From Nonlabens sp. MB-3u-79 (lineage in GTDB: Bacteria; Bacteroidota; Bacteroidia; Flavobacteriales; Flavobacteriaceae), in the NCBI RefSeq assembly GCF_002831625.1, contig NZ_CP025116.1, positions 558,001 through 622,000 of the forward strand: a stretch of 64,000 bases of DNA, read 5' to 3'. The notes below the pieces were generated by a model that saw nothing but the letters and a program-made list of their open reading frames with translations, did not search any database and was not told the DNA's origin. A program made the position numbers and the translations under genes. Positions 1 through 64,000 of the stretch are shown here, one piece after another (position 1 is the stretch's first letter; every line of letters starts with the position of its first letter).

Positions 1-1532
1 GTCAAGTAGGTAATCAAACCCTTATCTGAAGACAGTGCATATTTGGATCTTGTTGTATATGCTATATTTTCTGTTTGACGTCTTTGTATGGTACCTGTAC
101 AAGACATATCTTCACTTAAGTTTACGTTTATTGCTGTTATTTCCCTAGAAGTTTTTTCATTTTTGAGACTGATCCATCGAGAGGTTCCATTCTCTCCTAT
201 CAGTCTTCCTTGCCAGTTGATAACTCTTAAAGGTAAAATATTAGGCGCAGTAAATGGCTCTGTAGCATCCAGTAGGTAAAATAAACCGTCTATATTTACA
301 TGAGCAATAACATAATTAAACCCATCATTAGTAGGAAATAAAGGGATCCCATTGTTTTTAGAACTTATCAAAACTGGGTTAACTTGAATACCTGCCTTAC
401 GCAACATGGATACGAGTAACAAATTGATATCGGCAACGTTTCCAGAACCTTTGTTATAAGCTTCTTTTATTCCCTCCATGGCATACTTGCCATAATAATC
501 GTTCCATTTCACTTTCGATTTAACCAATTGAAAAATGGCCGAAGTTTTTTCAACATCACTTTGCAGACCATTCAATGCCTCCTTTAAATCATTTTTATAA
601 AAACCAGTTCGATTCAATTGGCCACCAAAATTTACGTCGTCCGAAATGGTTTTGGCAACGGCTTCCCAAGTGGTACTATAATTTTCAATAGGAGAATTAG
701 GAAATCTAGTACCTGATAATTCCACAATCATTTTGGACCTATAATTATCAAGATTGCCAGACATAGGTTCTGCTTCAATAGCCGGAACATTTTTTTCAAA
801 AAGAGTATATATCTGGTTAACCATAGTTACCTTTTCATTTGAAAAATTGGTTGTTGCTACATTGCTGTTATATGTTCTTGTTTTTGAATTAAGATTAACA
901 GTTCTATTCATTGATATTGTTTCAAATTTTGGAGTAAAAGAGGCACGAGGATTAAATAAGACATTATAGAGGTAGTACTCTACCATTTCAACCTTTACAT
1001 TTAAATTTAAGATAGGAATCTCATATTGCAGGTTGATGTCATCAATCTGTGGAAATGGAGAGGTTATAACATATGTATATTCTATCACTGAACCTGCACG
1101 AACATTAGGCATTGTAAATGTTTCTGTTTTCCATCGATCGTCTAACTCATTATCAAATACTCCAGAGCTTTTCAATTTAGTTCTAAGTACTTCTCCATTA
1201 ACAAGGTTAAAAGTAGCTCCTTTTAACCCCTTAAGTTTTTCCCTAGTTTTACTGTTTCTATTCCACAATCGAATCTTTTTTGTGGCAAAATCAATTCCCT
1301 TTTCATTATTAATTTTTATCCGTTCACGAACTTCACGTTTTTGAATAAAACCTTTTCCCTGGACGTAATCAAAATTAATATGTACATTCCTATAAATTAA
1401 AATTGCGTCATGTTCTAAAGAATCAATAGCGTTTAATTCAAAGTCCGTACTTGAAATTTCTCCAAATTTCATATCTTGGGAATAGCCTAAAATACTGAAA
1501 ATCAATGCTAAAAATGATAATTTTATCCTCAT
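1..1532 (-). CDS. DUF3857/transglutaminase-like secreted protein, paralogue A (3' end outside window)
   Basis: The reading frame is open from an ATG at 1532 to the left edge, so about 510 N-terminal residues are visible and the C-terminus is missing. It begins with a signal peptide (MRIKLSFLALIFSILGYSQ), followed by a DUF3857 region with the motifs NEKGIDFA and GSVIEYTY, then a transglutaminase-like region with GNVADINLLL, YVIAHV and YLLDATE. The His and Asp of a transglutaminase triad are present, but the position expected for the catalytic Cys lies in GNVAD and holds no Cys. It closely resembles the next gene downstream in coordinates, so the two are recent duplicates. Probably exported to the periplasm or envelope; the molecular function is unknown. 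Confidence 0.85.
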   Translation of the reverse strand, partial: MRIKLSFLALIFSILGYSQDMKFGEISSTDFELNAIDSLEHDAILIYRNVHINFDYVQGKGFIQKREVRERIKINNEKGIDFATKKIRLWNRNSKTREKLKGLKGATFNLVNGEVLRTKLKSSGVFDNELDDRWKTETFTMPNVRAGSVIEYTYVITSPFPQIDDINLQYEIPILNLNVKVEMVEYYLYNVLFNPRASFTPKFETISMNRTVNLNSKTRTYNSNVATTNFSNEKVTMVNQIYTLFEKNVPAIEAEPMSGNLDNYRSKMIVELSGTRFPNSPIENYSTTWEAVAKTISDDVNFGGQLNRTGFYKNDLKEALNGLQSDVEKTSAIFQLVKSKVKWNDYYGKYAMEGIKEAYNKGSGNVADINLLLVSMLRKAGIQVNPVLISSKNNGIPLFPTNDGFNYVIAHVNIDGLFYLLDATEPFTAPNILPLRVINWQGRLIGENGTSRWISLKNEKTSREITAINVNLSEDMSCTGTIQRRQTENIAYTTRSKYALSSDKGLITYL

Positions 1533-1719
1533 TAATTAAATTTTAATATAGCTTTAGGTGAGCTCCGTTTCTAAGTGTTTTTTATGATGGCCTTCAAAAA
1601 AGATAAATTTATGTACAATACTAGTTACCACTACCTATTCAAAAGCAATCAAATAGTAGCTCGTCCATTAAAACACCGTACTTCTTGGACTTTATCTCGA
1701 CAAAAGCAACTGCGATACC

Positions 1720-3744
1720 TCAATTCTTCTTTCCGATCTTTCTTAAGACTATTTTTTCTGCGTCTTTTTCTACCATAGAAATAAAAAATTCTCTGAAAGA
1801 CTCATAGTTTTCCGGCTCGATCAGATAAATATTTAAATCAAAGTCTGCCACAGTACTTATGAAGCCATTAGCTTCATCAACCGTATACGTGTAAGTTCCT
1901 AGCCCATCATTATAAACAAATTTGACACTTTCAGGCATGGTCTCTACAACGAAGCCATCCGGGATTTTTAAATTCACAATAGTTTTAGTCGAAACTGGAT
2001 AACTTAAATCTAAAGGATGCAAACGCTTTTCTAATTTGAAAGGATTCTCTTCATTAGCTTCATGCAGCAATGGTGTAACAAACAGCTTACCTCCTATATT
2101 CTCTGCGGCACTAGTAACAGTTCCATCAAATGAAACCAAGAGAGGAGCATCATCTATATCCATATTTTGAGTTTCTATATTTGAAATCTCCATACTATCA
2201 TCTCCACTATTCAAACTGCTTTGCATTGCAGTCAATTTTGAATCTGAGTATTTCTTACGCAGATTCAAAGCTAAATATTTAGTCAACCTTTTTTGAACGG
2301 TAACATCAACTTCATTATCGGCATTAAACACCCCACTAATCAATGTTATTTCTTTGGATTCCTTGCTTGGAAATAATGGTATCCATTTAGATTTTCCCTC
2401 TTCTGCTATTAACCTTCCTTGCCAGTTCATAACCCTTAAAGGTAAGACGTTTAAGGCAGTGTGCTCTTCAGTAGCGTCTAGCAAATAGGTGTTGTCTCCA
2501 TCTTGCACATGTGCTATAACATAATTAAAACCGTCTTGAGTCGGGAAAAACGGAATTCCGTTATCTTTAGTGCTCACCAAAACTGGAGATGCGTCTATTC
2601 CCGCATTATTAAGCATGGCAACTAGTAATAGGTTAATATCTCCCACATTCCCAGATCCTTCTTCGAAAGCATCTTTCACTCCATTTTTTGCATATTTACC
2701 GTAATAACCATCCCATTTCACCTTTCTTTTGACAAAGTTTAAAATGGCCTCTGTCTTTTCTTTATTGGTCTTCAAATCTTTAATTAGTGCTTCTAAATCA
2801 TCCTCAAAAAAACCCGAAGAATTTAACTGCTCCCCAAAGTTTTTACTCCCCAAAATATTGGAAGAAACTACCTCCCAAGTACTAGAGTATTCATTAAAAC
2901 CACCACGAGACTGTGTGCTGGATATTAATTCAATAATAATTTCTGATCTGTAATTATTCATATTTCCAGCCATAGGCTCTGGCTTAAGGGCAGGAATATT
3001 GAAGTCCTTAAATTCTATGATACGAGTGCTTAATTCATAAGTACTACTGCTAAAGCTAGTGTTACTTATATAATCATTAGATCGTTCAGATGAGCTTTTA
3101 GTATACTCAGTTTTACCAACATTAAAATCAATTTTAGGGATATACTTTGCTCTAGGATTATAATGCATTTGATATTTGAAACGGTCCAACCATACCATTC
3201 TTACATCTATATTTAAGATAGGTACCGCATATTGAAGAATTATATCATCAATTACAGCATACGGCGATTCGATCTCGTAGGTATATTCTATTACTGACCC
3301 TGTTTTTGCATCGGGCATTGTAAATGATATAACTCTAAGTTGATCGCTCGTATCTTCCTCAAACACTCCAGATTTTCTGAGTTTTTTCCTTTTTACTTCA
3401 CCATCAATTAAATTATAGGTTGCCGCTTCCAAGTTTTTAAACTTTTCAGCTTTACTACCATCATTCACATATAATGGAACCTGCTTTGTAGCGTATGCCA
3501 AACCAGCTTCATTATTGATTTTTATCCTCTCGTGTATTGTTCTAGTTTGAGTAAGACCACTTTGTTGACTAATGCTAAAATCGATGTGCTCTTTTTTTAA
3601 TATCACCACCGCGTCTGGCTGTTCTTTAACATACTTTGCTTCTAAAGTAAAATCTATAGCTTCTACTTCTCCATACTCTAAATCTTGAGCGTTTATTTGA
3701 ATCGATAAAAGTGTGATGATAAGAATCCCTAAGTATTTTTTCAT
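1720..3744 (-). CDS. DUF3857/transglutaminase-like secreted protein, paralogue B
   Basis: 674 residues. A signal peptide ends near INAQ at residue 19. DUF3857 follows (about 55-215), then a transglutaminase-like fold (about 325-430) and a C-terminal beta-rich region. The triad region reads GNVGDINLLL near residue 365, YVIAHV near 410 and LLDATEE near 422. His and Asp are kept, but the nucleophilic Cys is absent, as in paralogue A. The gene lies 4 nt downstream of the third family member (stop of the upstream gene 3749, start here 3744), so those two are surely cotranscribed. Likely a catalytically inactive, structural or binding member of the family; no substrate can be named. Confidence 0.88.
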   Translation of the reverse strand: MKKYLGILIITLLSIQINAQDLEYGEVEAIDFTLEAKYVKEQPDAVVILKKEHIDFSISQQSGLTQTRTIHERIKINNEAGLAYATKQVPLYVNDGSKAEKFKNLEAATYNLIDGEVKRKKLRKSGVFEEDTSDQLRVISFTMPDAKTGSVIEYTYEIESPYAVIDDIILQYAVPILNIDVRMVWLDRFKYQMHYNPRAKYIPKIDFNVGKTEYTKSSSERSNDYISNTSFSSSTYELSTRIIEFKDFNIPALKPEPMAGNMNNYRSEIIIELISSTQSRGGFNEYSSTWEVVSSNILGSKNFGEQLNSSGFFEDDLEALIKDLKTNKEKTEAILNFVKRKVKWDGYYGKYAKNGVKDAFEEGSGNVGDINLLLVAMLNNAGIDASPVLVSTKDNGIPFFPTQDGFNYVIAHVQDGDNTYLLDATEEHTALNVLPLRVMNWQGRLIAEEGKSKWIPLFPSKESKEITLISGVFNADNEVDVTVQKRLTKYLALNLRKKYSDSKLTAMQSSLNSGDDSMEISNIETQNMDIDDAPLLVSFDGTVTSAAENIGGKLFVTPLLHEANEENPFKLEKRLHPLDLSYPVSTKTIVNLKIPDGFVVETMPESVKFVYNDGLGTYTYTVDEANGFISTVADFDLNIYLIEPENYESFREFFISMVEKDAEKIVLRKIGKKN

Positions 3745-3748
3745 TTCC

Positions 3749-5650
3749 TTATTTTAATTTAATTATTCCTTTTGATTGATCTGCTTTAGCTATTTTTTTT
3801 CTGAAAGATCTGTAGCTAGAGTAATCTCCACTAGTAAATTTTCCATTCTTCATCATTAATTCTCTTTTTACCTCTATAACTCCATCTTCCTTTGCAATAA
3901 TCTTGAGTGAATAGTGACCAAATTTAGTATCTATTTCTACCGATTCTGGCATGACGTCTATTTTGTATTCTAATGGGGTTTTAATGAAATAATGATCTTT
4001 ATCTATATAACCTCGATCAATTTCAAAATCTAATTTCCTATCTACCATCTTTTTAGGAATGGCCGTTGTACGATTAAATACCACTGGTTGAAATAAGAGT
4101 AAATCTCCAGCTTTAGAACTGTATTTATCTACCTCAACTTCCAATTCTTCCGTGTACAATACTTTATCCTTATCGTTATTTAAAAGATGACTTATAACAG
4201 ATACTCCATTCAAATGATCCCAATATTGCTGGTAATAAGATTTTAATTCCTTATTTGAATATCCATCCAGTTGATCTTTAAAAGAGTACTGATACCCACT
4301 TACCTGTTGCTTGATGGCTCCAGTTAGGCTGCCATCTGCTTTTAATTCTATCTGAGCTTCAGCATATTGCAAATTTCCCTCTGTGGGATACACCGTGGTA
4401 TGTACGATCTCACCGCCATCATCTGTTATCACCAAAGCATCTCTATCGTCGGTAAATCCAGCTATAAATCCAAAAGGATTTGTTTTGCTGGTACACTCTA
4501 GCCAAACATCTTTTTCTCCGTTTAACTTTGGAAGTACTAGGACGACATGGTTCCCCTGTGTGGAGGAAAACGACTTATCTATATTTCTAATGTTTGAACC
4601 TCCATAAATAACAGCATAATTTGCCTTCACACCTACTTCATGCATCAACGCTTTTGCATAATTGGACAATCCCTTACAATCGCCATATGCTAGTGTATGA
4701 ACCTCTGTTGCACTTATAGGTTTCCACCCACCTATTCCTACTTGGACGCTTATATAACGGGATCGATCTTGCATATATTGATATACTATTTTTGCTTTTT
4801 CAATATCCGTTGTTGCTCCTGAGGTAAGTGTTTTAATCTCTTCTCTGACGTCATCACTTAGGTCCCCTACATCGTGGAGCAAATTATCATTCATCCATTT
4901 ACCAAAATCAGTCCACTCCTCGTTGCTCCCTTCCACACCTTCCATGCTGAATCTTTGTAAAGCGACTTTCACTAAAGGACCATAAGTATGAAAGTCTGGA
5001 CTATATACCTCTGATTTTATCGCTGGTATATCTGTTGCTTTATAGTTTAAAAACCCTAATTTTTCGATGGAAAAATCTTCTAGATGAGACTCCTTAAATT
5101 TAACCTCTACATCAGAGTTATTAATAACTTTGTAAGTAGAAGACTCTGTGCTGGTATGAAAGTATTCCACAGGTGACCAACTAGGTATAAAAGCGGTTGA
5201 TTTCAATTGTAGAGTAGATGTATAATGAATGGTAAAAGGGTAGTCTATGGGTAGGTAATTTAAATACTTAACCCTGTTATCACTATATAATGTCCCGCTT
5301 GAAACAGCACTTTGATCATTAAAATCATTTTTTCTAATTTCTTTAGTTTCAGCTCCAAAACTATTGTAAATAACCGCATTCATTTTCTTAATACGCCTGT
5401 TAGCGTCATAGGACTCTATGGCTTGAATATCACGCATTCCAGACTCGTTGAATACGGTCACTATTCTATCAGTCTCAATGTCAACGTCGTCATAATCATT
5501 GATAATTATGGTGACGTCATTTTTTCTTATGACTGCATTTGCATTTACTTTTAATGGATCTGGAATAGTGAAAGATGTAAACAGCTCTTCTTGCGATAAA
5601 GCTAGTTGAAACACTAAAAGACAAACAGCTAGAATAGTAATATTTTTCAT
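3749..5650 (-). CDS. DUF3857/transglutaminase-like secreted protein with intact catalytic Cys, paralogue C
   Basis: 633 residues with a signal peptide (cleavage after about residue 19, ALSQ). A DUF3857 domain is followed by a transglutaminase core near residues 290-390. Cys325 sits in YGDCKG and His368 in GNHVVLV; the third position reads WLECTS, with Glu where Asp is usual. Unlike its two downstream paralogues, this protein keeps the nucleophile and could be an active thiol enzyme (transamidase or protease-like). First gene of the DUF3857 run; about 70 nt separate it from the dtd stop codon. The ATG at 5650 gives a good signal peptide. Confidence 0.88.
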   Translation of the reverse strand: MKNITILAVCLLVFQLALSQEELFTSFTIPDPLKVNANAVIRKNDVTIIINDYDDVDIETDRIVTVFNESGMRDIQAIESYDANRRIKKMNAVIYNSFGAETKEIRKNDFNDQSAVSSGTLYSDNRVKYLNYLPIDYPFTIHYTSTLQLKSTAFIPSWSPVEYFHTSTESSTYKVINNSDVEVKFKESHLEDFSIEKLGFLNYKATDIPAIKSEVYSPDFHTYGPLVKVALQRFSMEGVEGSNEEWTDFGKWMNDNLLHDVGDLSDDVREEIKTLTSGATTDIEKAKIVYQYMQDRSRYISVQVGIGGWKPISATEVHTLAYGDCKGLSNYAKALMHEVGVKANYAVIYGGSNIRNIDKSFSSTQGNHVVLVLPKLNGEKDVWLECTSKTNPFGFIAGFTDDRDALVITDDGGEIVHTTVYPTEGNLQYAEAQIELKADGSLTGAIKQQVSGYQYSFKDQLDGYSNKELKSYYQQYWDHLNGVSVISHLLNNDKDKVLYTEELEVEVDKYSSKAGDLLLFQPVVFNRTTAIPKKMVDRKLDFEIDRGYIDKDHYFIKTPLEYKIDVMPESVEIDTKFGHYSLKIIAKEDGVIEVKRELMMKNGKFTSGDYSSYRSFRKKIAKADQSKGIIKLK

Positions 5651-5720
5651 ACAAGACCAAAGAAAGTGATTTTTGAGGTACTTCCCATCAAAATTACCTT
5701 TTGATAACCCAAAAAATAGA

Positions 5721-6170
5721 TTATCTGCCTTTACTATCCAATATAATAGTCACCGGACCGTCATTGATCAATTGTACTTTCATATCAGCTCCAAATATTC
5801 CAGCAGCTATTTCTTTGTTCAGATTTCGCGAAAGCGTGCTTATAAAAGCATCGTATAAAGGCACGGCTACCTCTGGTCTTGCAGCCTCTGTATAACTAGG
5901 ACGGTTGCCCTTTTTTGTGCTGGCAAATAAGGTGAATTGGGAAATGACTAAGACCTCTGCATCCATATCTTGAATGCTTAAATTCATCTTGTCGTTTGCA
6001 TCAGAGAAAATCCTCATGCCTACTGTTTTACCGACCAGCCAGTCGATGTCTTCTTGCCCGTCTTCATGGGTAATACCTAATAAAATAAGCAAGCCTTTTT
6101 TAATGGCTCCATGAACAGTTCCATCTATAGTTACACTTGCTTCACTAACTCTTTGAACGACTATTCTCAC
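5721..6170 (-). CDS. dtd: D-aminoacyl-tRNA deacylase
   Basis: 149 residues, the normal length for the family. It hydrolyses D-aminoacyl-tRNA (and Gly mischarged on tRNA-Ala), protecting cytoplasmic translation. Seen directly: the N-terminal MRIVVQRV, the SQFTLFA motif with the catalytic-site Thr, and the C-terminal NDGPVT motif holding the Gly-cisPro dipeptide that gives chiral selectivity. The start codon is GTG, overlapping the rsgA stop by four bases (GTGA), so the two genes are translationally coupled. A degenerate copy of the dispersed 16-bp palindrome lies inside the gene at 5821-5836, read as TLSRN. Confidence 0.96.
   Translation of the reverse strand: MRIVVQRVSEASVTIDGTVHGAIKKGLLILLGITHEDGQEDIDWLVGKTVGMRIFSDANDKMNLSIQDMDAEVLVISQFTLFASTKKGNRPSYTEAARPEVAVPLYDAFISTLSRNLNKEIAAGIFGADMKVQLINDGPVTIILDSKGR
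5821..5836. repeat. Degenerate copy of the 16-bp palindrome (2 mismatches)
   Basis: Reads AGATTTCGCGAAAGCG against the consensus CGCTTTCGCGAAAGCG; the 10-bp core TTTCGCGAAA is intact. It lies inside dtd and is translated in the third possible frame (Leu-Ser-Arg). Confidence 0.75.
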
Positions 6171-7174
6171 GGTTGTATTTGATGTTTATCCTGACGGTAA
6201 TTATCTTCATCACCTTTGATGATTTGTACATAACTCTCGTAACGGCTCACGACCATATTGCCATTTTCCACAGCCTCTTTTACCGCACATTTAGGTTCTT
6301 CTATATGCATGCAATTGTGAAATTTACATTGCTGCTTCAACTCGTAGATTTCAGGGAAATAATCACCTATTTCCTCTTTTTCCATATCTACTACCCCAAA
6401 GCCTTTGACACCTGGGGTGTCAATTAAACGTGCGCCAAAGTCCAAATCAAACATCTCTGCAAACGTAGTGGTATGTTGTCCCTGCTTGTGTTGTTCTGAG
6501 ATTTGTTTGGTTTTTAACTGCAATCCAGGCTGCACCGCATTAGCTAGGGTGCTTTTTCCAGCACCACTATGACCGGCAAACATGCTGGTCTTGCCTTTCA
6601 TCTTTTCTTTAATTAAATCGATGTTCTTACCCGTCTCAGCACTTATGGCTATACATTCATAACCTATAGATTTATAAAGGCTCATCAAGTACCTTACCTC
6701 ATCCAGCTCTGTCATGGTAAGTAATTCTTCTCCAGTTTCTGGGTCGATAATGACATCGCCTTGATCGTCGTTATAGGTGTCTACTTTGTTAAAAGCAAGT
6801 ACTACAGGAATATGATAGGCTTCAGCAGTGACTAGAACTCGGTCAATAAAAGAAGTAAACGTAGGCGGATTGTTTAAGGTCACCAGTAAGAATACCTGAT
6901 CTATATTTGCCGCAATAATATGTGTTTGCTTTGATAAATTCACCGACTTCCTGACGATGTAATTGTCACGTTCATGAATCACATTAATGATCCCTATTTC
7001 TTCATCTCCTTTTTTCTCAATTTCAAAATCTACTTGATCCCCTACAGCAACAGGATTGGTGCTTTTAATTCCTTGCAAACGGAATTTACCCTTTATCCTA
7101 CAGGAGTAAAATGCACCGTCAGTGCCTTTTACTTCATACCAACTTCCAGTAGATCTATATACGGTTCCAGTCAT
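6167..7174 (-). CDS. rsgA: Ribosome small subunit-dependent GTPase RsgA
   Basis: About 335 residues. A circularly permuted GTPase that acts in 30S subunit maturation. Order of parts: an OB-fold N-terminus (GSWYEVKG, RIKGKFRL), NKVD (G4), GHSGAGKST (P-loop), DTPGVKGFG (G3), then a C-terminal zinc knuckle with CKFHNCMH and a later Cys. A longer frame begins at a TTG at 7204, but that TTG is part of a -7 box (TAATTTTG, minus strand 7209 to 7202), and family members begin at MTGTVY, so I place the start at the ATG at 7174. Overlaps dtd by 4 nt. Confidence 0.95.
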   Translation of the reverse strand: MTGTVYRSTGSWYEVKGTDGAFYSCRIKGKFRLQGIKSTNPVAVGDQVDFEIEKKGDEEIGIINVIHERDNYIVRKSVNLSKQTHIIAANIDQVFLLVTLNNPPTFTSFIDRVLVTAEAYHIPVVLAFNKVDTYNDDQGDVIIDPETGEELLTMTELDEVRYLMSLYKSIGYECIAISAETGKNIDLIKEKMKGKTSMFAGHSGAGKSTLANAVQPGLQLKTKQISEQHKQGQHTTTFAEMFDLDFGARLIDTPGVKGFGVVDMEKEEIGDYFPEIYELKQQCKFHNCMHIEEPKCAVKEAVENGNMVVSRYESYVQIIKGDEDNYRQDKHQIQP

Positions 7175-7201
7175 TAATCGAGTTGTGTGTTCTTCATCAA
7201 A

Positions 7202-7209
7202 CAAAATTA
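7202..7209 (-). promoter_or_regulatory. -7 box of the rsgA-dtd promoter
   Basis: Minus strand TAATTTTG fits the Bacteroidota -7 consensus TAnnTTTG and lies 28 nt before the rsgA ATG. No clear -33 TTTG is visible at the usual spacing. Confidence 0.5.
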
Positions 7210-7241
7210 AGGTTTTTAGAGGTAGTAGAGGGTTTGAAAAT

Positions 7242-7275
7242 AAAAAGGGGTAGAATTAATTCTGCCCCTTTTTTT
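7242..7275 (-). terminator. Terminator of the aromatic amino acid operon
   Basis: A hairpin with AAAAAGGGG and CCCCTTTTT arms around an AGAATTAATTCT inner stem, 12 nt after the DAHP synthase stop codon on the minus strand and flanked by T-runs on both strands. It separates the operon from the rsgA promoter. Confidence 0.85.
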
Positions 7276-7286
7276 AATCCTTATAA

Positions 7287-8369
7287 TTAATTATTAATCA
7301 CCTTTTCTTGGTGTATAATAGATTCTTGATGCACGGCTTTAAAAACCCGGAGAATAAACTCTTCACTTAATCCGTGTTCCTGTCCATCCAATATCATTTT
7401 ACCAAGAATCTCATTCCATCTTTTGGATTGCAAAATAGCTACGTTACGTTCTTTTTTCAAAGCACCAATCGCGTCTGCAGTTTTCATTCTCTTACCTAAT
7501 GTTTTAATAATAGAATTGTCGATCACATCTATTTGAGCCCTTAAAACACCTAATTTAGATTGGTATCCAGCTTCATCATCTTGCTCTTTTCTAATACGCA
7601 AATCTTTAAAAATTTGCATCAAGGCGGTTGGTGTTACTTGTTGAGCAGCATCGCTCCAAGCATTATCTGGGTCATAATGTGTTTCAATCATCAATCCGTC
7701 AAAGTTTAAGTCGAGAGCGGTTTGAGAAACTTCAAGAATCATATCTCTTTTTCCGGTAATATGTGAAGGATCACAAATCAATGGAATATCTGGATACTTC
7801 GTCTGGAAATCTACCGCTATTTGCCATTCTGGATTGTTGCGGTATTTTGATTTATCATAAGTAGAGAAGCCTCTATGGATCACTCCTAATTTCTTGATGT
7901 TTGCCGTATGCAAACGTTCCACAGCCCCTATCCACAAAGCCAGATCAGGATTTACTGGATTTTTTACCAGCACTACCTTATCCGTTCCTTGTAACGCATC
8001 AGCAATTTCTTGAACAATAAATGGACTAACAGTAGATCGAGCACCTATCCATAAAAGGTCTATGTCATGTTCTAAAGCCAACTCTACGTGAGCTCGGTTT
8101 GCTACTTCTGTGGCGGTTAAAAGACCTGTTTCAGCTTTTGCCTTTTGCAGCCATTTAAGACCCATAGCTCCTACTCCTTCAAAGTTTCCTGGGCGTGTTC
8201 TAGGCTTCCATATTCCTGCACGTAAGTAAGTAACGTCCGTATCTTTTAACTCATGTGCAATTTTAAGCACTTGGCCTTCTGTTTCTGCGCTGCATGGTCC
8301 AGCAATAACTATGGGATGCTCCAGTTGGTGAGCGTCTAACCAGTTTCTGAATTCCTTCTTATTTTCCAT
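7287..8369 (-). CDS. aroF: Bifunctional DAHP synthase / chorismate mutase
   Basis: 360 residues. The N-terminal ~265 residues form a DAHP synthase of the class that resembles KDO8P synthase (GPCSAETEGQ near the N-terminus, KPRTRPGNFEG, RGFSTYDKSKYRN, CDPSHITGKRD). It condenses phosphoenolpyruvate with erythrose 4-phosphate. The last ~85 residues are an AroQ-type chorismate mutase (LGVLRAQIDVIDN, KERNVAILQ). The fusion places the first and the branch-point steps of the pathway in one protein. A TTG six bases upstream would add two residues; the ATG at 8369 is preferred. It overlaps the tyrA stop by 11 nt and is the last gene of the operon, followed by a strong terminator. The symbol is by function; aroG or aroA are also used. 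Confidence 0.93.
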   Translation of the reverse strand: MENKKEFRNWLDAHQLEHPIVIAGPCSAETEGQVLKIAHELKDTDVTYLRAGIWKPRTRPGNFEGVGAMGLKWLQKAKAETGLLTATEVANRAHVELALEHDIDLLWIGARSTVSPFIVQEIADALQGTDKVVLVKNPVNPDLALWIGAVERLHTANIKKLGVIHRGFSTYDKSKYRNNPEWQIAVDFQTKYPDIPLICDPSHITGKRDMILEVSQTALDLNFDGLMIETHYDPDNAWSDAAQQVTPTALMQIFKDLRIRKEQDDEAGYQSKLGVLRAQIDVIDNSIIKTLGKRMKTADAIGALKKERNVAILQSKRWNEILGKMILDGQEHGLSEEFILRVFKAVHQESIIHQEKVINN

Positions 8370-9219
8370 TTTCAATTCCTTTCAGTATCGTTTTAATTCT
8401 ATTTGTTTGTTCCATATCATTAAATATGGCACTGTGATCGTCGTTTTTTACGCTTTCGCGAAAGCGAGACAAATTCTCAATATAGCCATCCAAACTAGCC
8501 AAAACATGCTCTTTATTCTGTGCAAATATAGGCGTCCACATGGCCGGCGAACTCTTTGCCAGTCGTACGGTACTTTCAAATCCGCTGCCGGCGAGATCAA
8601 AGATATCCCGCTCATTTTCTTCCTCCTGTATCACCGTCTTTCCCAACATAAAACTAGATATGTGAGATAAATGAGACACGTAAGCAATATGCCGGTCGTG
8701 AGCCGCAGGTGTCATGTACCGCACTCTCATTCCCAGATGATCAAAGATCAGTTTTGCAATTTCTTGCAATTTAGAAGAGGTTTTCTCTACCTCACATACA
8801 ATTATGGTTTTCTTGACAAATAAATTAGCTATTGCCGCATCTGGTCCAGAAAATTCGGTTCCCGCAATAGGGTGTGCTGCTAGAAACTGGCTTCTATTTT
8901 TATGAGTTGCTACGCCATCACAAATCGCTCCTTTAGTAGAGCCTACATCAATAACCAAGGCGTTTTCAAGAATTACATCCAGCACCTGAGGCAATACTTT
9001 TAAAGTTGCATCTACAGGAATAGAAACGATCACCAGATCTGCAATTTTTAAGTCTTCCAGTTTTGCGATTTGGTCGATAATTCCATTTTCTTTTGCTTTT
9101 TGGGCATGTAGTTGATCTTTATCAATGCCGTACAAAACAGCCTCTGGATAATGCCTGCGCAAATCCATAAGCATCGAGCCCCCTATCAACCCAGTTCCTA
9201 TTAGAAAGATGTTTTTCAT
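8359..9219 (-). CDS. tyrA: Prephenate dehydrogenase
   Basis: 286 residues from the ATG at 9219. The N-terminal Rossmann motif is GTGLIGGS; further motifs are VIDVGSTKG, HPIAGTE and TPAAHDRH, all typical of NAD(P)-dependent prephenate dehydrogenases that make 4-hydroxyphenylpyruvate for tyrosine. No ACT domain follows, so feedback control by tyrosine must come from elsewhere, perhaps the upstream attenuator. A longer frame begins 60 nt earlier but lies inside the aminotransferase and does not match the family. ATGA overlap with the preceding aminotransferase gene. It contains a perfect copy of the 16-bp palindrome, read as RFRES near the C-terminus. Confidence 0.93.
   Translation of the reverse strand: MKNIFLIGTGLIGGSMLMDLRRHYPEAVLYGIDKDQLHAQKAKENGIIDQIAKLEDLKIADLVIVSIPVDATLKVLPQVLDVILENALVIDVGSTKGAICDGVATHKNRSQFLAAHPIAGTEFSGPDAAIANLFVKKTIIVCEVEKTSSKLQEIAKLIFDHLGMRVRYMTPAAHDRHIAYVSHLSHISSFMLGKTVIQEEENERDIFDLAGSGFESTVRLAKSSPAMWTPIFAQNKEHVLASLDGYIENLSRFRESVKNDDHSAIFNDMEQTNRIKTILKGIENGK
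8451..8466. repeat. 16-bp palindrome, perfect copy (in tyrA)
   Basis: CGCTTTCGCGAAAGCG, translated on the minus strand as Arg-Phe-Arg-Glu-Ser near the tyrA C-terminus. Confidence 0.97.
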
Positions 9220-10379
9220 GCTTCTACTTTTTTGGAAAGCCTTTCTATCATTTCTTTTATTAGTTCTTCTTTTACACAAAGCGAAAAACGAACATAGCCT
9301 GTTCCATTACTTCCAAAAACACTCCCCGGAGCAATAAAAATATGGTGCTCATAAAGCAAGTGATCTACAAATGCCTTGTCGTCTTTTCCCCCATCTGGCA
9401 ACTTACACCAAACGAACAAGCCGCCAGATTGCACCTGAGGTTGCAAGTGTAAAGACATGGCCAGTTCCATAGTTAAAAGCCGACGCTTTTTGTAAATGTT
9501 ATTTTGGTTTTCTAGCCAGCTGTTATCTGTTTCTAAAGCAGCAATAGCCCCTTTCTGTACCCCGTAAAACATACCGCTATCCATATTGGTTTTTACTTTA
9601 AGAACCTCCTTTATCACCTCTGCTTTTCCAGCGAGCATTCCTAACCGCCAGCCTGCCATATTGTATGTTTTACTGATGGAATTGAGTTCTAAAGCTACCT
9701 CTTTTGCTCCTGTAACCTGGTGGATACTTATCTTATTTTCATAACCTACACAACTGTAGGGGTTATCATTCACAAGTAATATATGGTGCTTCTTTGCAAA
9801 CGCAATTAGACGTTCAAAAACCTGTATGGAACCCGCCGCACCTGTAGGCATATGTGGATAATTAGTCCACATAATTTTTACCTTGCTTAAATCTAATTGT
9901 TCTAAGGCCTCAAAATCAGGCATCCAATGATGCTCAGCTACAAGATCATAAGATATAGGAGTTGCTTCACATAATTTAGTCGCACTCGCATAAGTAGGAT
10001 ATCCAGGATTTGGAATCAACACCTCGTCTCCAGGATTTAAAAAAGCCATGGAAATATGAAGAATACCTTCTTTACTTCCCATTAAGGGTATGATTTCTGA
10101 ATCTGGATCTAAACCCACTTGGTATTGCTTTTTATAAAAGCTAGCCATGGCAATTCTCAATTCTGGCAATCCTAAATAACTTTGGTAACCGTGAGCGCTA
10201 GGGTCTTGCAAGGCAGCTGCAAGTGCTGGCACTACATGTTTAGGAGGCAATAAGTCTGGGTTGCCTATTCCAGCATTGATAATAGGTTTACCTGATAAGA
10301 GTAAATTTCTCACCTCACGCAACTTTGTTGCAAAGTAATATTCTTGAACGCTATCTAGTCGGTTAGCCGCTGGTATCAT
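9216..10379 (-). CDS. PLP-dependent class I/II aminotransferase, probably aromatic
   Basis: 387 residues. Fold-type I aminotransferase: IGNPD near the N-terminus, NPGYPTY, the NDNPYS motif, and the PLP-lysine motif SISKTYNMAGWRLGM. Its place between pheA and tyrA, with ATGA overlaps on both sides, suggests that it transaminates phenylpyruvate and 4-hydroxyphenylpyruvate (the last step to Phe and Tyr) or prephenate. The sequence alone does not separate aromatic from aspartate or LL-diaminopimelate-type specificity, so the substrate is inferred from context. Confidence 0.9.
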   Translation of the reverse strand: MIPAANRLDSVQEYYFATKLREVRNLLLSGKPIINAGIGNPDLLPPKHVVPALAAALQDPSAHGYQSYLGLPELRIAMASFYKKQYQVGLDPDSEIIPLMGSKEGILHISMAFLNPGDEVLIPNPGYPTYASATKLCEATPISYDLVAEHHWMPDFEALEQLDLSKVKIMWTNYPHMPTGAAGSIQVFERLIAFAKKHHILLVNDNPYSCVGYENKISIHQVTGAKEVALELNSISKTYNMAGWRLGMLAGKAEVIKEVLKVKTNMDSGMFYGVQKGAIAALETDNSWLENQNNIYKKRRLLTMELAMSLHLQPQVQSGGLFVWCKLPDGGKDDKAFVDHLLYEHHIFIAPGSVFGSNGTGYVRFSLCVKEELIKEMIERLSKKVEA

Positions 10380-11188
10380 GGCTTATGTGATTTATAAACT
10401 CCTAAAACCTCCAAGGATTCCACAAGAATCCCTATTTCTAATTGTGCCGCCTCCAATTGAAGTAGGTCCTCAAACTCAAGATCTGCAACAAAGGAGAATA
10501 AAAAAGGCTTTTCGATTAGAGGTAACGATTGTATTTTAGAAAGGTTGATGTTCAAGCCACCCAATGCGGTGAGGACCTTTCCCAAACTGCCAGCTTGATG
10601 CCCAGTTGTAAAATGAATGGTCGCTTTATTGGCATTTTCTATCTGCCGATCTGTTTTTTCTACCACCACAAATCTGGTAGTATTCTTCTTTACTTGCTGT
10701 ATATGATTTCCTATTATTTTTAACCCGTAAAGCTTTGCCGCGTAGGCAGATGCAATGGCAGCAACCCCGCGTTTTTTATCTTTTGCTATTCTACAAGCCG
10801 CTGCAGCAGTATCATCTGTTTCTACCAGCTTGATGTGTTGGTGTTTTCTAAAAAAAGGTTGGCACTGCAATAATGCCATAGGATGTGACTGTACCTCATC
10901 AATAGCTGCGATTTTCTGACCGTGCAGCGCCATCAATTGGTGGTTGATATTCAGGTAAAACTCCCCAGTTATGGTTAGTTTTTGTTCCTTAATCAAACTG
11001 TAATTAGGTAGAATACTTCCAGCAATAGAATTTCCTATAGCCATAACCCCTTTATCTGCATCGCCGTTTGCCACAGCCATAGCCAGCTGATCGAAGGAAC
11101 TACACTCCTGCAAAGAAACCTCTCCATATAAATGACTTGCCACTTGATGATGGTAAGAACCTTGAACTCCTTGAATAGCTATTTTCAT
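10376..11188 (-). CDS. pheA: Prephenate dehydratase
   Basis: 270 residues. The catalytic domain starts with the family motif VQGSYHHQVA and contains the TTRFVVVE motif (Thr-Arg-Phe, needed for catalysis). A C-terminal ACT domain (HQAGSLGKVL, NINLSKIQSLP) should bind phenylalanine for feedback inhibition. Converts prephenate to phenylpyruvate. First structural gene of the operon pheA - aminotransferase - tyrA - DAHP synthase/chorismate mutase, with a 4-nt overlap to the next gene. The ATG lies only about 8 nt after the U-run of a strong terminator hairpin that belongs to the aromatic attenuator upstream. Confidence 0.95.
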   Translation of the reverse strand: MKIAIQGVQGSYHHQVASHLYGEVSLQECSSFDQLAMAVANGDADKGVMAIGNSIAGSILPNYSLIKEQKLTITGEFYLNINHQLMALHGQKIAAIDEVQSHPMALLQCQPFFRKHQHIKLVETDDTAAAACRIAKDKKRGVAAIASAYAAKLYGLKIIGNHIQQVKKNTTRFVVVEKTDRQIENANKATIHFTTGHQAGSLGKVLTALGGLNINLSKIQSLPLIEKPFLFSFVADLEFEDLLQLEAAQLEIGILVESLEVLGVYKSHKP

Positions 11189-11196
11189 TTTTGAGT

Positions 11197-11227
11197 AAAA
11201 AAAAAGTCCTGATCAGATCAGGACTTT
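11197..11227 (-). terminator. Attenuator terminator upstream of pheA
   Basis: Minus strand AAAGTCCTGATC, a short loop, then GATCAGGACTTT followed by nine T. The 12-bp perfect stem plus U-run is a textbook intrinsic terminator placed between a leader peptide ORF and the pheA start, so it must be conditionally bypassed for the operon to be expressed. Confidence 0.9.
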
Positions 11228-11266
11228 ATTGTTGAATATATTTTTCAATTATTACAATACCGTCCT
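11220..11266 (-). promoter_or_regulatory. Predicted antiterminator of the aromatic attenuator
   Basis: The leader RNA strand AGGACGGUAUUG (11266 to 11255, within the last leader codons) can pair with CAAUAAAGUCCU (11231 to 11220): 5 bp, a symmetric GG/AA internal loop, then 5 bp. The second strand overlaps the 5' arm of the terminator, so the two structures exclude each other. A ribosome that finishes the leader would cover the first strand and allow termination; one stalled at the aromatic codons upstream would leave it free. The pairing is seen in the sequence; the mechanism is inferred from classical attenuation. Confidence 0.75.
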
Positions 11267-11320
11267 TGCTTCCATAAAATAGAAGTAATATCCGTACCAG
11301 AAATAGGTTGTTGTCGTCAT
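11252..11320 (-). CDS. Aromatic leader peptide (22 aa) controlling the pheA operon
   Basis: ATG at 11320, TAA at 11252-11254. Residues 2-5 are four Thr; residues 6-15 read YFWYGYYFYF, nine aromatic residues in ten (five Tyr, three Phe, one Trp); residues 16-22 are MEARTVL. Such a run is extremely unlikely by chance and it sits directly before a terminator that precedes phenylalanine/tyrosine biosynthesis genes. It therefore acts as a sensor of charged aromatic tRNAs; the peptide itself probably has no function. No Shine-Dalgarno is visible, as usual for this phylum. Too short for standard gene callers. Confidence 0.88.
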   Translation of the reverse strand: MTTTTYFWYGYYFYFMEARTVL

Positions 11321-11426
11321 AATGATAAGCGAATGTAAAATAGATTTTTATAAAACTCTTCTTTTTTAAAGACTTTTATGTGTAAAATATAACTCTATCG
11401 TTATAGTAGGGTATTTGAACTGTTCT

Positions 11427-11442
11427 CGCTTTCGCGAAAGCG
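11427..11442. repeat. 16-bp palindrome, perfect copy (intergenic)
   Basis: CGCTTTCGCGAAAGCG between the divergent pheA leader and gldA, just upstream of the gldA -33 element. Confidence 0.97.
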
Positions 11443-11458
11443 GATCAAAAAACAGACT

Positions 11459-11485
11459 TTTGAATCGTTACATTTCATATCTTTA
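11459..11485 (+). promoter_or_regulatory. Probable gldA promoter
   Basis: A TTTG at 11459-11462 and TATCTTTA at 11478-11485, the latter one mismatch from TAnnTTTG. The 15-nt spacer is shorter than usual, so this is a moderate call. It lies 83 nt upstream of the gldA ATG. Confidence 0.45.
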
Positions 11486-11567
11486 CAATACATCATGTTG
11501 AAATTAAAATTACAGTGGCAATTTGTTTCAAATTCCAACACCATATTTTTAAATTATAAATGGTATT

Positions 11568-12479
11568 ATGTCTATAGAAGTAAGTACAATTTCCAAATAT
11601 TACGGGCAGCAAAAAGCGCTGGACAAAGTTAGTTTTTCCATTAAAAGTGGAGAAATAGTAGGTTTTTTAGGCCCTAATGGTGCCGGTAAATCTACTATGA
11701 TGCGCATTCTCACCACCTATTTGAATGCTAATGAAGGAACGGCAAGCGTCAACGGTTATGATGTGGTTGAGGAGCAACGTGAGGTGCAAAAGTCAATCGG
11801 TTACCTTCCAGAGAACAATCCGCTGTATCCAGATATGTATGTGAAGGAGTATCTTTCTTTTAGTGCAGAAGTTTATAAATTAACCGATTCTAAAAAGCGA
11901 ATAGACGAAGTGATTGAAGAAACTGGACTGACTTCTCATGTAGGTAAAAAGATTCAAGAACTTTCTAAAGGTTATAAGCAACGTGTAGGACTGGCAAATG
12001 CGCTGCTGCACCGCCCAAAAGTATTAATTCTGGACGAGCCCACCACAGGCCTTGACCCCAACCAACTGGTAGAAATACGCCAGCTGATTAGAAAAGTAGG
12101 CAAAAACACGACCATTTTACTCTCTACCCACATCATGCAAGAAGTAGAAGCTATGTGCGATCGAGTGATCATTATCAATAAAGGAAAAATAGTCGCAGAC
12201 GATTACCTAAAAAATTTAAAAAGCGATGCGGCGCAAATGATTGAAGTAGAATTTGACTATAAAGTAGAGCCTGAATTGTTACAACAAATCGACCGAGTTA
12301 GAGAAGTTACCGACCTCATCAATATACCTGGTTTTCATTACAGCTTGCGATTTGAAACAAAAGAAGACATGCGCAGTGCCGTGTTTGACTTTGCTCATGA
12401 TCATGAGTTGAAGATCTTATCACTTAATAAGAGAAATAAGAATCTGGAGACGATGTTTACGGAGTTGACGAAAGAGTAG
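11568..12479 (+). CDS. gldA: Gliding motility ABC transporter ATP-binding protein GldA
   Basis: 303 residues. ABC ATPase: Walker A GPNGAGKST near residue 38, a Q-loop region with YLPENNPLY, signature LSKGYKQRVGLA, Walker B VLILDEPTTGLDP, H-switch STHIMQE, and a ~80-residue C-terminal domain. The order and wording match GldA of flavobacteria, which works with GldF/GldG in an ABC exporter needed for gliding in some species. Here it is a single gene; gldFG are not in the window, as is common. Transcribed divergently from the aromatic operon. Confidence 0.88.
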   Translation: MSIEVSTISKYYGQQKALDKVSFSIKSGEIVGFLGPNGAGKSTMMRILTTYLNANEGTASVNGYDVVEEQREVQKSIGYLPENNPLYPDMYVKEYLSFSAEVYKLTDSKKRIDEVIEETGLTSHVGKKIQELSKGYKQRVGLANALLHRPKVLILDEPTTGLDPNQLVEIRQLIRKVGKNTTILLSTHIMQEVEAMCDRVIIINKGKIVADDYLKNLKSDAAQMIEVEFDYKVEPELLQQIDRVREVTDLINIPGFHYSLRFETKEDMRSAVFDFAHDHELKILSLNKRNKNLETMFTELTKE

Positions 12480-12500
12480 CTGTGAGTCTATGAGTTAAAA

Positions 12501-12698
12501 TTAAAAAAGCCCTTCTTCTGGAGCAAATACAGGAATGGTGGAGTGTTTAAAATCTTTTAAATCTCTTGTAATAATCCCGTTAATATCACTGATTCCCAAG
12601 GAACATTGAAACTGAATACCATCTTCATAATCATTAATTTTTGATGAAATGACAGTTTTTAGAACTAGTCTATCTGCTGAAATGATTTCTATAAAATA
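12501..12698 (-). pseudogene. C-terminal remnant of a PIN-domain (VapC-like) toxin
   Basis: About 65 codons without start, ending at TAA 12501-12503. The visible part reads KINDYEDGIQFQ, then ISDINGIITRDLKDF and IPVFAPEE, the typical second half of PIN ribonucleases in Bacteroidota, including the acidic residue in DYED and the TRDLKDF motif. The N-terminal half with the first catalytic Asp is missing, as is any antitoxin gene. The remnant is in the same frame as the upstream glycosyltransferase, whose TGA stop at 12699-12701 directly precedes it. Confidence 0.7.
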
Positions 12699-13403
12699 TC
12701 AACTACATTTAATTAAATAATACTGATAAATTTCATCAATGGATGCCCCGCGATACTTTTTCCAGTAAATCTGAATATAAAACCACTGCAAGCTAAAAAC
12801 GCCTTTATCATGGTAACGCCTAGCGCTAGTTGTCAACCATTTTGGGATCACATAATACTGGTCGCGTTCGTAAAGCCTTGTGATCAAATCATAATCCTCG
12901 TAAATAGGAATCTCAGTATTATAGCCTCCTATTTGATCATAAAGTTCACGAGTAATATATTGAGATTGATCGCCTCCTCGACCAGCTTTCCATGAAAACC
13001 TAGTGAACCAACCTATGATTATTAACCATGGATGCCTGCTTTTAAACTTCATTCTAAAACAACCCGCCGGGTTCCCGTCTTTAACTGCCTTTGTAATATG
13101 TGCGTCATAATTGCTAGGCGGGCAGGAATCTGCGTGAAGAAAATACAGGAATTCGCCGGTTGCGATTGTTGAGCCATAATGCATTTGCTTGCCACGTCCC
13201 TTTTCTGAAGACACAACTTTAACGACACACTTATTTTGTAGCAAAGCGTAGTCGGCAACTAGTTGAACAGTGGCATCAGTACTACCTCCATCTACTACAA
13301 TTACCTCTAAAGAATTTGCCTCTTGTGCATACTCTTGAAGGTGATGTAGTAACTTTAAAATAGATGATTCTTCATTGAGAACCGGAATGATAATGCTTAT
13401 CAT
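12699..13403 (-). CDS. TIGR04283-type family 2 glycosyltransferase (arsenosugar cluster type)
   Basis: 234 residues from the ATG at 13403. GT-A fold: SIIIPVLNEE at the N-terminus, VVDGGSTDAT, a FLHADSCPP motif in place of the common DxD, and the GGDQSQY segment typical of TIGR04283. A longer frame adds 20 residues with no family match. 41 nt after the DUF547 stop, so very likely one transcript with it. Members of TIGR04283 are found beside arsenosugar genes, hence the database name; the true donor and acceptor are not known from sequence. Confidence 0.85.
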   Translation of the reverse strand: MISIIIPVLNEESSILKLLHHLQEYAQEANSLEVIVVDGGSTDATVQLVADYALLQNKCVVKVVSSEKGRGKQMHYGSTIATGEFLYFLHADSCPPSNYDAHITKAVKDGNPAGCFRMKFKSRHPWLIIIGWFTRFSWKAGRGGDQSQYITRELYDQIGGYNTEIPIYEDYDLITRLYERDQYYVIPKWLTTSARRYHDKGVFSLQWFYIQIYWKKYRGASIDEIYQYYLIKCS

Positions 13404-13444
13404 ACCATCAAATATACGTAAGACCTCAACGTTGAGTTTTATTT

Positions 13445-14200
13445 TTACTTGTTTAAAGACCAATCGTAGGCGATGTAGGAGTATTCTTCTTTTTCTGCAA
13501 TCTCAGTATTCGCATATTGATTGATATATGCCGGTAGAGTCAATCCGTTCCTTGTAAAGTCTTTAGGGTAAAAACTGAAGATAGAACTCAAATTAGGATG
13601 ATTGGGATCGGTAAGATCATTTTTATCTGAATTGATCAACTCTTTTGCGCTTTTATCCATAAGCGCATTCACATTAGCTGCTGTAAAGGCAGTGTTTTGT
13701 AACTTAGGACAAGAATAACTGGCGCAATTAATAGCAAAATGTATCCTTGCATCACCCATTTTTTGAAGCACATTTTTTTCTACTGCTGCAAGAGAATACT
13801 CTTTGTCGTCTACTTTAATAAATTTCTTTAACCATACTTGCCCCAATGGCCCATCGATATCCTTGATGCTATCAGGCAGGTCATTGATCAAAATAATATA
13901 TACGGTATTTGAATTGTAAAGATTTATATAATAAGCAAATTGCTCGTTGATGCCCCACGACTTCTGCGGCGGATTCTCATTGAGGTAATCCAAATATTCT
14001 TTCAACTCCTCTTCCTGTCCTTTAAAGCCTTGATAATCTACAAAACCATCAGAGTCTACATACTTCTTAAGCAACAGGTCCCATTTATGGTGGTCCAGTC
14101 GCCCTTTATCAGAAGGTATCACTTGATTTTCTGCCAAGGTTTGGTGGTAAAGATCTCCCCCACCTATACATGATGCTGTTAACGCGATAAGTACTAACAC
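13445..14200 (-). CDS. DUF547 lipoprotein, signal peptide possibly broken by an amber codon
   Basis: 251 residues from a GTG at 14200. DUF547 motifs are plain: INLYNSNTVYIIL, HFAINCASYSCP and FYPKDF. The N-terminus LVLIALTASC is the hydrophobic part and lipobox of a lipoprotein signal but lacks basic residues. Directly upstream in the same frame lie ATG CGG CAT TTG AAA GAT AAA TAG (14224 to 14201), which would supply the missing basic n-region if the TAG were a sense codon. Either the gene carries a nonsense mutation at codon 8 or it starts at the weak GTG. DUF547 genes often sit in arsenosugar clusters; the biochemical role is unknown. Confidence 0.8.
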   Translation of the reverse strand: MLVLIALTASCIGGGDLYHQTLAENQVIPSDKGRLDHHKWDLLLKKYVDSDGFVDYQGFKGQEEELKEYLDYLNENPPQKSWGINEQFAYYINLYNSNTVYIILINDLPDSIKDIDGPLGQVWLKKFIKVDDKEYSLAAVEKNVLQKMGDARIHFAINCASYSCPKLQNTAFTAANVNALMDKSAKELINSDKNDLTDPNHPNLSSIFSFYPKDFTRNGLTLPAYINQYANTEIAEKEEYSYIAYDWSLNK

Positions 14201-14224
14201 CTATTTATCTTTCAAATGCCGCAT

Positions 14225-14549
14225 AAAATTAGTTTGTTTTTCACCCATTTGTCGTCTTAAAATAGAACCGTAGCTAATGCTATGCTTAGATTTTATTCCT
14301 AAACTGGATAAAAAATAATTCAATTTTTTAATACGTCATTTAAAAAACAAATTGGTATAATATGACAATGTATTTCATGTGGTAGTGTTTAGCTTTTGGT
14401 TCCAACAATGGAGATCTCAACTTCTGTTTTAAGTGCAAAAACATAAAGAAAAGCAATCTTCCATAGAGGCATTTCTTTAAAAGTACTAAGAAGCCATCGC
14501 ACAATGGTAACAATTAACGAGGCTGTAACAGGTATACATAAAACTAGAA
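14225..14549 (-). other. Gap between DUF547 and punA with a weak hydrophobic remnant
   Basis: No gene can be supported. A minus-strand frame without a start runs from the punA stop to TAA at 14389-14391 (about 53 codons), with a hydrophobic stretch (LVLCIPVTASLIVTIV) and then KEMPLWKIAFLYVF. It could be the end of a deleted membrane-protein gene or chance. The remaining ~160 bases next to DUF547 are AT-rich and show nothing clear. Confidence 0.3.
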
Positions 14550-15368
14550 TTAAAGCAGCTCGATCAGGCCTTTGAATAAAGCTACCATTTTAGGCTCTGC
14601 TTTTCCTGCTATTTCAATGATGTCATTGATATTAACTGGCTCTAAGTTTTCTGGATCACATTCATCTGTCAGCACAGAAATGGCACTTACAGGAAGATTC
14701 AAATGATTTGCGACTATAATTTCTGGCACCGTACTCATTCCTACCGCATCAGCTCCTAAGATTTTAAGCATTCTGTATTCTGCTCTGGTTTCCAATTGCG
14801 GTCCTACCACACTAGCATAGACACCTTCTTTAAGAGCAATACCTTGATTTGCTGCAAGAACTTTTAACTTCTCGTTCATTCCTTTATCATAAGGTGCGCT
14901 CATATCTGTAAATCGCTCGCCAAATTCACTTACCCCTTTAAATGCTAAAGGGCTACCACCTTGTAGATTGATATGATCTTCAATAAGCATCAAGTCGCCT
15001 TTTTTCATACCCAGATTGATCGCTCCTGCTGCATTGGACACTAAGAGGTTTTTAATTCCTAATCCGTGCATAACTCTAATTGGATAAGTGATATCCACAA
15101 GATCATAACCTTCATACAAATGGAAACGACCTTGCATCACCACTACTTTTTTACCACCTAGATCTCCATAAATCAACTTCCCAGAGTGAAATTCTACCGT
15201 TGCTAATGGGAATGATGGTATTTGATTGTAGTGCGCTACTTTTTGGTTTTCAATACTATCCCCTAGTTGACCTAGTCCTGTGCCAAGAACGATGCCCACT
15301 TCTGGCGCCTCAAACCCTTGAGATTTTAAATATTCTATAGATTGATCAAGTTGTTTCTTACTAAGCAT
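14550..15368 (-). CDS. punA: Purine nucleoside phosphorylase I
   Basis: 272 residues. Trimeric PNP/MTAP family: GLGQLGDSIE near the N-terminus (phosphate site), EFHSGKL, MQGRFHLYEG, VSNAAGAIN, VVGPQLETRAEYR, GADAVGMSTVPE and DECDP. It splits purine (deoxy)nucleosides with phosphate in the cytoplasm. Starts in a TAATG overlap with the upstream TIGR04282 gene. PNP genes recur in arsenosugar clusters, where they may act on a nucleoside by-product, but a plain salvage role is equally possible. Confidence 0.92.
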   Translation of the reverse strand: MLSKKQLDQSIEYLKSQGFEAPEVGIVLGTGLGQLGDSIENQKVAHYNQIPSFPLATVEFHSGKLIYGDLGGKKVVVMQGRFHLYEGYDLVDITYPIRVMHGLGIKNLLVSNAAGAINLGMKKGDLMLIEDHINLQGGSPLAFKGVSEFGERFTDMSAPYDKGMNEKLKVLAANQGIALKEGVYASVVGPQLETRAEYRMLKILGADAVGMSTVPEIIVANHLNLPVSAISVLTDECDPENLEPVNINDIIEIAGKAEPKMVALFKGLIELL

Positions 15369-15985
15369 TATATGTGTTTTAAAAAAGGTTGAAATACTGG
15401 AATATCTTTTATATCCTCATAGTAATCTACATCATTACGAGCATCCAGCGTGGCATAATTTACGTTTTTAAGATCCTGAAGTGTCTTCTCTAGGACAGTT
15501 TCTGTTCCCCATTCCTTATTTACAAAAACTCCTGCGACCAGTTTTTTAGTGAATCCTAACAAATAATAACCACCATCTATTGCTGGCCCTATTACTGCGT
15601 CATGAGTTTCTAATTGTTGGAACGCCTTTTCAAGGTCGGCTTGATTCATATCGTACATATCAGATCCTATAATAATGACGTGATCGTGATTTTCAAAAGC
15701 TGTTTTAAAGGCATTTTCCATTCTCAGCCCCAGATCTTCTCCTTTTTGTACGTCTTTATCATATATAATAGCGTCCCAAGCATCGTTTTGATGTACTTGC
15801 TCGCTGTACCACACCTGTTTTGTGAGTGGAAGGTCTTTAGTAATCTTACGAGTATGCTCTAATAAAAAGCTGTATATCTCCAGGGCCGCTTGATCTCCTA
15901 CGGTTGCAGCGAGACGTCTTTTCCCTTTACCTAATTCAGGGTTACGAGTGAAAATGATTAGGCAATCGGAGTTTTTAGTGGACAA
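15368..15985 (-). CDS. TIGR04282-type glycosyltransferase-like protein (DUF2064, arsenosugar cluster type)
   Basis: 205 residues. Nucleotide-diphospho-sugar transferase-like fold: IIFTRNPELGKGKRRLA, VIIIGSDMYDM, AVIGPAIDGGYYLLG and the C-terminal DARNDVDYYED. The start is a TTG at 15985; no ATG lies between it and the upstream in-frame stop, and the start agrees with family N-termini. First gene of the minus-strand run TIGR04282 - punA - (gap) - DUF547 - TIGR04283. The usual partners ArsS (radical SAM) and ArsM are not in the window. Confidence 0.87.
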   Translation of the reverse strand: MSTKNSDCLIIFTRNPELGKGKRRLAATVGDQAALEIYSFLLEHTRKITKDLPLTKQVWYSEQVHQNDAWDAIIYDKDVQKGEDLGLRMENAFKTAFENHDHVIIIGSDMYDMNQADLEKAFQQLETHDAVIGPAIDGGYYLLGFTKKLVAGVFVNKEWGTETVLEKTLQDLKNVNYATLDARNDVDYYEDIKDIPVFQPFLKHI

Positions 15986-16127
15986 AATAAAAAGTTTATA
16001 CTACAATAGTAAGGCAAACTAATCACGATTTTGTGACAGCCATGCTAATTTAACGTGACCTTAATGAACCTTATTTTAGATTTCTTGAAAATAAGCGCAT
16101 TACATACTAGGTTTTATTAATTAATCG

Positions 16128-16135
16128 TATTTTTG
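16128..16135 (+). promoter_or_regulatory. -7 box of the rpsO promoter
   Basis: TATTTTTG fits TAnnTTTG exactly; the predicted transcript start is near 16142, giving a leader of about 70 nt before rpsO. Confidence 0.6.
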
Positions 16136-16145
16136 CAGGCGCTAA

Positions 16146-16181
16146 GAGAATGAATCTCAAGGCACCGTCAGAGAGTCTGAC
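16146..16181 (+). promoter_or_regulatory. Structured rpsO leader, candidate S15 operator
   Basis: Two small hairpins in the 5' UTR: GAGA/TCTC at 16146-16158 and a 6-bp GTCAGA/TCTGAC stem with a 3-nt loop at 16167-16181. In several phyla S15 represses its own mRNA by binding such leaders; whether this one does is inference. Confidence 0.4.
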
Positions 16182-16213
16182 ATACATAATATTCATTATA
16201 TAATAATTTTGGC

Positions 16214-16483
16214 ATGTATTTAGCACCAGAAAAAAAAGCGGAAATTTTCGCAAAACACGGTAAAACCGTAAACGATACAGGTAACACTGATTCACAAATC
16301 GCATTGTTTACTTACCGTATTAACTATTTAACAGGGCACCTTAAAAACAACCGTCACGACTACAACACAGAACGTAGCTTGGTGAAATTGGTAGGAAAGC
16401 GTCGTTCACTTCTTGATTACAAGATGAAGAAAGACGTAGTTGCTTATCGTGAGTTGATTAAGGAATTAGGTATTAGAAAGTAA
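16214..16483 (+). CDS. rpsO: 30S ribosomal protein S15
   Basis: 89 residues, full length. Family motifs present: GNTDSQIALFTYRI, LTGHLKNNRHDYNTERSL and the C-terminal LVGKRRSLLDY. A primary 16S rRNA-binding protein of the central domain. Single-gene transcript: its own -7 box upstream and a strong terminator right after the stop, although pnp follows as in many bacteria. Confidence 0.98.
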   Translation: MYLAPEKKAEIFAKHGKTVNDTGNTDSQIALFTYRINYLTGHLKNNRHDYNTERSLVKLVGKRRSLLDYKMKKDVVAYRELIKELGIRK

Positions 16484-16489
16484 TAAATT

Positions 16490-16513
16490 GGGGACCTCGT
16501 GTCCCCTTTTTTA
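16490..16513 (+). terminator. rpsO terminator
   Basis: GGGGAC-loop-GTCCCC stem followed by a T-run, 7 nt after the rpsO stop codon. Confidence 0.9.
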
Positions 16514-16562
16514 TTTAGTGTATTCGTTACGCTATATCTAGTCAGAGAGCTTATCTCTATTC

Positions 16563-16578
16563 CGCTTTCGCGAAAGCA
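16563..16578. repeat. 16-bp palindrome, one mismatch (intergenic)
   Basis: CGCTTTCGCGAAAGCA, differing only in the last base, between the rpsO terminator and pnp. Confidence 0.9.
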
Positions 16579-16774
16579 GAATTAAAACAAATCATCGCGA
16601 CATAACAAAAGCTGGTTTCTCATAAAGTAACAGTTCTTATTCATTGAATCGCCCATCGATAGCCTTAGGGCTCGAATAGAAATTGAATTTTCAAAGTTTG
16701 ATTTCAGGTTCAAGTTCAAGTTCTAAACACCTTCTCTACCACACACAACTTGAGATTAATGTTTAACTATATTT

Positions 16775-19012
16775 ATGAAACCACAAGTTTTTAAACAAGT
16801 GATCAAAATGGCCAATGGGCCTGATATCACTATCGAAACTGGAGCGCTTGCAAAACAAGCACATGGATCTGTTGTGATCACATGTGGAAAAGCAATGCTT
16901 CTAGGAACTGTAGTATCCGGCTACAAATCAACTGGACTAGATTTCCTTCCACTTACTGTAGATTACCGTGAGAAATTTGCCGCTGCCGGTAAATATCCAG
17001 GTGGATTCTTCAAACGTGAAGCACGTCCTAACGATGGAGAAGTACTTACTATGCGTCTTGTAGACCGTGTATTGCGTCCCCTATTCCCTAAAGATTACCA
17101 TGCAGAAGTACAGGTAATGATTCAATTGATGTCTCATGACCCAGAAGTAATGCCAGATGCTATGGCGGGTCTTGCTGCAAGTGCTGCTATTCAGCTTTCT
17201 GACATTCCATTTGAATGTGCGATCTCTGAAGTACGTGTAGCGCGTGTAGATGGTGAGTTTCTAGTCAACCCAAGTTATGCTCAGCTTGCTGAAGCTGACC
17301 TTGAGATGATGATAGGTGCTAGTGCTGACTCTGTAATGATGGTAGAAGGTGAGATGAGTGAAGTATCTGAAGAAGATATGATCGCTGCAATCAAAGCCGC
17401 TCACGAAGCTATTAAAGATCAGTGTGCAGCTCAAATTGCTCTTGCTGAAGAAGTAGGTAAAAAAGTAGTACGTGAGTACGACGGCGAAAAAGAAGATGCA
17501 GATATCGAAGCTAAGGTAGCAGAACTTGCTTACCAAAAAGTTTATGATGTTGCTAAAAAAGGAAGCGCTAAAGCAGAGCGCACCGCTGCTTTCTCTGAAA
17601 TCAAAGAAGAGATCAAAGCTACCTTCTCTGAGGAAGATCAAAAGGAAAACGGAGACATGATCTCCAAGTATTTCAATAAGACCCATAAAAAAGCAGTACG
17701 TGATGTACTACTTAATGAGGGTATACGTCTAGATGGTCGTAAGTCTACAGATATACGTGATATCTGGTGTGAGGTAGATTACCTTCCATCAACACATGGT
17801 AGCGCTATTTTCACTCGTGGAGAAACTCAAGCACTAGCAACAGTAACTTTAGGTACTTCTAGAGATGCTAATGTGATCGACATGGCTTCTCAAGAAGGAG
17901 AAGAGCGTTTCTACTTACATTACAACTTCCCTCCTTTCTGTACAGGAGAAGCTCGTCCACTACGTGGTACTTCTCGTCGTGAAGTAGGTCATGGAAATCT
18001 TGCTCAACGTGCGTTGAAAAGAATGCTTCCAGATGACCTTCCTTATACCGTGAGAATTGTTTCTGAAGTATTAGAATCTAACGGTTCTTCTTCTATGGCA
18101 ACAGTTTGTGCTGGTACAATGGCTATGATGGATGCAGGTCTACCTATGAAAAAACCAGTTTCTGGTATTGCAATGGGATTGATCACAGATGGTGAGAAAT
18201 ATGCCGTATTATCTGATATATTAGGTGATGAAGATCACTTAGGAGATATGGACTTTAAAGTAACTGGTACAGAAGATGGTATCACTGCTTGTCAAATGGA
18301 TATTAAAGTAAAAGGTCTTTCTTATGAAATCCTTACTAATGCTTTAATGCAGGCTAGAGATGGTCGTATGCACATTCTAGGGAAACTGACTGACACGATC
18401 GCTGCTCCGGCCGCAGACGTGAAGTCACATGCTCCTAAGATGGAATCTATGGAAATTGAAGGCAAATTCATTGGAGCTATTATAGGACCTGGTGGAAAAG
18501 TAATTCAAGAAATGCAAAAAGAAACAGAGACTGTTATCAACATCAAAGAAGATGGCGATATGGGAATCATTGAAATTGCAGGTACAGATCGTGCTAAAAT
18601 TGAAGCTGCTTTAGAACGTATCAGAAATCTCATTTTTGAACCAGAAGTAGGCTCTGTCTATGAAGTAAAGGTTGTTAAAATGCTAGACTTTGGTGCTGTA
18701 GTAGAATTAAAGCCAGGTAAAGAAACTTTACTTCACGTAAGTGAGTTTGATTACAAGCGTATTGAAGATCCATCTACCGTTCTTAAAGTAGGAGATATTC
18801 TTGATGTGAAATACATGGGTGTAGATCCACGTACGAAGAAGCAAAAAGTATCTCGTAAGGAATGTTTACCTAAACCAGAAGGTTGGGTAGAGCGTCCAGC
18901 ACGTCCACGTGAAGACCGCCCAAGACGTGATAATGACCGCAGAGCTCCACGTCGTGACGACCGTCCACGTAGAGATAATGATAGTTCTTCTGAAAGTAAA
19001 TCTGAAGAATAA
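16775..19012 (+). CDS. pnp: Polyribonucleotide nucleotidyltransferase (PNPase)
   Basis: 745 residues. Two RNase PH-like domains separated by an alpha-helical linker, then KH (about 555-615, [15 protein letters not shown]) and S1 (about 625-695, [20 protein letters not shown]). Second-domain motifs SNGSSSMA and [16 protein letters not shown] text ([14 protein letters not shown]) mark the catalytic core. It degrades RNA 3' to 5' with phosphate. After S1 there is a tail of about 40 residues rich in Arg, Asp and Pro ([16 protein letters not shown]), probably disordered and RNA-binding. Follows rpsO, the usual order, but with its own ~290-nt upstream region. Confidence 0.97.
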
Positions 19013-19027
19013 ACAATTACATTACGG

Positions 19028-19055
19028 GAGCACTTCGACAAGCTCAGTGTGACAT
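19028..19055. repeat. REP-like element downstream of pnp
   Basis: GAGCACTTCGACAAGCTC followed by AGTGTGACAT. The CTTCGACAAGCTCAG core can fold on itself (GAGC/GCTC) and resembles dispersed intergenic repeats I know from many bacterial genomes. Only one copy is seen in this window. Confidence 0.4.
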
Positions 19056-19085
19056 CTCAATGCTCGCTATAATGTTATAAATTTA

Positions 19086-19119
19086 AAATGCCTCTTGTAC
19101 ATTCAAGAGGCATTTTTTT
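19086..19119 (+). terminator. pnp terminator
   Basis: AAATGCCTCTTG and CAAGAGGCATTT arms (12 bp perfect) with a T-run. Confidence 0.9.
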
Positions 19120-19160
19120 GTTTGTTGTTGTTGTTTGAATTCGTGAAAGAGGAAAGAACA

Positions 19161-19198
19161 AAAACCCCTGTAACTTTCTTGTTACAGGGGCTTTTTTA
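19161..19198. terminator. Second terminator, bidirectional
   Basis: CCCCTGTAAC and GTTACAGGGG arms with A-run before and T-run after, so it can serve transcripts from both sides; on the minus strand it follows the small membrane protein gene at 19213. Confidence 0.85.
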
Positions 19199-19212
19199 AT
19201 CCAAAAGTGCAG

Positions 19213-19398
19213 CTATTTATTTTTTTTCTTTTTTAGTTTGTTGCCATAGAATAAAATCTGTGCCAGAAAAACTAAGAAACATAGAAACAACAAGTAATCA
19301 AATTCTACATACTCTATAAATTTCTGGACCATCATTACGCCTATTAATGTTGCTGCGATACTTGAAATAATTAGAATGACCTTGTTTTCTGAAATCAT
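19213..19398 (-). CDS. Small two-helix membrane protein
   Basis: 61 residues from an ATG. Two hydrophobic segments (about residues 7-27 and 34-51) followed by a lysine-rich tail (KLKKKKNK) that should stay in the cytoplasm. I do not recognise a family. Support for a real gene: ATG start, membrane-like composition, and a terminator 15 nt after the stop. Confidence 0.5.
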   Translation of the reverse strand: MISENKVILIISSIAATLIGVMMVQKFIEYVEFDYLLFLCFLVFLAQILFYGNKLKKKKNK

Positions 19399-19616
19399 AG
19401 GATGTCAATTATTAATGCAATTTAACTACTTAAATCAAACTATTATGGATTGAGCTCCGTTTAGTTTGTTTTAACATAACCATATCTTATACAAAACCTT
19501 TGTAGACATAGATAATAAAGCTGAAATAAATAATTTTACGGTCCTTCGAGCTTTAATTTTAGTTTGCTCCTAATAAGTCTCAAAGATTTTAACTTAGTAA
19601 ACCCATTCCAAAACGC

Positions 19617-19624
19617 TAAATTTG
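19617..19624 (+). promoter_or_regulatory. -7 box of the rpe promoter
   Basis: TAAATTTG matches TAnnTTTG, 21 nt before the rpe ATG; this implies a very short leader. Confidence 0.5.
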
Positions 19625-19645
19625 CAAAACCTTTAAAAACAAAAG

Positions 19646-20305
19646 ATGTCTAAACTTATCGCTCCATCTGTTCTCGCCGCAGACTTTGCTAACCTTCAAC
19701 GTGATGTAGAAATGATCAATAGATCTGAGGCTGACTGGTTTCATATCGATATTATGGACGGTGTTTTTGTGCCCAATATTTCCTTTGGAATACCTGTATT
19801 ACGCGACATCGTAAAACATGCGACCAAAACCATAGACTGCCACTTGATGATTGTAGATCCAGATCGTTATGTGGAGACTTTTGCCCAGCTAGGTTGTAAC
19901 ATTCTTACGGTGCATTATGAGGCTTGTACCCACTTGCATAGAACATTGCAATTGATCAAATCCCATGGCATGAAAGCTGGTGTGGCTTTGAACCCTCATA
20001 CTTCAATAGATTTATTAAAAGACGTTATCCAAGATATCGACATGGTATGTTTGATGAGTGTCAACCCAGGTTTTGGCGGGCAAAGCTTTATTGAAAATAC
20101 TTATGATAAAGTAACGCGACTTAAAGAAATGATCACTGCAAAAGGATGCGTTACACTTATTGAAATAGACGGCGGCGTGACTGATAAAAATGCAAGACAA
20201 CTCGTAGATGCAGGAGCAGATGTTCTAGTAGCGGGTAGCTATGTGTTTAAATCTGCAAATCAAGAAGTGACTATTAAGAGTTTAAGATCTTTAGCTAATT
20301 CATAA
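19646..20305 (+). CDS. rpe: Ribulose-phosphate 3-epimerase
   Basis: 219 residues, family length. TIM barrel with SVLAADFANL at the N-terminus, HIDIMDGVFVPN (metal His and Asp), DCHLMI, MSVNPGFGGQ and EIDGGV near the C-terminus, all typical. Interconverts ribulose 5-phosphate and xylulose 5-phosphate in the pentose phosphate pathway. Confidence 0.97.
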   Translation: MSKLIAPSVLAADFANLQRDVEMINRSEADWFHIDIMDGVFVPNISFGIPVLRDIVKHATKTIDCHLMIVDPDRYVETFAQLGCNILTVHYEACTHLHRTLQLIKSHGMKAGVALNPHTSIDLLKDVIQDIDMVCLMSVNPGFGGQSFIENTYDKVTRLKEMITAKGCVTLIEIDGGVTDKNARQLVDAGADVLVAGSYVFKSANQEVTIKSLRSLANS

Positions 20306-20552
20306 AGAAATAGCTGTTTAGTGGGTCCTGTCTTTTCCTGAAAATAAATAGAAGATTTTTGTTATTTGAATAACTCTCTTTCACTTTTTATTGGTTCCTG
20401 TGAATTAGAAAAACCTGTGTTACTTTCTAAACTCAAAAATGGCTTTTCCAACCTATGTTGTTTAAAATTACTCGCCTTAAGAGCTTTATCCTTTTCACAG
20501 ATTTAATGTTTATTTAACCTATATCATGACTTATCAAACTGCTTATTAGCAG

Positions 20553-20560
20553 TACTTTTG
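20553..20560 (+). promoter_or_regulatory. -7 box of the marC-type promoter
   Basis: TACTTTTG matches TAnnTTTG and lies 22 nt before the ATG at 20582. The TTG that could be read as an earlier start is the end of this box. Confidence 0.6.
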
Positions 20561-20581
20561 CAAGCTGAAAAAACAGACTTA

Positions 20582-21184
20582 ATGGAGAATAACGCTTTTA
20601 TAAACTTTTTTACTGCCTTTAATTTTAAAGAAGCTTTTACAGCAGGAATGATTCTTTTTGCGGTCATCGATATAGTAGGTAGTATTCCTATCATTGTTGA
20701 TTTAAGACGTAAAGTAGGTCATGTTCAAAGTGAAAAAGCATCTATTGTTGCTGGTATTTTAATGATCGTTTTTATGTTTGTAGGAGAAAGCATGTTAGGC
20801 CTTATAGGGATCGATGTCAACTCTTTTGCGGTTGCTGGTGCGCTTATTATTTTCTTTATTGCTTTAGAAATGATATTGGGCATCCAACTTTATAAAGATG
20901 ATGCCCCAGAAACAGCGGCCATCATACCCATTGCTTTTCCATTAATTGCGGGTGCAGGAACGCTTACCTCTGTGCTTTCTTTAAGAGCTGAATACTCAGC
21001 CATTAATATCATTATTGCAATTATCGTGAACATAGGCTTTGTTTATATTGTACTAAAAAACTCCGGACGCTTAGAGAAACTTTTTGGTAAACAAGGAATT
21101 AATGTGATTAGAAAAATCTTTGGGGTCATCTTGCTAGCGATTGCAGTAAAACTATTTACTTCAAACATTCAAGAATTATTTTAA
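20582..21184 (+). CDS. MarC family integral membrane protein
   Basis: 200 residues from the ATG at 20582. About six transmembrane helices; MarC-type features are the early LFAVIDIVGSIPII segment, the central FFIALEMILG, and AFPLIAGAGTLTSV. The family (UPF0056) is conserved but of unknown transport role; the old link to multiple antibiotic resistance has not held. A TTG 24 nt upstream belongs to the promoter. Confidence 0.85.
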   Translation: MENNAFINFFTAFNFKEAFTAGMILFAVIDIVGSIPIIVDLRRKVGHVQSEKASIVAGILMIVFMFVGESMLGLIGIDVNSFAVAGALIIFFIALEMILGIQLYKDDAPETAAIIPIAFPLIAGAGTLTSVLSLRAEYSAINIIIAIIVNIGFVYIVLKNSGRLEKLFGKQGINVIRKIFGVILLAIAVKLFTSNIQELF

Positions 21185-21432
21185 AAAGGAGAACGGGACA
21201 CATATTTGGAAAGAGACCTGTATTGCGTTTATCAAAGTGCTGAGAACTGGCTCGTAAAAGAAAAATGACTTTCTTTTTGCTCCAAAAAAGATGCATGACC
21301 TTAAAAATTTCTCTTGTATTTTTTAGTTTTTAATACCTTAAAAACAAGATTTCTTTAACTTGATAAGAGGTTAAAAATATATAACTTGCCACCGTAGATT
21401 TTACCATCTATTTTTAATTGAAGCATACCATT

Positions 21433-21633
21433 ATGAAATACACATTTTACTTAATTGGGATTTTAGCAGTTGCTAGCATTGTTTTCAATGTGTTTAAACT
21501 CGATTTTAACCATTTTCTTCAAGGAGACAGTCAGGTGGCTGCCATAAGTATTTTAGCTGCTTTATGTGTAGTGGCTTTAATGGGAATCATGATTGTCTCT
21601 AAAAAAATATCTCAGAAATACGAAGATAATTAA
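21433..21633 (+). CDS. Small two-helix membrane protein
   Basis: 66 residues from the ATG at 21433. Two hydrophobic segments (about 5-20 and 37-58), a polar linker with FNHFLQGDSQ, and a charged C-terminus. No family recognised. A TTG five codons earlier is a less likely start. It precedes, in opposite orientation, the S41 protease. Confidence 0.5.
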   Translation: MKYTFYLIGILAVASIVFNVFKLDFNHFLQGDSQVAAISILAALCVVALMGIMIVSKKISQKYEDN

Positions 21634-21708
21634 GAGGCTAAAGAATTGATGACACCTACTACGGGAGACTCAAGCTACGTGGTTTGATTAATTTTATTTT
21701 GGAATTCA

Positions 21709-23289
21709 TTAATCACGACTCAATTCGAGCAATTTCTTAATCATAAGATCTTCTTGATTTAGCAATTTTACTTTTAGCTCTGTAGTGAACAACTGTTCGG
21801 CCATAGCAGACTTTATGATCAATGCAATTTCATTTCTATAACCTGGTAATTTAATACTCGTATTGTACAACTGTGCATACTGTATAAATTCTTCCATCAA
21901 TTGTTCTGGAATTTTATAATCGGTTATAAAATCTTGTTGAGACATGGTTCTCAAAACACTTCCCTCTTCTTGAAGGTATTTATTCACAAACTGGTCTGCA
22001 AATCCTGTTCTACCTAAGTAATCCAGAGTTTGTAGCACATAACCCTCTGGGCTAGCTACAAAAACATCTGGAATAATACCTCCACCACCATAAACAACTT
22101 TACCACCAGGAGTGACTTTTTTACGAGAATCGTTTACTTCAATATTGGCAGCATTTTCTAACTCTCCATTGTTATAACGGTCTATATATTCTTTAAAATA
22201 ATCTTCGTTACCGTTGTCATAAGGCCTTTGGATGCTTCTTCCAGTGGGTGTGTAATACCTGGCAATAGTAAGTCGTACAGCACTTCCGTCTCCTAATTTG
22301 ATCTCTTGTTGCACCAATCCTTTACCAAAACTCCTACGCCCTATAATGGTCCCTGTATCGTTATCTTGTAATGCTCCAGCAACTACCTCACTAGCACTGG
22401 CACTATTTTCATTGATCAATATAAACACATTGCTGTTTTCGTAAGAACCTCTATCGGTAGCATAGCTGTCTTTGCGTTTATTGTTTCTATCTTTTTGAAA
22501 GAGAATAAGTTGATCTTCTTCCAGAAACTCGTCTGCTATTTCTACCGCAGCACTTAAAACACCCCCTGGATTATCTCTTAAGTCCAGTGCGATTTGAGTG
22601 GCACCAGCTCTTTTTAAATTTTTAATCGCTTTTTTAAATTCTGCCTCTGTGGTCTCAGCAAAGCGGTTGATTTTTATATAGCCTAGAGTGCCGCTCAACA
22701 TATAACTGGCATCCACACTTTTTATAGCCACATTACCCCTAGTTACAGGAATATTGATGATGTCTTGGTCACCAGGTCTTAAAACGCCCAACATCACCTT
22801 AGATCCATCTTCCCCTTTGAGCGCATTGGTAGAAACAGCATTTATTCCAAAAAGCGGCTTTCCATCAGCATAGAGGATTTTATCACCCCCTTTAATACCC
22901 GCCTTATCGCTAGGTCCATTTTCAATGGCTCGCAACACAGAAATAGAATCTTGATTCACAAAAAAGCGAATTCCTATACCCACAAAATCGCCTCGCATGC
23001 TATTCTCTACATCTTCTGCCTGGTCACTAGGAATATAAACCGAATGCGGGTCCAGATTTTGCATGATCTCATTTACGGTCACATCTACTATACTATCGGT
23101 ATTGATCTTATCTACGTAGCGCTGATCTATCAGATCAATTAATCTGTTAAGTTTGCGTTTTTTTACACTACTGGAAGAGGCAATGTAATCGTTACCTATA
23201 CTATTTTGATTAAGAACACTCCCTAACCATATCCCTATGGCAAAGAAGATCCCTAAAAATAATGGGTAGTATAGATAACTTTTTTTCAT
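21709..23289 (-). CDS. S41 family C-terminal processing peptidase
   Basis: 526 residues. An N-terminal hydrophobic anchor/signal (residues ~6-25), a PDZ domain (about 85-170; IRFFVNQDSISV, GIKGGDKIL), then the S41 core: LDLRDNPGGVL, the catalytic Ser in NENSASASE and the Lys in GRRSFGKGLVQ. Cleaves C-terminal regions of periplasmic proteins. Its ATG overlaps the stop of the dCMP deaminase-like gene by one base. Long C-terminal extension (~120 residues) typical of the Bacteroidota CtpA/Prc-like group. Confidence 0.93.
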   Translation of the reverse strand: MKKSYLYYPLFLGIFFAIGIWLGSVLNQNSIGNDYIASSSSVKKRKLNRLIDLIDQRYVDKINTDSIVDVTVNEIMQNLDPHSVYIPSDQAEDVENSMRGDFVGIGIRFFVNQDSISVLRAIENGPSDKAGIKGGDKILYADGKPLFGINAVSTNALKGEDGSKVMLGVLRPGDQDIINIPVTRGNVAIKSVDASYMLSGTLGYIKINRFAETTEAEFKKAIKNLKRAGATQIALDLRDNPGGVLSAAVEIADEFLEEDQLILFQKDRNNKRKDSYATDRGSYENSNVFILINENSASASEVVAGALQDNDTGTIIGRRSFGKGLVQQEIKLGDGSAVRLTIARYYTPTGRSIQRPYDNGNEDYFKEYIDRYNNGELENAANIEVNDSRKKVTPGGKVVYGGGGIIPDVFVASPEGYVLQTLDYLGRTGFADQFVNKYLQEEGSVLRTMSQQDFITDYKIPEQLMEEFIQYAQLYNTSIKLPGYRNEIALIIKSAMAEQLFTTELKVKLLNQEDLMIKKLLELSRD

Positions 23290-23717
23290 TAATCGACTTG
23301 TTCTATTTGTTCTATAATAACTCCTGCTTTCTCTAGAAATTGCAAACCGCTATCATCTTTATAGCCTTCCATGTACACTACACGATTTATGCCACTTTGA
23401 TGTATTAATTTACTACAATCTTTACAAGGCGACATGGTGATGTACAAAGTCGCATCACGACAGCTTTGTGTAGAACCGGCTACTTTTAAAATAGCATTAG
23501 CCTCAGCGTGAAGTACATACCATTTGGTATAGCCTTCTTCATCTTCACAGAAGTTTTCAAAACCACTAGGTGTTCCATTATACCCATCGCTTATGATCAT
23601 GCGATCTCTTACGATAAGCGCTCCTACTCGACGTCTATTGCAATGTGAAAGTTTGCCCCACTCCATCGCCATTCTTAAATAAGCGACATCGTATCTATGT
23701 TGTTTTTCTTTTTTCAA
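23289..23717 (-). CDS. Deoxycytidylate deaminase family protein
   Basis: 142 residues. Zinc-dependent cytidine/deoxycytidylate deaminase fold with HAEAN (zinc His and catalytic Glu) and PCKDC (two zinc Cys). The DGYNGTPSG motif is typical of the dCMP deaminase/ComEB group, which makes dUMP for thymidylate synthesis. The start is TTG at 23717; no in-frame ATG lies between it and the upstream stop, and the N-terminal RYDVAYLRMA matches the family start. Cotranscribed with the S41 peptidase. Confidence 0.9.
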   Translation of the reverse strand: MKKEKQHRYDVAYLRMAMEWGKLSHCNRRRVGALIVRDRMIISDGYNGTPSGFENFCEDEEGYTKWYVLHAEANAILKVAGSTQSCRDATLYITMSPCKDCSKLIHQSGINRVVYMEGYKDDSGLQFLEKAGVIIEQIEQVD

Positions 23718-23892
23718 TTCTTTATTTGGATCAAAGAAGCCTACCTATTCAAGCAGTTGCTTTTCTTCTATTAAATTACTATGAGCAAGCTGCTCTTTGC
23801 GGTTCTTCTCTCATAAGGCACTAATTCTACCATCTCGATAGATGTAAATGCGGTATAGGCTTGTTGTTGTTTCGCTTTCGCGAAAGCGGGAC
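23718..23892 (-). other. Short gap between HupE-type gene and deaminase
   Basis: Contains a palindrome copy and no convincing gene. A minus-strand frame through it (reading GPAFAKAKQQQ then IEMVELVPYERR) has no plausible start and overlaps the HupE-type gene, so I do not call it. Confidence 0.4.
23873..23888. repeat. 16-bp palindrome, perfect copy (intergenic)
   Basis: CGCTTTCGCGAAAGCG, four bases beyond the stop codon of the HupE/UreJ gene. Confidence 0.97.
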
Positions 23893-24483
23893 CTAAAAAA
23901 TCCACCTGACAATCAATAAAGGTATCACCATTCCTAAAACTATAGAAGAGATGATTTGTACCCATTCTTTTTTATTAAAACGGAAGATTCCCGTAAAGAT
24001 AAAGTTAAGTATGATCACCACCAGAATAACCAGTAATTGACCTAACTCAATTCCCAATGCAAATTCTAAAAGCATCAGTAACTTACTTTCTGCTCCTGCA
24101 GCGAGCATTTTAAAACCATTTGCAAATCCAAAACCATGAACAATTCCAAAAAACAAAGCGATGATCATGGTGATCCAATTGTGATTATCTCGATGACGAT
24201 TTCCTGCTGTAAAAATATTATACAAAGCAGCTACTACTATGGTTAAAACGATCAAGAACTCTATATACGAACTATTAAAGGTGACCTTCCCGTAGATCAC
24301 TAACAATAAAGATAAAATATGTCCTACCGTAAAAGCGAGACTTAAACCAATTAGTTTTTTCCAACTGTTAAAAAGAAAAGGAACCGCTATAAGAATAAAA
24401 AAAAGCACATGATCGTATGCGCCTACATTAAAGTTCATGACGTGGTAAAAACCTTCTGTCATATATAAGATAAAATCGTCCAT
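23893..24483 (-). CDS. HupE/UreJ family membrane protein
   Basis: 196 residues, mostly hydrophobic, six or so helices. Conserved histidine-bearing motifs AYDHVLFF, AFTVGHILSL and FGIVHGFGFAN are those of HupE/UreJ proteins, proposed nickel or cobalt permeases linked to hydrogenase or urease. No nickel-enzyme gene is nearby, so the substrate here is open. Confidence 0.85.
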   Translation of the reverse strand: MDDFILYMTEGFYHVMNFNVGAYDHVLFFILIAVPFLFNSWKKLIGLSLAFTVGHILSLLLVIYGKVTFNSSYIEFLIVLTIVVAALYNIFTAGNRHRDNHNWITMIIALFFGIVHGFGFANGFKMLAAGAESKLLMLLEFALGIELGQLLVILVVIILNFIFTGIFRFNKKEWVQIISSIVLGMVIPLLIVRWIF

Positions 24484-24689
24484 TTGTTAAGAATGCATTT
24501 AGGTATGATCAAAAATAAGCTTTAGACCCAAAGGATAAAAGCCTATTGTATATGAGTTTGCATAAAGAGCTCAAAATAAGTCTTTAAAAAGGATTATAAA
24601 GTCAACTTTAACCGATAAACTGTAATTATTATAGCTAAAAGTCAAGTTTATAAGGATATAGGAAGCATTAGACTAAAAAAAAATTATTT
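24484..24689. promoter_or_regulatory. Divergent promoter region with TATTTTTG box (24685-24692)
   Basis: Separates the HupE-type gene from the hybrid kinase. TATTTTTG at 24685-24692 matches the -7 consensus, but it includes the TTG that would start the kinase. Both readings cannot hold. Confidence 0.4.
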
Positions 24690-26948
24690 TTGTCTTCTAT
24701 ATTTATAAAGATCCCTATCAAAAATATTTATACCCTTTTCCTTGTTATAGTGAGTTTCTCTCTGAACGCACAAGAGTTTGCAATACCACACCCACAAAAG
24801 CTAACAGCAAGAGAAATTCTTATGGATTCTTTGTTAAGTAGATCTTATGACCAATTTGCTCGAGGAGCTTATAAAGAATCTTTTGAACTCAACATACAGA
24901 CGTTGAAAATTGCGCTGGAAGAGGAAGATCTTTTATACACCAGCAAAGCTTATGGTTATTTGGGCTATGATTACCTCAATCAAGGCGATACCATTGCGGC
25001 TATTGAAAATTTTGAAAGCGCCCATAAATTTGCCCTAAAGTTAGATGACCCAACGATTCTAGCAAATACCTATGGAGACCTTGCTAGTATTTATTCATTA
25101 GACCCCAAAAAAGAAGAAATAAGCAAAGAATACACTCTTAAAGCTATAGAAACTTATGAGGCGACTGAGGATACTTTAGGCCTTCAATACATTTATCACA
25201 ATTATGCTGATGCCCTCAAAGAAAAGGAGCAATGGGACGAAGTCAAACCTATTCTCGACCTTCTAAATAGCGAAAAATTTAAAGATTATACAGATGATGT
25301 TTACAGAGCCAGCATAGATAATATGATGGCAGACTATTATTTCAATACTGGGAACTGCATAAAGGCAGATAGCTTGTTGTTAAATGTTATCTCTTTGGGT
25401 GAAAAAAGTGGCCTTAAAGGAGAATTAGAAATAGCCTACAATTATTACTCTCGCAGTCTTGCTATTCAAGATAAACACGATGAAGCCTTTACCTACAGAT
25501 TGAAATACGAAAAGGTTCACGAGGCAAATTTAAAGGAAAAAAACGCGATTGAAAATAATAGAATAGCCGCTATCTTCCAAATAGATCAATATAAAAAAGA
25601 TCTCGCAACATCTGAAGCAGAAAGTCAGCTGCAAGGGGAGAAAATGAGAAACAAGACCGTTTTTAATTACGGACTTATCGCACTTTTTTTAGTTGCTTTT
25701 TTAGGACTTTTATTTACGTTCAATCTATCTAAAAAAAGAAAACAACTCAATAAGGCACTTAAAGAAAAGAACAAGCTTTATCTGAACGAAAAGACCAAAA
25801 CAGAAAAACTGGCTCGAGCAAAAAGTGATTTCTTCAGCACGGTGAGCCATGAGTTGCGCACTCCTTTGTATGGGGTTATTGGAATGAGTACTATCTTATT
25901 AGAAAATAATGAAAACAAAAGCGTTCAGGAAGACTTGAAATCACTCAAGTTTTCGGCTGATTATTTACTTGCTTTAATTAATGACGTCTTACAAATCAAT
26001 AAAATTGATTCCAACCAAATAGACAACGAGCAGATTGATTTTAACCTACGTGATTTAATCGAGCGAATAGTCACCACATTTGAGTACATGCGCAGGCAGA
26101 ATGAAAATGTCATCAATCTTCATTTACCTATTGACACACCCGTGTTGCTGCATGGCAATGCTACTAGATTATCTCAAATATTAATGAATTTAATAGGTAA
26201 TGCCAATAAGTTTACAACAAAAGGCTCTATAGATATTACCTTGTTTACTAAGAAAATTGAGGCTGATAACATCACCCTTGCCTTTTCAATTAAAGATAAT
26301 GGTGAGGGTATAGCACAAAATAAAAAAGAATACATCTTTGAAGAGTTCAAACAAGGCGACTCACACAGCTACAACTATCAAGGAACGGGACTGGGCTTGC
26401 CTATCGTAAAGCGATTATTAAATATATCTGGATCTGATATTCATTTAGAATCAGAGATAGGTCAAGGTTCTATTTTTAGTTTTGAATTGGATTATCAAAT
26501 TATCCAAAAAGCAACTCCTCAATATAACGTTAGATATCAGCCAGTGCCCCTTGACAGTACTGTTTTAAAAGGGAAAAATATACTTATCGCAGAGGATAAC
26601 CGAATCAATCAAATGGTGACTAAAAAAATTCTCGAAAAGGATGGCGTGCTGTGTACTATTGCAGAGAATGGCCAGGAAGCTGTGGATGCGGTAAAAACAA
26701 AACACTACGACCTTATTCTTATGGATGTGAACATGCCTGTTATGAATGGACTAGAAGCTACGAAGCTCATCAAAAGAGATCATCATGTACCCATAATAGC
26801 ACTTACAGCTGTAGAAATTGCAGAAATGCGACAGAATATTCTAGACGCTGGTATGGATGATATTATCATAAAGCCTTATGATGTCAGCACTTTTAAACAG
26901 GTGATCATAAAAAACATACAAGATCAAAAGGCCTTGTATTCTTTTTGA
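24690..26948 (+). CDS. Hybrid histidine kinase with TPR sensor region and receiver domain
   Basis: About 752 residues. Signal peptide (IYTLFLVIVSFSLNAQ), a periplasmic TPR array (about 50-300; ALEEEDLLYTSKAYGYLG, LANTYGDLASIY), one transmembrane helix (~324-344), a coiled coil, HisKA with SHELRTP (His387), HATPase_c with NLIGNANKFT (N box), DNGEGI (G1) and GTGLGLPIV (G2), then a receiver with phospho-acceptor Asp679 in ILMDVNMPVMNG. No DNA-binding output. The start is uncertain: only a TTG at 24690 precedes the signal peptide, and it coincides with a -7 box; the first ATG is residue 45, after the signal peptide. Confidence 0.9.
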   Translation: MSSIFIKIPIKNIYTLFLVIVSFSLNAQEFAIPHPQKLTAREILMDSLLSRSYDQFARGAYKESFELNIQTLKIALEEEDLLYTSKAYGYLGYDYLNQGDTIAAIENFESAHKFALKLDDPTILANTYGDLASIYSLDPKKEEISKEYTLKAIETYEATEDTLGLQYIYHNYADALKEKEQWDEVKPILDLLNSEKFKDYTDDVYRASIDNMMADYYFNTGNCIKADSLLLNVISLGEKSGLKGELEIAYNYYSRSLAIQDKHDEAFTYRLKYEKVHEANLKEKNAIENNRIAAIFQIDQYKKDLATSEAESQLQGEKMRNKTVFNYGLIALFLVAFLGLLFTFNLSKKRKQLNKALKEKNKLYLNEKTKTEKLARAKSDFFSTVSHELRTPLYGVIGMSTILLENNENKSVQEDLKSLKFSADYLLALINDVLQINKIDSNQIDNEQIDFNLRDLIERIVTTFEYMRRQNENVINLHLPIDTPVLLHGNATRLSQILMNLIGNANKFTTKGSIDITLFTKKIEADNITLAFSIKDNGEGIAQNKKEYIFEEFKQGDSHSYNYQGTGLGLPIVKRLLNISGSDIHLESEIGQGSIFSFELDYQIIQKATPQYNVRYQPVPLDSTVLKGKNILIAEDNRINQMVTKKILEKDGVLCTIAENGQEAVDAVKTKHYDLILMDVNMPVMNGLEATKLIKRDHHVPIIALTAVEIAEMRQNILDAGMDDIIIKPYDVSTFKQVIIKNIQDQKALYSF

Positions 26949-26956
26949 GCTCTTGT

Positions 26957-27421
26957 TTATCGCCACTGATCTCCTCTAAGTTGCATAGCAGCGATAATGA
27001 CATCCATTCTAGAGATCTGACCTATCAACTTTCCATTCTTAGTCACAGGAAAACGTCTGCGCCCACTTCTAAGAAATCGAGCAGCAGCATCAAAAATATC
27101 TGCTTCTTGATCTATTGTGGTAGGCTGTGGAGACATGTAATCGCTCACCTTCCTATTGCCTAATGGTAAGTTGTGGTAACGGCTTTCCCCTATGACGTGC
27201 ATTAAATCTGTATCGCTTATAATGCCTACTAAATTGTCATTTGCATCTATTACAGGCCCACCAGTAATTCTTTGCTTGAGCAAGATTTCCATGACTTCTG
27301 TAATTCCTTGATCTGGAGAAAAAGTGATCAACTTGCGAGTCATGTAATCCTTTACTTGAAATAGTTGTGGGACATGACCAGTTGTAACTTCTCTTTTTCC
27401 CATAAAGTTCTTGATTCCCAT
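26957..27421 (-). CDS. CBS-domain pair protein
   Basis: 154 residues. Two CBS motifs: the first around VKDYMTRKLITF to GIISDTDLM, the second around VSDYMSPQPTTI to GQISRMDVI. Such stand-alone CBS pairs bind adenine nucleotides and regulate partners. Convergent with the hybrid kinase (8-nt gap between stops). Partner unknown. Confidence 0.88.
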   Translation of the reverse strand: MGIKNFMGKREVTTGHVPQLFQVKDYMTRKLITFSPDQGITEVMEILLKQRITGGPVIDANDNLVGIISDTDLMHVIGESRYHNLPLGNRKVSDYMSPQPTTIDQEADIFDAAARFLRSGRRRFPVTKNGKLIGQISRMDVIIAAMQLRGDQWR

Positions 27422-27620
27422 GGCTTATTGATTTTAAATCCGCTATTAAGATACTAAATTTCTCACTATGTTTTATATTCAGCTTATTTCTAATAAAAAC
27501 ATTCCACAATATTTTTAAAACATTAAAATAAACATATGTAAATCAGGTCTTTACAGGATGGTTTTAAGCCGTCTTTCTAATTTCGTGCAAATAATATATC
27601 TTTACCATCAAGCTATTTTT

Positions 27621-28034
27621 ATGAAATCTCTTTATACTATTTGTTACGTCAGTAAAACAGCGCCCGAGCTCAAAGAGCAAGATATAGAGGAGTTGTTCAA
27701 CTACACATCTAAGGCAAATAACAAGAACGGAGTAAGCGGTATTCTTTTGCATTCCTTAGGTAATTTTTTTCAAGTTCTAGAAGGGGATGAAAAGCACCTA
27801 CTGCCATTGTTTGAAAAGATTAAAGAAGACCCCAGACATGCAGAGATGTACGAAGTATATAACAAACGTACTACGCAGCCAGTCTTTGATAATTATAAGT
27901 CAACTTTTGATATTGTGAAAAATTCTGATGACTTAAAAACACTTATTACTTACCTCAACCTAGACAAATCTAACAGCACCAACCATAAATTAAAAAGACT
28001 TCTCAAACCTTTTGATATGTTAGGTGAATTTTAG
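27621..28034 (+). CDS. BLUF-domain blue-light photoreceptor
   Basis: 137 residues from the ATG at 27621; a longer frame adds 21 residues with no match. The BLUF fold fills the first ~95 residues. The FAD-site residues are all present: Tyr9 (CYVS), the Asn in the ANNKNGVSG turn, and Gln51 in FFQVLEGDE, which are needed for the light-driven hydrogen-bond switch. About 40 residues follow without a known output domain, so it is a short BLUF protein that probably signals through protein contact. It lies between a CBS protein and an oxidoreductase; no obvious partner such as an EAL or cyclase gene is close. Confidence 0.88.
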   Translation: MKSLYTICYVSKTAPELKEQDIEELFNYTSKANNKNGVSGILLHSLGNFFQVLEGDEKHLLPLFEKIKEDPRHAEMYEVYNKRTTQPVFDNYKSTFDIVKNSDDLKTLITYLNLDKSNSTNHKLKRLLKPFDMLGEF

Positions 28035-28291
28035 ATAGCAACTGCCATTTAGCATCAAAATGGCACACATTCTATAAGTTCCAACAGGCTCATCCCGTAT
28101 AAGTTATAGCTCTATAGCTTTAAATATCAATGGGCAACTTTATATTTTTACACCTGGCCCTTAGTTCCTGTCTTTTCCAAGTCTCTATTTTAAAAGCCAG
28201 ATGAGCTGGATAAGTGCTCTACTTTATTACATATTTCATAAATTCACCCCTTGATGCTTCACACTTTGCTCACCACTCAACAACACAGGCT

Positions 28292-29407
28292 ATGAATTTG
28301 TCCTATTGGGAAATAAAGTCCTGGCTTACCGACGTAGATTTCACTGTCGTGGGTAGCGGTATCGTTGGTCTTAACTGTGCCTTGAAATTACGAGAACGCT
28401 TCCCAAAAGCCCGTATATTAATCTTGGAAAAAGGAGTTTTACCTCAAGGCGCCAGTACTAAAAATGCAGGTTTTGCCTGTTTTGGCAGTTTGAGCGAACT
28501 TATAGATGATTTACAACATCAGCGTCCAGAAGAGGTCCTACAACTGGTTAGGCAACGCATAACTGGACTGCAATTAATGCGCACCACATTGGGTGATAAA
28601 GCCATCGATTATCAAGAATTAGGCGGCTATGAGCTTTTTTTAGAGTCTGATGAAGAACTCTATGCCACTTGCAATCATCAAAGAGATGAAGTCAATAAGT
28701 TATTACATCCCGTATTTAATGCTCCTGTATTTTCGTTAAAAGAGAACAGTTTTCACTTTAACAACATCAAAGAGAGTTGCAGCTTTAATCCTTTTGAGGG
28801 GCAGATTGATACAGGTAAAATGATGACCGCTTTATTAGAACTGGTGTACAAAAAGAACATCAAAATTTTAAACAACATCAGTGTAGAAGATATCTCACAA
28901 AATGGAGCACAGGTACATATCAAAACCAATCACTTTGATTTTTCAACTTCAAAAGTCTTTATAGCGACTAATGGATTTGCCTCGCAACTTTTAAATGAAA
29001 CCGTCAAACCCGCCAGGGCACAAGTGCTCATTACAAAACCTATCAAAGACTTGCCTATCAAAGGAACCTTCCATCTGGATAGAGGTTACTATTATTTTAG
29101 AAATATAGAAGACAGAATCCTATTAGGTGGCGGTAGAAATCTTGATTTTAAAGGGGAAGAAACTACAGATTTCCATCAAACAAAGCTCATTCAAAACAAA
29201 CTAGAAGAACTTCTGAAAACCACTATTTTACCGCACACTACTTTTGAAATAGACCACCGCTGGTCGGGTATTATGGGTATAGGCACTACTAAAAAGCCTA
29301 TTGTAAAACAGCTCAACGACCATGTGTTTTGCGGCGTTCGATTAGGTGGTATGGGCGTTGCTATAGGTAGTTTAATAGGTGAAGAGTTGGCCGATCTATT
29401 GGATTGA
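28292..29407 (+). CDS. FAD-dependent oxidoreductase (DAO family)
   Basis: 371 residues from the ATG at 28292; the frame is open 26 codons further but without a family match. N-terminal Rossmann fold VVGSGIVGLNCAL, ILEKG, then the DAO motif ASTKNAGFACFG. A substrate domain follows (GGYELFLES, RGYYYFRN), and the C-terminal HRWSGIMGIGTTKKP and RLGGMGVAIG close the FAD site. Oxidises an amine or amino acid; the exact substrate cannot be read from the sequence. Confidence 0.87.
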   Translation: MNLSYWEIKSWLTDVDFTVVGSGIVGLNCALKLRERFPKARILILEKGVLPQGASTKNAGFACFGSLSELIDDLQHQRPEEVLQLVRQRITGLQLMRTTLGDKAIDYQELGGYELFLESDEELYATCNHQRDEVNKLLHPVFNAPVFSLKENSFHFNNIKESCSFNPFEGQIDTGKMMTALLELVYKKNIKILNNISVEDISQNGAQVHIKTNHFDFSTSKVFIATNGFASQLLNETVKPARAQVLITKPIKDLPIKGTFHLDRGYYYFRNIEDRILLGGGRNLDFKGEETTDFHQTKLIQNKLEELLKTTILPHTTFEIDHRWSGIMGIGTTKKPIVKQLNDHVFCGVRLGGMGVAIGSLIGEELADLLD

Positions 29408-29854
29408 TAAAAATGTCGCTTCACTTTAATTCTATACCATAAAAAAGTAGCAAGAAAACTACTCAGTAGAACACTAGCAGTTATAAAAACAGAGATTCCC
29501 TATCAAATAGGAGTCATAGAGTAAAAACATAAATATTAAAAATGACCAAGCTCACAATCAAGTATTAAAGACCTGAATCACAAAACAACCTAGGTGACCG
29601 ACAGTATTTAGTAAGGATCACACTTTATAGCAAGTGGACCGGTTTATTATAACTCATAATCATACAGATGCTGGTGAAGGTCGAAGAGTCTATCACATAT
29701 AGGATGCGGAGCGAGTTATTTAGTATTTAACTATTGACAATCATCAGCAAATAGAAAAGGATTGCCAACAGTTAAACACTACAGCAACATATTCATTATA
29801 AAGTAATTAAAATAAGATATTGTATTAGAGAACTCTAAAAAGGCTTTTCATAGG
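29408..29854. other. Gene-free stretch before the accessory island
   Basis: About 450 AT-rich bases with stop codons in all frames; no gene, tRNA, hairpin terminator or repeat copy that I can support. It ends at the conserved ATACGGTGTT core that opens the first cassette. Confidence 0.5.
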
Positions 29855-29870
29855 ATACGGTGTTGGCAAA
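29855..29870. repeat. Cassette 1, left inverted-repeat end
   Basis: ATACGGTGTTGGCAAA. Its reverse complement begins TTTGCCAAC, which recurs at 30300 on the other side of the gene. The outer ATACGGTGTT is identical to that of cassette 2. Confidence 0.7.
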
Positions 29871-29878
29871 TCGTATTT

Positions 29879-30289
29879 TTATTTCAGATTATAATTTTTC
29901 AATTCAGTTTTCAATTCCATTAGAGAATTCGGTTCAATGATTTGAGTGTTAATTATAAATTCAGTTTTTTGTGTAATCAGTTTTAAGTCTCCAGCAAATT
30001 CCTTTATAGACTTTATTTCGGCTAATTTTATTTTTTTTGGAAATAGACTGTTTTTTATTAATTCTCCGTTTTTTAGAGTCAGATATTGTTTTCTGTTTTC
30101 AAAATAATAAATTATAAACATAAAAATTCCAGCTCCAATTTGTCCAATTCCGATAGATGCGAGTGAAATTTCTTTCCATTCTGAGGTAATAAAAGATAGC
30201 AAAACGAGAATAATACCGATTGCTAAAAAGAATATTCCCATCCTTGAATTACTTCTTAATCTCTCTTTTGTATATCTGATTTTCGTCAT
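29879..30289 (-). CDS. Small membrane protein with PH-like C-terminal domain, cassette 1
   Basis: 136 residues from the ATG at 30289; the longer frame runs into the flanking repeat. N-terminal basic segment (KIRYTKERLR), two transmembrane helices (about 18-36 and 47-65), then a ~65-residue cytoplasmic beta-rich region (YLTLKNGELIKNSLF, TEFIINTQII) resembling bacterial PH-type domains. The stop lies 8 nt from the left repeat and the start 11 nt from the right one. Function unknown. Confidence 0.7.
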   Translation of the reverse strand: MTKIRYTKERLRSNSRMGIFFLAIGIILVLLSFITSEWKEISLASIGIGQIGAGIFMFIIYYFENRKQYLTLKNGELIKNSLFPKKIKLAEIKSIKEFAGDLKLITQKTEFIINTQIIEPNSLMELKTELKNYNLK

Positions 30290-30299
30290 TTCGTATATG

Positions 30300-30318
30300 T
30301 TTGCCAACAGTTGCGTAT
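30300..30318. repeat. Cassette 1, right inverted-repeat end
   Basis: TTTGCCAACAGTTGCGTAT: the inner nine bases complement the left end exactly, the outer part keeps a CGTAT core. Confidence 0.7.
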
Positions 30319-30483
30319 ATGGCAAGTAGCGCTAAAAAAAGACACTAACTCTCGGATTATACACAAGCCGAATTTTTAAGTTTTACTATTTATCTTTTTA
30401 CTTGGAAATTGTCAAATTTAAAAATTTGGCGGACTTGCAAATATGCCTAGACATCGATTAAACAATTAATTAGCTATGAGCTA
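30319..30483. other. Inter-cassette spacer
   Basis: 165 bases between the two cassettes, without a gene. It includes a short AT-rich hairpin (CAAATTT and AATTTGG) inside the text CTTGGAAATTGTC and GGCGGACTTGC, which I associate from memory with recurrent intergenic repeats of flavobacteria. Confidence 0.45.
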
Positions 30484-30505
30484 TATACGGTGTTAGGGGT
30501 AGTTA
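30484..30505. repeat. Cassette 2, left inverted-repeat end
   Basis: TATACGGTGTT followed by AGGGGTAGTTA; overlaps the stop codon of the cassette gene. The inner part complements TAATTACCCCTAAC at 31960. Confidence 0.75.
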
Positions 30506-31255
30506 TTCTTGCGCTTTCTTTAAATTGATTAACTCAATTAAATTGTTTAAAGAAGCTTTGATTTTTTCGGATTCACTCTTTTTTAACATCAATTCAGCTT
30601 TGTTTTCCATTCCGGTATAATTGGCGTTTGGATAAAGTTCGATTAATTCTGTAAAATAATTATTTATTCCCTCCGCTAGTTTGCCTTTTCCTTCTTCGGT
30701 AAACGCATCTTCATTATTAATCTCGTCTAAATAAATTAAATAATTTTTTATCAAAGTATTGACATTCGAGTTTACATTGTTCTTTACTCTTGATGAATTT
30801 GGGTCATCTGCATTTTCTTTAATTTGGTCATTACCTAATTTGAAATATTTTAATTGCAGACCTAAGCCAAATTGCCAAACCGCCAGCATTTCTTTATCAT
30901 ATAGATATTTGTCTTTTCTGTCAGTTGCAGTATAAATCTGGCTCATATCTTTCCACTCATTAAAAAAAGCGGTTGCAACCTCATTGCGATGATTTATTCC
31001 CAATTCTTGGTCTTCTAAAACTACTTTATAGTTTTGGTGGTCGGTTAGTTTTTCAACTATTCTTCTTTGTTCTGGATTGTCGAAAGTCGGTAATTTTTCA
31101 TCATTTTCATATCCATATCTTAATTCGAGAACTGCTTTGTCGTAATCTTTAGTGTCCCAATATCTTTTATCAAGGGCGAATTTGGTTTCTTCTGTTTTGC
31201 AATTAGTTATTGTCAGGCACATGAATGCTATAAATGCGTACTTAATTATTTTCAT
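30503..31255 (-). CDS. Uncharacterised lipoprotein, cassette 2
   Basis: 250 residues from the ATG at 31255. Lipoprotein signal: KIIKYAFIAFMCLTITNC with Cys19, then a mostly helical, highly charged domain (VWQFGLGLQLKYFKLG, INNYFTELIELYPN). I recognise no family. Overlaps the end of the upstream gene by 14 nt, so the two are translationally coupled and probably act together in the envelope. Confidence 0.75.
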   Translation of the reverse strand: MKIIKYAFIAFMCLTITNCKTEETKFALDKRYWDTKDYDKAVLELRYGYENDEKLPTFDNPEQRRIVEKLTDHQNYKVVLEDQELGINHRNEVATAFFNEWKDMSQIYTATDRKDKYLYDKEMLAVWQFGLGLQLKYFKLGNDQIKENADDPNSSRVKNNVNSNVNTLIKNYLIYLDEINNEDAFTEEGKGKLAEGINNYFTELIELYPNANYTGMENKAELMLKKSESEKIKASLNNLIELINLKKAQE

Positions 31256-31943
31256 CAATTATTATTTTTGAATTTTTAAATTTGGTCAAATTATTTAATA
31301 AACTATCAACTTCTTTTTCGTAATGTTTTTGTTCGCTCAAAACGTAACTATGAAAAGTGTTGTAATCATATTCTTTTTGGTATTCTCTTTCTTCCTTTCT
31401 TGTGTTGTCAATAATTCCTTCAATTTTATTTTCGTTAAAAGTATTAAGATTTGACAGTTTTTCTTTGGCTTTTCTGGTAAAAAGCTCTGTTATCTTTATG
31501 TGATACTTTTCGTGGCTCAATAGTTCTTTGCTATATGTTTGTTTGTTATAAACAAAAGAGCGAGATGGATGAAATAGGGATTGAATGGTCACCGTATTAT
31601 CATCAATTTCACTTTCGATTGTAGTGTTTACATATGCAAATCGTTCGTTACCATATAATGACTTTTTAAAAAACTCCAAACCTCTGAAATTCTCAAACGT
31701 AATTTGGTCGTATTTATCGAAAGTCATTGGCTTTTCGTAATTAAGATAATTTGTATGGCTAATTATTCCAAAACCAATTAAACATGGGATTAAAACCATA
31801 AAACTATATTTTACAATTTTCATAAATTTTTTGAATGGCAATCGATTTCCTCGATTCCGTTCTTTTATTACAATCACCAATTGGTAAAATATTGGTGAGA
31901 AATAAAGCAATAAAATAATGATTGCTATTAAATGTTCATTCAT
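31242..31943 (-). CDS. Membrane protein with HExxH motif (DUF922-like putative metalloprotease), cassette 2
   Basis: 233 residues. Two N-terminal transmembrane helices (about 4-24 and 44-63), then an extracytoplasmic domain with LLSHEKYHIKITELF: HEKYH fits the HExxH zinc motif, and the following ITELFTRKAKEKL with a later YDYNTFHSYVLSEQKHYE resembles the layout of DUF922 predicted zinc proteases. That assignment is by pattern only. First gene of the pair with the lipoprotein; the start ATG is 17 nt from the right repeat end. Confidence 0.7.
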   Translation of the reverse strand: MNEHLIAIIILLLYFSPIFYQLVIVIKERNRGNRLPFKKFMKIVKYSFMVLIPCLIGFGIISHTNYLNYEKPMTFDKYDQITFENFRGLEFFKKSLYGNERFAYVNTTIESEIDDNTVTIQSLFHPSRSFVYNKQTYSKELLSHEKYHIKITELFTRKAKEKLSNLNTFNENKIEGIIDNTRKEEREYQKEYDYNTFHSYVLSEQKHYEKEVDSLLNNLTKFKNSKIIIDENN

Positions 31944-31959
31944 TCACAGATGTTTTTCA

Positions 31960-31981
31960 TAATTACCCCTAACTCGTTATA
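31960..31981. repeat. Cassette 2, right inverted-repeat end
   Basis: TAATTACCCCTAAC then TCGTTATA; 13 of 14 inner bases complement the left end, while the outer part keeps a CGTTATA core. Confidence 0.75.
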
Positions 31982-32586
31982 AGCACCCTAATGTAATACA
32001 TATCCTACAATATGATCTGGATGCGATTAACTTTTCGCGATAGGAGCCTTTCCAATTTATTGTCACAAGGAAGAAAAACTTTTGATATTCGTTAAAGTAT
32101 TCGGCACCTGTTTTGTTGATGATGGATTTGTGAACAGGTCATTGATTTAACAAATAAAATGCTATTCATTTAATTTAGGTTGCGGGTTTCCTCATTCCTT
32201 GACATATTGATCTAAATCAACATGAAAAACATGAGTAAGTAACCTTCTTCGTATTTCAATTCTAGAAATTGACATGGAAGGTTTCTTTTTCACAGTAAGC
32301 AGGAATTACCTTTAGGGCTGAAAATTCCAATTCACAACTTAAAAACGAAGTCAGATCAGGGTAGTGAAATTAATGTGCTATAAGTTTAAAGAGTTCCTTG
32401 GACAATTACGGGAGTGTTTTTAGCCTTTGCAACAGAGGCAAATAAGAAAATAACGTATAGAGTTCCTTATGGTTTCTATATGATGATACCACTTAAAGTG
32501 TGTATATAATAAGTCATTACTTCATGCCCCTCATTACACCCCTTAAAAAATAAAAACCTTATAATCATATGACTATAAAGGTTAAA
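31982..32586. other. Gene-free stretch between the island and the tRNA-Ser repeats
   Basis: About 600 bases without a supportable gene; stops occur in all frames. Two points are noted separately: an FNR-like box at 32207 and, at 32563-32583, an imperfect inverted repeat (AACCTTATA and TATAAAGGTT). The rest looks like eroded sequence. Confidence 0.5.
32207..32220. promoter_or_regulatory. FNR/CRP-family box without a gene
   Basis: TTGATCTAAATCAA is a perfect TTGAT-N4-ATCAA site of the FNR consensus. No ORF begins downstream on either strand within a plausible distance. Confidence 0.4.
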
Positions 32587-32778
32587 GCAGAGACGAAGGG
32601 ATGAACTACCTTGATCCCAAAAGAGAATCTTGAACAAGCATAGGAATCTAAGTCCTGCTGAAAAAGCAGGATTAAATTCACTTTTGCAGAGAGGAAGGGA
32701 TGAACTACCTTGATCCCAAAAGAGAATCTTGAACAAGCATATGAATCTAAGTCCTGCTGAAAAAGCAGGATTAAATTT
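32587..32778. repeat. 99-bp tandem repeat carrying the tRNA-Ser 3' end
   Basis: Two units beginning at 32587 and 32686. Each starts with 16 bases matching the 3' end of the adjacent tRNA-Ser (GCAGAGAGGAAGGGAT; one mismatch in the first unit) and ends in a hairpin AGTCCTGC-loop-GCAGGATT. The third occurrence of the 16 bases, at 32871, is the tRNA itself. The units differ from each other at only a few positions. Confidence 0.9.
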
Positions 32779-32782
32779 TTTC

Positions 32783-32826
32783 AAAAAAAAAGAGCTGTCA
32801 AGCTAGGCTTGTTGCTCTTTTTTTTT
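32783..32826. terminator. Bidirectional hairpin with A/T runs
   Basis: AAAGAGC, inner CAAGC/GCTTG stem, GCTCTTT, with nine A before and a long T-run after. Confidence 0.75.
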
Positions 32827-32863
32827 GAAAAAATCTAAAACCACCAAAAAGTGGTTTTAGATT
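32826..32863 (-). terminator. tRNA-Ser terminator
   Basis: Minus strand AATCTAAAACCAC and GTGGTTTTAGATT, followed by TTTTTTC; starts 9 nt after the tRNA 3' end. Confidence 0.9.
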
Positions 32864-32871
32864 CACTTTTG

Positions 32872-32956
32872 CAGAGAGGAAGGGATTCGAACCCTCGAAA
32901 CGTTGCCGTTTACACGCTTTCCAGGCGTGCGCCTTCGACCACTCGGCCACCTCTCT
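32872..32956 (-). tRNA. tRNA-Ser (anticodon GGA)
   Basis: 85 nt with a class II long variable arm. The 7-bp acceptor stem AGAGAGG/CCTCTCT, GTGGCCGAGTGGTCGAAGGC D arm, anticodon stem GCACGCC/GCGTG with loop CTGGAAA (anticodon GGA at 32922-32920, reads UCC/UCU), variable arm AAACG/CGTTT, and T arm GAGGGTTCGAATCCC. Discriminator G; CCA is not encoded. The 3' end is duplicated twice downstream. Confidence 0.97.
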
Positions 32957-33026
32957 AGTTGTTCTCCGTTAGAGTTTGCAATAATACGGCAATATACTTA
33001 TTTAAGCCTATTTTTTATCTGAAAGT

Positions 33027-34103
33027 CTATCCGGTTATTTCTCCTCTTAACGAGGTCTCAAAGTAGGTTTTAAAACTTGATGGACTATCGGTGTGTTCCA
33101 ACAAGTACATCATTTTTGCCAGTGCCGCTTCGGTGGTAATGTCATTACCAGACACCAGCCCTATTTTCTGCAGCTGTATACTGGTTTCATATTTTCCCAT
33201 GGCCACGGCACCGCCTATACACTGCGTCACATTCACCATTCTGATACCGTTTTCTAAAGCCTCTTTTAAGATGTTTACAAACCATTTTTGAGTGGGTGCG
33301 TTACCACTTCCATAAGTTTCTAAAACAATACCCTTCAAAGATTTAATCTGGCATATGGCACGTACTACTTCCTCGGTAATTCCTGGGAAAAGTTTTAAAA
33401 CAACCACCTGATCCACAAGCTTAGGTCGGTACCTCATACGGTTAGCGTCTGTAACAGGACTTTTTCCTTGTTCCGCTTTCGCGAAAGCGGGATCCTCCAC
33501 TTGCCATTTCCACAACAAACTCTTATCTATATTTAAATGCACCCCACTAATAGCTAATGGAGGATAGTTAGGCGAGCTAAAGGCTTCAAAACGTTCGGCA
33601 TTCATCTTTGCCGTTCGGTTAGCCCGATACAATTGGTATTCAAAATAAATACAAACTTCCTTAATGATAGGCCCTTCCTGATCTTGCTCTACCGCAAGTT
33701 GCAGACTAGTGATCAGATTCTCCTTAGCATCAGTACGCAAATCACCTATAGGCAATTGGGAACCTGTAAGTATAATGGGCTTGGTAAGGTTCTCAAACAT
33801 AAAGCTGAGCGTGCTTCCTGTATAAGACATGGTATCACTACCGTGAAGAACCACAAAGCCGTGGTAATCATCGTAATTCTTATGGATGACATCACCTAGT
33901 TTGCGCCACTCTTCTAAATTCATGTCTGAAGAATCTATAGGATCGTCAAAGGAAAAAGTATCTATCTCACAATCCAGCTGTTTTATTTCTGGAATATGCA
34001 CCAGCAACTTTGAAAAGTCAAAAGCTCTTAAAGCTTTGGTCTCCGGATCTTTCATCATACCAATGGTTCCACCAGTATAGATCAATAGTATCTTAGGCTT
34101 CAT
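33027..34103 (-). CDS. ansA: Type I L-asparaginase
   Basis: 358 residues. Family signatures: IYTGGTIGM near the N-terminus with the nucleophilic Thr, and VVLHGSDTMSYTGS with the second Thr, Asp and the usual context; GSGNAPT near the C-terminal domain. No signal peptide, so cytoplasmic type I, which hydrolyses asparagine to aspartate. It overlaps the end of the acyltransferase gene by 11 nt. A palindrome copy inside the gene encodes AFAKA in a loop-like, charged stretch (VEDPAFAKAEQGKS). Confidence 0.95.
   Translation of the reverse strand: MKPKILLIYTGGTIGMMKDPETKALRAFDFSKLLVHIPEIKQLDCEIDTFSFDDPIDSSDMNLEEWRKLGDVIHKNYDDYHGFVVLHGSDTMSYTGSTLSFMFENLTKPIILTGSQLPIGDLRTDAKENLITSLQLAVEQDQEGPIIKEVCIYFEYQLYRANRTAKMNAERFEAFSSPNYPPLAISGVHLNIDKSLLWKWQVEDPAFAKAEQGKSPVTDANRMRYRPKLVDQVVVLKLFPGITEEVVRAICQIKSLKGIVLETYGSGNAPTQKWFVNILKEALENGIRMVNVTQCIGGAVAMGKYETSIQLQKIGLVSGNDITTEAALAKMMYLLEHTDSPSSFKTYFETSLRGEITG
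33474..33489. repeat. 16-bp palindrome, perfect copy (in ansA)
   Basis: CGCTTTCGCGAAAGCG; symmetric for 18 bp (one more C/G pair outside). Read as Ala-Phe-Ala-Lys-Ala. Confidence 0.97.
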
Positions 34104-35223
34104 TAGTGACTGCCAGTTTTTCTTTGTTCAACACGGGTCGTGCATACATGTTCAAGAAGCTTTCTACCGCTTTACGGTCTTCTACATTAACACGTAAACG
34201 CAATCTGCGTTCAAACTGCTGCATATCGTGGTCTGAATAATGTGCTTTGTATTTAGAACTGTTTGTCAGTAAATCATGAGCTACATAATTAGTAGGCCAA
34301 AGCTTATAATTGGTTTGTATTTCTCTATCCAGGTGCTGTACAATGCGTTGCAACACTTGATTGGTACTTTGTTCTTCTAGAGTTTTTATATGAAAAGGCT
34401 TTGCCGCGTGGATATGAATGTGCTTTTTCTGACCTAAGGCTCCTTTTAAAATACTATTGAAATCTTCATTTTCAGATTTGATGTATTCTTCGTCAGCTTC
34501 TTTGGCAAGTAGTTCTGGTACTTTTAAAATATCAGTAGGGTCGTACTCGTAAGAGATTGATACCGGCACAATACGCAAATTGTTCAAATAACTCTCTATA
34601 CCTTCTTTACCCGCCGCTAGAGCGATCATTTTAAGCACACCTTGCTCCGTGATATCGTTACCATCTTTAGTACGACCTTGACGTTGCGCTACCCATACAC
34701 TTCTATTGTCTTCTTGAATTAAGGACTTGATGTACTCGCTGAGCTTCTTGCTACTCATTAAAATCTCCCTAGGACTTACTCCTCTTTTGACTATAAAATT
34801 ACGAGTGAGACGACTGAGTGCGTTTACAAAAGGACGCTGTACCAAGTTATCTCCTATAGCACTTGCTGTTCTTATCAGGCCTTTATTAAAAAGGGTGAGG
34901 TTGATCAAGGAAGTGTCTAGAACAATGTCCCGATGGTTGGAAATATAGAGGTAACTCTTTTTAGGATCTAACTGATCAAAACCTGAAGTAGTAAGCCCAG
35001 CACTGGATTCTGCTAGCACGGTCTCTACCGTTCTACAAATCACATCCCGCTGAAAATCATTGATGGACTTACAAGAGAGTATAATCTTTTTTGCCTCTTC
35101 GTAGTCCATGTCTTTAAACGTGTACTGGAAAAGTGATTTTATCATGGGGTGACGCACTGCGCTCTGAAGCGCTATTTGTACTTCAGCGTCATTAAAAAAC
35201 CGTATGTCGTCGTATCTATTCAA
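34093..35223 (-). CDS. 1-acyl-sn-glycerol-3-phosphate acyltransferase-like protein
   Basis: 376 residues. PlsC-type core: SNHRDIVLD (an H-x5-D variant of the usual H-x4-D), FIVKRGVSPRE, and VWVAQRQGRTKDG where the family has its FPEG-like motif. It should transfer acyl chains to a glycerolipid; in this branch the exact acceptor is uncertain. The start is a TTG at 35223: no ATG precedes it in frame, and RYDDIRFFNDAEV matches the normal start of the family. Cotranscribed with ansA. Confidence 0.85.
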   Translation of the reverse strand: MNRYDDIRFFNDAEVQIALQSAVRHPMIKSLFQYTFKDMDYEEAKKIILSCKSINDFQRDVICRTVETVLAESSAGLTTSGFDQLDPKKSYLYISNHRDIVLDTSLINLTLFNKGLIRTASAIGDNLVQRPFVNALSRLTRNFIVKRGVSPREILMSSKKLSEYIKSLIQEDNRSVWVAQRQGRTKDGNDITEQGVLKMIALAAGKEGIESYLNNLRIVPVSISYEYDPTDILKVPELLAKEADEEYIKSENEDFNSILKGALGQKKHIHIHAAKPFHIKTLEEQSTNQVLQRIVQHLDREIQTNYKLWPTNYVAHDLLTNSSKYKAHYSDHDMQQFERRLRLRVNVEDRKAVESFLNMYARPVLNKEKLAVTNEA

Positions 35224-35262
35224 ATCTTTTTGGGTATAAAAACAAATGTAATGATCTCCTTT

Positions 35263-36030
35263 TTATATTCCGAAGACTTGGCGCGAATTTAAAGTTGTGA
35301 TTTCGGCAATTTCTTTTAAGTCTTTGTTATAAATGCTGGCTAATTTCTCGGCTACCTGAATCAAATAGGCGCTTTCATTGCGCTTACCTCGGTAAGGGAC
35401 TGGCGCAAGATAAGGAGCATCTGTTTCTAATACAATTTCAGAAAGCGAGATTTGATCTAGAAACTGATCTATTTTACCGTTCTTAAAAGTAACCACACCA
35501 CCTATTCCTAATTTCATTTTTAAGTCTATCGCGCGTTGTGCTTGTTCTAAGTTGCCAGTAAAACAATGAAATATGCCATGAAGTGCGGTCCCTTGATAAT
35601 CGTCTAGTACCTCAAACACTTCGTCAAATGCTTCCCTACAGTGAATCGCGATAGGCAACTTCTTATCTATAGACCACTGTATTTGAGTGTGAAAAGCCTC
35701 TTGTTGTTGCGATTTAAAACTCTTGTCCCAATACAGATCCATCCCTATTTCGCCTACTGCTACATAAGGCTCCTTTTGTAGCATTTCTGCCGCGTGAGCG
35801 AGCTCTTCTTTGTAATTTTCCTTTACATGTGTAGGGTGTAAACCACACATTAAATGAACTTGCGCAGGATATTTCTTTTTAAGACTCAGCATCGCATCAG
35901 TATAGCTCGCGTCTATGGCTGGTACAAAAAAACGTTCTACTCCAGCGTCAAGAGCTCGTTGTATCATCGCCTCTTGGTCCTCATCAAAAGCCTCGCTGTA
36001 TAAATGCGTGTGTGTATCTGTCAAAATCAT
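35263..36030 (-). CDS. tatD: TatD family metal-dependent hydrolase
   Basis: 255 residues from the ATG at 36030; 21 further in-frame codons have no match. Metal-site motifs in order: DTHTHLY, GEIGMDLYW, AIHCREAF, FHCFTG and VLETDAPYLAP. TatD enzymes are 3'-5' DNases/RNases with a TIM-barrel fold. 39 nt upstream of the acyltransferase start, same strand. Confidence 0.95.
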   Translation of the reverse strand: MILTDTHTHLYSEAFDEDQEAMIQRALDAGVERFFVPAIDASYTDAMLSLKKKYPAQVHLMCGLHPTHVKENYKEELAHAAEMLQKEPYVAVGEIGMDLYWDKSFKSQQQEAFHTQIQWSIDKKLPIAIHCREAFDEVFEVLDDYQGTALHGIFHCFTGNLEQAQRAIDLKMKLGIGGVVTFKNGKIDQFLDQISLSEIVLETDAPYLAPVPYRGKRNESAYLIQVAEKLASIYNKDLKEIAEITTLNSRQVFGI

Positions 36031-36180
36031 AAGGCAAAAATAAGGATTGAAACAGGCATGCTTTCCCTTTTTTAAAAGAAGTTTGTGATGCACTTGTTAT
36101 GCTTTCTTTTTTAAAAGAAGTTCATGCCGCACTTGTTGAGCTACAAAAGCAGAATTATATTTACCTCTTAAAACTATTTC

Positions 36181-36621
36181 ATGGCATCGCTTAAAAAATT
36201 ACTTCTCTCCCAGGGCTATATAGCGCACCATATCAGAGTGGCTTCAAAAAGCGGTCATATAGTTGCCAAAGCATCCATAAACGGTCATCCGGGAAGGTTT
36301 ATTATAGATACAGGTGCCAGTGCCACTTGCGTGAACCAAGCCATGTATAAAGAATTCCAACTAGAAACAGAATTTATGGACCGACAAATAGGTACGGCTA
36401 GTGGTTCTCTACGACCACGTATTTCTCATCACAATACCTTAGAATTGAGCGATTGGTCAGATGAAGATGTAACCTTGTTAAGTATGGATATGAGCTTTAT
36501 CAATACAGCACTCAAAACAGAAGGAATGCGTTCTATCCAAGGATTATTAGGGGCCGACTTCTTGATCGCTGCAAAAGCAATTATAGATTATAAAGGCAAA
36601 AAGATGTATTTAAAGCCGTAA
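36181..36621 (+). CDS. Retropepsin-like aspartic protease
   Basis: 146 residues. Single catalytic motif FIIDTGASATCVN near residue 40 (DTGA) and the later hydrophobic glycine motif IQGLLGADFL, as in clan AA single-domain aspartic proteases, which act as dimers. No signal peptide or transmembrane helix. Followed by a strong terminator. Confidence 0.87.
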   Translation: MASLKKLLLSQGYIAHHIRVASKSGHIVAKASINGHPGRFIIDTGASATCVNQAMYKEFQLETEFMDRQIGTASGSLRPRISHHNTLELSDWSDEDVTLLSMDMSFINTALKTEGMRSIQGLLGADFLIAAKAIIDYKGKKMYLKP

Positions 36622-36623
36622 AA

Positions 36624-36657
36624 AAAAGCCTTGATAGTGACATCAAGGCTTTTTTTT
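36624..36657. terminator. Bidirectional terminator between convergent genes
   Basis: AAGCCTTGAT and ATCAAGGCTT arms with A-run before and T-run after; serves the retropepsin gene (+) and the DUF6252-type gene (-). Confidence 0.9.
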
Positions 36658-36675
36658 AAAAAATAGAGGTTATCA

Positions 36676-37509
36676 TCAATAGGAAACACTAAATGTTCCA
36701 TTGGTGATATCAAAATTATTTGGAGGGCCGGTCACAAAATCAAATGTTCCGGAAACCGTATTTGCAGCAGTATCTGCTGTTAAAATTTCTAAAGTACCCG
36801 TTACAGAAATGGCACTAGCACCACCGCTAGTCGTATAAGTAGCAGTGTAATCACCACTAGAAGCAAACGCATAGGAACCAGGGGTTATGGTGCCTGGGAA
36901 ACTTAATGTTATCGCCGCTGAGCTGTTGGCACCATTTACTAAGATGGTTCCAGAAGAATCCACACCCGCTACTGTTTGAGGATTAAGGGCAACACCGTCT
37001 ACATTAGCATTAAAGCTGTCCGTAGAAGATCCACCTCCACCTGTTCCTAATGCTCCACCAAAGGGCACTTGAAAAATAACACCTTTTCTCATATAAAGAG
37101 AGTCGGCATTATTTGCTAAGTAACTCACAAAACTAAAAGTTCCAGTAACACCACTTTGAGTGTTTACTGAGGTAAGTCGTAATTCTCCATTTCCATTTCC
37201 TAAATTAGAAGAAAAAGGAGCTGAACCATTAAAGGTATAAATAGCCTCACTTTGGGAACCTGCGCCAAACCTATATAAGCCTACGCCATCACCATCCAAG
37301 TTAAACTCTAGTGTTTCTAGTGGGTTTTGTCCTACTACAGAAAGTGTTCCATCTGCATTTACAGTAGCGCTCATTTGCTCAGACTTAAAAAACTCTCCAT
37401 TACGTACCGCTTGAATCGCAGGTGTGTTATCATCTTCTAAATTTTCAGAACAAGATCCAAAAGAGATGACAGCAAGGGCAATCAACAAGTATTTACTAAT
37501 CAGTTTCAT
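36676..37509 (-). CDS. DUF6252-type lipoprotein with two repeated domains
   Basis: 277 residues from the ATG at 37509; the longer frame adds 29 residues without sense. Lipoprotein signal MKLISKYLLIALAVISFGSC with the lipid Cys at 20. Two beta-rich modules of similar layout follow: GELRLTSVNTQSGVTGTFSF and GTLEILTADTAANTVSGTFDF are equivalent segments. A glycine-rich linker (GTGGGGSSTDS) joins them. Surface or outer-membrane lipoprotein of unknown role. Confidence 0.8.
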   Translation of the reverse strand: MKLISKYLLIALAVISFGSCSENLEDDNTPAIQAVRNGEFFKSEQMSATVNADGTLSVVGQNPLETLEFNLDGDGVGLYRFGAGSQSEAIYTFNGSAPFSSNLGNGNGELRLTSVNTQSGVTGTFSFVSYLANNADSLYMRKGVIFQVPFGGALGTGGGGSSTDSFNANVDGVALNPQTVAGVDSSGTILVNGANSSAAITLSFPGTITPGSYAFASSGDYTATYTTSGGASAISVTGTLEILTADTAANTVSGTFDFVTGPPNNFDITNGTFSVSY

Positions 37510-37530
37510 AGAATAAATTATGTGTTGCAA

Positions 37531-37538
37531 CAAATGTA
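37531..37538 (-). promoter_or_regulatory. -7 box of the DUF6252-type gene
   Basis: Minus strand TACATTTG fits TAnnTTTG, 21 nt before the ATG. Confidence 0.5.
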
Positions 37539-37579
37539 AATAAAATATAAACATATGCTGTATATTATTAAATAAATGA

Positions 37580-37587
37580 TATTTTTG
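37580..37587 (+). promoter_or_regulatory. -7 box of the rpsP operon
   Basis: TATTTTTG fits the consensus; a small GGGT/ACCC hairpin at 37608-37620 lies in the ~45-nt leader before rpsP. Confidence 0.55.
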
Positions 37588-37636
37588 CAATCTCAAATTA
37601 ATAATCAGGGTCGGGCACCCATAAACTTTAATAGTT

Positions 37637-38140
37637 ATGCCAGTAAAAATTAGATTACAAAGACACGGTAAAAAAGGAAAACCATTTTATTGGATCGTTG
37701 CAGCAGATGCGCGTTCAAAAAGAGATGGTAAATATCTTGAAAAATTAGGTACTTATAACCCTAACACTAACCCAGCAACAGTGAATCTCGATGTAGATGG
37801 AACTGTAACTTGGTTAGAAAATGGTGCACAACCTACAGACACAGCGCGTAACTTATTAAGTTACAAAGGTGTGATGATGAAGAAACACCTTAAAGGTGGT
37901 GTGCTTAAAGGCGCATTTACTGAAGAACAAGCTGAAGAGAAATTCAATGCATGGTTATCTGAAAAAGAAGGTAAGATCTCCGGTAAGGCATCAGGTCTTC
38001 AAGCAGATGCTGACGCAATGGCTGCAAAAGCTCTAGAAGCTGAAAAAGCAGTAAATGAAGCTCGTATCGCAGCAAATACTCCAGAAGTAGTTGAAGAACC
38101 AGCTGCTGAGAGTGCTGATGCAACAGAAGAAGAAGAGTAA
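37637..38140 (+). CDS. rpsP: 30S ribosomal protein S16, long C-terminal form
   Basis: 167 residues. The first ~80 are the normal S16 domain ([29 protein letters not shown]). The remaining ~85 residues are an Ala/Glu-rich helical and acidic extension ending in ATEEEE, seen in Bacteroidota S16 proteins and of unknown purpose. First gene of rpsP-rimM-trmN6. Confidence 0.97.
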
Positions 38141-38151
38141 AAAACAAAGTC

Positions 38152-38679
38152 ATGCGTAAAGAAAAATGTTTTTACGTAGGTACTGTTGTTAATAAATTTA
38201 GCTTTAAAGGGGAGTTACTAGTTAAACTAGACACAGACGAACCAGAGCTTTTTACAGAAATGGAATCAGTTTTTATCGAGATCGGTAAAAATTTGGTTCC
38301 ATTTTTTATTGAATCTAGTCAGTTGCACAAATCACTTCTTCTTAGAATAAAAATAGAAGATATAGATGATGAAGCTGCAGCAGACGCAATGATGAAAAGA
38401 GACCTTTATCTACCTCTTTCCTTTCTTCCTAAACTAGAAGGGAATAAATTTTACTTCCATGAAGTCATCAATTATAAGATCATAGATACCAATCATGGCG
38501 AGATAGGTACCATTACAGGTATCAACGACATGACGACTCAAGCCCTTTTTATAGTAGATCATAACGGAGATGAAATGCTGATTCCGATCAATGATCATTT
38601 TATTAATCAAGTAGACCGGGAACAGAAGACCGTTACAGTTACCACACCAGACGGATTGATAGACCTATATCTTTCTTAA
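38152..38679 (+). CDS. rimM: Ribosome maturation factor RimM
   Basis: 175 residues. N-terminal RimM barrel (FYVGTVVNKFSFKGELLV) and C-terminal PRC barrel (EVINYKIIDTNHGEIGTI, EMLIPINDHFI). Helps 30S maturation near S19. 11 nt after rpsP, so one transcript. Confidence 0.95.
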   Translation: MRKEKCFYVGTVVNKFSFKGELLVKLDTDEPELFTEMESVFIEIGKNLVPFFIESSQLHKSLLLRIKIEDIDDEAAADAMMKRDLYLPLSFLPKLEGNKFYFHEVINYKIIDTNHGEIGTITGINDMTTQALFIVDHNGDEMLIPINDHFINQVDREQKTVTVTTPDGLIDLYLS

Positions 38680-38701
38680 ACTTTATGAATTACTTTTTAT
38701 C

Positions 38702-39442
38702 ATGAGCCTATTCAAATTCAAAGAATTTACCGTAGCTCAAGATCGATGTGCTCAAAAAATAGGTACTGACGGTGTTTTATTAGGCGCCTGGGCAACCACT
38801 CATCAAGAACCTAGAACCATCCTTGATATAGGAAGTGGCACCGGAGTTATTTCTTTAATGCTCGCACAAAGATTTGCCAACTCCAATATAGAAGCACTAG
38901 AAATAGATGTAGATGCCTACGAGCAAGCAACAGAGAACTTTGAAAACAGTCCGTGGGGTGATCGCTTATTTTGTTTTCATGCGACATTCCAAGAGTTTTA
39001 TGAAGAAGTAGAAGAACGTTACGATCTCATTGTGAGCAACCCACCCTTTTATGATGCCGTCAGTGTCAAGAATACTGGACAGATAGAGGACAAACGCCAG
39101 CAGGCAAGATTTGATGACGCCTTACCTTTTGAAGAACTGGTATATGGGGTTTATCAATTACTGGAAAAGGATGGAACTTTTGCCTGCATTATTCCTAAAG
39201 ATCGAGAAAAACATTTTTTAGAAATAACTTCTCATTTTCAGTTAGAACCAGTGCACACGACATATGTTAAAGGCACTGAAGACAGTAAAGTAAAAAGATG
39301 TTTGATGGAATTTCGCTTTCGCGAAAGCGTGCAAAACAAGCCTGCCATTGCTACAATAGAAACTCTGGTCATTGAAAAATCAAGACACGATTATACTGAA
39401 GATTACATAGGTCTTACAAAAGACTTTTACTTAAAAATGTAA
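38702..39442 (+). CDS. trmN6: tRNA1(Val) (adenine(37)-N6)-methyltransferase type protein
   Basis: 246 residues. Class I SAM methyltransferase: DIGSGTGVISLMLA (motif I), and VSNPPFYDA (the NPPF/Y motif of N6-adenine enzymes). QDRCAQKIGTDGVLLGAW at the N-terminus is typical of the YfiC/TrmN6 group. A palindrome copy in the last beta-strand region encodes RFRES. 22 nt after rimM. Confidence 0.9.
   Translation: MSLFKFKEFTVAQDRCAQKIGTDGVLLGAWATTHQEPRTILDIGSGTGVISLMLAQRFANSNIEALEIDVDAYEQATENFENSPWGDRLFCFHATFQEFYEEVEERYDLIVSNPPFYDAVSVKNTGQIEDKRQQARFDDALPFEELVYGVYQLLEKDGTFACIIPKDREKHFLEITSHFQLEPVHTTYVKGTEDSKVKRCLMEFRFRESVQNKPAIATIETLVIEKSRHDYTEDYIGLTKDFYLKM
39314..39329. repeat. 16-bp palindrome, perfect copy (in trmN6)
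   Basis: CGCTTTCGCGAAAGCG, read as Arg-Phe-Arg-Glu-Ser. Confidence 0.97.
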
Positions 39443-39609
39443 CTTTTACGCAATCAAATAAAGCTTTGTAGATCGACTTTATTGAGGCACCTACAAAAAC
39501 GACTCGCAATCGATTGAAAGATTAAAAATAATTAGGCCTGATTCCTTAAGAATCAATTATTTTTACGACCAAATTACTCTAATAACAAAACCTTTAAATT
39601 TTATATTTA

Positions 39610-39617
39610 TAGTTTTG
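39610..39617 (+). promoter_or_regulatory. -7 box of the acyl-CoA dehydrogenase gene
   Basis: TAGTTTTG fits TAnnTTTG, 17 nt before the ATG, implying a leader of only about ten bases. Confidence 0.55.
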
Positions 39618-39634
39618 TATTTAACATTTAAAGA

Positions 39635-40819
39635 ATGAAACCAGATTTATTTGAAGCACCAGATTATTATAACCTGGACGACCTTTTAACCGAAGAACAT
39701 AAAATGATACGCGATGCTGCCCGTGCATGGGTAAAGCGTGACGTATCCCCTATTATAGAGCAGGCAGCGCAAGACGCAAAATTCCCTAAGAGCATTATTC
39801 CAGGCTTGGCTTCTATCGGAGCTTTTGGACCGTATATTCCTGAGGAATACGGCGGTGCTGGACTGGATCAAATTTCTTACGGATTGATCATGCAAGAGAT
39901 CGAGCGCGGTGATAGTGGTGTAAGATCCACAGCTTCTGTGCAATCTTCTCTAGTGATGTATCCTATTTGGAAATACGGTAGTGAAGAACAACGTCAAAAA
40001 TTTCTTCCTAAACTTGCTAGCGGTGAGTTCATGGGATCTTTTGGCCTTACAGAGCCCGATCACGGTTCTAACCCTAGCGGGATGACCACTAATTATAAAG
40101 ATGCTGGTGACGGAGAGCATGTCATTCTTAATGGCGCAAAACTTTGGATTTCTAACAGCCCTTTTTGTGATGTTGCTGTCGTATGGGCAAAAAATGAAGA
40201 GGGACGCATACATGGAATTATTGTTGAACGTGGTATGGAAGGGTTTACAACTCCAGAAACACACAACAAATGGTCTTTAAGAGCTAGTGCAACTGGGGAG
40301 TTGATCTTTCAAGATGTCAAAGTACCTAAAAGCAATATTTTACCTAACAAATCTGGATTAGGAGCACCATTAGGATGTTTGGATTCGGCTCGTTTTGGAA
40401 TAGCTTGGGGAGCCATAGGAGCCGCAATGGATTGTTATGATACGGCCTTGAGATATGCTAAGCAACGCATACAGTTTGGTAAGCCTATTGCTGCTTTCCA
40501 ATTGCAACAAAAGAAACTTGCCGAAATGATTACCGAAATCACCAAAGCACAATTACTCGCTTTGCGTTTAGGACAGCTTAAAAATGAAGATCGTGCCACC
40601 TCAGCTCAGATCTCTATGGCAAAACGTAACAATGTAGATATGGCCATTAAAATTGCTCGTGAAGCGCGACAAATTTTAGGTGGTATGGGAATTACTGGAG
40701 AATACAGCATCATGCGTCACATGATGAACTTAGAAAGTGTCATCACTTATGAAGGTACTCATGACATACACCTGCTCATCACTGGACTAGACATTACTGG
40801 TGAGAATGCCTTTAAGTAG
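39635..40819 (+). CDS. Acyl-CoA dehydrogenase, glutaryl-CoA dehydrogenase-like
   Basis: 394 residues. FAD acyl-CoA dehydrogenase: ERGDSGVRSTASVQSSLVMYPI, FGLTEPDHGSNP, LWISNSP, ARFGIAWGAIGAA, QRIQFGKPIAAFQ and TYEGTHDIH with the catalytic Glu. The motifs match the GcdH subgroup, which oxidatively decarboxylates glutaryl-CoA to crotonyl-CoA in lysine/tryptophan breakdown. Single-gene transcript with its own promoter box and terminator. Confidence 0.92.
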   Translation: MKPDLFEAPDYYNLDDLLTEEHKMIRDAARAWVKRDVSPIIEQAAQDAKFPKSIIPGLASIGAFGPYIPEEYGGAGLDQISYGLIMQEIERGDSGVRSTASVQSSLVMYPIWKYGSEEQRQKFLPKLASGEFMGSFGLTEPDHGSNPSGMTTNYKDAGDGEHVILNGAKLWISNSPFCDVAVVWAKNEEGRIHGIIVERGMEGFTTPETHNKWSLRASATGELIFQDVKVPKSNILPNKSGLGAPLGCLDSARFGIAWGAIGAAMDCYDTALRYAKQRIQFGKPIAAFQLQQKKLAEMITEITKAQLLALRLGQLKNEDRATSAQISMAKRNNVDMAIKIAREARQILGGMGITGEYSIMRHMMNLESVITYEGTHDIHLLITGLDITGENAFK

Positions 40820-40845
40820 ACCTTAACTTATACATATCCCTATCA

Positions 40846-40878
40846 AATCCTTTTAAGCAATTAAAAGGATTTTTTTTT
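40846..40878 (+). terminator. Acyl-CoA dehydrogenase terminator
   Basis: AATCCTTTTAA and TTAAAAGGATT arms with a T-run. Confidence 0.88.
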
Positions 40879-41065
40879 AGAGCTCAACTCTTAGGGAAAT
40901 AGCTAGTACCTTCTGTTTTATTTTATTCTATTACTGCTACAAATAGCCAGTCGATAAAGTATTTAAATTTTCACCCTTTTTAACTCTAAATTGATAAAAA
41001 TCACTAATGAAGTTAATCCTTTATTAATTCTATCTTTTTAAAATGAAAGGTACTGCTCCTGTGTT

Positions 41066-41073
41066 TATTTTTG
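41066..41073 (+). promoter_or_regulatory. -7 box of the DUF3050 gene
   Basis: TATTTTTG fits TAnnTTTG, 17 nt before the ATG. Confidence 0.55.
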
Positions 41074-41090
41074 TAACCTAACAAGCAGTT

Positions 41091-41876
41091 ATGAAAGAGA
41101 ATACCATATCCAGTCAAATCAGTGAGGTGCGTAAACGATTATTGCATCATGAACTCTACTCTCAAATAAAAACTGATGAAGATCTAAGAATATTTATGTC
41201 TTCTCATGTCTATGCAGTATGGGACTTTATGTCCCTATTAAAAGCCTTACAGAATTCACTAACCTGCACTTCTACTCCGTGGGTCCCTAAAGGAAATCCT
41301 GATCTGAGATACCTCATTAACGAGATAGTCCTCGCTGAAGAAACAGATAGAGATCAACATGGCAACAGAATGAGCCATTATGAAATGTACCTTAATGCGA
41401 TGAATGCTGCAGGAGTTGCTACAGACAAGGCTCAAAGTGATATTACAAAATTATCTCAGTCCGATCAAATCCTTGAAAAGATTGAGAGCTCAACATTAGC
41501 TTCACATATCAAACAGTTCCTGACATCCACCTTTAGCATCATCAACAGAGGAAAAGATCACGAGATTGCAGCCGCTTTTACTTACGGTAGAGAAGACTTG
41601 ATTCCTGAAATGTTTACAGAGATCCTTAGCGGGTTAGCAACAACACAAATAGCAACTGATCTGGAACCGATCACCTATTATTTTGACAGACATATTGAAT
41701 TAGATGGCGATGAGCACGGACCTATGGCACATAAAATGGTGGCCATGCTCTGCGGAGACGACCCTATAAAATGGCAAGAAGCAGCTGAAGTTTCTAAAGA
41801 AGCCCTAGAATCTAGAATTACATTATTTGACGGCATATTAGAACAGATCCATTCGTCAACATTAGAATTGGTTTAA
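41091..41876 (+). CDS. DUF3050 protein, candidate haem-oxygenase-like metal oxidase
   Basis: 261 residues, all-helical. Conserved-looking acidic and histidine positions are grouped as in haem-oxygenase-fold oxidases: SSHVYAVWDFM (His39), NEIVLAEETD, MSHYEMY, KDHEIAAAF, and YYFDRHIELDGDEHG, where His201-x3-Asp205-x3-His209 gives the D-x3-H ligand motif of di-iron members. Cytoplasmic, monocistronic with its own promoter box and terminator. The family name is firm; the metal-oxidase idea is inference. Confidence 0.82.
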   Translation: MKENTISSQISEVRKRLLHHELYSQIKTDEDLRIFMSSHVYAVWDFMSLLKALQNSLTCTSTPWVPKGNPDLRYLINEIVLAEETDRDQHGNRMSHYEMYLNAMNAAGVATDKAQSDITKLSQSDQILEKIESSTLASHIKQFLTSTFSIINRGKDHEIAAAFTYGREDLIPEMFTEILSGLATTQIATDLEPITYYFDRHIELDGDEHGPMAHKMVAMLCGDDPIKWQEAAEVSKEALESRITLFDGILEQIHSSTLELV

Positions 41877-41884
41877 ACCCAAAC

Positions 41885-41917
41885 AAAAAAGCCGATTCTT
41901 AAGAATCGGCTTTTTTT
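41885..41917. terminator. Bidirectional terminator between convergent genes
   Basis: A 32-bp perfect palindrome, AAAAAAGCCGATTCTT and its complement, between DUF3050 (+) and the NifU-type gene (-). Confidence 0.92.
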
Positions 41918-41942
41918 ATGTGCATCAATAAAACTATTACAG

Positions 41943-42212
41943 CTATATATTATCTTCTTCTAAGGTTTTCCCAGAAATATCTGTCACAGTTTCTATTTGT
42001 GGAGCGTATTTTTTGATCGTGAGTTCCACACCAGATTTAAGAGTCATTTGATTGACATGACACCCCACACAGCTGCCTAGCAAACGGACTTCTACAAACT
42101 TATCTTGATCTATAGAAACCAATTCTATATCTCCTTTATCTCTTTGTAAAAAAGGTCTGATCTCCTGTAATCCAGCTTCTACTGCGGCTGCCAACTCTTC
42201 TCCTGTCATCAT
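41943..42212 (-). CDS. NifU C-terminal domain protein (Fe-S scaffold)
   Basis: 89 residues. The CVGCHVNQMTL motif has the two Cys that bind a transferable Fe-S cluster. The start ATG (two in tandem, 42212 or 42209) overlaps the mrp stop by one base. Works with the upstream Mrp ATPase in cluster assembly or transfer. Confidence 0.92.
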   Translation of the reverse strand: MMTGEELAAAVEAGLQEIRPFLQRDKGDIELVSIDQDKFVEVRLLGSCVGCHVNQMTLKSGVELTIKKYAPQIETVTDISGKTLEEDNI

Positions 42213-43354
42213 TATTTTTTATTTACTGCACTACAACCTGCCATAGTTGTAATTTTAATTGCTTGTGTAGGTGGCAAGGCATCATTTCTACGAACCGTTT
42301 CTGAAACTACTTTTTTAGTGATTTCAATAAATGCTTTTTCAATGTCTGTGCCCTCCTGCATTGCTGCTGGTCGCCCTGCATCCCCTGCTTCTCTTATGGA
42401 TTGTATCAATGGCAATTCACCTAAAAAAGGAATGTCTAAATCTTCAGCGAGATTTCTTGCTCCGTCTTTACCAAAAATATGATATTTATTTTCTGGTAAT
42501 TCTGGCGGTGAGAAATAAGCCATGTTCTCAATAATTCCTAAAACAGGAACATTGATACTTTCTTGTTGGAACATCGCAACTCCCTTGCGTGCATCAGCTA
42601 GTGCAACCGTTTGAGGTGTAGAAACTACTACCGCACCTGTTAAGGGTAAGGACTGCATAATACTCAAGTGAATATCCCCTGTTCCTGGTGGCAAGTCAAC
42701 AACTAAAAAATCAAGGTTTCCCCAAGCCGCATCAAAAATCATTTGATTCAATGCTTTTGAGGCCATTGGTCCACGCCATACGACTGCCTGATCTGGTTGT
42801 GTAAAGAAACCTATAGAAAGTACTTTTACTCCATAACTTTCGACCGGCTTCATTTTTGATTTACCATCGACATTTACAGAAAGTGGCTTTTCATTTACAA
42901 TGTCAAACATAATAGTGGCACTAGGACCGTAAATATCTGCATCCAGAAGACCCACTTTAAAGCCCATTTTTGCAAGAGTTACGGCAATATTTGCTGTAAC
43001 CGTAGATTTACCTACCCCACCTTTACCAGATGCTATTGCAATAATATTATCAATACCTGGAATGGCTTTTCCTTTGATCTCTGGTTTCTTATCGGCCGTT
43101 TCTGGCGCTTCTACTTTAAGGTTTACCTTGATCTGTGCTTTTTCATAGACTTCTCTATGAATCGCCTGTAGGATAGAAACCTCTGTTTTTTTCTTTGCTT
43201 GCAGACTGTGATTATTGATCGTTACATCAACTACTACCTCATCTCCAAAAACAAGTACATTTTTAATTGCACCGCTTTCTACCATGTTTTTTCCTTCCCC
43301 TGGAACCGAAATGGTTTCCAAAGCTTTAAAAACGTCTTTCTTTTCTATTTTCAT
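42212..43354 (-). CDS. Mrp/NBP35 family iron-sulfur carrier ATPase
   Basis: 380 residues. N-terminal MIP18/DUF59 domain (about 1-90; GEGKNMVESGAIKNVLV), then a deviant P-loop ATPase with IASGKGGVGKST, LLDADIYGPS, VVWRGPMASKALNQ and VDLPPGTGD. This is the ApbC/Mrp type that carries Fe-S clusters. The domain fusion and the coupled NifU partner are usual in Bacteroidota. Confidence 0.93.
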   Translation of the reverse strand: MKIEKKDVFKALETISVPGEGKNMVESGAIKNVLVFGDEVVVDVTINNHSLQAKKKTEVSILQAIHREVYEKAQIKVNLKVEAPETADKKPEIKGKAIPGIDNIIAIASGKGGVGKSTVTANIAVTLAKMGFKVGLLDADIYGPSATIMFDIVNEKPLSVNVDGKSKMKPVESYGVKVLSIGFFTQPDQAVVWRGPMASKALNQMIFDAAWGNLDFLVVDLPPGTGDIHLSIMQSLPLTGAVVVSTPQTVALADARKGVAMFQQESINVPVLGIIENMAYFSPPELPENKYHIFGKDGARNLAEDLDIPFLGELPLIQSIREAGDAGRPAAMQEGTDIEKAFIEITKKVVSETVRRNDALPPTQAIKITTMAGCSAVNKK

Positions 43355-43682
43355 TTTGAATTTTAGAGTATTATTCTGTTCATCATTTCAAGTATACCTT
43401 ATAATTCGATGCTATCTCCGGCAGTTCCATATCCAAGTACAACCGCGCTCTTCAGCAAGCAGGTTGCTTTTCTATTTCATTCGGACTTGATATCATTGCA
43501 ATTATTTCAAGCCTATTTTAAATAATAAATAGTCCCACAAAGGTACTACTCAGAGTTCGTAATTAAAAATCATTCTAAATAAAAGGAATAGATAATCATT
43601 ATACCGCTTTAGTCCCGTATCGATTGCGGCATCAACTGCTATTTTAAAATAAAAAAGTGAACTGGGTGCTATCTCCAATAAT
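43355..43682 (-). promoter_or_regulatory. mrp upstream region with a -7 box at 43538-43545
   Basis: 328 bases without a gene. Minus strand TACCTTTG matches TAnnTTTG; if used, mrp has a leader of about 175 nt, which includes a small AGCAA/TTGCT hairpin near 43455. No known Fe-S riboregulator is recognised. The part next to the Gre-factor stop shows nothing clear. Confidence 0.4.
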
Positions 43683-44195
43683 TTAAGTATTACTCCCGTA
43701 TTTGATGTATTCTATGTGAAGCGGCCTGTTCTCGCCTCCTAATTTAAAATCTACAGTATCTCCTGCTTTTGCCCCTATGATCGCTCGGGCGATAGGCGTG
43801 GTAAAAGCTATTTTTCCCTGAGCTACATTTGCTTCATCTACTCCTGTAATGGTCAGCACCTGATATGTCGTTAAGTTTAAATTTTTAACTTTCACCGTGG
43901 CGCCAAAACGTATTTCATCTTGCGGTTGCTCTTCTAAAAGAATGGGACGAGCTGAATTTATTCGCTCTTTGAGTAATTTTATCTTTCCAAGAACTAAAGT
44001 TTGCTCGCGTCTTCTTTCCTTCTCATCTTCTACCGCAATTCCTGCAAAATCATTTTCTAAGGCATCTAGTTCTTCTCTTAATTGGTTCATGCCACTTGGC
44101 GTGACATAATTGATCACATGGTCAGGCAACACCGCCCTCTGGGGGATGACTACTGGTTCTTCTTGATCTCCTTCTCTTACAAAGCCTCTACTCAT
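43683..44195 (-). CDS. GreA/GreB family transcription elongation factor
   Basis: 170 residues. N-terminal coiled coil (GMNQLREELDALEN to LLKERINSA) and C-terminal FKBP-like domain (FGATVKVKNL, TPIARAIIGAKAGDTVDF). The acidic tip DFAGIAVEDEKERR lies between the helices. It rescues backtracked RNA polymerase. The start overlaps the DUF2237 stop by 8 nt. Confidence 0.92.
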   Translation of the reverse strand: MSRGFVREGDQEEPVVIPQRAVLPDHVINYVTPSGMNQLREELDALENDFAGIAVEDEKERRREQTLVLGKIKLLKERINSARPILLEEQPQDEIRFGATVKVKNLNLTTYQVLTITGVDEANVAQGKIAFTTPIARAIIGAKAGDTVDFKLGGENRPLHIEYIKYGSNT

Positions 44196-44574
44196 CTACC
44201 TTATATTTCTTCAACATTTCTAAAGTCGTATACTCTAGCGCTTTGTCATCTGTAGAAGCTAGTGCCACCATAGGAGCTACACCAGCTTTTTCAGCTTCTA
44301 ACCATCTTAAAATGCACAAGCACCATTTATCTCCCGGCTTTAAACCAGGAAACTGGTAAGCAGGAATAGCACGAGTAAGGTCGTTCCCTTTTGACTTAGT
44401 ATACTCTAGAAATTCCTCTGTCATGACTGCACAAACAACATGAGTCCCTTGATCTTCATTTGCCGTACGACAAAAACCATCCCTCCAGTAACCCGTCATG
44501 GGGTCATTGCAGCAAGATTCTAATGCAGTGCCGAGCACGTTTAAAGCGGTAGATTTTTCAGTAGTTTGTGACAT
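44188..44574 (-). CDS. DUF2237 family protein
   Basis: 128 residues from the ATG at 44574; the longer frame adds a spurious hydrophobic leader. Family motifs: LNVLGTALESCCNDPMTGYWRDGFC (in parts), HVVCAVMTEEFL, GDKWCLCILRW and LEYTTLEMLKKY. Several conserved Cys. Function unknown; coupled with the Gre factor. Confidence 0.9.
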   Translation of the reverse strand: MSQTTEKSTALNVLGTALESCCNDPMTGYWRDGFCRTANEDQGTHVVCAVMTEEFLEYTKSKGNDLTRAIPAYQFPGLKPGDKWCLCILRWLEAEKAGVAPMVALASTDDKALEYTTLEMLKKYKVDE

Positions 44575-44728
44575 AGTATAAATCGGGATTGAAAATATAA
44601 GCAGGAATAAATAGTTCGACATTATTCTGTTTTTAGTTGAGTCTCTATTAATGGTCAGAAATGACAGCTATACGTCTTAAAACGAACCGCTACTTCTGTA
44701 AAGGATATCTGGCGTTAGTGGCTACCTA

Positions 44729-46129
44729 TTAATTAAACCGTTTATTAATCCAGCTTGCTATAAGCTGCAAGGTCTCTGGATCAAAGGTTTCTTCTATCTG
44801 ATCGTATTCTACACCACTTCCAGTTGTTGCATTTTGAAATAAATGGTTGAGCCCTGGTAGTGTTTTTAAGGTGACGTCTTTGTTTCCCGCTTTCGCGAAA
44901 GCGGATTTCATACCAGATAAGTTGATTTCAGGAATCACTTGATAATCTAAAGAGCCGTTGATTGCCAAAACCGGGCAGCTTACTTTTTCCAAATTAATAG
45001 CAGGATCATATGTTAAAAAGAAACGCATCCAGTTGCCGGAAAATTGCTTGCTTACCTCTGTTATATATTGTTCTGAATATTTAGACTGTAACGCATCAGG
45101 CGCTTTAGTTGCTGCAGCAGTCATCATTATTTTAAGTTCTTGTTGAAGCGCTTGGTTTGTAGCGTTTTTAGACGCTAAAACCTTTTGGAATAATTGATCC
45201 ATTAAGTTCATTTCAAAATTCAGCTCCTTTTCTGGTGCGCCTTGAAGCGCTGCTCCTTTTCTCATTTGTGGTAAGAGTACTTGATCCCCTCGCAAACCTG
45301 TTCCTGCAAGTGAAACAAAGAAGGCCACGTCTTTTTTATTGTTTGCAATCACTATAGGTGCGATCAAACCACCTTCACTATGCCCTATAAGTCCTATTTG
45401 TTTTTTATTGATATCCTTACGAGTCTTGAGATAGTTCACCGCCGCTTCTACGTCGGTAGCAAAATCGGCACTAGTAGCATCTTTCTGTATTCCTTCAGAT
45501 GCTGCTACACCACGGTCATCGTATCTCAACACGGCTATTCCGTTTCTAGTTAAGTAATCTGCAAGTACTAAAAAGGGTTTGTGGCCTAATAACTCCTCAT
45601 TTCTATCTTGAGGGCCAGAGCCAGAAATCAGAATCGCCACCGGCGGATTCTTAGCTTCTGAAGGCAATGTTAATGTACCTGCTAATTTGATGTTGTTTGC
45701 TTTTGGATTGGTAAATAAGACTTCTTCTACCTTATAAGGGAAAGGGGCTTTAGGCTCTTGAGGCCTGTTGGGTTTTACTTCTACGTAGTCTTTCTTCTCT
45801 AAATTCATCTCTGCAGAAAAACCTCCTTGAGCAAAAGTACCCATGATTTTCCCTCCTTTAAGTTCGCCTTCATATTTAATTTTATAGGCATTGAGCACTA
45901 GGGTGATTTTACTTCCTTCTATAGTTGCGGCATCCATAGGTAGGAAAGTTTTAGATTGTGAAGGGCTTTGCATTTTTGCCGTATACACATCATCTGTATT
46001 TGAAATTTCAAATACGAGTGGCATTCCTTGAATTCCTCCGGTCCAAGAACCTTCAAATTCTTGTGCATTTGATCCTAAGGAATTTAGTAGAACAATGATC
46101 CAAAAAGTGATGTTGCGTGTTATTTTCAT
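44729..46129 (-). CDS. Secreted alpha/beta hydrolase
   Basis: 466 residues with signal peptide (LLNSLGSNAQ), an N-terminal beta-barrel-like domain (~25-115), and an alpha/beta hydrolase domain. Catalytic triad candidates: Ser in IGHSEGGLI, Asp in NGSLDYQV, His in GLNHLFQ. An ISGSGPQDRNE oxyanion loop is present. Likely a periplasmic esterase or peptidase; the substrate is not known. A palindrome copy encodes AFAKA between the Asp and His motifs. Confidence 0.9.
   Translation of the reverse strand: MKITRNITFWIIVLLNSLGSNAQEFEGSWTGGIQGMPLVFEISNTDDVYTAKMQSPSQSKTFLPMDAATIEGSKITLVLNAYKIKYEGELKGGKIMGTFAQGGFSAEMNLEKKDYVEVKPNRPQEPKAPFPYKVEEVLFTNPKANNIKLAGTLTLPSEAKNPPVAILISGSGPQDRNEELLGHKPFLVLADYLTRNGIAVLRYDDRGVAASEGIQKDATSADFATDVEAAVNYLKTRKDINKKQIGLIGHSEGGLIAPIVIANNKKDVAFFVSLAGTGLRGDQVLLPQMRKGAALQGAPEKELNFEMNLMDQLFQKVLASKNATNQALQQELKIMMTAAATKAPDALQSKYSEQYITEVSKQFSGNWMRFFLTYDPAINLEKVSCPVLAINGSLDYQVIPEINLSGMKSAFAKAGNKDVTLKTLPGLNHLFQNATTGSGVEYDQIEETFDPETLQLIASWINKRFN
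44888..44903. repeat. 16-bp palindrome, perfect copy (in hydrolase)
   Basis: CGCTTTCGCGAAAGCG, read as Ala-Phe-Ala-Lys-Ala. Confidence 0.97.
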
Positions 46130-46221
46130 GAGTACAGTTGTTAGGTATATTCCAAACTAGATCCTAAAGATACTTAGATTAAGGAATCTATCAAAAACAA
46201 ACCTGTAGAATGAATACGAAG

Positions 46222-46518
46222 CTATGAGGCTTTTTCAATCTGAGCTTTCAATTCATGAAGAGGTTGCACGCCAGCGCCTTTCCAGACTTGTTTACCGTTT
46301 TTAAAAATCAGGAACGCAGGCACGCCTCTGATAGAGAATTTTGTAGCGAGAGCTTTGTTTTTGTCCACGTCAATTTTAAGAATACGCACCTGATCTCCTA
46401 AGTCCTCTTTTAGTTGTTCTAGAACAGGCATCATGGTTTGACAAGGACCGCACCAAGTGGCAAAAAAGTCTATTAATACGGGAGTATCGCTATTCGTAAG
46501 TTCTTTAAAGCTGGACAT
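46222..46518 (-). CDS. trxA: Thioredoxin
   Basis: 98 residues. Redox motif ATWCGPCQTM near residues 20-28, cis-Pro in IRGVPAFLIF. Cytoplasmic, no signal. 14 nt after the stop of the mannose-6-phosphate isomerase gene, so probably cotranscribed. Confidence 0.95.
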   Translation of the reverse strand: MSSFKELTNSDTPVLIDFFATWCGPCQTMMPVLEQLKEDLGDQVRILKIDVDKNKALATKFSIRGVPAFLIFKNGKQVWKGAGVQPLHELKAQIEKAS

Positions 46519-46532
46519 AATGTTTGTTTATT

Positions 46533-47504
46533 TTACAAGTAAATCTCAATAAGCTGTGTAGAAGTGGCCTGGAACAACACCTTGTCTATTCCCGCTGGCA
46601 ATAAAAGACATTCTCCTTGATTGATCGCGTAAGACTCGTTTTCATAAAGCAAAAAAGCACTTCCTTTTACGCACATATATATGATAAACGAATTGATTTG
46701 AGATAGGTCCCGTTCTTGCTCTCCTTTTATCTTTAAAAAATTGGTTTTAAAATAAGGAGAATTGATCAACTCATTAGCTTGGTTCTTTTTTCTTGTGTAT
46801 TCGGTATGGTATTTATCTTGAAGTTCAAAGTCAATGGCCTCCAACGCCATTTCAGTATGAAGCTCTCTAGTTTTTCCTGTTTTTGCATCTTTGCGGTCGT
46901 AGTCATAAATGCGGTAAGTAACATCAGAAGATTGCTGGATCTCAGCAAGCACGACTCCAGCACCTATCGCATGAACTCTTCCTGTAGGAATGTAAAAAGC
47001 GTCTCCTGCTTTTACTGGAAATTCATTTAAAACTTCGGTAATAGTATTGTTTTCAAGATATTCTTGATAAGAATGTTGATCCAGTTGTTTCTTAAAACCT
47101 ACGGTGATCACAGCATCTTCATAAGATGGCATGATATACCACATCTCATTTTTACCAAAGGAATTGTGTCGTTCTCTAGCAAGTTCATCACTGGGGTGTA
47201 CTTGAATAGAAAGTGGTTTTTTTGCGTCTATAAATTTGATGAGTAAGGGGAATTCCCCACCGTACTGATGGAAAACTTCTTCTCCTAGAAAATCAGCTTT
47301 AAATAACTCTATAAGCTCATTGATTGTTTTTCCTTTGTACAATCCTTGATTTACTAGAGTTTCACTTCCAGGCACTGCGCTTATTTCCCAAGACTCTCCT
47401 ATGGATTCTTGATCGTAATTTTTATTAAAATCTGTTTTGAGCTTTTCTCCACCCCAAATACGATAGTGAAAAACAGGCTCGAATTTCAAAGGATACACTT
47501 TCAT
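46533..47504 (-). CDS. manA: Mannose-6-phosphate isomerase, class I type
   Basis: 323 residues from the ATG at 47504. Cupin zinc enzyme: YRIWGGEKL at the start, LSIQVHPSDELA with zinc ligands, GKNEMWYI with the Glu ligand, and IPTGRVHAIG with the His ligand. Interconverts mannose 6-phosphate and fructose 6-phosphate, feeding mannose-containing glycans. A ten-residue upstream extension has no support. Confidence 0.92.
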   Translation of the reverse strand: MKVYPLKFEPVFHYRIWGGEKLKTDFNKNYDQESIGESWEISAVPGSETLVNQGLYKGKTINELIELFKADFLGEEVFHQYGGEFPLLIKFIDAKKPLSIQVHPSDELARERHNSFGKNEMWYIMPSYEDAVITVGFKKQLDQHSYQEYLENNTITEVLNEFPVKAGDAFYIPTGRVHAIGAGVVLAEIQQSSDVTYRIYDYDRKDAKTGKTRELHTEMALEAIDFELQDKYHTEYTRKKNQANELINSPYFKTNFLKIKGEQERDLSQINSFIIYMCVKGSAFLLYENESYAINQGECLLLPAGIDKVLFQATSTQLIEIYL

Positions 47505-47712
47505 TAATGACTTCGTAACTGAATGAGCCCGCAATTTAAGATAACCGCACCAAAATAGCTAGTGTACACCTTCAAATTAAACTTTTGAAGATCAAAGAGG
47601 TATCTTTATTAGTGGCACACAGGCTTTGTGCTGCCAACTATTCTGCTTTAGTTTAAGCATGGTTTGCTATAAAGTAATATTAAAAAATAGAAAGCCAGAT
47701 CACCATAATCCC

Positions 47713-47720
47713 TATCTTTA
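47713..47720 (+). promoter_or_regulatory. Probable -7 box of uvrC
   Basis: TATCTTTA, one mismatch from TAnnTTTG, 7 nt before the ATG. Confidence 0.4.
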
Positions 47721-47727
47721 CTGAGCT

Positions 47728-49527
47728 ATGGAATCACCACCTTTAGAGGTTCAAATCAAAACCTTGCCGCTTTCTCCGGGAGTCTATTTGTATTTTGACA
47801 AAAAAGACAAGTTGCTCTATGTAGGAAAAGCAAAAAAGCTCAAAAATCGAGTTTCGTCTTACTTTACAAAAAGCCACGACAGTTTCCGCATCCGAACGAT
47901 GGTGAAAAACATCCACCGTATTGAACATATAGTGGTAGAAACAGAAACTGATGCGCTGCTATTAGAAAACAGCTTGATTAAAAGTCGCAACCCGCGGTAC
48001 AATATCATGCTGCGCGATGATAAAACTTACCCCTGGCTGGTGATTAAAAAAGAACGTTTCCCACGGGTTTTTCTAACTCGTAAAATGATCAAAGACGGCA
48101 GTGAATATTTCGGCCCTTATACCAGTGTTAGAACAGTAAGAACTTTGCTGGAATTAGTAAAAACGCTGTATCCCATACGCACTTGTAATTACGATTTACA
48201 ACAAGACAAAATTAATGAGGGCAAGTTTAAATTGTGCCTAGAATACCATATAGGTAATTGTAAAGGTCCTTGCACTGGGTTGCAACATGAAGTAGCATAC
48301 AACCGCAGTATAGAAGCCATAAGAGGAATTGTAAAAGGGGATTTTAAGGAAGCCGTTTCTTACTTTACAGAGTTGATGCAAGCCCATGCAGTCAACATGG
48401 AGTTTGAAGAAGCACAGCAATTAAAAGAGAAACTAGAAATCCTTACGAGATACCAAGCCAAGTCTACCGTAGTCAACCCTAATATTTCTAACGTAGATAT
48501 CTTTACAATAGTAAGTGATGAAGCGGCTGGTTATGTGAATTATCTTCAAATCAATCATGGAGCAATCACACGCTCGCATACCATGGAGCTAAAGAAACAA
48601 CTGGATGAAGATGACAAGCAATTGCTAGAACTCGCCATTGTAGAATTGCGCAATAGATTTGATTCCCAATCAACAGAGGTTTACACGCAATTTGAGGTAG
48701 AACTAGGAGAAAATCTCAAAGTAACCGTACCTAAACTAGGAGACAAAAAACGAGTGGTTGATTTATCAGAACGCAATGCTAAATTCTTTAGACAGGAACA
48801 GTTCAAAACTATTAAAATTGTAGATCCAGACCGACATACCAACAGGCTTATGATCCAGATGAAAGCCGACTTACACCTGGATGAAGAACCTAGACATCTG
48901 GAGTGTTTTGACAATTCAAATATTCAAGGAACCAACCCTGTTGCGGCATGTGTAGTGTTCAAAAATGGTAAACCCAGTAAAAAAGAGTACCGAAATTTCA
49001 ATATAAAAACAGTTGAAGGACCAGATGATTTTGCAAGTATGGAAGAGGTCGTTTACAGAAGGTACCGCAGGTTGCTAGAAGAAGACCAGCCCTTACCTCA
49101 ACTGATTATTGTTGATGGTGGGAAAGGACAACTTTCCAGTGGCGTTACTGCCTTAGAACGACTGGGATTAAGAGGTAGAATACCTATAATAGGAATTGCA
49201 AAAAGACTGGAAGAGCTTTTTTATCCTAACGATCCTGTACCTTTATACCTAGATAAACGTTCTGAAACCTTAAAAGTCATTCAGCAAATGCGTAATGAAG
49301 CGCACCGTTTTGGAATCACACATCATAGAAACAAACGCAGTAAACAAGCTATTGAAACCGAACTAGACGAGATTCCTGGAATAGGAGAAAAGACGGTGGT
49401 AGATTTACTCAAGTACTTTAGAAGCGTTAAACGCGTTAAGGTAGCAACTAAAAAAGAGCTGGCTGAAGTTGTAGGGGTTTCTAAAGCTCAAAAAATTATA
49501 GATTTTTATAAAGATGAAGAAGAGTAG
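47728..49527 (+). CDS. uvrC: Excinuclease ABC subunit C
   Basis: 599 residues, full length. GIY-YIG nuclease (about 14-92: GVYLYFDKKDKLLYVGKAK), a UVR motif (~200-235), the RNase H-like second nuclease (HLECFDNSNIQGT, LIIVDGGKGQLS) and C-terminal helix-hairpin-helix (ELDEIPGIGEKT). Nucleotide excision repair. The end overlaps the patatin gene by 14 nt. Confidence 0.97.
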   Translation: MESPPLEVQIKTLPLSPGVYLYFDKKDKLLYVGKAKKLKNRVSSYFTKSHDSFRIRTMVKNIHRIEHIVVETETDALLLENSLIKSRNPRYNIMLRDDKTYPWLVIKKERFPRVFLTRKMIKDGSEYFGPYTSVRTVRTLLELVKTLYPIRTCNYDLQQDKINEGKFKLCLEYHIGNCKGPCTGLQHEVAYNRSIEAIRGIVKGDFKEAVSYFTELMQAHAVNMEFEEAQQLKEKLEILTRYQAKSTVVNPNISNVDIFTIVSDEAAGYVNYLQINHGAITRSHTMELKKQLDEDDKQLLELAIVELRNRFDSQSTEVYTQFEVELGENLKVTVPKLGDKKRVVDLSERNAKFFRQEQFKTIKIVDPDRHTNRLMIQMKADLHLDEEPRHLECFDNSNIQGTNPVAACVVFKNGKPSKKEYRNFNIKTVEGPDDFASMEEVVYRRYRRLLEEDQPLPQLIIVDGGKGQLSSGVTALERLGLRGRIPIIGIAKRLEELFYPNDPVPLYLDKRSETLKVIQQMRNEAHRFGITHHRNKRSKQAIETELDEIPGIGEKTVVDLLKYFRSVKRVKVATKKELAEVVGVSKAQKIIDFYKDEEE

Positions 49528-51751
49528 GTTCCTTTTGTTTTTAATCGTTCTCGCTTTCGCGAAAGCGAATCATCTTCAAGCGCAAGAGAACGAACCTACC
49601 TCTAGACCAAAAATAGGACTGGTGCTTTCTGGTGGTGGTGCAAAAGGACTGGCTCATATAGGAACTTTGAAAATTATTGATTCGCTTGGGATAAAGGTGG
49701 ACTACGTGGCAGGAACGAGCATGGGAGCGATCGTAGGATCTCTTTATGCCTCTGGATATACAGGCAAACAGATCGATTCTATTTTTAATATTATTGATTT
49801 TGACAAGATCATTTCTGACGATATACCCCGTAATTCAAAATCCTATTATGAACGCAGAAGCAATGAACGCTATGCGGTAACTTTGCCTTTTAAAGATTTT
49901 AAAGTATTGCTCCCCTCCTCTTTGAGTAAAGGCCAAAATATCTATAACTTGCTTTCAAGATTGCTGTCTCATGTTAAAGATACAGATGATTTTAGCAAAC
50001 TACCTATTCCTTTTTTATGTATCGCTACAGACATTACTACTGGTGAAGAAGTAGTACTAGATAGAGGGTATTTACCAAAAGCTGTAAATGCTAGTGGTGC
50101 GCTACCTTCCCTTTTTGCACCTGTAGAAATAGACGGCCAGCTGCTTATAGACGGAGGTGTTACCGACAATTATCCTATAGACAAATTGAAAGAACGCGGC
50201 ATGGACATTATTATAGGTGTAGATGTGCAGGACGATTTAAAATCACTACAGGAATTGCGTAGTGCACTAGATATACTTTCGCAGATCAATAATTTCCGTA
50301 CTATTAATGACATGAAGGCAAAAGCGCCACAAACAGATGTCTATATCACCCCTGATATAGCAGCCTATACTGTAGTCTCTTTTGACCAAGGAAGAGAGAT
50401 AATTCAAAAAGGAGAAGAAGCGGCTAGAGAACATGCAGCCCAACTTAAAAGCTTAGTCTTTGATAACTATTCCAGACCAGAATTAATAGTCAAAACTGTG
50501 GACAGTATTTATCTCAACAAGATCAATGTAAAGGGAAATAATAATTATACCAGAGCTTTTATTGTAGGTAGGTTTAAAGTGAAAACACCTGGAATGGTGG
50601 CTTATAAAGATTTGAGTAGTGGTTTCAATAATTTACAAGCAACTGATAATTTTACTAAAATCAATTATGAAATCATCGCAGACGATGGTGGCTCCATATT
50701 AGAAATAGATTTAGTTGAAAGCGATGTACGTAATTATTTACGACTGGGGCTTCACTATGATGAACTGTTGCGCAGTGCGGCACTTATCAATCTAGCTCGG
50801 AAAAATGTTTTTTTTGATAACGATATTATATCGGTGGATGCCATCATAGGAGATAATCTCAGGTACAATTTTGATTATTATATCGATAAAGGCCGTTACT
50901 GGTCCATAGGCTTGCACAGTGAATTTGTAAAATTTGAACAAGACGTAAGTGCCGCTTTTGTAGAAGATGTCATCAACTTGGCACCGCTAAGTGTGAACAG
51001 CCTTAGGTTACAATATAGAGACTGGACACAACAAGGCTTTTTACAGACAAGGATTAATGAATCGGTGAATTTTGTTGCAGGAGTTGAAGTAAAGTCGCTC
51101 CATGTTTTTACAGAAACCTTGATCACCGGTAACCCTACTAACGACGCAACCGATTTCTCAGACGGGAGTATGGGAAGTGTTTATGGTAAGATACTCGTCG
51201 ACTCTTATGACAATGCCCTTTTTCCCTCTTCTGGATGGAAGGTAGAAGGTGATTTTCACTTATATGCATTCAATACCGAATTTGGGGAGCGGTTTAAAGA
51301 ATTCTCTATCGCCCAAGTAGAAGTAGGTCATGCAGAGCGTTTTGGCAATTTTACCCTTCGGGGAGCTGCGCATATAGGAATTACAATAGGTGATACGGAC
51401 AACTCTGCAATGGATTTTTTCTTAGGAGGATATGGCTCCCGCAGGATCAATAATCTTATTCCGTTTTATGGATATGATTTTATAAGTATTAGTGGCGGCT
51501 CCATGATTAAGGTGCTTTTTGAAGCAGATTATGAAGTATTCAAGAAGAATCATGTGGTGTTCAGTGCTAATTTTGCAAACACACAAGACAATTTATTTGA
51601 ACAATCTGACTGGTTCAGTAATGCAAGGTATACTGGTTATGCCATTGGTTATGGTATAGAAACCTTTTTAGGTCCGTTAGAATTAAAATACAGCTTCTCT
51701 CCACAACAGAAAGACGGACAGGTATTTGTGAATATCGGTTTTAAATTTTGA
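49514..51751 (+). CDS. Patatin-like phospholipase fused to an Omp85-type barrel
   Basis: 745 residues. Signal peptide (about 1-24), patatin domain (~35-225: GLVLSGGGAKGLAH oxyanion loop, nucleophile in VAGTSMGAIVG, Asp in LLIDGGVTDN), a POTRA-like region (~330-400: INVKGNNNYTRA) and a C-terminal beta-barrel of the surface-antigen/Omp85 class ending in aromatic F. This layout is that of PlpD-like type Vd proteins, which place a lipase at the surface. A palindrome copy lies inside the signal peptide (LAFAKAN). Confidence 0.93.
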   Translation: MKKSRFLLFLIVLAFAKANHLQAQENEPTSRPKIGLVLSGGGAKGLAHIGTLKIIDSLGIKVDYVAGTSMGAIVGSLYASGYTGKQIDSIFNIIDFDKIISDDIPRNSKSYYERRSNERYAVTLPFKDFKVLLPSSLSKGQNIYNLLSRLLSHVKDTDDFSKLPIPFLCIATDITTGEEVVLDRGYLPKAVNASGALPSLFAPVEIDGQLLIDGGVTDNYPIDKLKERGMDIIIGVDVQDDLKSLQELRSALDILSQINNFRTINDMKAKAPQTDVYITPDIAAYTVVSFDQGREIIQKGEEAAREHAAQLKSLVFDNYSRPELIVKTVDSIYLNKINVKGNNNYTRAFIVGRFKVKTPGMVAYKDLSSGFNNLQATDNFTKINYEIIADDGGSILEIDLVESDVRNYLRLGLHYDELLRSAALINLARKNVFFDNDIISVDAIIGDNLRYNFDYYIDKGRYWSIGLHSEFVKFEQDVSAAFVEDVINLAPLSVNSLRLQYRDWTQQGFLQTRINESVNFVAGVEVKSLHVFTETLITGNPTNDATDFSDGSMGSVYGKILVDSYDNALFPSSGWKVEGDFHLYAFNTEFGERFKEFSIAQVEVGHAERFGNFTLRGAAHIGITIGDTDNSAMDFFLGGYGSRRINNLIPFYGYDFISISGGSMIKVLFEADYEVFKKNHVVFSANFANTQDNLFEQSDWFSNARYTGYAIGYGIETFLGPLELKYSFSPQQKDGQVFVNIGFKF
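49552..49567. repeat. 16-bp palindrome, perfect copy (in patatin signal peptide)
   Basis: CGCTTTCGCGAAAGCG, read as Ala-Phe-Ala-Lys-Ala at residues ~14-18, i.e. within the exported protein's signal peptide. Confidence 0.97.
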
Positions 51752-51932
51752 TAAAGCCTTTCTGCTTTTTTAAATGTATGCTGATACCTTACTAGTTGTT
51801 GTAAAAAAGCAAAAATAATAAGGTATTGAACAACAAATCAAGGCACGCCGACGATTAAAAAATTAAATAATAGCATTTAATCATGGAATGGTCTAAAGAA
51901 TTCCCGAAATTTGAGAGATTTAATTTCTAGCT

Positions 51933-53090
51933 ATGCCTTTTTACCATAAACTGGGTAAAATACCACCCAAAAGACACACGCAATTTAGAAAACCCGATGG
52001 TTCTCTTTATTCAGAACAACTTTTTGGAACCATAGGTTTTGAAGGGATGTCCACAAACTCTTACCATATGTACCGACCTACTATGGTTAAAGAGATTAAA
52101 AATCAATACAGTGTAAAACCAGAAATAGCACTGAAAAACCACCTTAAATCTTACCGTCTTAAAGGCTTTCAAATACAACCCGAAGCCGACTATTTAGAAA
52201 GTCGTAAAACCGTTTTAATAAATAGTGACGTGGCCATTATCCTTGCTGCACCACAAGAATCTACTGAGAATTATTTCTATAAAAATAGCGATGCAGACGA
52301 ATTGCTTTTTGTTCATAGAGGGACGGGGACACTGCGTACTCATTTAGGAAATTTAGATTTTAAATACGGCGATTACTTATTGATACCTAGAGGTATTATT
52401 TATAAAATTGATTTTGACACTACTGATAACAGGCTTTTTATTGTGGAGAGTAGACGTCCCATTTATACTCCTAAACGCTATAGAAATTGGTTTGGTCAAT
52501 TGTTAGAACATGCCCCTTACTGTGAACGAGACTTGAGAAGACCCGAAACTCTAGAAACACATGACGAAAAAGGTGAGTTTTTAATAAAAGTAAAAAAGCA
52601 AGACGATATTTTTGACATGGTCTATGCATCACACCCTTTTGACGTCGTTGGATACGACGGTTACAATTTCCCGTATGCTTTTTCTATTCATGATTTTGAA
52701 CCTATAACTGGACGCATTCATCAGCCGCCACCAGTGCATCAAACTTTTGAAACAGACGCTTTTGTGGTTTGTAGTTTTGTGCCTCGATTATACGATTACC
52801 ACCCGAATAGCATTCCCGCACCTTATAATCATAGCAATATTGATAGCGATGAAGTGCTTTATTATGTAGATGGAGATTTTATGAGTCGCAACGATATTGC
52901 GGCTGGACACATCAGTTTACATCCTGCTGGAATACCCCACGGGCCACACCCAGGAACTGTTGAAAAAAGTATCGGAAAAACAAAGACAGAAGAACTAGCC
53001 GTTATGGTAGATACGTTTAAACCTTTAATGGTTACTAAAGAAGGATTAGAAATTGCAGACGACAGTTATCATAAAAGCTGGTTGGATTAA
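51933..53090 (+). CDS. hmgA: Homogentisate 1,2-dioxygenase
   Basis: 385 residues. Cupin-like ring-cleaving dioxygenase: YHMYRPTMVKEI early, GDYLLIPRGIIYKI, YASHPFDVVGYDG, and the C-terminal metal region YNHSNIDSDEVLYYVDGD, HPAGIPHGPHPG. Converts homogentisate to maleylacetoacetate in tyrosine catabolism. Directly upstream of hppD, which makes its substrate. Confidence 0.93.
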   Translation: MPFYHKLGKIPPKRHTQFRKPDGSLYSEQLFGTIGFEGMSTNSYHMYRPTMVKEIKNQYSVKPEIALKNHLKSYRLKGFQIQPEADYLESRKTVLINSDVAIILAAPQESTENYFYKNSDADELLFVHRGTGTLRTHLGNLDFKYGDYLLIPRGIIYKIDFDTTDNRLFIVESRRPIYTPKRYRNWFGQLLEHAPYCERDLRRPETLETHDEKGEFLIKVKKQDDIFDMVYASHPFDVVGYDGYNFPYAFSIHDFEPITGRIHQPPPVHQTFETDAFVVCSFVPRLYDYHPNSIPAPYNHSNIDSDEVLYYVDGDFMSRNDIAAGHISLHPAGIPHGPHPGTVEKSIGKTKTEELAVMVDTFKPLMVTKEGLEIADDSYHKSWLD

Positions 53091-53356
53091 TTTAATATTG
53101 TAAGAAAATCACACTTGGGATTCTGAAGAAGAATCTGAAGAAACGGAAGTACGATGATGATGAACTAGATTCAATAGAAACAAAAACTGATGCAGTAGTA
53201 CCAATAGAAGAGCTAATAACCGAAGGAACTTCTCAAAAATAAAAAATTATGATTTTTAAAAGGATAGACATAACACCTCACTTAAGAGCCATGTGGTAGA
53301 AAAGATGTCTCTTACCCCTACTAAAATCCTTTATTTAATCAATTAAAAAATACATT
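53091..53356 (+). other. Gap between hmgA and hppD with a small open remnant
   Basis: A frame of 47 codons without ATG ends at TAA 53240; it reads ITLGILKKNLKKRKYDDDE then DSIETKTDAVVPIEELITEG. The basic-then-acidic composition looks like coding sequence, but no start exists, so it may be a truncated gene. The last ~110 bases are AT-rich leader for hppD. Confidence 0.3.
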
Positions 53357-54520
53357 ATGCCAGCAGATATCAAAAACCTAAAAGATCTACAAAACACCGA
53401 GTATTCACTTAAGAAGCTTTTTAAAGAAGCCGAAGACTTTCTTCCACTTCTAGGAACTGATTATGTAGAATTGTATGTAGGTAATGCCAAACAAAGTGCT
53501 CATTTTTATAAAACCGCTTTTGGCTTTCAATCAGAAGCTTATGCTGGTCTTGAGACTGGCCTTAAAGACCGGGTTTCTTATGTGTTAAAACAAGGTAAAA
53601 TAAGACTCGTTCTTACAACACCTATAGTAAAGGACGGAGAACTCAACGAGCACATCAACATTCACGGTGACGGAGTGAAAGTAATAGCTCTATGGGTAGA
53701 AGATGCTCGAAAAGCATTTGAAGAAACTACTAAAAGAGGCGCTAAGCCATACCTAGAGCCTACCGTAGAACAAGACGAACATGGTGAAGTTGTAAAGTCT
53801 GGGATCTACACCTACGGAGAAACCGTTCACATGTTTATAGAGCGTAAAAACTACAAGGGGCTCTTCCTTCCTGGATTTAAAAAATGGGAATCTCATTACA
53901 ACCCAGAACCCGTAGGCCTTAAGTTTATAGACCATATGGTAGGAAATGTAGGATGGGATGAAATGAATACCTGGTGTAAATTCTATGGAGAAGTTATGGG
54001 CTTTGCACAAATCATTTCCTTTGCAGATGATGATATTGCAACAGAATACACTGCCTTGATGAGCAAAGTGATGAGTAACGGGAACGGTAGAGTGAAGTTC
54101 CCAATCAATGAGCCTGCCAAAGGAAAGAAGAAATCACAAATTGAAGAGTACCTAGATTTTTATAATGGTCCTGGTGTACAACATATTGCCGTTGCTACCG
54201 ATGATATTGTTGCTACCGTAAGCGCAATGAGAGACCGAGGTGTAGAATTTCTTTACGTTCCCGAAGAATATTACGACGATCTTATAGAACGTGTAGGAGA
54301 AATAGACGAAGATGTAGAAGTGTTGAAAGAGCACGGTATCCTTATAGATAGAGATGAAGAAGGATATTTATTACAACTATTCACTAAGACTGTTGTCGAC
54401 CGACCGACTATGTTTATAGAAGTGATACAGCGCAAAGGAGCACAATCTTTTGGAGTGGGAAACTTTAAAGCACTGTTTGAAGCAATAGAAAGAGAACAGG
54501 CTTTACGAGGTACTTTATAA
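53357..54520 (+). CDS. hppD: 4-hydroxyphenylpyruvate dioxygenase
   Basis: 387 residues. Two vicinal-oxygen-chelate domains. Iron ligands: His in FIDHMVGNVG, His in GPGVQHIAVAT, Glu in PTMFIEVIQRKG. GYLLQLFTK precedes the last ligand. Makes homogentisate from the tyrosine transaminase product, feeding HmgA. Confidence 0.96.
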   Translation: MPADIKNLKDLQNTEYSLKKLFKEAEDFLPLLGTDYVELYVGNAKQSAHFYKTAFGFQSEAYAGLETGLKDRVSYVLKQGKIRLVLTTPIVKDGELNEHINIHGDGVKVIALWVEDARKAFEETTKRGAKPYLEPTVEQDEHGEVVKSGIYTYGETVHMFIERKNYKGLFLPGFKKWESHYNPEPVGLKFIDHMVGNVGWDEMNTWCKFYGEVMGFAQIISFADDDIATEYTALMSKVMSNGNGRVKFPINEPAKGKKKSQIEEYLDFYNGPGVQHIAVATDDIVATVSAMRDRGVEFLYVPEEYYDDLIERVGEIDEDVEVLKEHGILIDRDEEGYLLQLFTKTVVDRPTMFIEVIQRKGAQSFGVGNFKALFEAIEREQALRGTL

Positions 54521-54521
54521 T

Positions 54522-54549
54522 AAAATGATAGTGAGTCAGTTATCATTTT
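54522..54549 (+). terminator. Weak hairpin after hppD
   Basis: AAAATGATA and TATCATTTT arms with a 10-nt loop; only four T follow, so it may be leaky. Confidence 0.35.
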
Positions 54550-54606
54550 GGAATAGACTTTGCAATAGAAGATAGTGGTACTAATTCACGATCAACTCTT
54601 ATAGAT

Positions 54607-55410
54607 ATGAAAAAGATCATTTTTTTAATGATAGCTGTTTTTGCAACAACTACAGCTTTTACTCCAGGGACTGTATCAACAGGCGCCACAGAGCAACTAG
54701 CCTTTGAAGATGGAGAGTGGTTTAAATTCAGAATTCACTACGGTGTATTTAATGCCAGCTATGCAGAGCTCAAAGTGAGTAAAGCAAGACTTAAAGGAAG
54801 ACCAGTTTATCACATTAAAGGAAAAGGGAAATCTACTGGATTACTTCACCTCTTCTTTAAAGTAGATGATAATTATGAAACTTATATAGATCGTGAAACG
54901 GTAAAACCATATCGTTTTATACGTGAAATAGACGAAGGTGGACACACTAAAGATATACAGATAGACTTTGATCATGAAGCCGGCACTGCTTTAGTGAACG
55001 ATAAAAAGAATAAAGAAGAAACGATCGTTAACATTGAGCCATATACTCAAGATATGATCAGTGCTTTTTATCATTTAAGAAACATGGTAGACATTGAAAC
55101 GCTTCAGTTAGGAGATGAATTCACTTTACCTATGTTTTTTGACAAAGAGAATTTCGAATTTAAATTGAAATATTTAGGTGAAGAAATCGTAAAAACAAAG
55201 TTTGGTCAAGTCGCTTCCCTAAAATTTAGACCTTACGTGCAGTCAGGTCGGGTATTTAAAGAAGAAGAAAGCCTTACCGTTTGGATCTCAAAAGATGCTA
55301 ATAAAATACCCCTGAGAATAAAAGCAAAACTCGCTGTAGGATCGCTAACCGCTGATTTACAATCTTTTAAAGGACTTAAGCATTCCTTCCAGATTATAGC
55401 AGATAATTAG
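54607..55410 (+). CDS. DUF3108 family periplasmic protein
   Basis: 267 residues with signal peptide (LMIAVFATTTAF). DUF3108 body with GEWFKFRIHYGVFNASYAEL (in parts), YETYIDRETVKPYRF, DMISAFYHLRNM and SLTVWISKDANKIPLRI. Likely periplasmic or lipid-binding; role unknown. Sits between the tyrosine and tryptophan catabolic genes on the same strand, a neighbourhood I recall from other flavobacteria. Confidence 0.88.
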   Translation: MKKIIFLMIAVFATTTAFTPGTVSTGATEQLAFEDGEWFKFRIHYGVFNASYAELKVSKARLKGRPVYHIKGKGKSTGLLHLFFKVDDNYETYIDRETVKPYRFIREIDEGGHTKDIQIDFDHEAGTALVNDKKNKEETIVNIEPYTQDMISAFYHLRNMVDIETLQLGDEFTLPMFFDKENFEFKLKYLGEEIVKTKFGQVASLKFRPYVQSGRVFKEEESLTVWISKDANKIPLRIKAKLAVGSLTADLQSFKGLKHSFQIIADN

Positions 55411-55491
55411 CGCTTTTAAAGCCTTGACAATAAATAAAATAAGACCTCATTGTTTTTAGGTTAAATATAGTTAAGACTATGGCTCTAAGAA

Positions 55492-55522
55492 TTGATAGAA
55501 ACCGCAAGGTTCCTTACTTTTG
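55492..55522 (+). promoter_or_regulatory. kynA promoter
   Basis: TTG at 55492-55494 and TACTTTTG at 55515-55522 (exact TAnnTTTG), spacer 20 nt. The predicted transcript start is within ten bases of the kynA ATG, so the mRNA is nearly leaderless. Confidence 0.65.
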
Positions 55523-55535
55523 CGAGTCATTTTAA

Positions 55536-56513
55536 ATGAATCCCATGTCCGAAGAAATCAGCCCAGAGATTGCCCAACGCATTAAATTGCTAGAGGATAA
55601 GTTTAAAAATTCTGGCCAGGACATGCTTTCATACTTAGATGGACTGCTCTACGATACCTATACCACTTACTGGGATTATATTAGATTAGACACCTTGCTA
55701 AGTCTGCAATTACCCTATACAGAGTTTCCTGACGAGATGATATTTATAAGCTATCATCAGATTACAGAATTGTATTTCAAATTGATCATTCATGAACAAA
55801 TGCAGATTATAGAAAGCACAACGCTTACTGCTGCGTTCTTTGAAGAGAAAATAAAACGTATCAATAGGTATTATACCGTTTTAATCAACTCCTTTGAAGT
55901 GATGATTCAAGGAATGGAACGCGACCAATTTCTTAAATTCAGAATGTCTTTACTTCCTGCAAGTGGATTCCAGAGCGCTCAGTTTAGAATGATAGAATTC
56001 TATAGCAGTGATTTAATTAATTTAGTTCATCCTTCTGTTAGGTCTCGCTTTCGCGAAAGCGAAAAAAACCACACACAAAAAGAATTATTTGAAAATATCT
56101 ACTGGAAAAAAGGAGGTATTGATATGAATACTGGAGAAAAAACGCTCACACTAAAGCAGTTTGAAAAGCGTTACACTCCTAGATTTTTAAGAATTACAAA
56201 AGAAGTAGAACACACTAATTTAAATCAGCGCTATCTTGCATTACCAAAAGAAGAACAAACACAAGAGCTTCAAGATGCGTTGCGTAGATTAGACCAAAAC
56301 GCAAACATCAACTGGTTGCTCATGCATATGGGAGCCGCACATAGGTATTTGCGTAAAGAGGGGGAAGCAGTAAAAGCAACTGGAGGAACCAACTGGAAAG
56401 AATTTCTACCACCTAGCTTTCAAAAAATCTCTTTCTTCCCATCGCTATGGACGCAAGAGGAGCACGATAACTGGGGAAAACAATGGGTAGATCACGCATT
56501 AAACACAAAATAA
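55536..56513 (+). CDS. kynA: Tryptophan 2,3-dioxygenase
   Basis: 325 residues. Haem dioxygenase of the TDO family: SLQLPYTEFPDEMIFISYHQITELYFKL region (in parts; the His is the substrate-site base), SGFQSAQFRMIE, and C-terminal MHMGAAHRYL and GTNWKEFLPP. First step of kynurenine-type tryptophan breakdown. A palindrome copy encodes RFRES in a variable loop (VRSRFRESEKNH). ATG at 55536 or 55545. Followed with no gap by the M23 gene. Confidence 0.94.
   Translation: MNPMSEEISPEIAQRIKLLEDKFKNSGQDMLSYLDGLLYDTYTTYWDYIRLDTLLSLQLPYTEFPDEMIFISYHQITELYFKLIIHEQMQIIESTTLTAAFFEEKIKRINRYYTVLINSFEVMIQGMERDQFLKFRMSLLPASGFQSAQFRMIEFYSSDLINLVHPSVRSRFRESEKNHTQKELFENIYWKKGGIDMNTGEKTLTLKQFEKRYTPRFLRITKEVEHTNLNQRYLALPKEEQTQELQDALRRLDQNANINWLLMHMGAAHRYLRKEGEAVKATGGTNWKEFLPPSFQKISFFPSLWTQEEHDNWGKQWVDHALNTK
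56046..56061. repeat. 16-bp palindrome, perfect copy (in kynA)
   Basis: CGCTTTCGCGAAAGCG, read as Arg-Phe-Arg-Glu-Ser. Confidence 0.97.
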
Positions 56514-57767
56514 ATGATGAATAAATATTTCATCGCCGGCATAGCACTCGCAATGAGCTTTACGGCTTGTAAAAACAATACAGAAACACCCATAAATAAA
56601 GTCGTTGAGACCACTCCTAAGACATTGGTACCTTTGATGAAGTATGGTTTTGACCTCAATGAATATGAAATCGTTGCAGACACGGTTAAAGACGGTGCGA
56701 CTTTCAATGATTTAATCGTCAATCATATTGTCAAAGGGCAAAGTGCTTACCAAACAGCAAATAGACTCAATGAAATTTACGATTTACGCAGAATACAAGC
56801 TGGCAAACCCTTTAAGATTTTAAAAAGAAGAGATAGCCTTCGCACTCCTGAAGCCTTTATTTACGAGCTTAGTAAAATGGATTATGTAGTGGTTAATTTT
56901 AACGACACCCTAGCAGCTTATAAAGATAAGCACCCTATTTCCTTTAAAAGAAAAACAGCGAGTGGTATCATTAACTCGACATTATCTGAAGCAATGCAGG
57001 AGGAGGGCTTAGGTATAAGTGCTATATATGAACTATCTGACATCTATAGATGGTCCATAGATTTCTTTAAACTTCAAAAAGGAGATCGCTTTAAGATGAT
57101 TTACAATGAACGCTACATTAACGACTCTATTTTTGCAGGGATAGAATCTATAGAAGCTGCTGTTTTTGAAACTGATCAAACGCCCTTTTATGCCTTTGAG
57201 TACACGACAGATACGGTGACTCAAATGAGCGATTACTATGATGAAAAAGGTAAAACACTACGAAGTTTTTTCCTAAAAGCTCCTGTAAACTATTCCAGAA
57301 TTTCTTCCAGATTTACGAAAAGAAGATTTCATCCAGTTCAAAAAAGATGGAAAGCACACAAAGGAACTGATTATGCCGCAGGCTATGGAACTCCTATCGT
57401 TGCCACTGCAAATGGAACAGTTACTAAATCTGGCTATACTGGCGGTAATGGTAATTATGTGAAAATAAAACACAGCGGCACCTACTCTACTCAATACCTT
57501 CACATGACCAAGCGCAAGGTAAAAGTAGGACAGCGTGTAAAACAAGGACAGATTATAGGAACTGTAGGAAGCACGGGACTAGCTACGGGACCTCATGTTT
57601 GTTATCGATTTTGGGTCAATGGAAGACAAGTCGACCCCTACAAACAAAACTTACCTAGTGCGGAGCCTTTACCTCAAGCAAAAATGAAGGAATACCTTCA
57701 GTTTGTGGCTCCATTACAAGTAGAAATAGATCAATTGCCTTTCAAAAAAAGCAACCCTATTATTTAA
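56514..57767 (+). CDS. M23 family peptidase lipoprotein
   Basis: 417 residues. Lipoprotein signal ending in SFTAC (Cys19 or 20), an N-terminal LysM/opacity-like region, then the M23 (LytM) domain at about 280-390: HKGTDYAAGYG (His and Asp ligands), TQYLHMTKRK, and GPHVCYRFWVNG. The last motif has Cys where the second His of HxH usually binds zinc. Probably cleaves, or only binds, peptidoglycan cross-links. Starts directly after the kynA stop codon. Confidence 0.92.
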   Translation: MMNKYFIAGIALAMSFTACKNNTETPINKVVETTPKTLVPLMKYGFDLNEYEIVADTVKDGATFNDLIVNHIVKGQSAYQTANRLNEIYDLRRIQAGKPFKILKRRDSLRTPEAFIYELSKMDYVVVNFNDTLAAYKDKHPISFKRKTASGIINSTLSEAMQEEGLGISAIYELSDIYRWSIDFFKLQKGDRFKMIYNERYINDSIFAGIESIEAAVFETDQTPFYAFEYTTDTVTQMSDYYDEKGKTLRSFFLKAPVNYSRISSRFTKRRFHPVQKRWKAHKGTDYAAGYGTPIVATANGTVTKSGYTGGNGNYVKIKHSGTYSTQYLHMTKRKVKVGQRVKQGQIIGTVGSTGLATGPHVCYRFWVNGRQVDPYKQNLPSAEPLPQAKMKEYLQFVAPLQVEIDQLPFKKSNPII

Positions 57768-57824
57768 ACCATTCCCTCACCACCATCTGTATTACTCCAA
57801 GATCTTTTTAGACCCCCTAGTATC

Positions 57825-59456
57825 ATGAAAAACATCAACCCTACTTCTACCGCGGCATGGAAAGCGCTCGCAGATCATTATAAAACAGCAAAAAATTTCA
57901 ACCTAAAAGAAGCCTTTCAAAATAATCCTGATCGTGCAAAAGAGCTGACCATAAAAGAAGGAGATTTTTATGTAGACCTTTCTAAAAACTTGATTCTTAA
58001 AGAAACACAACAAAAATTAGTGGACCTCGCTAACGAATGTCATCTTACAGAAGCCATAGAATCGTATTTTAATGGCGAGAAAATAAATGTGACTGAAAAT
58101 CGTGCGGTTTTACATACTGCATTACGCACCAATGACATCAGCACTCAAGTAGGTGAAAACGTAACATCAGCGATTGAAAGCAAGAAGAAAATGTTTGCTT
58201 TTGTAGATGCCGTAAATAACGGAGAGATTACTGCTGCAAACGGAAAGAAGTTTGATACCGTTGTAAATATAGGAATAGGCGGTAGCGATCTGGGACCTGA
58301 GATGATCTATGAAGCCATGCAGGCTTATAAAAATGAACTTAGCCTTCATTTTGTCTCTAACATAGAAGGAGATCACGTGGAAGAAACCTTAAAAAAGATC
58401 CAACCAGAAACAACATTATTTGTGATCGTTTCTAAGTCTTTTGGAACACAAGAAACACTTACTAACTCAACAACTATTAGAAATTGGTTTACTAATAAAG
58501 TAGGTGCCTCAGCGATAGCAAAGCACTTTATTGCAGTAAGTAGCAATGTACAACGCGCCGTGGATTTTGGAATTGATAAAGAAAATATCTTCCCTATGTT
58601 TGATTGGGTAGGTGGCCGTTTTTCTTTGTGGAGTACAGTAGGTATGTCTGTTGCCTTAGGAATAGGCTCTAAAAATTTTCAAGGTTTGCTTGATGGTGCG
58701 CATGATATGGACACCCATTTCAGGAATACCTCTTTTGATAAAAACATTCCTGTCCAGTTAGCCTTACTCACGATATGGTACAACAACTTTTTTAAAGCGC
58801 AAAGTGAAGCTGTAATACCCTACACTCAATACCTTCATAGACTTCCAGCTTATCTACAGCAAGCCATTATGGAAAGTAACGGTAAGAGTACAGACCGCAA
58901 TGGAAATCGCGTGGATTATGAAACTGGGAACATCGTATGGGGGGAACCAGGTACCAACTCACAACATGCCTTTTTTCAATTGATACATCAAGGAACTAAA
59001 TTGATTCCTGCTCAATTTATCGCTTTCGCGAAAACGAAATACAACCACCCAGACCATCAAAACAAACTTATGGCAAATTTCTTTGCACAAACAGAAGCTT
59101 TGATGAATGGGAAAACAAGTCAAGAAGCCGCTCAAGATTTGGCCTCCTCAGGAAAATCACAAACCGAAATCGACCAACTGGTTCCTTTTAAGGTCTTTGA
59201 AGGAAATAAACCTACGACTACCATATTAGTAGACGAGCTTACTCCACAAAGTTTAGGTAAGCTAGTAGCTATGTATGAACACAAAATATTTGTAGAAGGA
59301 GTGATCTGGAACATCTACAGTTATGATCAATGGGGAGTAGAATTAGGGAAGGTCTTAGCTGATGCTATTCTGACCGATATTGAAGACTCCAAATCTGACA
59401 AACACGACGCCAGTACGAGTGCTCTTTTACAAAAATATTTTACTCTTAATAATTAA
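57825..59456 (+). CDS. pgi: Glucose-6-phosphate isomerase
   Basis: 543 residues. Motifs: ENRAVLHTALR, NIGIGGSDLGPEM, SKSFGTQETLTN, DWVGGRFSLWSTVG, MESNGKS and GTNSQHAFFQLIHQGT. Glycolysis/gluconeogenesis, cytoplasmic. A palindrome copy with one mismatch encodes FAKT in a segment where E. coli Pgi, from memory, has a different sequence of equal length. Confidence 0.97.
   Translation: MKNINPTSTAAWKALADHYKTAKNFNLKEAFQNNPDRAKELTIKEGDFYVDLSKNLILKETQQKLVDLANECHLTEAIESYFNGEKINVTENRAVLHTALRTNDISTQVGENVTSAIESKKKMFAFVDAVNNGEITAANGKKFDTVVNIGIGGSDLGPEMIYEAMQAYKNELSLHFVSNIEGDHVEETLKKIQPETTLFVIVSKSFGTQETLTNSTTIRNWFTNKVGASAIAKHFIAVSSNVQRAVDFGIDKENIFPMFDWVGGRFSLWSTVGMSVALGIGSKNFQGLLDGAHDMDTHFRNTSFDKNIPVQLALLTIWYNNFFKAQSEAVIPYTQYLHRLPAYLQQAIMESNGKSTDRNGNRVDYETGNIVWGEPGTNSQHAFFQLIHQGTKLIPAQFIAFAKTKYNHPDHQNKLMANFFAQTEALMNGKTSQEAAQDLASSGKSQTEIDQLVPFKVFEGNKPTTTILVDELTPQSLGKLVAMYEHKIFVEGVIWNIYSYDQWGVELGKVLADAILTDIEDSKSDKHDASTSALLQKYFTLNN
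59021..59036. repeat. 16-bp palindrome, one mismatch (in pgi)
   Basis: CGCTTTCGCGAAAACG; the single change is in the right arm. Read as Ala-Phe-Ala-Lys-Thr. Confidence 0.9.
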
Positions 59457-59517
59457 TTTATTGTTTTTCAGTTAATTAACGTTAATAAGCTGTTCACTTC
59501 TTAATGTTAGCTTAATA

Positions 59518-59546
59518 TTGGTTTACTGGTTTTACGTGTATTTTTG
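59518..59546 (+). promoter_or_regulatory. Promoter of the TonB-dependent receptor gene
   Basis: TTG at 59518-59520 and TATTTTTG at 59539-59546, spacer 18 nt; a good Bacteroidota promoter, 27 nt before the ATG. Confidence 0.65.
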
Positions 59547-59572
59547 CATCATCAAACTAAACTAATTCTGAA

Positions 59573-62500
59573 ATGAACAGAACATTACACACTTTATTTG
59601 CAATTGGGCTTTTCTTAAGCTGCATCGCAGTTAGTGCGCAGGTTACTACCTCAAGCATTAACGGTCGTATTATGGAAACCATAGATACAGCCCAAGAACC
59701 TCTTCTAGGAGCAACCATTGTCGCATTACATGGCCCTACAGGAACTAATTACGGAACTTCTACTGACATAGAAGGTTATTACCGTATTTCAAACATGCGT
59801 GTAGGTGGACCTTACACGATTACCATTTCTTACATAGGTAAGAGAGAAGAAAAGTTTGAAAACATCTTTCTTCAATTAGGAGAATCTGAAAGAATCAGTT
59901 TGACGCTGACAGATGAATCTAATGCTCTTGACGCTGTAGTAATTAATGCAGTAAGAGATGGAATATTTGATTCTGGTAAAACAGGAACAGAAACTAACAT
60001 CTCTCAACGTGAAATCAATACCATGCCTTCTGTAACTAGAGGAATAGGTGATTTCTTAAGAAAAACTCCTCAAGCTCAGGTTTCTGAGGGTGGAGCGATT
60101 TCCATTGCTGGTCAAAACAACCGTTACAACTCTATCTTTATTGATGGTGCGGTAAACAATGATGTTTTTGGTCTTGCTGGCTCTGGTACTAATGGTGGTC
60201 AAATAGGTGTGAATCCTATCTCCATCGATGCCATCGAATCTTTTCAAGTAAACGTTGCTCCTTTTGACGTAAGACAATCTGGTTTTACAGGTGGTGCTAT
60301 CAACGCGATTACTCGTTCTGGTACTAATGAAGTAAAAGGAAGTGCTTATTTCTACACACGTAATCAAGATCTTGCTGGAAAGACTCCAGTAGGAATCAGT
60401 GAAGACAACCGTGAGAAATTAGATGACTTTACTGCAAACCTTTATGGTGTACGCGTAGGAGGACCTATCATCAAAGATAAATTGTTCTTCTTCGTAAATG
60501 CAGAGGTTCAAAGAGAACAAGAGCCTAGACCATTTGACTCTGATCTTTATAATGGAGATAGCAGTATAGCTGATATCAACACATTAAGGGACAACATCAT
60601 CAACACATTTGGTTACAATCCTGGTGGGTATGAAAACACTATTACAGAGTTAAATAGTGAAAAGTTCACTGTCAAGTTAGACTATAACATTGATGATAAG
60701 AACAGTATTACTGCAAAGCACAATTATGTAAAGGGTGAATCTATTTCTCCTAGCCAAAGTAATAACAGAAACATCAACTTTGCTAACGCTGGTATCTTTT
60801 TCCCATCTGAGACAAACTTCTCTACTCTAGAATGGAACACTACTAATGGTAGAAACTTATCTAACAATTTAATTATTAGTTATACTTCTGTAAATGACAA
60901 CCGTGATCCTCTAGGAAATCCTTTCCCAAGAGTACAAATCAATGATGGTGATGGTCGTATTACTTTTGGTTCAGAAGCCTTCTCAACAGCTAACATTCTT
61001 GAGCAAAACATCTTTACTGTTACCAACAATTTTGAAGTTTCTAAAGGAGCTCACAATATGACTTTCGGAGGTAACTTTGAAAACTATGACATCAGAAACG
61101 TATTTGTAAGACAAAATTTTGGTCAATATACTTTTAACTCTCTTGCAGACTTCAATACGTACTTTGACAATGACGCTTCAAATGACGCTCTTGCAGATTC
61201 TTATTTTCATTCTTACTCTTTAGTTGATCCAGCAGGAACTTCTGGAGATGATATTCAAAATGCAGCAGCTTCTTTTCAATATTCTCAATTAGGTCTTTAC
61301 GCTCAAGATCAATGGAGTATCGCTGATAATTTTAAATTAACTTATGGTGTTCGTTTTGATGTTCCTTTCTTTGAAAATGGAGCAGTAAATGACGACTTCA
61401 ATAACAGAACCGTTGGGCTACTTGAAGCACAAGGTTACGATTTAGAAGGTGCAAGAGTTGGTAAGAAAATTAAGAGTCAGGTACATGTTTCTCCACGTGC
61501 TGGTTTTAACTGGGACGTAACTGGTGACAGAACTACTCAAATACGTGGTGGTTTAGGAATCTTTACTTCAAGAATTCCTTTAGTATGGCCAGGTGGAGCT
61601 TACAACAACAATGGACTAAGCATAGGTGAAGCTAATGCATTTGATAGTCAGACTTTTGTTGCTGACCCTAACAACCAGCCATTAAACGGTGCTCCTGCTC
61701 CAGGTAGTGGTGCAGTTGGTGGACAAATTGACATATTTGCTCCAGACTTCAAGTTACCACAAGTAATGAAGTACAACATCGGTGTTGATCAAAAGACTGA
61801 TATTTGGGGATTGATTGTAAGTGCAGACTTCTTGTACAACGAGACCATCAACAACGTTTTTTATCAAAACTTAAATCTTACTCCATCAACAGAATCATTG
61901 AACAATGCTGATGGGCGTCCATTCTACGATCGTGGTGATGAAATAGATGATACTTACTCTAGAATTATACTAGCTACTAACACTAGCGAAGGATGGTCTT
62001 ACAATGGTACTTTTAGTATCAGTAAACCTTTTGAAAATGGTTTTGGAGGTCAGGTTTCTTACTCTTATGGGCAAGGAAAATCTGTCTTTGAAGGTACTTC
62101 TTCACAAAACAGTTCTCAATGGAGAGGTGTAGCAACTGTTAATGGTAAAAATACTGCTGGTGTAGGTAATTCAGAATTTGCATTTGGACATAGAGTTTCT
62201 GCTAACGCATCTTATGAAATAAAGTGGAATGAGAACCTTAAAACTACATTTGGTATGTTCTACAATGGACAACAAGGTGGTACGATCAACTATATTTATC
62301 AAGGAAGAGACCTCTTAAATGATGACTCTAATGATAATGCATTGTTCTATATCCCAAGAGATCAAAGTGAAATCAACTTGGTAGACAATAACGGTGTATC
62401 TGCTGCAGACCAGTGGGCAGCTCTTGATGCTTACATAGACAGCAACGATTATTTAAGTGAGCGTCGTGGTGATTATGCAGAACGTAACGGAGATCGCGGA

Positions 62501-62803
62501 CCATGGAATCACATCGTTGATTTAAAAGTTCTTCAAGATTTCAGTTTGAACTTTAATGATAAGGAACACACCTTCCAACTTTCTCTAGACATCTTTAACT
62601 TCTTCAACTTCTTAAACAAAGATTGGGGAGAGCAAAGATTTATTAGTTCTAACGTAGGTATTGTAGAGGTAGAAAGAAATGGAGTTGATCCAGAATTCTC
62701 TTTCAACCCTAACTTTGCTGAAGGACTAGAGATTATTGATGACGCAGGTACTCGTTCTTCAAGATGGCAAATGCAAGTAGGTCTTAGATATATCTTTAAC
62801 TAG
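59573..62803 (+). CDS. TonB-dependent receptor, Oar-like
   Basis: 1076 residues. Signal peptide (SCIAVSAQ), carboxypeptidase-regulatory-like domain (~25-115: GATIVALHGPTGTNYGTSTD then GYYRISNM), plug domain (~130-250: PSVTRGIGDFLRKTPQA, FIDGAVNNDVFG, ESFQVNVAPFDV), and a long beta-barrel ending in an aromatic residue (LRYIFN). The Oar-type motif SGFTGGAINAITRSGTNE is present. Outer-membrane uptake or secretion-related receptor; ligand unknown. No SusD partner follows. Confidence 0.92.
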   Translation: MNRTLHTLFAIGLFLSCIAVSAQVTTSSINGRIMETIDTAQEPLLGATIVALHGPTGTNYGTSTDIEGYYRISNMRVGGPYTITISYIGKREEKFENIFLQLGESERISLTLTDESNALDAVVINAVRDGIFDSGKTGTETNISQREINTMPSVTRGIGDFLRKTPQAQVSEGGAISIAGQNNRYNSIFIDGAVNNDVFGLAGSGTNGGQIGVNPISIDAIESFQVNVAPFDVRQSGFTGGAINAITRSGTNEVKGSAYFYTRNQDLAGKTPVGISEDNREKLDDFTANLYGVRVGGPIIKDKLFFFVNAEVQREQEPRPFDSDLYNGDSSIADINTLRDNIINTFGYNPGGYENTITELNSEKFTVKLDYNIDDKNSITAKHNYVKGESISPSQSNNRNINFANAGIFFPSETNFSTLEWNTTNGRNLSNNLIISYTSVNDNRDPLGNPFPRVQINDGDGRITFGSEAFSTANILEQNIFTVTNNFEVSKGAHNMTFGGNFENYDIRNVFVRQNFGQYTFNSLADFNTYFDNDASNDALADSYFHSYSLVDPAGTSGDDIQNAAASFQYSQLGLYAQDQWSIADNFKLTYGVRFDVPFFENGAVNDDFNNRTVGLLEAQGYDLEGARVGKKIKSQVHVSPRAGFNWDVTGDRTTQIRGGLGIFTSRIPLVWPGGAYNNNGLSIGEANAFDSQTFVADPNNQPLNGAPAPGSGAVGGQIDIFAPDFKLPQVMKYNIGVDQKTDIWGLIVSADFLYNETINNVFYQNLNLTPSTESLNNADGRPFYDRGDEIDDTYSRIILATNTSEGWSYNGTFSISKPFENGFGGQVSYSYGQGKSVFEGTSSQNSSQWRGVATVNGKNTAGVGNSEFAFGHRVSANASYEIKWNENLKTTFGMFYNGQQGGTINYIYQGRDLLNDDSNDNALFYIPRDQSEINLVDNNGVSAADQWAALDAYIDSNDYLSERRGDYAERNGDRGPWNHIVDLKVLQDFSLNFNDKEHTFQLSLDIFNFFNFLNKDWGEQRFISSNVGIVEVERNGVDPEFSFNPNFAEGLEIIDDAGTRSSRWQMQVGLRYIFN

Positions 62804-62825
62804 GAGTTACTTTCAACATAATTTC

Positions 62826-62860
62826 AAGAACCCTACTCAAAACGAGTAGGGTTCTTTGTT
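62826..62860 (+). terminator. TonB receptor terminator
   Basis: AAGAACCCTACTC and GAGTAGGGTTCTT arms, loop AAAAC, T-rich tail. Confidence 0.88.
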
Positions 62861-62893
62861 TTTAAAGTACTTTTGAATCAAATATTTTTCATT

Positions 62894-63319
62894 ATGTACA
62901 GCATTTTAAAATCCGCTCACTCTGGATGGGCTTACCTTCTTTTACTGATTCTAGCCATAGCTACTATCAACGCTATAATAGGTTATTTTGGCAAGAAAGA
63001 ATTTGGGAACAAAGATTTCAGTCTCGCACTGGTTGGACTCATCGTGACACATATTCAATTGTTAATAGGACTCGCTTTATACTTTACACCAGAAAATCTA
63101 GGCCGTTGGGAAGGCTTTGAAATGAGCAACTCCCCTATAAGACTTCTGTTAATAGAACACCCATTAATGATGATCATAGCAGTCGCATTACTGACCATAG
63201 GTTATTCCAAACACAAGAAGAAAATCGTTAGTAATGGCAAATTCAAAATGCTCGCTATTTTCTATACCCTAGCATTTCTAGTAGTACTTTCTAGATTGCC
63301 TTGGAGTCAGTGGTTGTAG
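62894..63319 (+). CDS. Four-helix membrane protein, cytochrome b-like
   Basis: 141 residues from the ATG at 62894; a TTG seven codons earlier is less likely. Four transmembrane helices. Histidines at helix ends (LKSAHSGWAY, VTHIQLLIG, LIEHPLMMI) suggest haem or quinone contact, which is why homologues are labelled cytochrome b-like. Function not established. Confidence 0.7.
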   Translation: MYSILKSAHSGWAYLLLLILAIATINAIIGYFGKKEFGNKDFSLALVGLIVTHIQLLIGLALYFTPENLGRWEGFEMSNSPIRLLLIEHPLMMIIAVALLTIGYSKHKKKIVSNGKFKMLAIFYTLAFLVVLSRLPWSQWL

Positions 63320-63394
63320 TCATCAAATAAATCACTTTTTTACTTCTGCTTTCCCAACATGTCTGACAGATATCAAGAAAGTGGAATTCACACA

Positions 63395-63431
63395 AACGCC
63401 TGGATCATTAATTTGATCCAGGCGTTTTTAT
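63395..63431. terminator. Terminator after the four-helix protein
   Basis: AAACGCCTGGATCA and TGATCCAGGCGTTT arms with a T-run. Confidence 0.9.
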
Positions 63432-63522
63432 GATGAGTAATTACACAATGATTTTAATACCCTTCAAAATTTATCTAGAATCAGCTGAAGGTTTTCTAAT
63501 TGCAGGTTTTACAAATTTACTC

Positions 63523-64000
63523 TTACTTACTTCTTACCGAAAATTGATTGGTAATTTCATACAAGGATATAGCCAAACTATGAATCACGTTCATACTAGA
63601 GTTGATGCCAAACATTGGTATAGAAACAGTATAATCTACTAGGTCTATATGTTCAATTCCGTTTCTTTCGCTACCCAAAAGCAATGCGATTTTCTCATGC
63701 TTTTTGAATTCAAAATCTTGAACATTGATGCTTTTATCAGTAATTTCCAGTCCTATAATCGTATGACCTTCTTGTTTTAATTTAGTGATGATTTCTGTAA
63801 AATCAACATAGGTATCATATGCAGTTTGATGCATCGTATTTCTCGCTGTTTTCTTGACAATTCTATTAGCTACAGTTGGCGATTTTTCATGAAAAAATAT
63901 CTTTTCAACTCCAAAACTTTCAGAAACACGAAAACACATACCTATATTTTCAGGAGTTCTTATAGCATCACAAACAATTGTAATTGGAAATTGCTTTTGA
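63523..64000 (-). CDS. SpoU/TrmH family RNA 2'-O-methyltransferase (5' end outside window)
   Basis: About 158 C-terminal residues are visible; the frame is open through the right edge, so the start lies outside. SpoU motif 1 region: ITIVCDAIRTPENIGMCFR; motif 2: ALLLGSERNGI with the Glu; motif 3: IPMFGINSSMNVIHSLAISLYE (in parts). A knotted methyltransferase acting on tRNA or rRNA; the target is not clear from this part. Confidence 0.9.
   Translation of the reverse strand, partial: QKQFPITIVCDAIRTPENIGMCFRVSESFGVEKIFFHEKSPTVANRIVKKTARNTMHQTAYDTYVDFTEIITKLKQEGHTIIGLEITDKSINVQDFEFKKHEKIALLLGSERNGIEHIDLVDYTVSIPMFGINSSMNVIHSLAISLYEITNQFSVRSK

Follow-up and report, generated by a model that had tools for sequence, protein, structure and literature searches.

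The genome of Nonlabens sp. MB-3u-79 (G000; 3.18 Mb) carries hundreds of copies of a palindrome that we interpret, with a confidence a little short of even, as the core of a roughly 40–50-bp symmetric site, bound as double-stranded DNA by a putative dimeric protein and, much like an uptake sequence, marking the lineage's own DNA as self. The exact 16-mer occurs 427 times in this genome and 601 times when one mismatch is allowed; the reversed control gave no copy in the same genome, and 30 palindromes of matching composition, made by shuffling, had neither exact nor one-mismatch hits in an 864-kb sample. The initial annotation of a 64-kb stretch of this chromosome (the window) had named a chance-level count, or copies confined to that stretch, as results that would speak against the motif; the genome-wide count and the abundance of the motif across the genus show neither. 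Among the matches listed for open-licence PMC full texts (queried with the core word, TTTCGCGAAA, TTCGCGAA and related topics), the motif is not described.

Within the window, the palindrome is matched 11 times at up to two mismatches, eight times perfectly, twice with one mismatch and once with two (Table 1), and 100 dinucleotide shuffles of the window returned 0.01 matches on average and one at most. All 11 positions of the initial annotation were recovered, together with its division into eight genic and three intergenic copies and its use of every reading frame: the genic copies cover all three phases, being read once as TLSRNL, three times as RFRES, three times as AFAKA and once as AFAKT. 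That the DNA itself, not the protein, is conserved was likewise borne out. The gene names dtd, tyrA, ansA, hydrolase, patatin, kynA and pgi hold, while trmN6, a name from the initial annotation, corresponds to a protein with a small methyltransferase domain. The stretch between 23.9 and 33.5 kb, a putative accessory island, contains a hybrid histidine kinase and a DAO-family oxidoreductase.

Table 1. Copies of the palindrome in the 64-kb window, with the genes that hold them and the retention of the copies elsewhere.
Position	Copy	Read as	Location	Gene strand	Copy in other genomes
5821..5836	weak, two mismatches	TLSRNL	within dtd (5721-6170)	-	
8451..8466	perfect	RFRESV	within prephenate dehydrogenase gene (8359-9279)	-	
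11427..11442	perfect		intergenic		
16563..16578	one mismatch (outermost base; 14-bp core intact)		intergenic		
23873..23888	perfect		intergenic; bounds the widest gap of the window on the left		
33474..33489	perfect	PAFAKA	within asparaginase gene (33027-34103)	-	
39314..39329	perfect	RFRESV	within small-methyltransferase-domain gene (38702-39442)	+	core exact in G202; ≤1 mismatch in 8/11 aligned Nonlabens loci
44888..44903	perfect	SAFAKA	within S33-type hydrolase gene (44729-46129)	-	≤2 mismatches in 3/11 aligned loci
49552..49567	perfect	LAFAKA	start of patatin/Omp85 gene (49514-51751)	+	12/14 core bases shared with G202
56046..56061	perfect	RFRESE	within tryptophan dioxygenase gene (55536-56513)	+	≤1 mismatch in 10/11 aligned Nonlabens loci
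59021..59036	one mismatch	IAFAKT	within pgi (PGI; 57825-59456)	+	≤1 mismatch in 9/11 aligned Nonlabens loci

The unit is larger than the 16-bp palindrome first described. A near-invariant 14-bp core, GCTTTCGCGAAAGC, lies inside symmetric, T/G-rich and C-poor arms of ~13–18 bp, which gives a whole unit of roughly 40–50 bp. Near-perfect copies predominate among the sites of an 800-kb sample, in which 138 14-mers are exact, 22 have one mismatch and 13 have two. The conserved information amounts to ~36 bits, a figure inflated by the choice of sites for their closeness to the consensus, compared with ~12 bits needed to locate that many sites; such a surplus would be expected for a tag selected against foreign DNA. 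The 5′ arms are rich in G and T and poor in C, and a T recurs with a period of three bases (−4, −7, −10 and −13), intergenic sites included. Mean scores of the left and right arms are equal, and the letters of the two arms do not covary, the observed complementarity departing from the expected by no more than 0.06 at any of 18 positions. Given this lack of covariation, a symmetric protein probably recognises the site in its double-stranded DNA form, and an RNA hairpin is probably not what is read. The arm bases next to the core vary between lineages, and such lineage-specific variants are comparable to the dialects of uptake sequences.

The sites occupy permissive places. Although 120 of 172 lie inside genes, in every reading frame, the 52 intergenic ones (30%) compare with 11.7% of bases, a 2.6-fold enrichment when intergenic DNA is delimited by our own ORF caller. 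Twenty-four of the genic copies fall in the first tenth of their gene, 16 of them read as AFAKA. Convergent gene pairs hold 10 of the 50 classifiable intergenic sites and 17% of intergenic bases, which indicates little preference. The even spacing reported for the window holds beyond it, with a median of 4.0 kb, a dispersion of 0.34 and a coefficient of variation (CV) of 0.48 against 0.87 expected; of 131 gaps analysed, 3 are below 1 kb, where 26 are expected. The same evenness is found in G202 (CV 0.57 against 0.98 expected), and the CV in G232 is 0.47 (a value given without a null comparison). Two 20-kb host pieces hold a single site each, and in one of them, L167, an aconitase gene is present among four genes searched for.

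At the level of sequence, the sites are conserved beyond background: in the comparison of G202 with G000, exact retention was seen for nine of 15 alignable orthologous sites but for only 18 of 150 random words. Collinearity of the two genomes proved to be a wrong assumption, so few sites are comparable (13 of 165 in G000 and 15 of 92 in G202), and the two directions of comparison have site pairs in common and do not count as independent. Three of the six unretained places match just 4–9 of the 14 core bases within flanks that are 79–84% identical, and these resemble the recombination-borne sites described in PMC2397512. Gapped differences were found at none of the 15 places in one comparison, and one of the 13 sites aligned to a gap in the other. 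Site positions turn over inside the genus Nonlabens.

The motif is restricted by lineage among the genomes sampled. Each of the 23 Nonlabens genomes searched, G000 included, holds 180–737 copies, and hundreds of copies occur in only three of 237 Flavobacteriaceae genera, Nonlabens and two others; Mesonia and Gillisia, with one genome each, have none. In a uvrC tree (one gene, midpoint-rooted, without support values shown), the motif-rich genomes G190 and G232 fall together beside Gillisia, Salinimicrobium and Mesonia, outside Nonlabens. Nine of 11 Nonlabens loci and none of 69 others passed a screen of 80 named loci for repeated palindromes (mostly ~20 kb each; G+C of at least 30% and at least 3–4 copies, so that low-density dialects would escape it), and other dialect palindromes in relatives are thus not visible at that resolution. 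Three of the loci outside Nonlabens (L111, L113 and L125) showed repeated non-palindromic 11-mers. Copies with proper arms are also found on phage contigs, probably of motif-bearing hosts, and within islands of other genera. The motif may mark DNA that formerly resided in these hosts, for example the metal-efflux islands of other genera.

In the reading that we favour, one dedicated dimeric protein would bind the symmetric double-stranded site, and site-bearing fragments would be preferred either by the flavobacterial transformation machine, through one of its surface or periplasmic components, or by a protein at work once the DNA has just entered, so that fragments from relatives would be imported and recombined preferentially. 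This recombination would spread and repair the sites through molecular drive plus selection, keeping the copies near the perfect consensus, with about one site per useful fragment length (4–5 kb) as the outcome. Both the dimeric state of the binder and the role in uptake and recombination are what we infer from these features. Uptake sequences are significantly evenly spaced according to Karlin et al., as cited in a passage of PMC1939737, and PMC2397512 describes uptake sites whose spacing matches conversion fragments and which lie in permissive core places. Riemerella columbina, also of the Flavobacteriaceae, favours its own DNA, and the possible signals listed in the relevant part of PMC7965970 are only A/T-rich k-mers. 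Counting against an uptake role would be the palindromicity and the very even spacing, since the uptake sequences known are non-palindromic, with a spacing less even than chromosome-compaction sites should have, as stated in part of PMC1939737. The phage copies, moreover, carry proper arms, which an uptake tag would not need, and competence of Nonlabens is itself putative. Each of 14 genomes tested, among them G000, encodes DUF5689, a domain of a competence-essential protein of R. anatipestifer; the putative orthology to the Riemerella protein is judged from the shared domain. DUF5689 does not discriminate motif-rich from motif-free genomes among these 14, without any grouping by motif content, and was rejected as the specific reader; no receptor was found. 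With rather less than even confidence, we tentatively propose that the motif belongs to a class of site not described before, one that would identify a genome as self along its whole length. Each tag would be ~40 bp of symmetric double-stranded DNA whose arms carry a mark with a period of three bases; three flavobacterial genera would keep one every 4–5 kb, phages would have adopted it, and its putative dedicated reader would gate uptake or sort self DNA inside the cell.

Could the motif instead organise the chromosome, with an abundant nucleoid or condensin-accessory protein sitting on the palindrome every 4–5 kb and shaping or marking the DNA? We regard this as unlikely. The very even density along the whole chromosome (4.3, 4.2, 4.0 and 3.5 sites per 20 kb by quarter, with a dispersion of 0.34) and the symmetry of the arms speak for it, as do the copies in phages able to reside in the chromosome (contig L176 has an integrase match) and the finding that the Nonlabens phages P12024S and P12024L have no site at up to two core mismatches in 30 kb each. 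The idea is weakened by the per-quarter means of G000, in which no clear origin/terminus gradient is seen; the skew switches sign at about 1.05 and about 2.75 Mb, and the two poorest pieces lie near 2.75 Mb. SlmA, Noc and MatP organise chromosomes through far fewer sites. The restriction to three sampled genera, the turnover of positions within the genus and the conservation of ~36 bits when ~12 would do also argue against an organiser.

Improbable, in our judgement, is a two-way Chi-like site of recombination or nuclease control, at which a break-processing enzyme would halt from either side and the G/T-rich 5′ arms would favour loading of RecA, a protein that prefers GT-rich triplets. The composition of these arms, with its recurring T in intergenic sites too, is consistent with such a role, and so are the arms of the phage sites. 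The core and arms together, however, far exceed known Chi sites, which are asymmetric and 5–8 bases long, and the motif is missing from the sampled neighbour genera. Its density of one per 4–5 kb is near that of E. coli Chi, for which a passage of PMC1939737 gives 1008 copies in ~4.64 Mb.

A HIP1-like sequence, kept alongside an orphan DNA methyltransferase whose target would be TCGCGA or a sub-site, is very improbable. The Nonlabens motif is palindromic, highly iterated and present in all frames, and HIP1 has been linked to methylases (part of PMC4390886). However, G000 with its 427 sites has no match at E ≤ 0.001 to four DNA-methylase families (PF01555, PF00145, PF02384 and PF02086), which makes methylation of this kind unlikely, and none of the four is common to all nine motif-rich genomes searched; a methylase would also need no 14 invariant bases plus arms. 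At the level of these families and genomes, the methylase link was rejected. The initial interpretation thus survives in part, in that the keeping of the DNA, the even spacing and the likeness to uptake or chromosome-organising sites are supported, and its branch of HIP1 and TCGCGA methylation is not. Least probable of all, and largely refuted, is an RNA-level element (a terminator or stability hairpin) or a transposed REP-like repeat: the 16-mer could form a short hairpin, judging from its letters, and 30% of sites are intergenic, but most sites are genic, the absence of covariation and excess complementarity between arms and the slight preference for convergent pairs led us to reject a hairpin or terminator, and the scarcity of gapped differences led us to reject insertion of a repeat unit as the main route.

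Should the motif prove to be an uptake sequence, no earlier specific one is known from Bacteroidota so far as literature searches show, and it would be palindromic, unlike those known; the flavobacterial transformation machine is distinctive, and the self-DNA preference seen in R. columbina lacks an established sequence basis. Should it instead be a self tag read inside the cell, or a nucleoid site, it would amount to ~500 evenly spaced places of protein binding for which no binder has been described. The 23 Nonlabens genomes, the motif-free neighbouring genera and the phages with and without the motif form a comparative system that is already at hand.

Among known systems, the DUS of Neisseriaceae and the USS of Pasteurellaceae share with the Nonlabens motif hundreds of near-perfect, evenly spaced copies, enrichment in intergenic or permissive places, use of all frames, conservation at orthologous sites and lineage-specific flank variants. 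The Nonlabens motif differs from them in being palindromic and without orientation, in its longer core and long symmetric arms, in its occurrence in phages and in its lower density, one per 4–5 kb compared with ~1 kb for Haemophilus uptake sites (PMC7811141). For its family, the possible uptake words in the literature found are only A/T-rich k-mers, and an uptake role would be assigned by analogy. HIP1 of cyanobacteria (GCGATCGC) is likewise a highly iterated palindrome found in genes and spacers across a lineage, but measures 8 bp against 14–16 bp and reaches 1–2 copies per kb according to part of PMC4390886, against ~0.2 per kb here; none of the four methylase families searched is matched in G000. 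Chi has a comparable density and is also G/T-rich 5′ of its core, whereas it is short, asymmetric and one-directional and the Nonlabens motif is symmetric and much longer. The parS, Noc, SBS and matS sites are palindromic chromosomal sites of the dimer type. The Nonlabens motif is palindromic as well, but in contrast to them it is present in hundreds of evenly spaced copies with no clear origin/terminus pattern, and is abundant in just three of the genera sampled.

The single chromosome of Nonlabens sp. MB-3u-79 (G000) carries 427 exact copies of the 16-bp palindrome and 601 with up to one mismatch, and the backward control pattern does not occur in it. Within the window lie the 11 sites of the initial annotation and no others, eight genic and three intergenic, and the names given to the motif-bearing genes hold. 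The uvrC gene of this genome has its nearest named loci in N. xylanidelens and an uncultured Nonlabens (93% identity).

In an 864-kb sample of G000 (the window and 40 stretches of 20 kb) we found 114 exact, 48 one-mismatch and 10 two-mismatch 16-mers, while thirty shuffled palindromes gave no exact and no one-mismatch match. The outermost bases account for 32 of the 48 one-mismatch copies. The invariant unit is a 14-bp core, with 138 exact, 22 one-mismatch and 13 two-mismatch copies in the 800-kb sample. Flanking this core on both sides, the 5′ arm of either strand is rich in T and G and poor in C over about 13-18 bases, with T at positions -4, -7, -10 and -13, also when intergenic sites are taken alone. 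The arm pattern is seen again in G232, a motif-rich genome outside the genus, and in the congener G205; it is fainter in the other such outsider, G190 (45% G+C), where -7 is not T-rich. The left and right arms show no excess complementarity at any of 18 positions and their scores are not correlated; therefore something symmetric probably recognises the site as a DNA duplex, and not as a stem. Core and arms together hold about 36 bits, a value somewhat inflated by picking sites with up to two mismatches, compared to about 12 needed to address as many sites.

Each of the 23 Nonlabens genomes searched, G000 among them, contains 180-737 exact copies. In a sample of 199 genomes of the family, which includes two Nonlabens (427 and 495 copies), 26 have any exact 16-mer, and G190 (153) is the only one outside Nonlabens with more than 12. 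Among 397 family genomes from 237 genera, the 14-bp core occurs in hundreds only in four Nonlabens (563-664), G190 (408) and G232 (857); the next highest counts are 19, 17 and 16. In a class sample of 395 genomes, none outside Flavobacteriaceae had more than four copies, and one Mesonia and one Gillisia genome had none even with one mismatch allowed, a search in which the backward control gave two matches in G190 and none in the remaining genomes. Because the uvrC tree pairs G190 with G232 near Gillisia, Salinimicrobium and Mesonia, away from Nonlabens, the distribution implies either two gains of the motif or several losses.

The even spacing noted initially in the window extends over the chromosome. 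Forty 20-kb pieces of G000 have a mean of 4.03 sites and a variance of 1.36 (index of dispersion 0.34, lower-tail p 3e-5), and 131 spacings have a median of 4.0 kb and a CV of 0.48 (0.87 expected), with three gaps below 1 kb where 26 are expected. The first 100 exact copies are also more even than expected (CV 0.68 vs. 0.99; 0 of 20,000 simulations as low). In the congener G202 the CV is 0.57 (0.98 expected) and in G232 it is 0.47, a figure without null comparison; the small samples from G190 (10 pieces, dispersion 0.81) and G205 (4 pieces, 0.84) are less regular. No clear gradient runs from origin to terminus, both defined by skew (quarter means 4.3, 4.2, 4.0 and 3.5). The two poorest 20-kb pieces, with one site each, lie near the terminus; one of them, L167, is not plainly foreign, judged by the four of its proteins searched, an aconitase among them.

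Sites prefer permissive places: 52 of 172 are intergenic, compared to 11.7% of bases by our own ORF caller (p 6e-11), and gene orientation matters little. Genic sites split 27, 22 and 71 over the three phases, in agreement with the proposed use of all frames. The first tenth of the gene holds 24 of 120 genic sites, which read LAFAKA (8), SAFAKA (3) and FAFAKA (3) among others.

Conservation at orthologous positions, proposed initially as a check, is seen within Nonlabens. Across 11 aligned Nonlabens loci around uvrC, the sites in kynA (10 of 11) and pgi (9 of 11), both counted with up to one mismatch, are near-universal, and further sites are present in some loci and absent from others. In 400 kb of G202, 15 of 92 sites are alignable to the G000 sample and nine of these are exact there, compared to 18 of 150 random 14-mers (Fisher p 6e-5). 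In the reverse comparison, which has site pairs in common with the first, 13 of 165 sites are alignable; of 11 exact ones, eight are exact in G202, and one of the 13 falls on a gap.

The 16-mer also occurs in 41 stretches from 30 viral contigs (counted by hand), whose hosts we infer. Three of the loci searched are unmistakably of phage origin (terminase, portal, major head protein, tail sheath, integrase); L187 matches Winogradskyella phage Peternella_1 weakly at the DNA level (7% of the query), and the head proteins of L201 and Cellulophaga phage phi39:1 share 45% identity. At 45 distinct phage sites with the core, a count including near-duplicates from related phages, arm scores exceed the 95th percentile of random host positions at 34 of 37 sites in contigs of up to 47% G+C and are -6 or lower at all eight in contigs of at least 48%, the score counting the outermost 16-mer base that most sites share because the 16-mer located them. 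The isolated Nonlabens phages P12024S and P12024L, each covered over 30 kb of about 35.7 kb, have a single three-mismatch core match each, at chance level.

Stray copies in other genera were read in 20 pieces from 14 further family genomes, and many sit within metal-efflux genes. Ten proteins searched comprise three RND pump or outer-membrane efflux proteins, two P-type ATPases (one with heavy-metal domains), one Fur-like protein, two DUF4138 proteins, a conjugative-transposon family, and two without meaningful family. Sites 933 and 2446 bases apart are found in more than one genus. Because the arms at these copies score 9.4 on average (41 distinct sites, five below zero), the islands are consistent with an origin in motif-rich hosts. 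Site distribution has been put to a similar use in Neisseriaceae, where, in the part of PMC7371117 cited, atypical uptake-sequence distributions revealed conjugative elements.

Locations of the window and of side features
Feature	Location	Observation
Window	G000, 558001-622000	Chromosome of 3,184,776 bases
Widest site-free gap	Window, 23889-33473	Hybrid histidine kinase, DAO-family oxidoreductase
Site-poor piece L147	G000:C1:2560001-2580000	
Site-poor piece L167	G000:C1:2640001-2660000	Four proteins searched: PAS histidine kinase, beta-lactamase-fold, DUF418, aconitase
Phage methyltransferase	L195:7410-8936	Motif-bearing contig; protein matches DNA methyltransferase PHROGs
Phage motif with arms	L176, L187, L191, L201, L208, other IMG/VR loci	Fixed coding positions
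GVRFRE reading	L184, L185, L188, L189, L192, L198, L201, L210	Common to diverged phages
Metal-efflux/Fur-type islands	L031-L044 (G101, G078, G087, G012, G111, G076, G144, G073)	Conserved motif positions at distances of 933 and 2446 bases
DUF5689 gene	L254-L263 (Nonlabens and relatives)	Strongly diverged across Nonlabens in two groups (G010, G205; G000, G202, G220, G221, G222); core 15-60 bases 3′ of stop codon in G205, G222, G202, G010

What reads these sites? We tentatively propose an uptake-like self-recognition sequence. The sites are near-perfect, evenly spaced, conserved, set in permissive positions and richer in information than needed, which together is, in our analysis, the pattern of uptake sequences. 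The text cited from PMC8459023 calls the transformation machinery of R. anatipestifer unique, with several essential proteins mainly in Flavobacteriaceae, and own DNA is preferred by Riemerella columbina, A/T-rich k-mers being the only candidate signals given in the cited part of that report (PMC7965970). All 14 genomes tested, G000 included, encode DUF5689, a domain found in one of the competence-essential proteins, and it does not track motif content among them. Against uptake, the palindromic form, the very even spacing and the phage copies favour an intracellular reader. Very even spacing is, in the part of PMC1939737 cited, expected of compaction sites rather than uptake sequences, and a chromosome-organising site is a rather unlikely but serious alternative; a two-way Chi-like site appears improbable. 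Methylases of the four families searched, PF01555, PF00145, PF02384 and PF02086, do not account for the motif, since none matches in G000 at E≤0.001 and none is present in all nine motif-rich genomes. Unlike G000, all six congeners searched possess one or more of these families.

A description of the motif was not found in the open-licence PMC literature among the matches listed. In kind it is a recognition word dispersed over the genome, and no known family fits every tested feature. Of the likenesses drawn initially, that to HIP1 and methylation is very improbable by the four families searched, the chromosome-organising site is retained as a rival, and the resemblance to uptake sequences is tentatively favoured.
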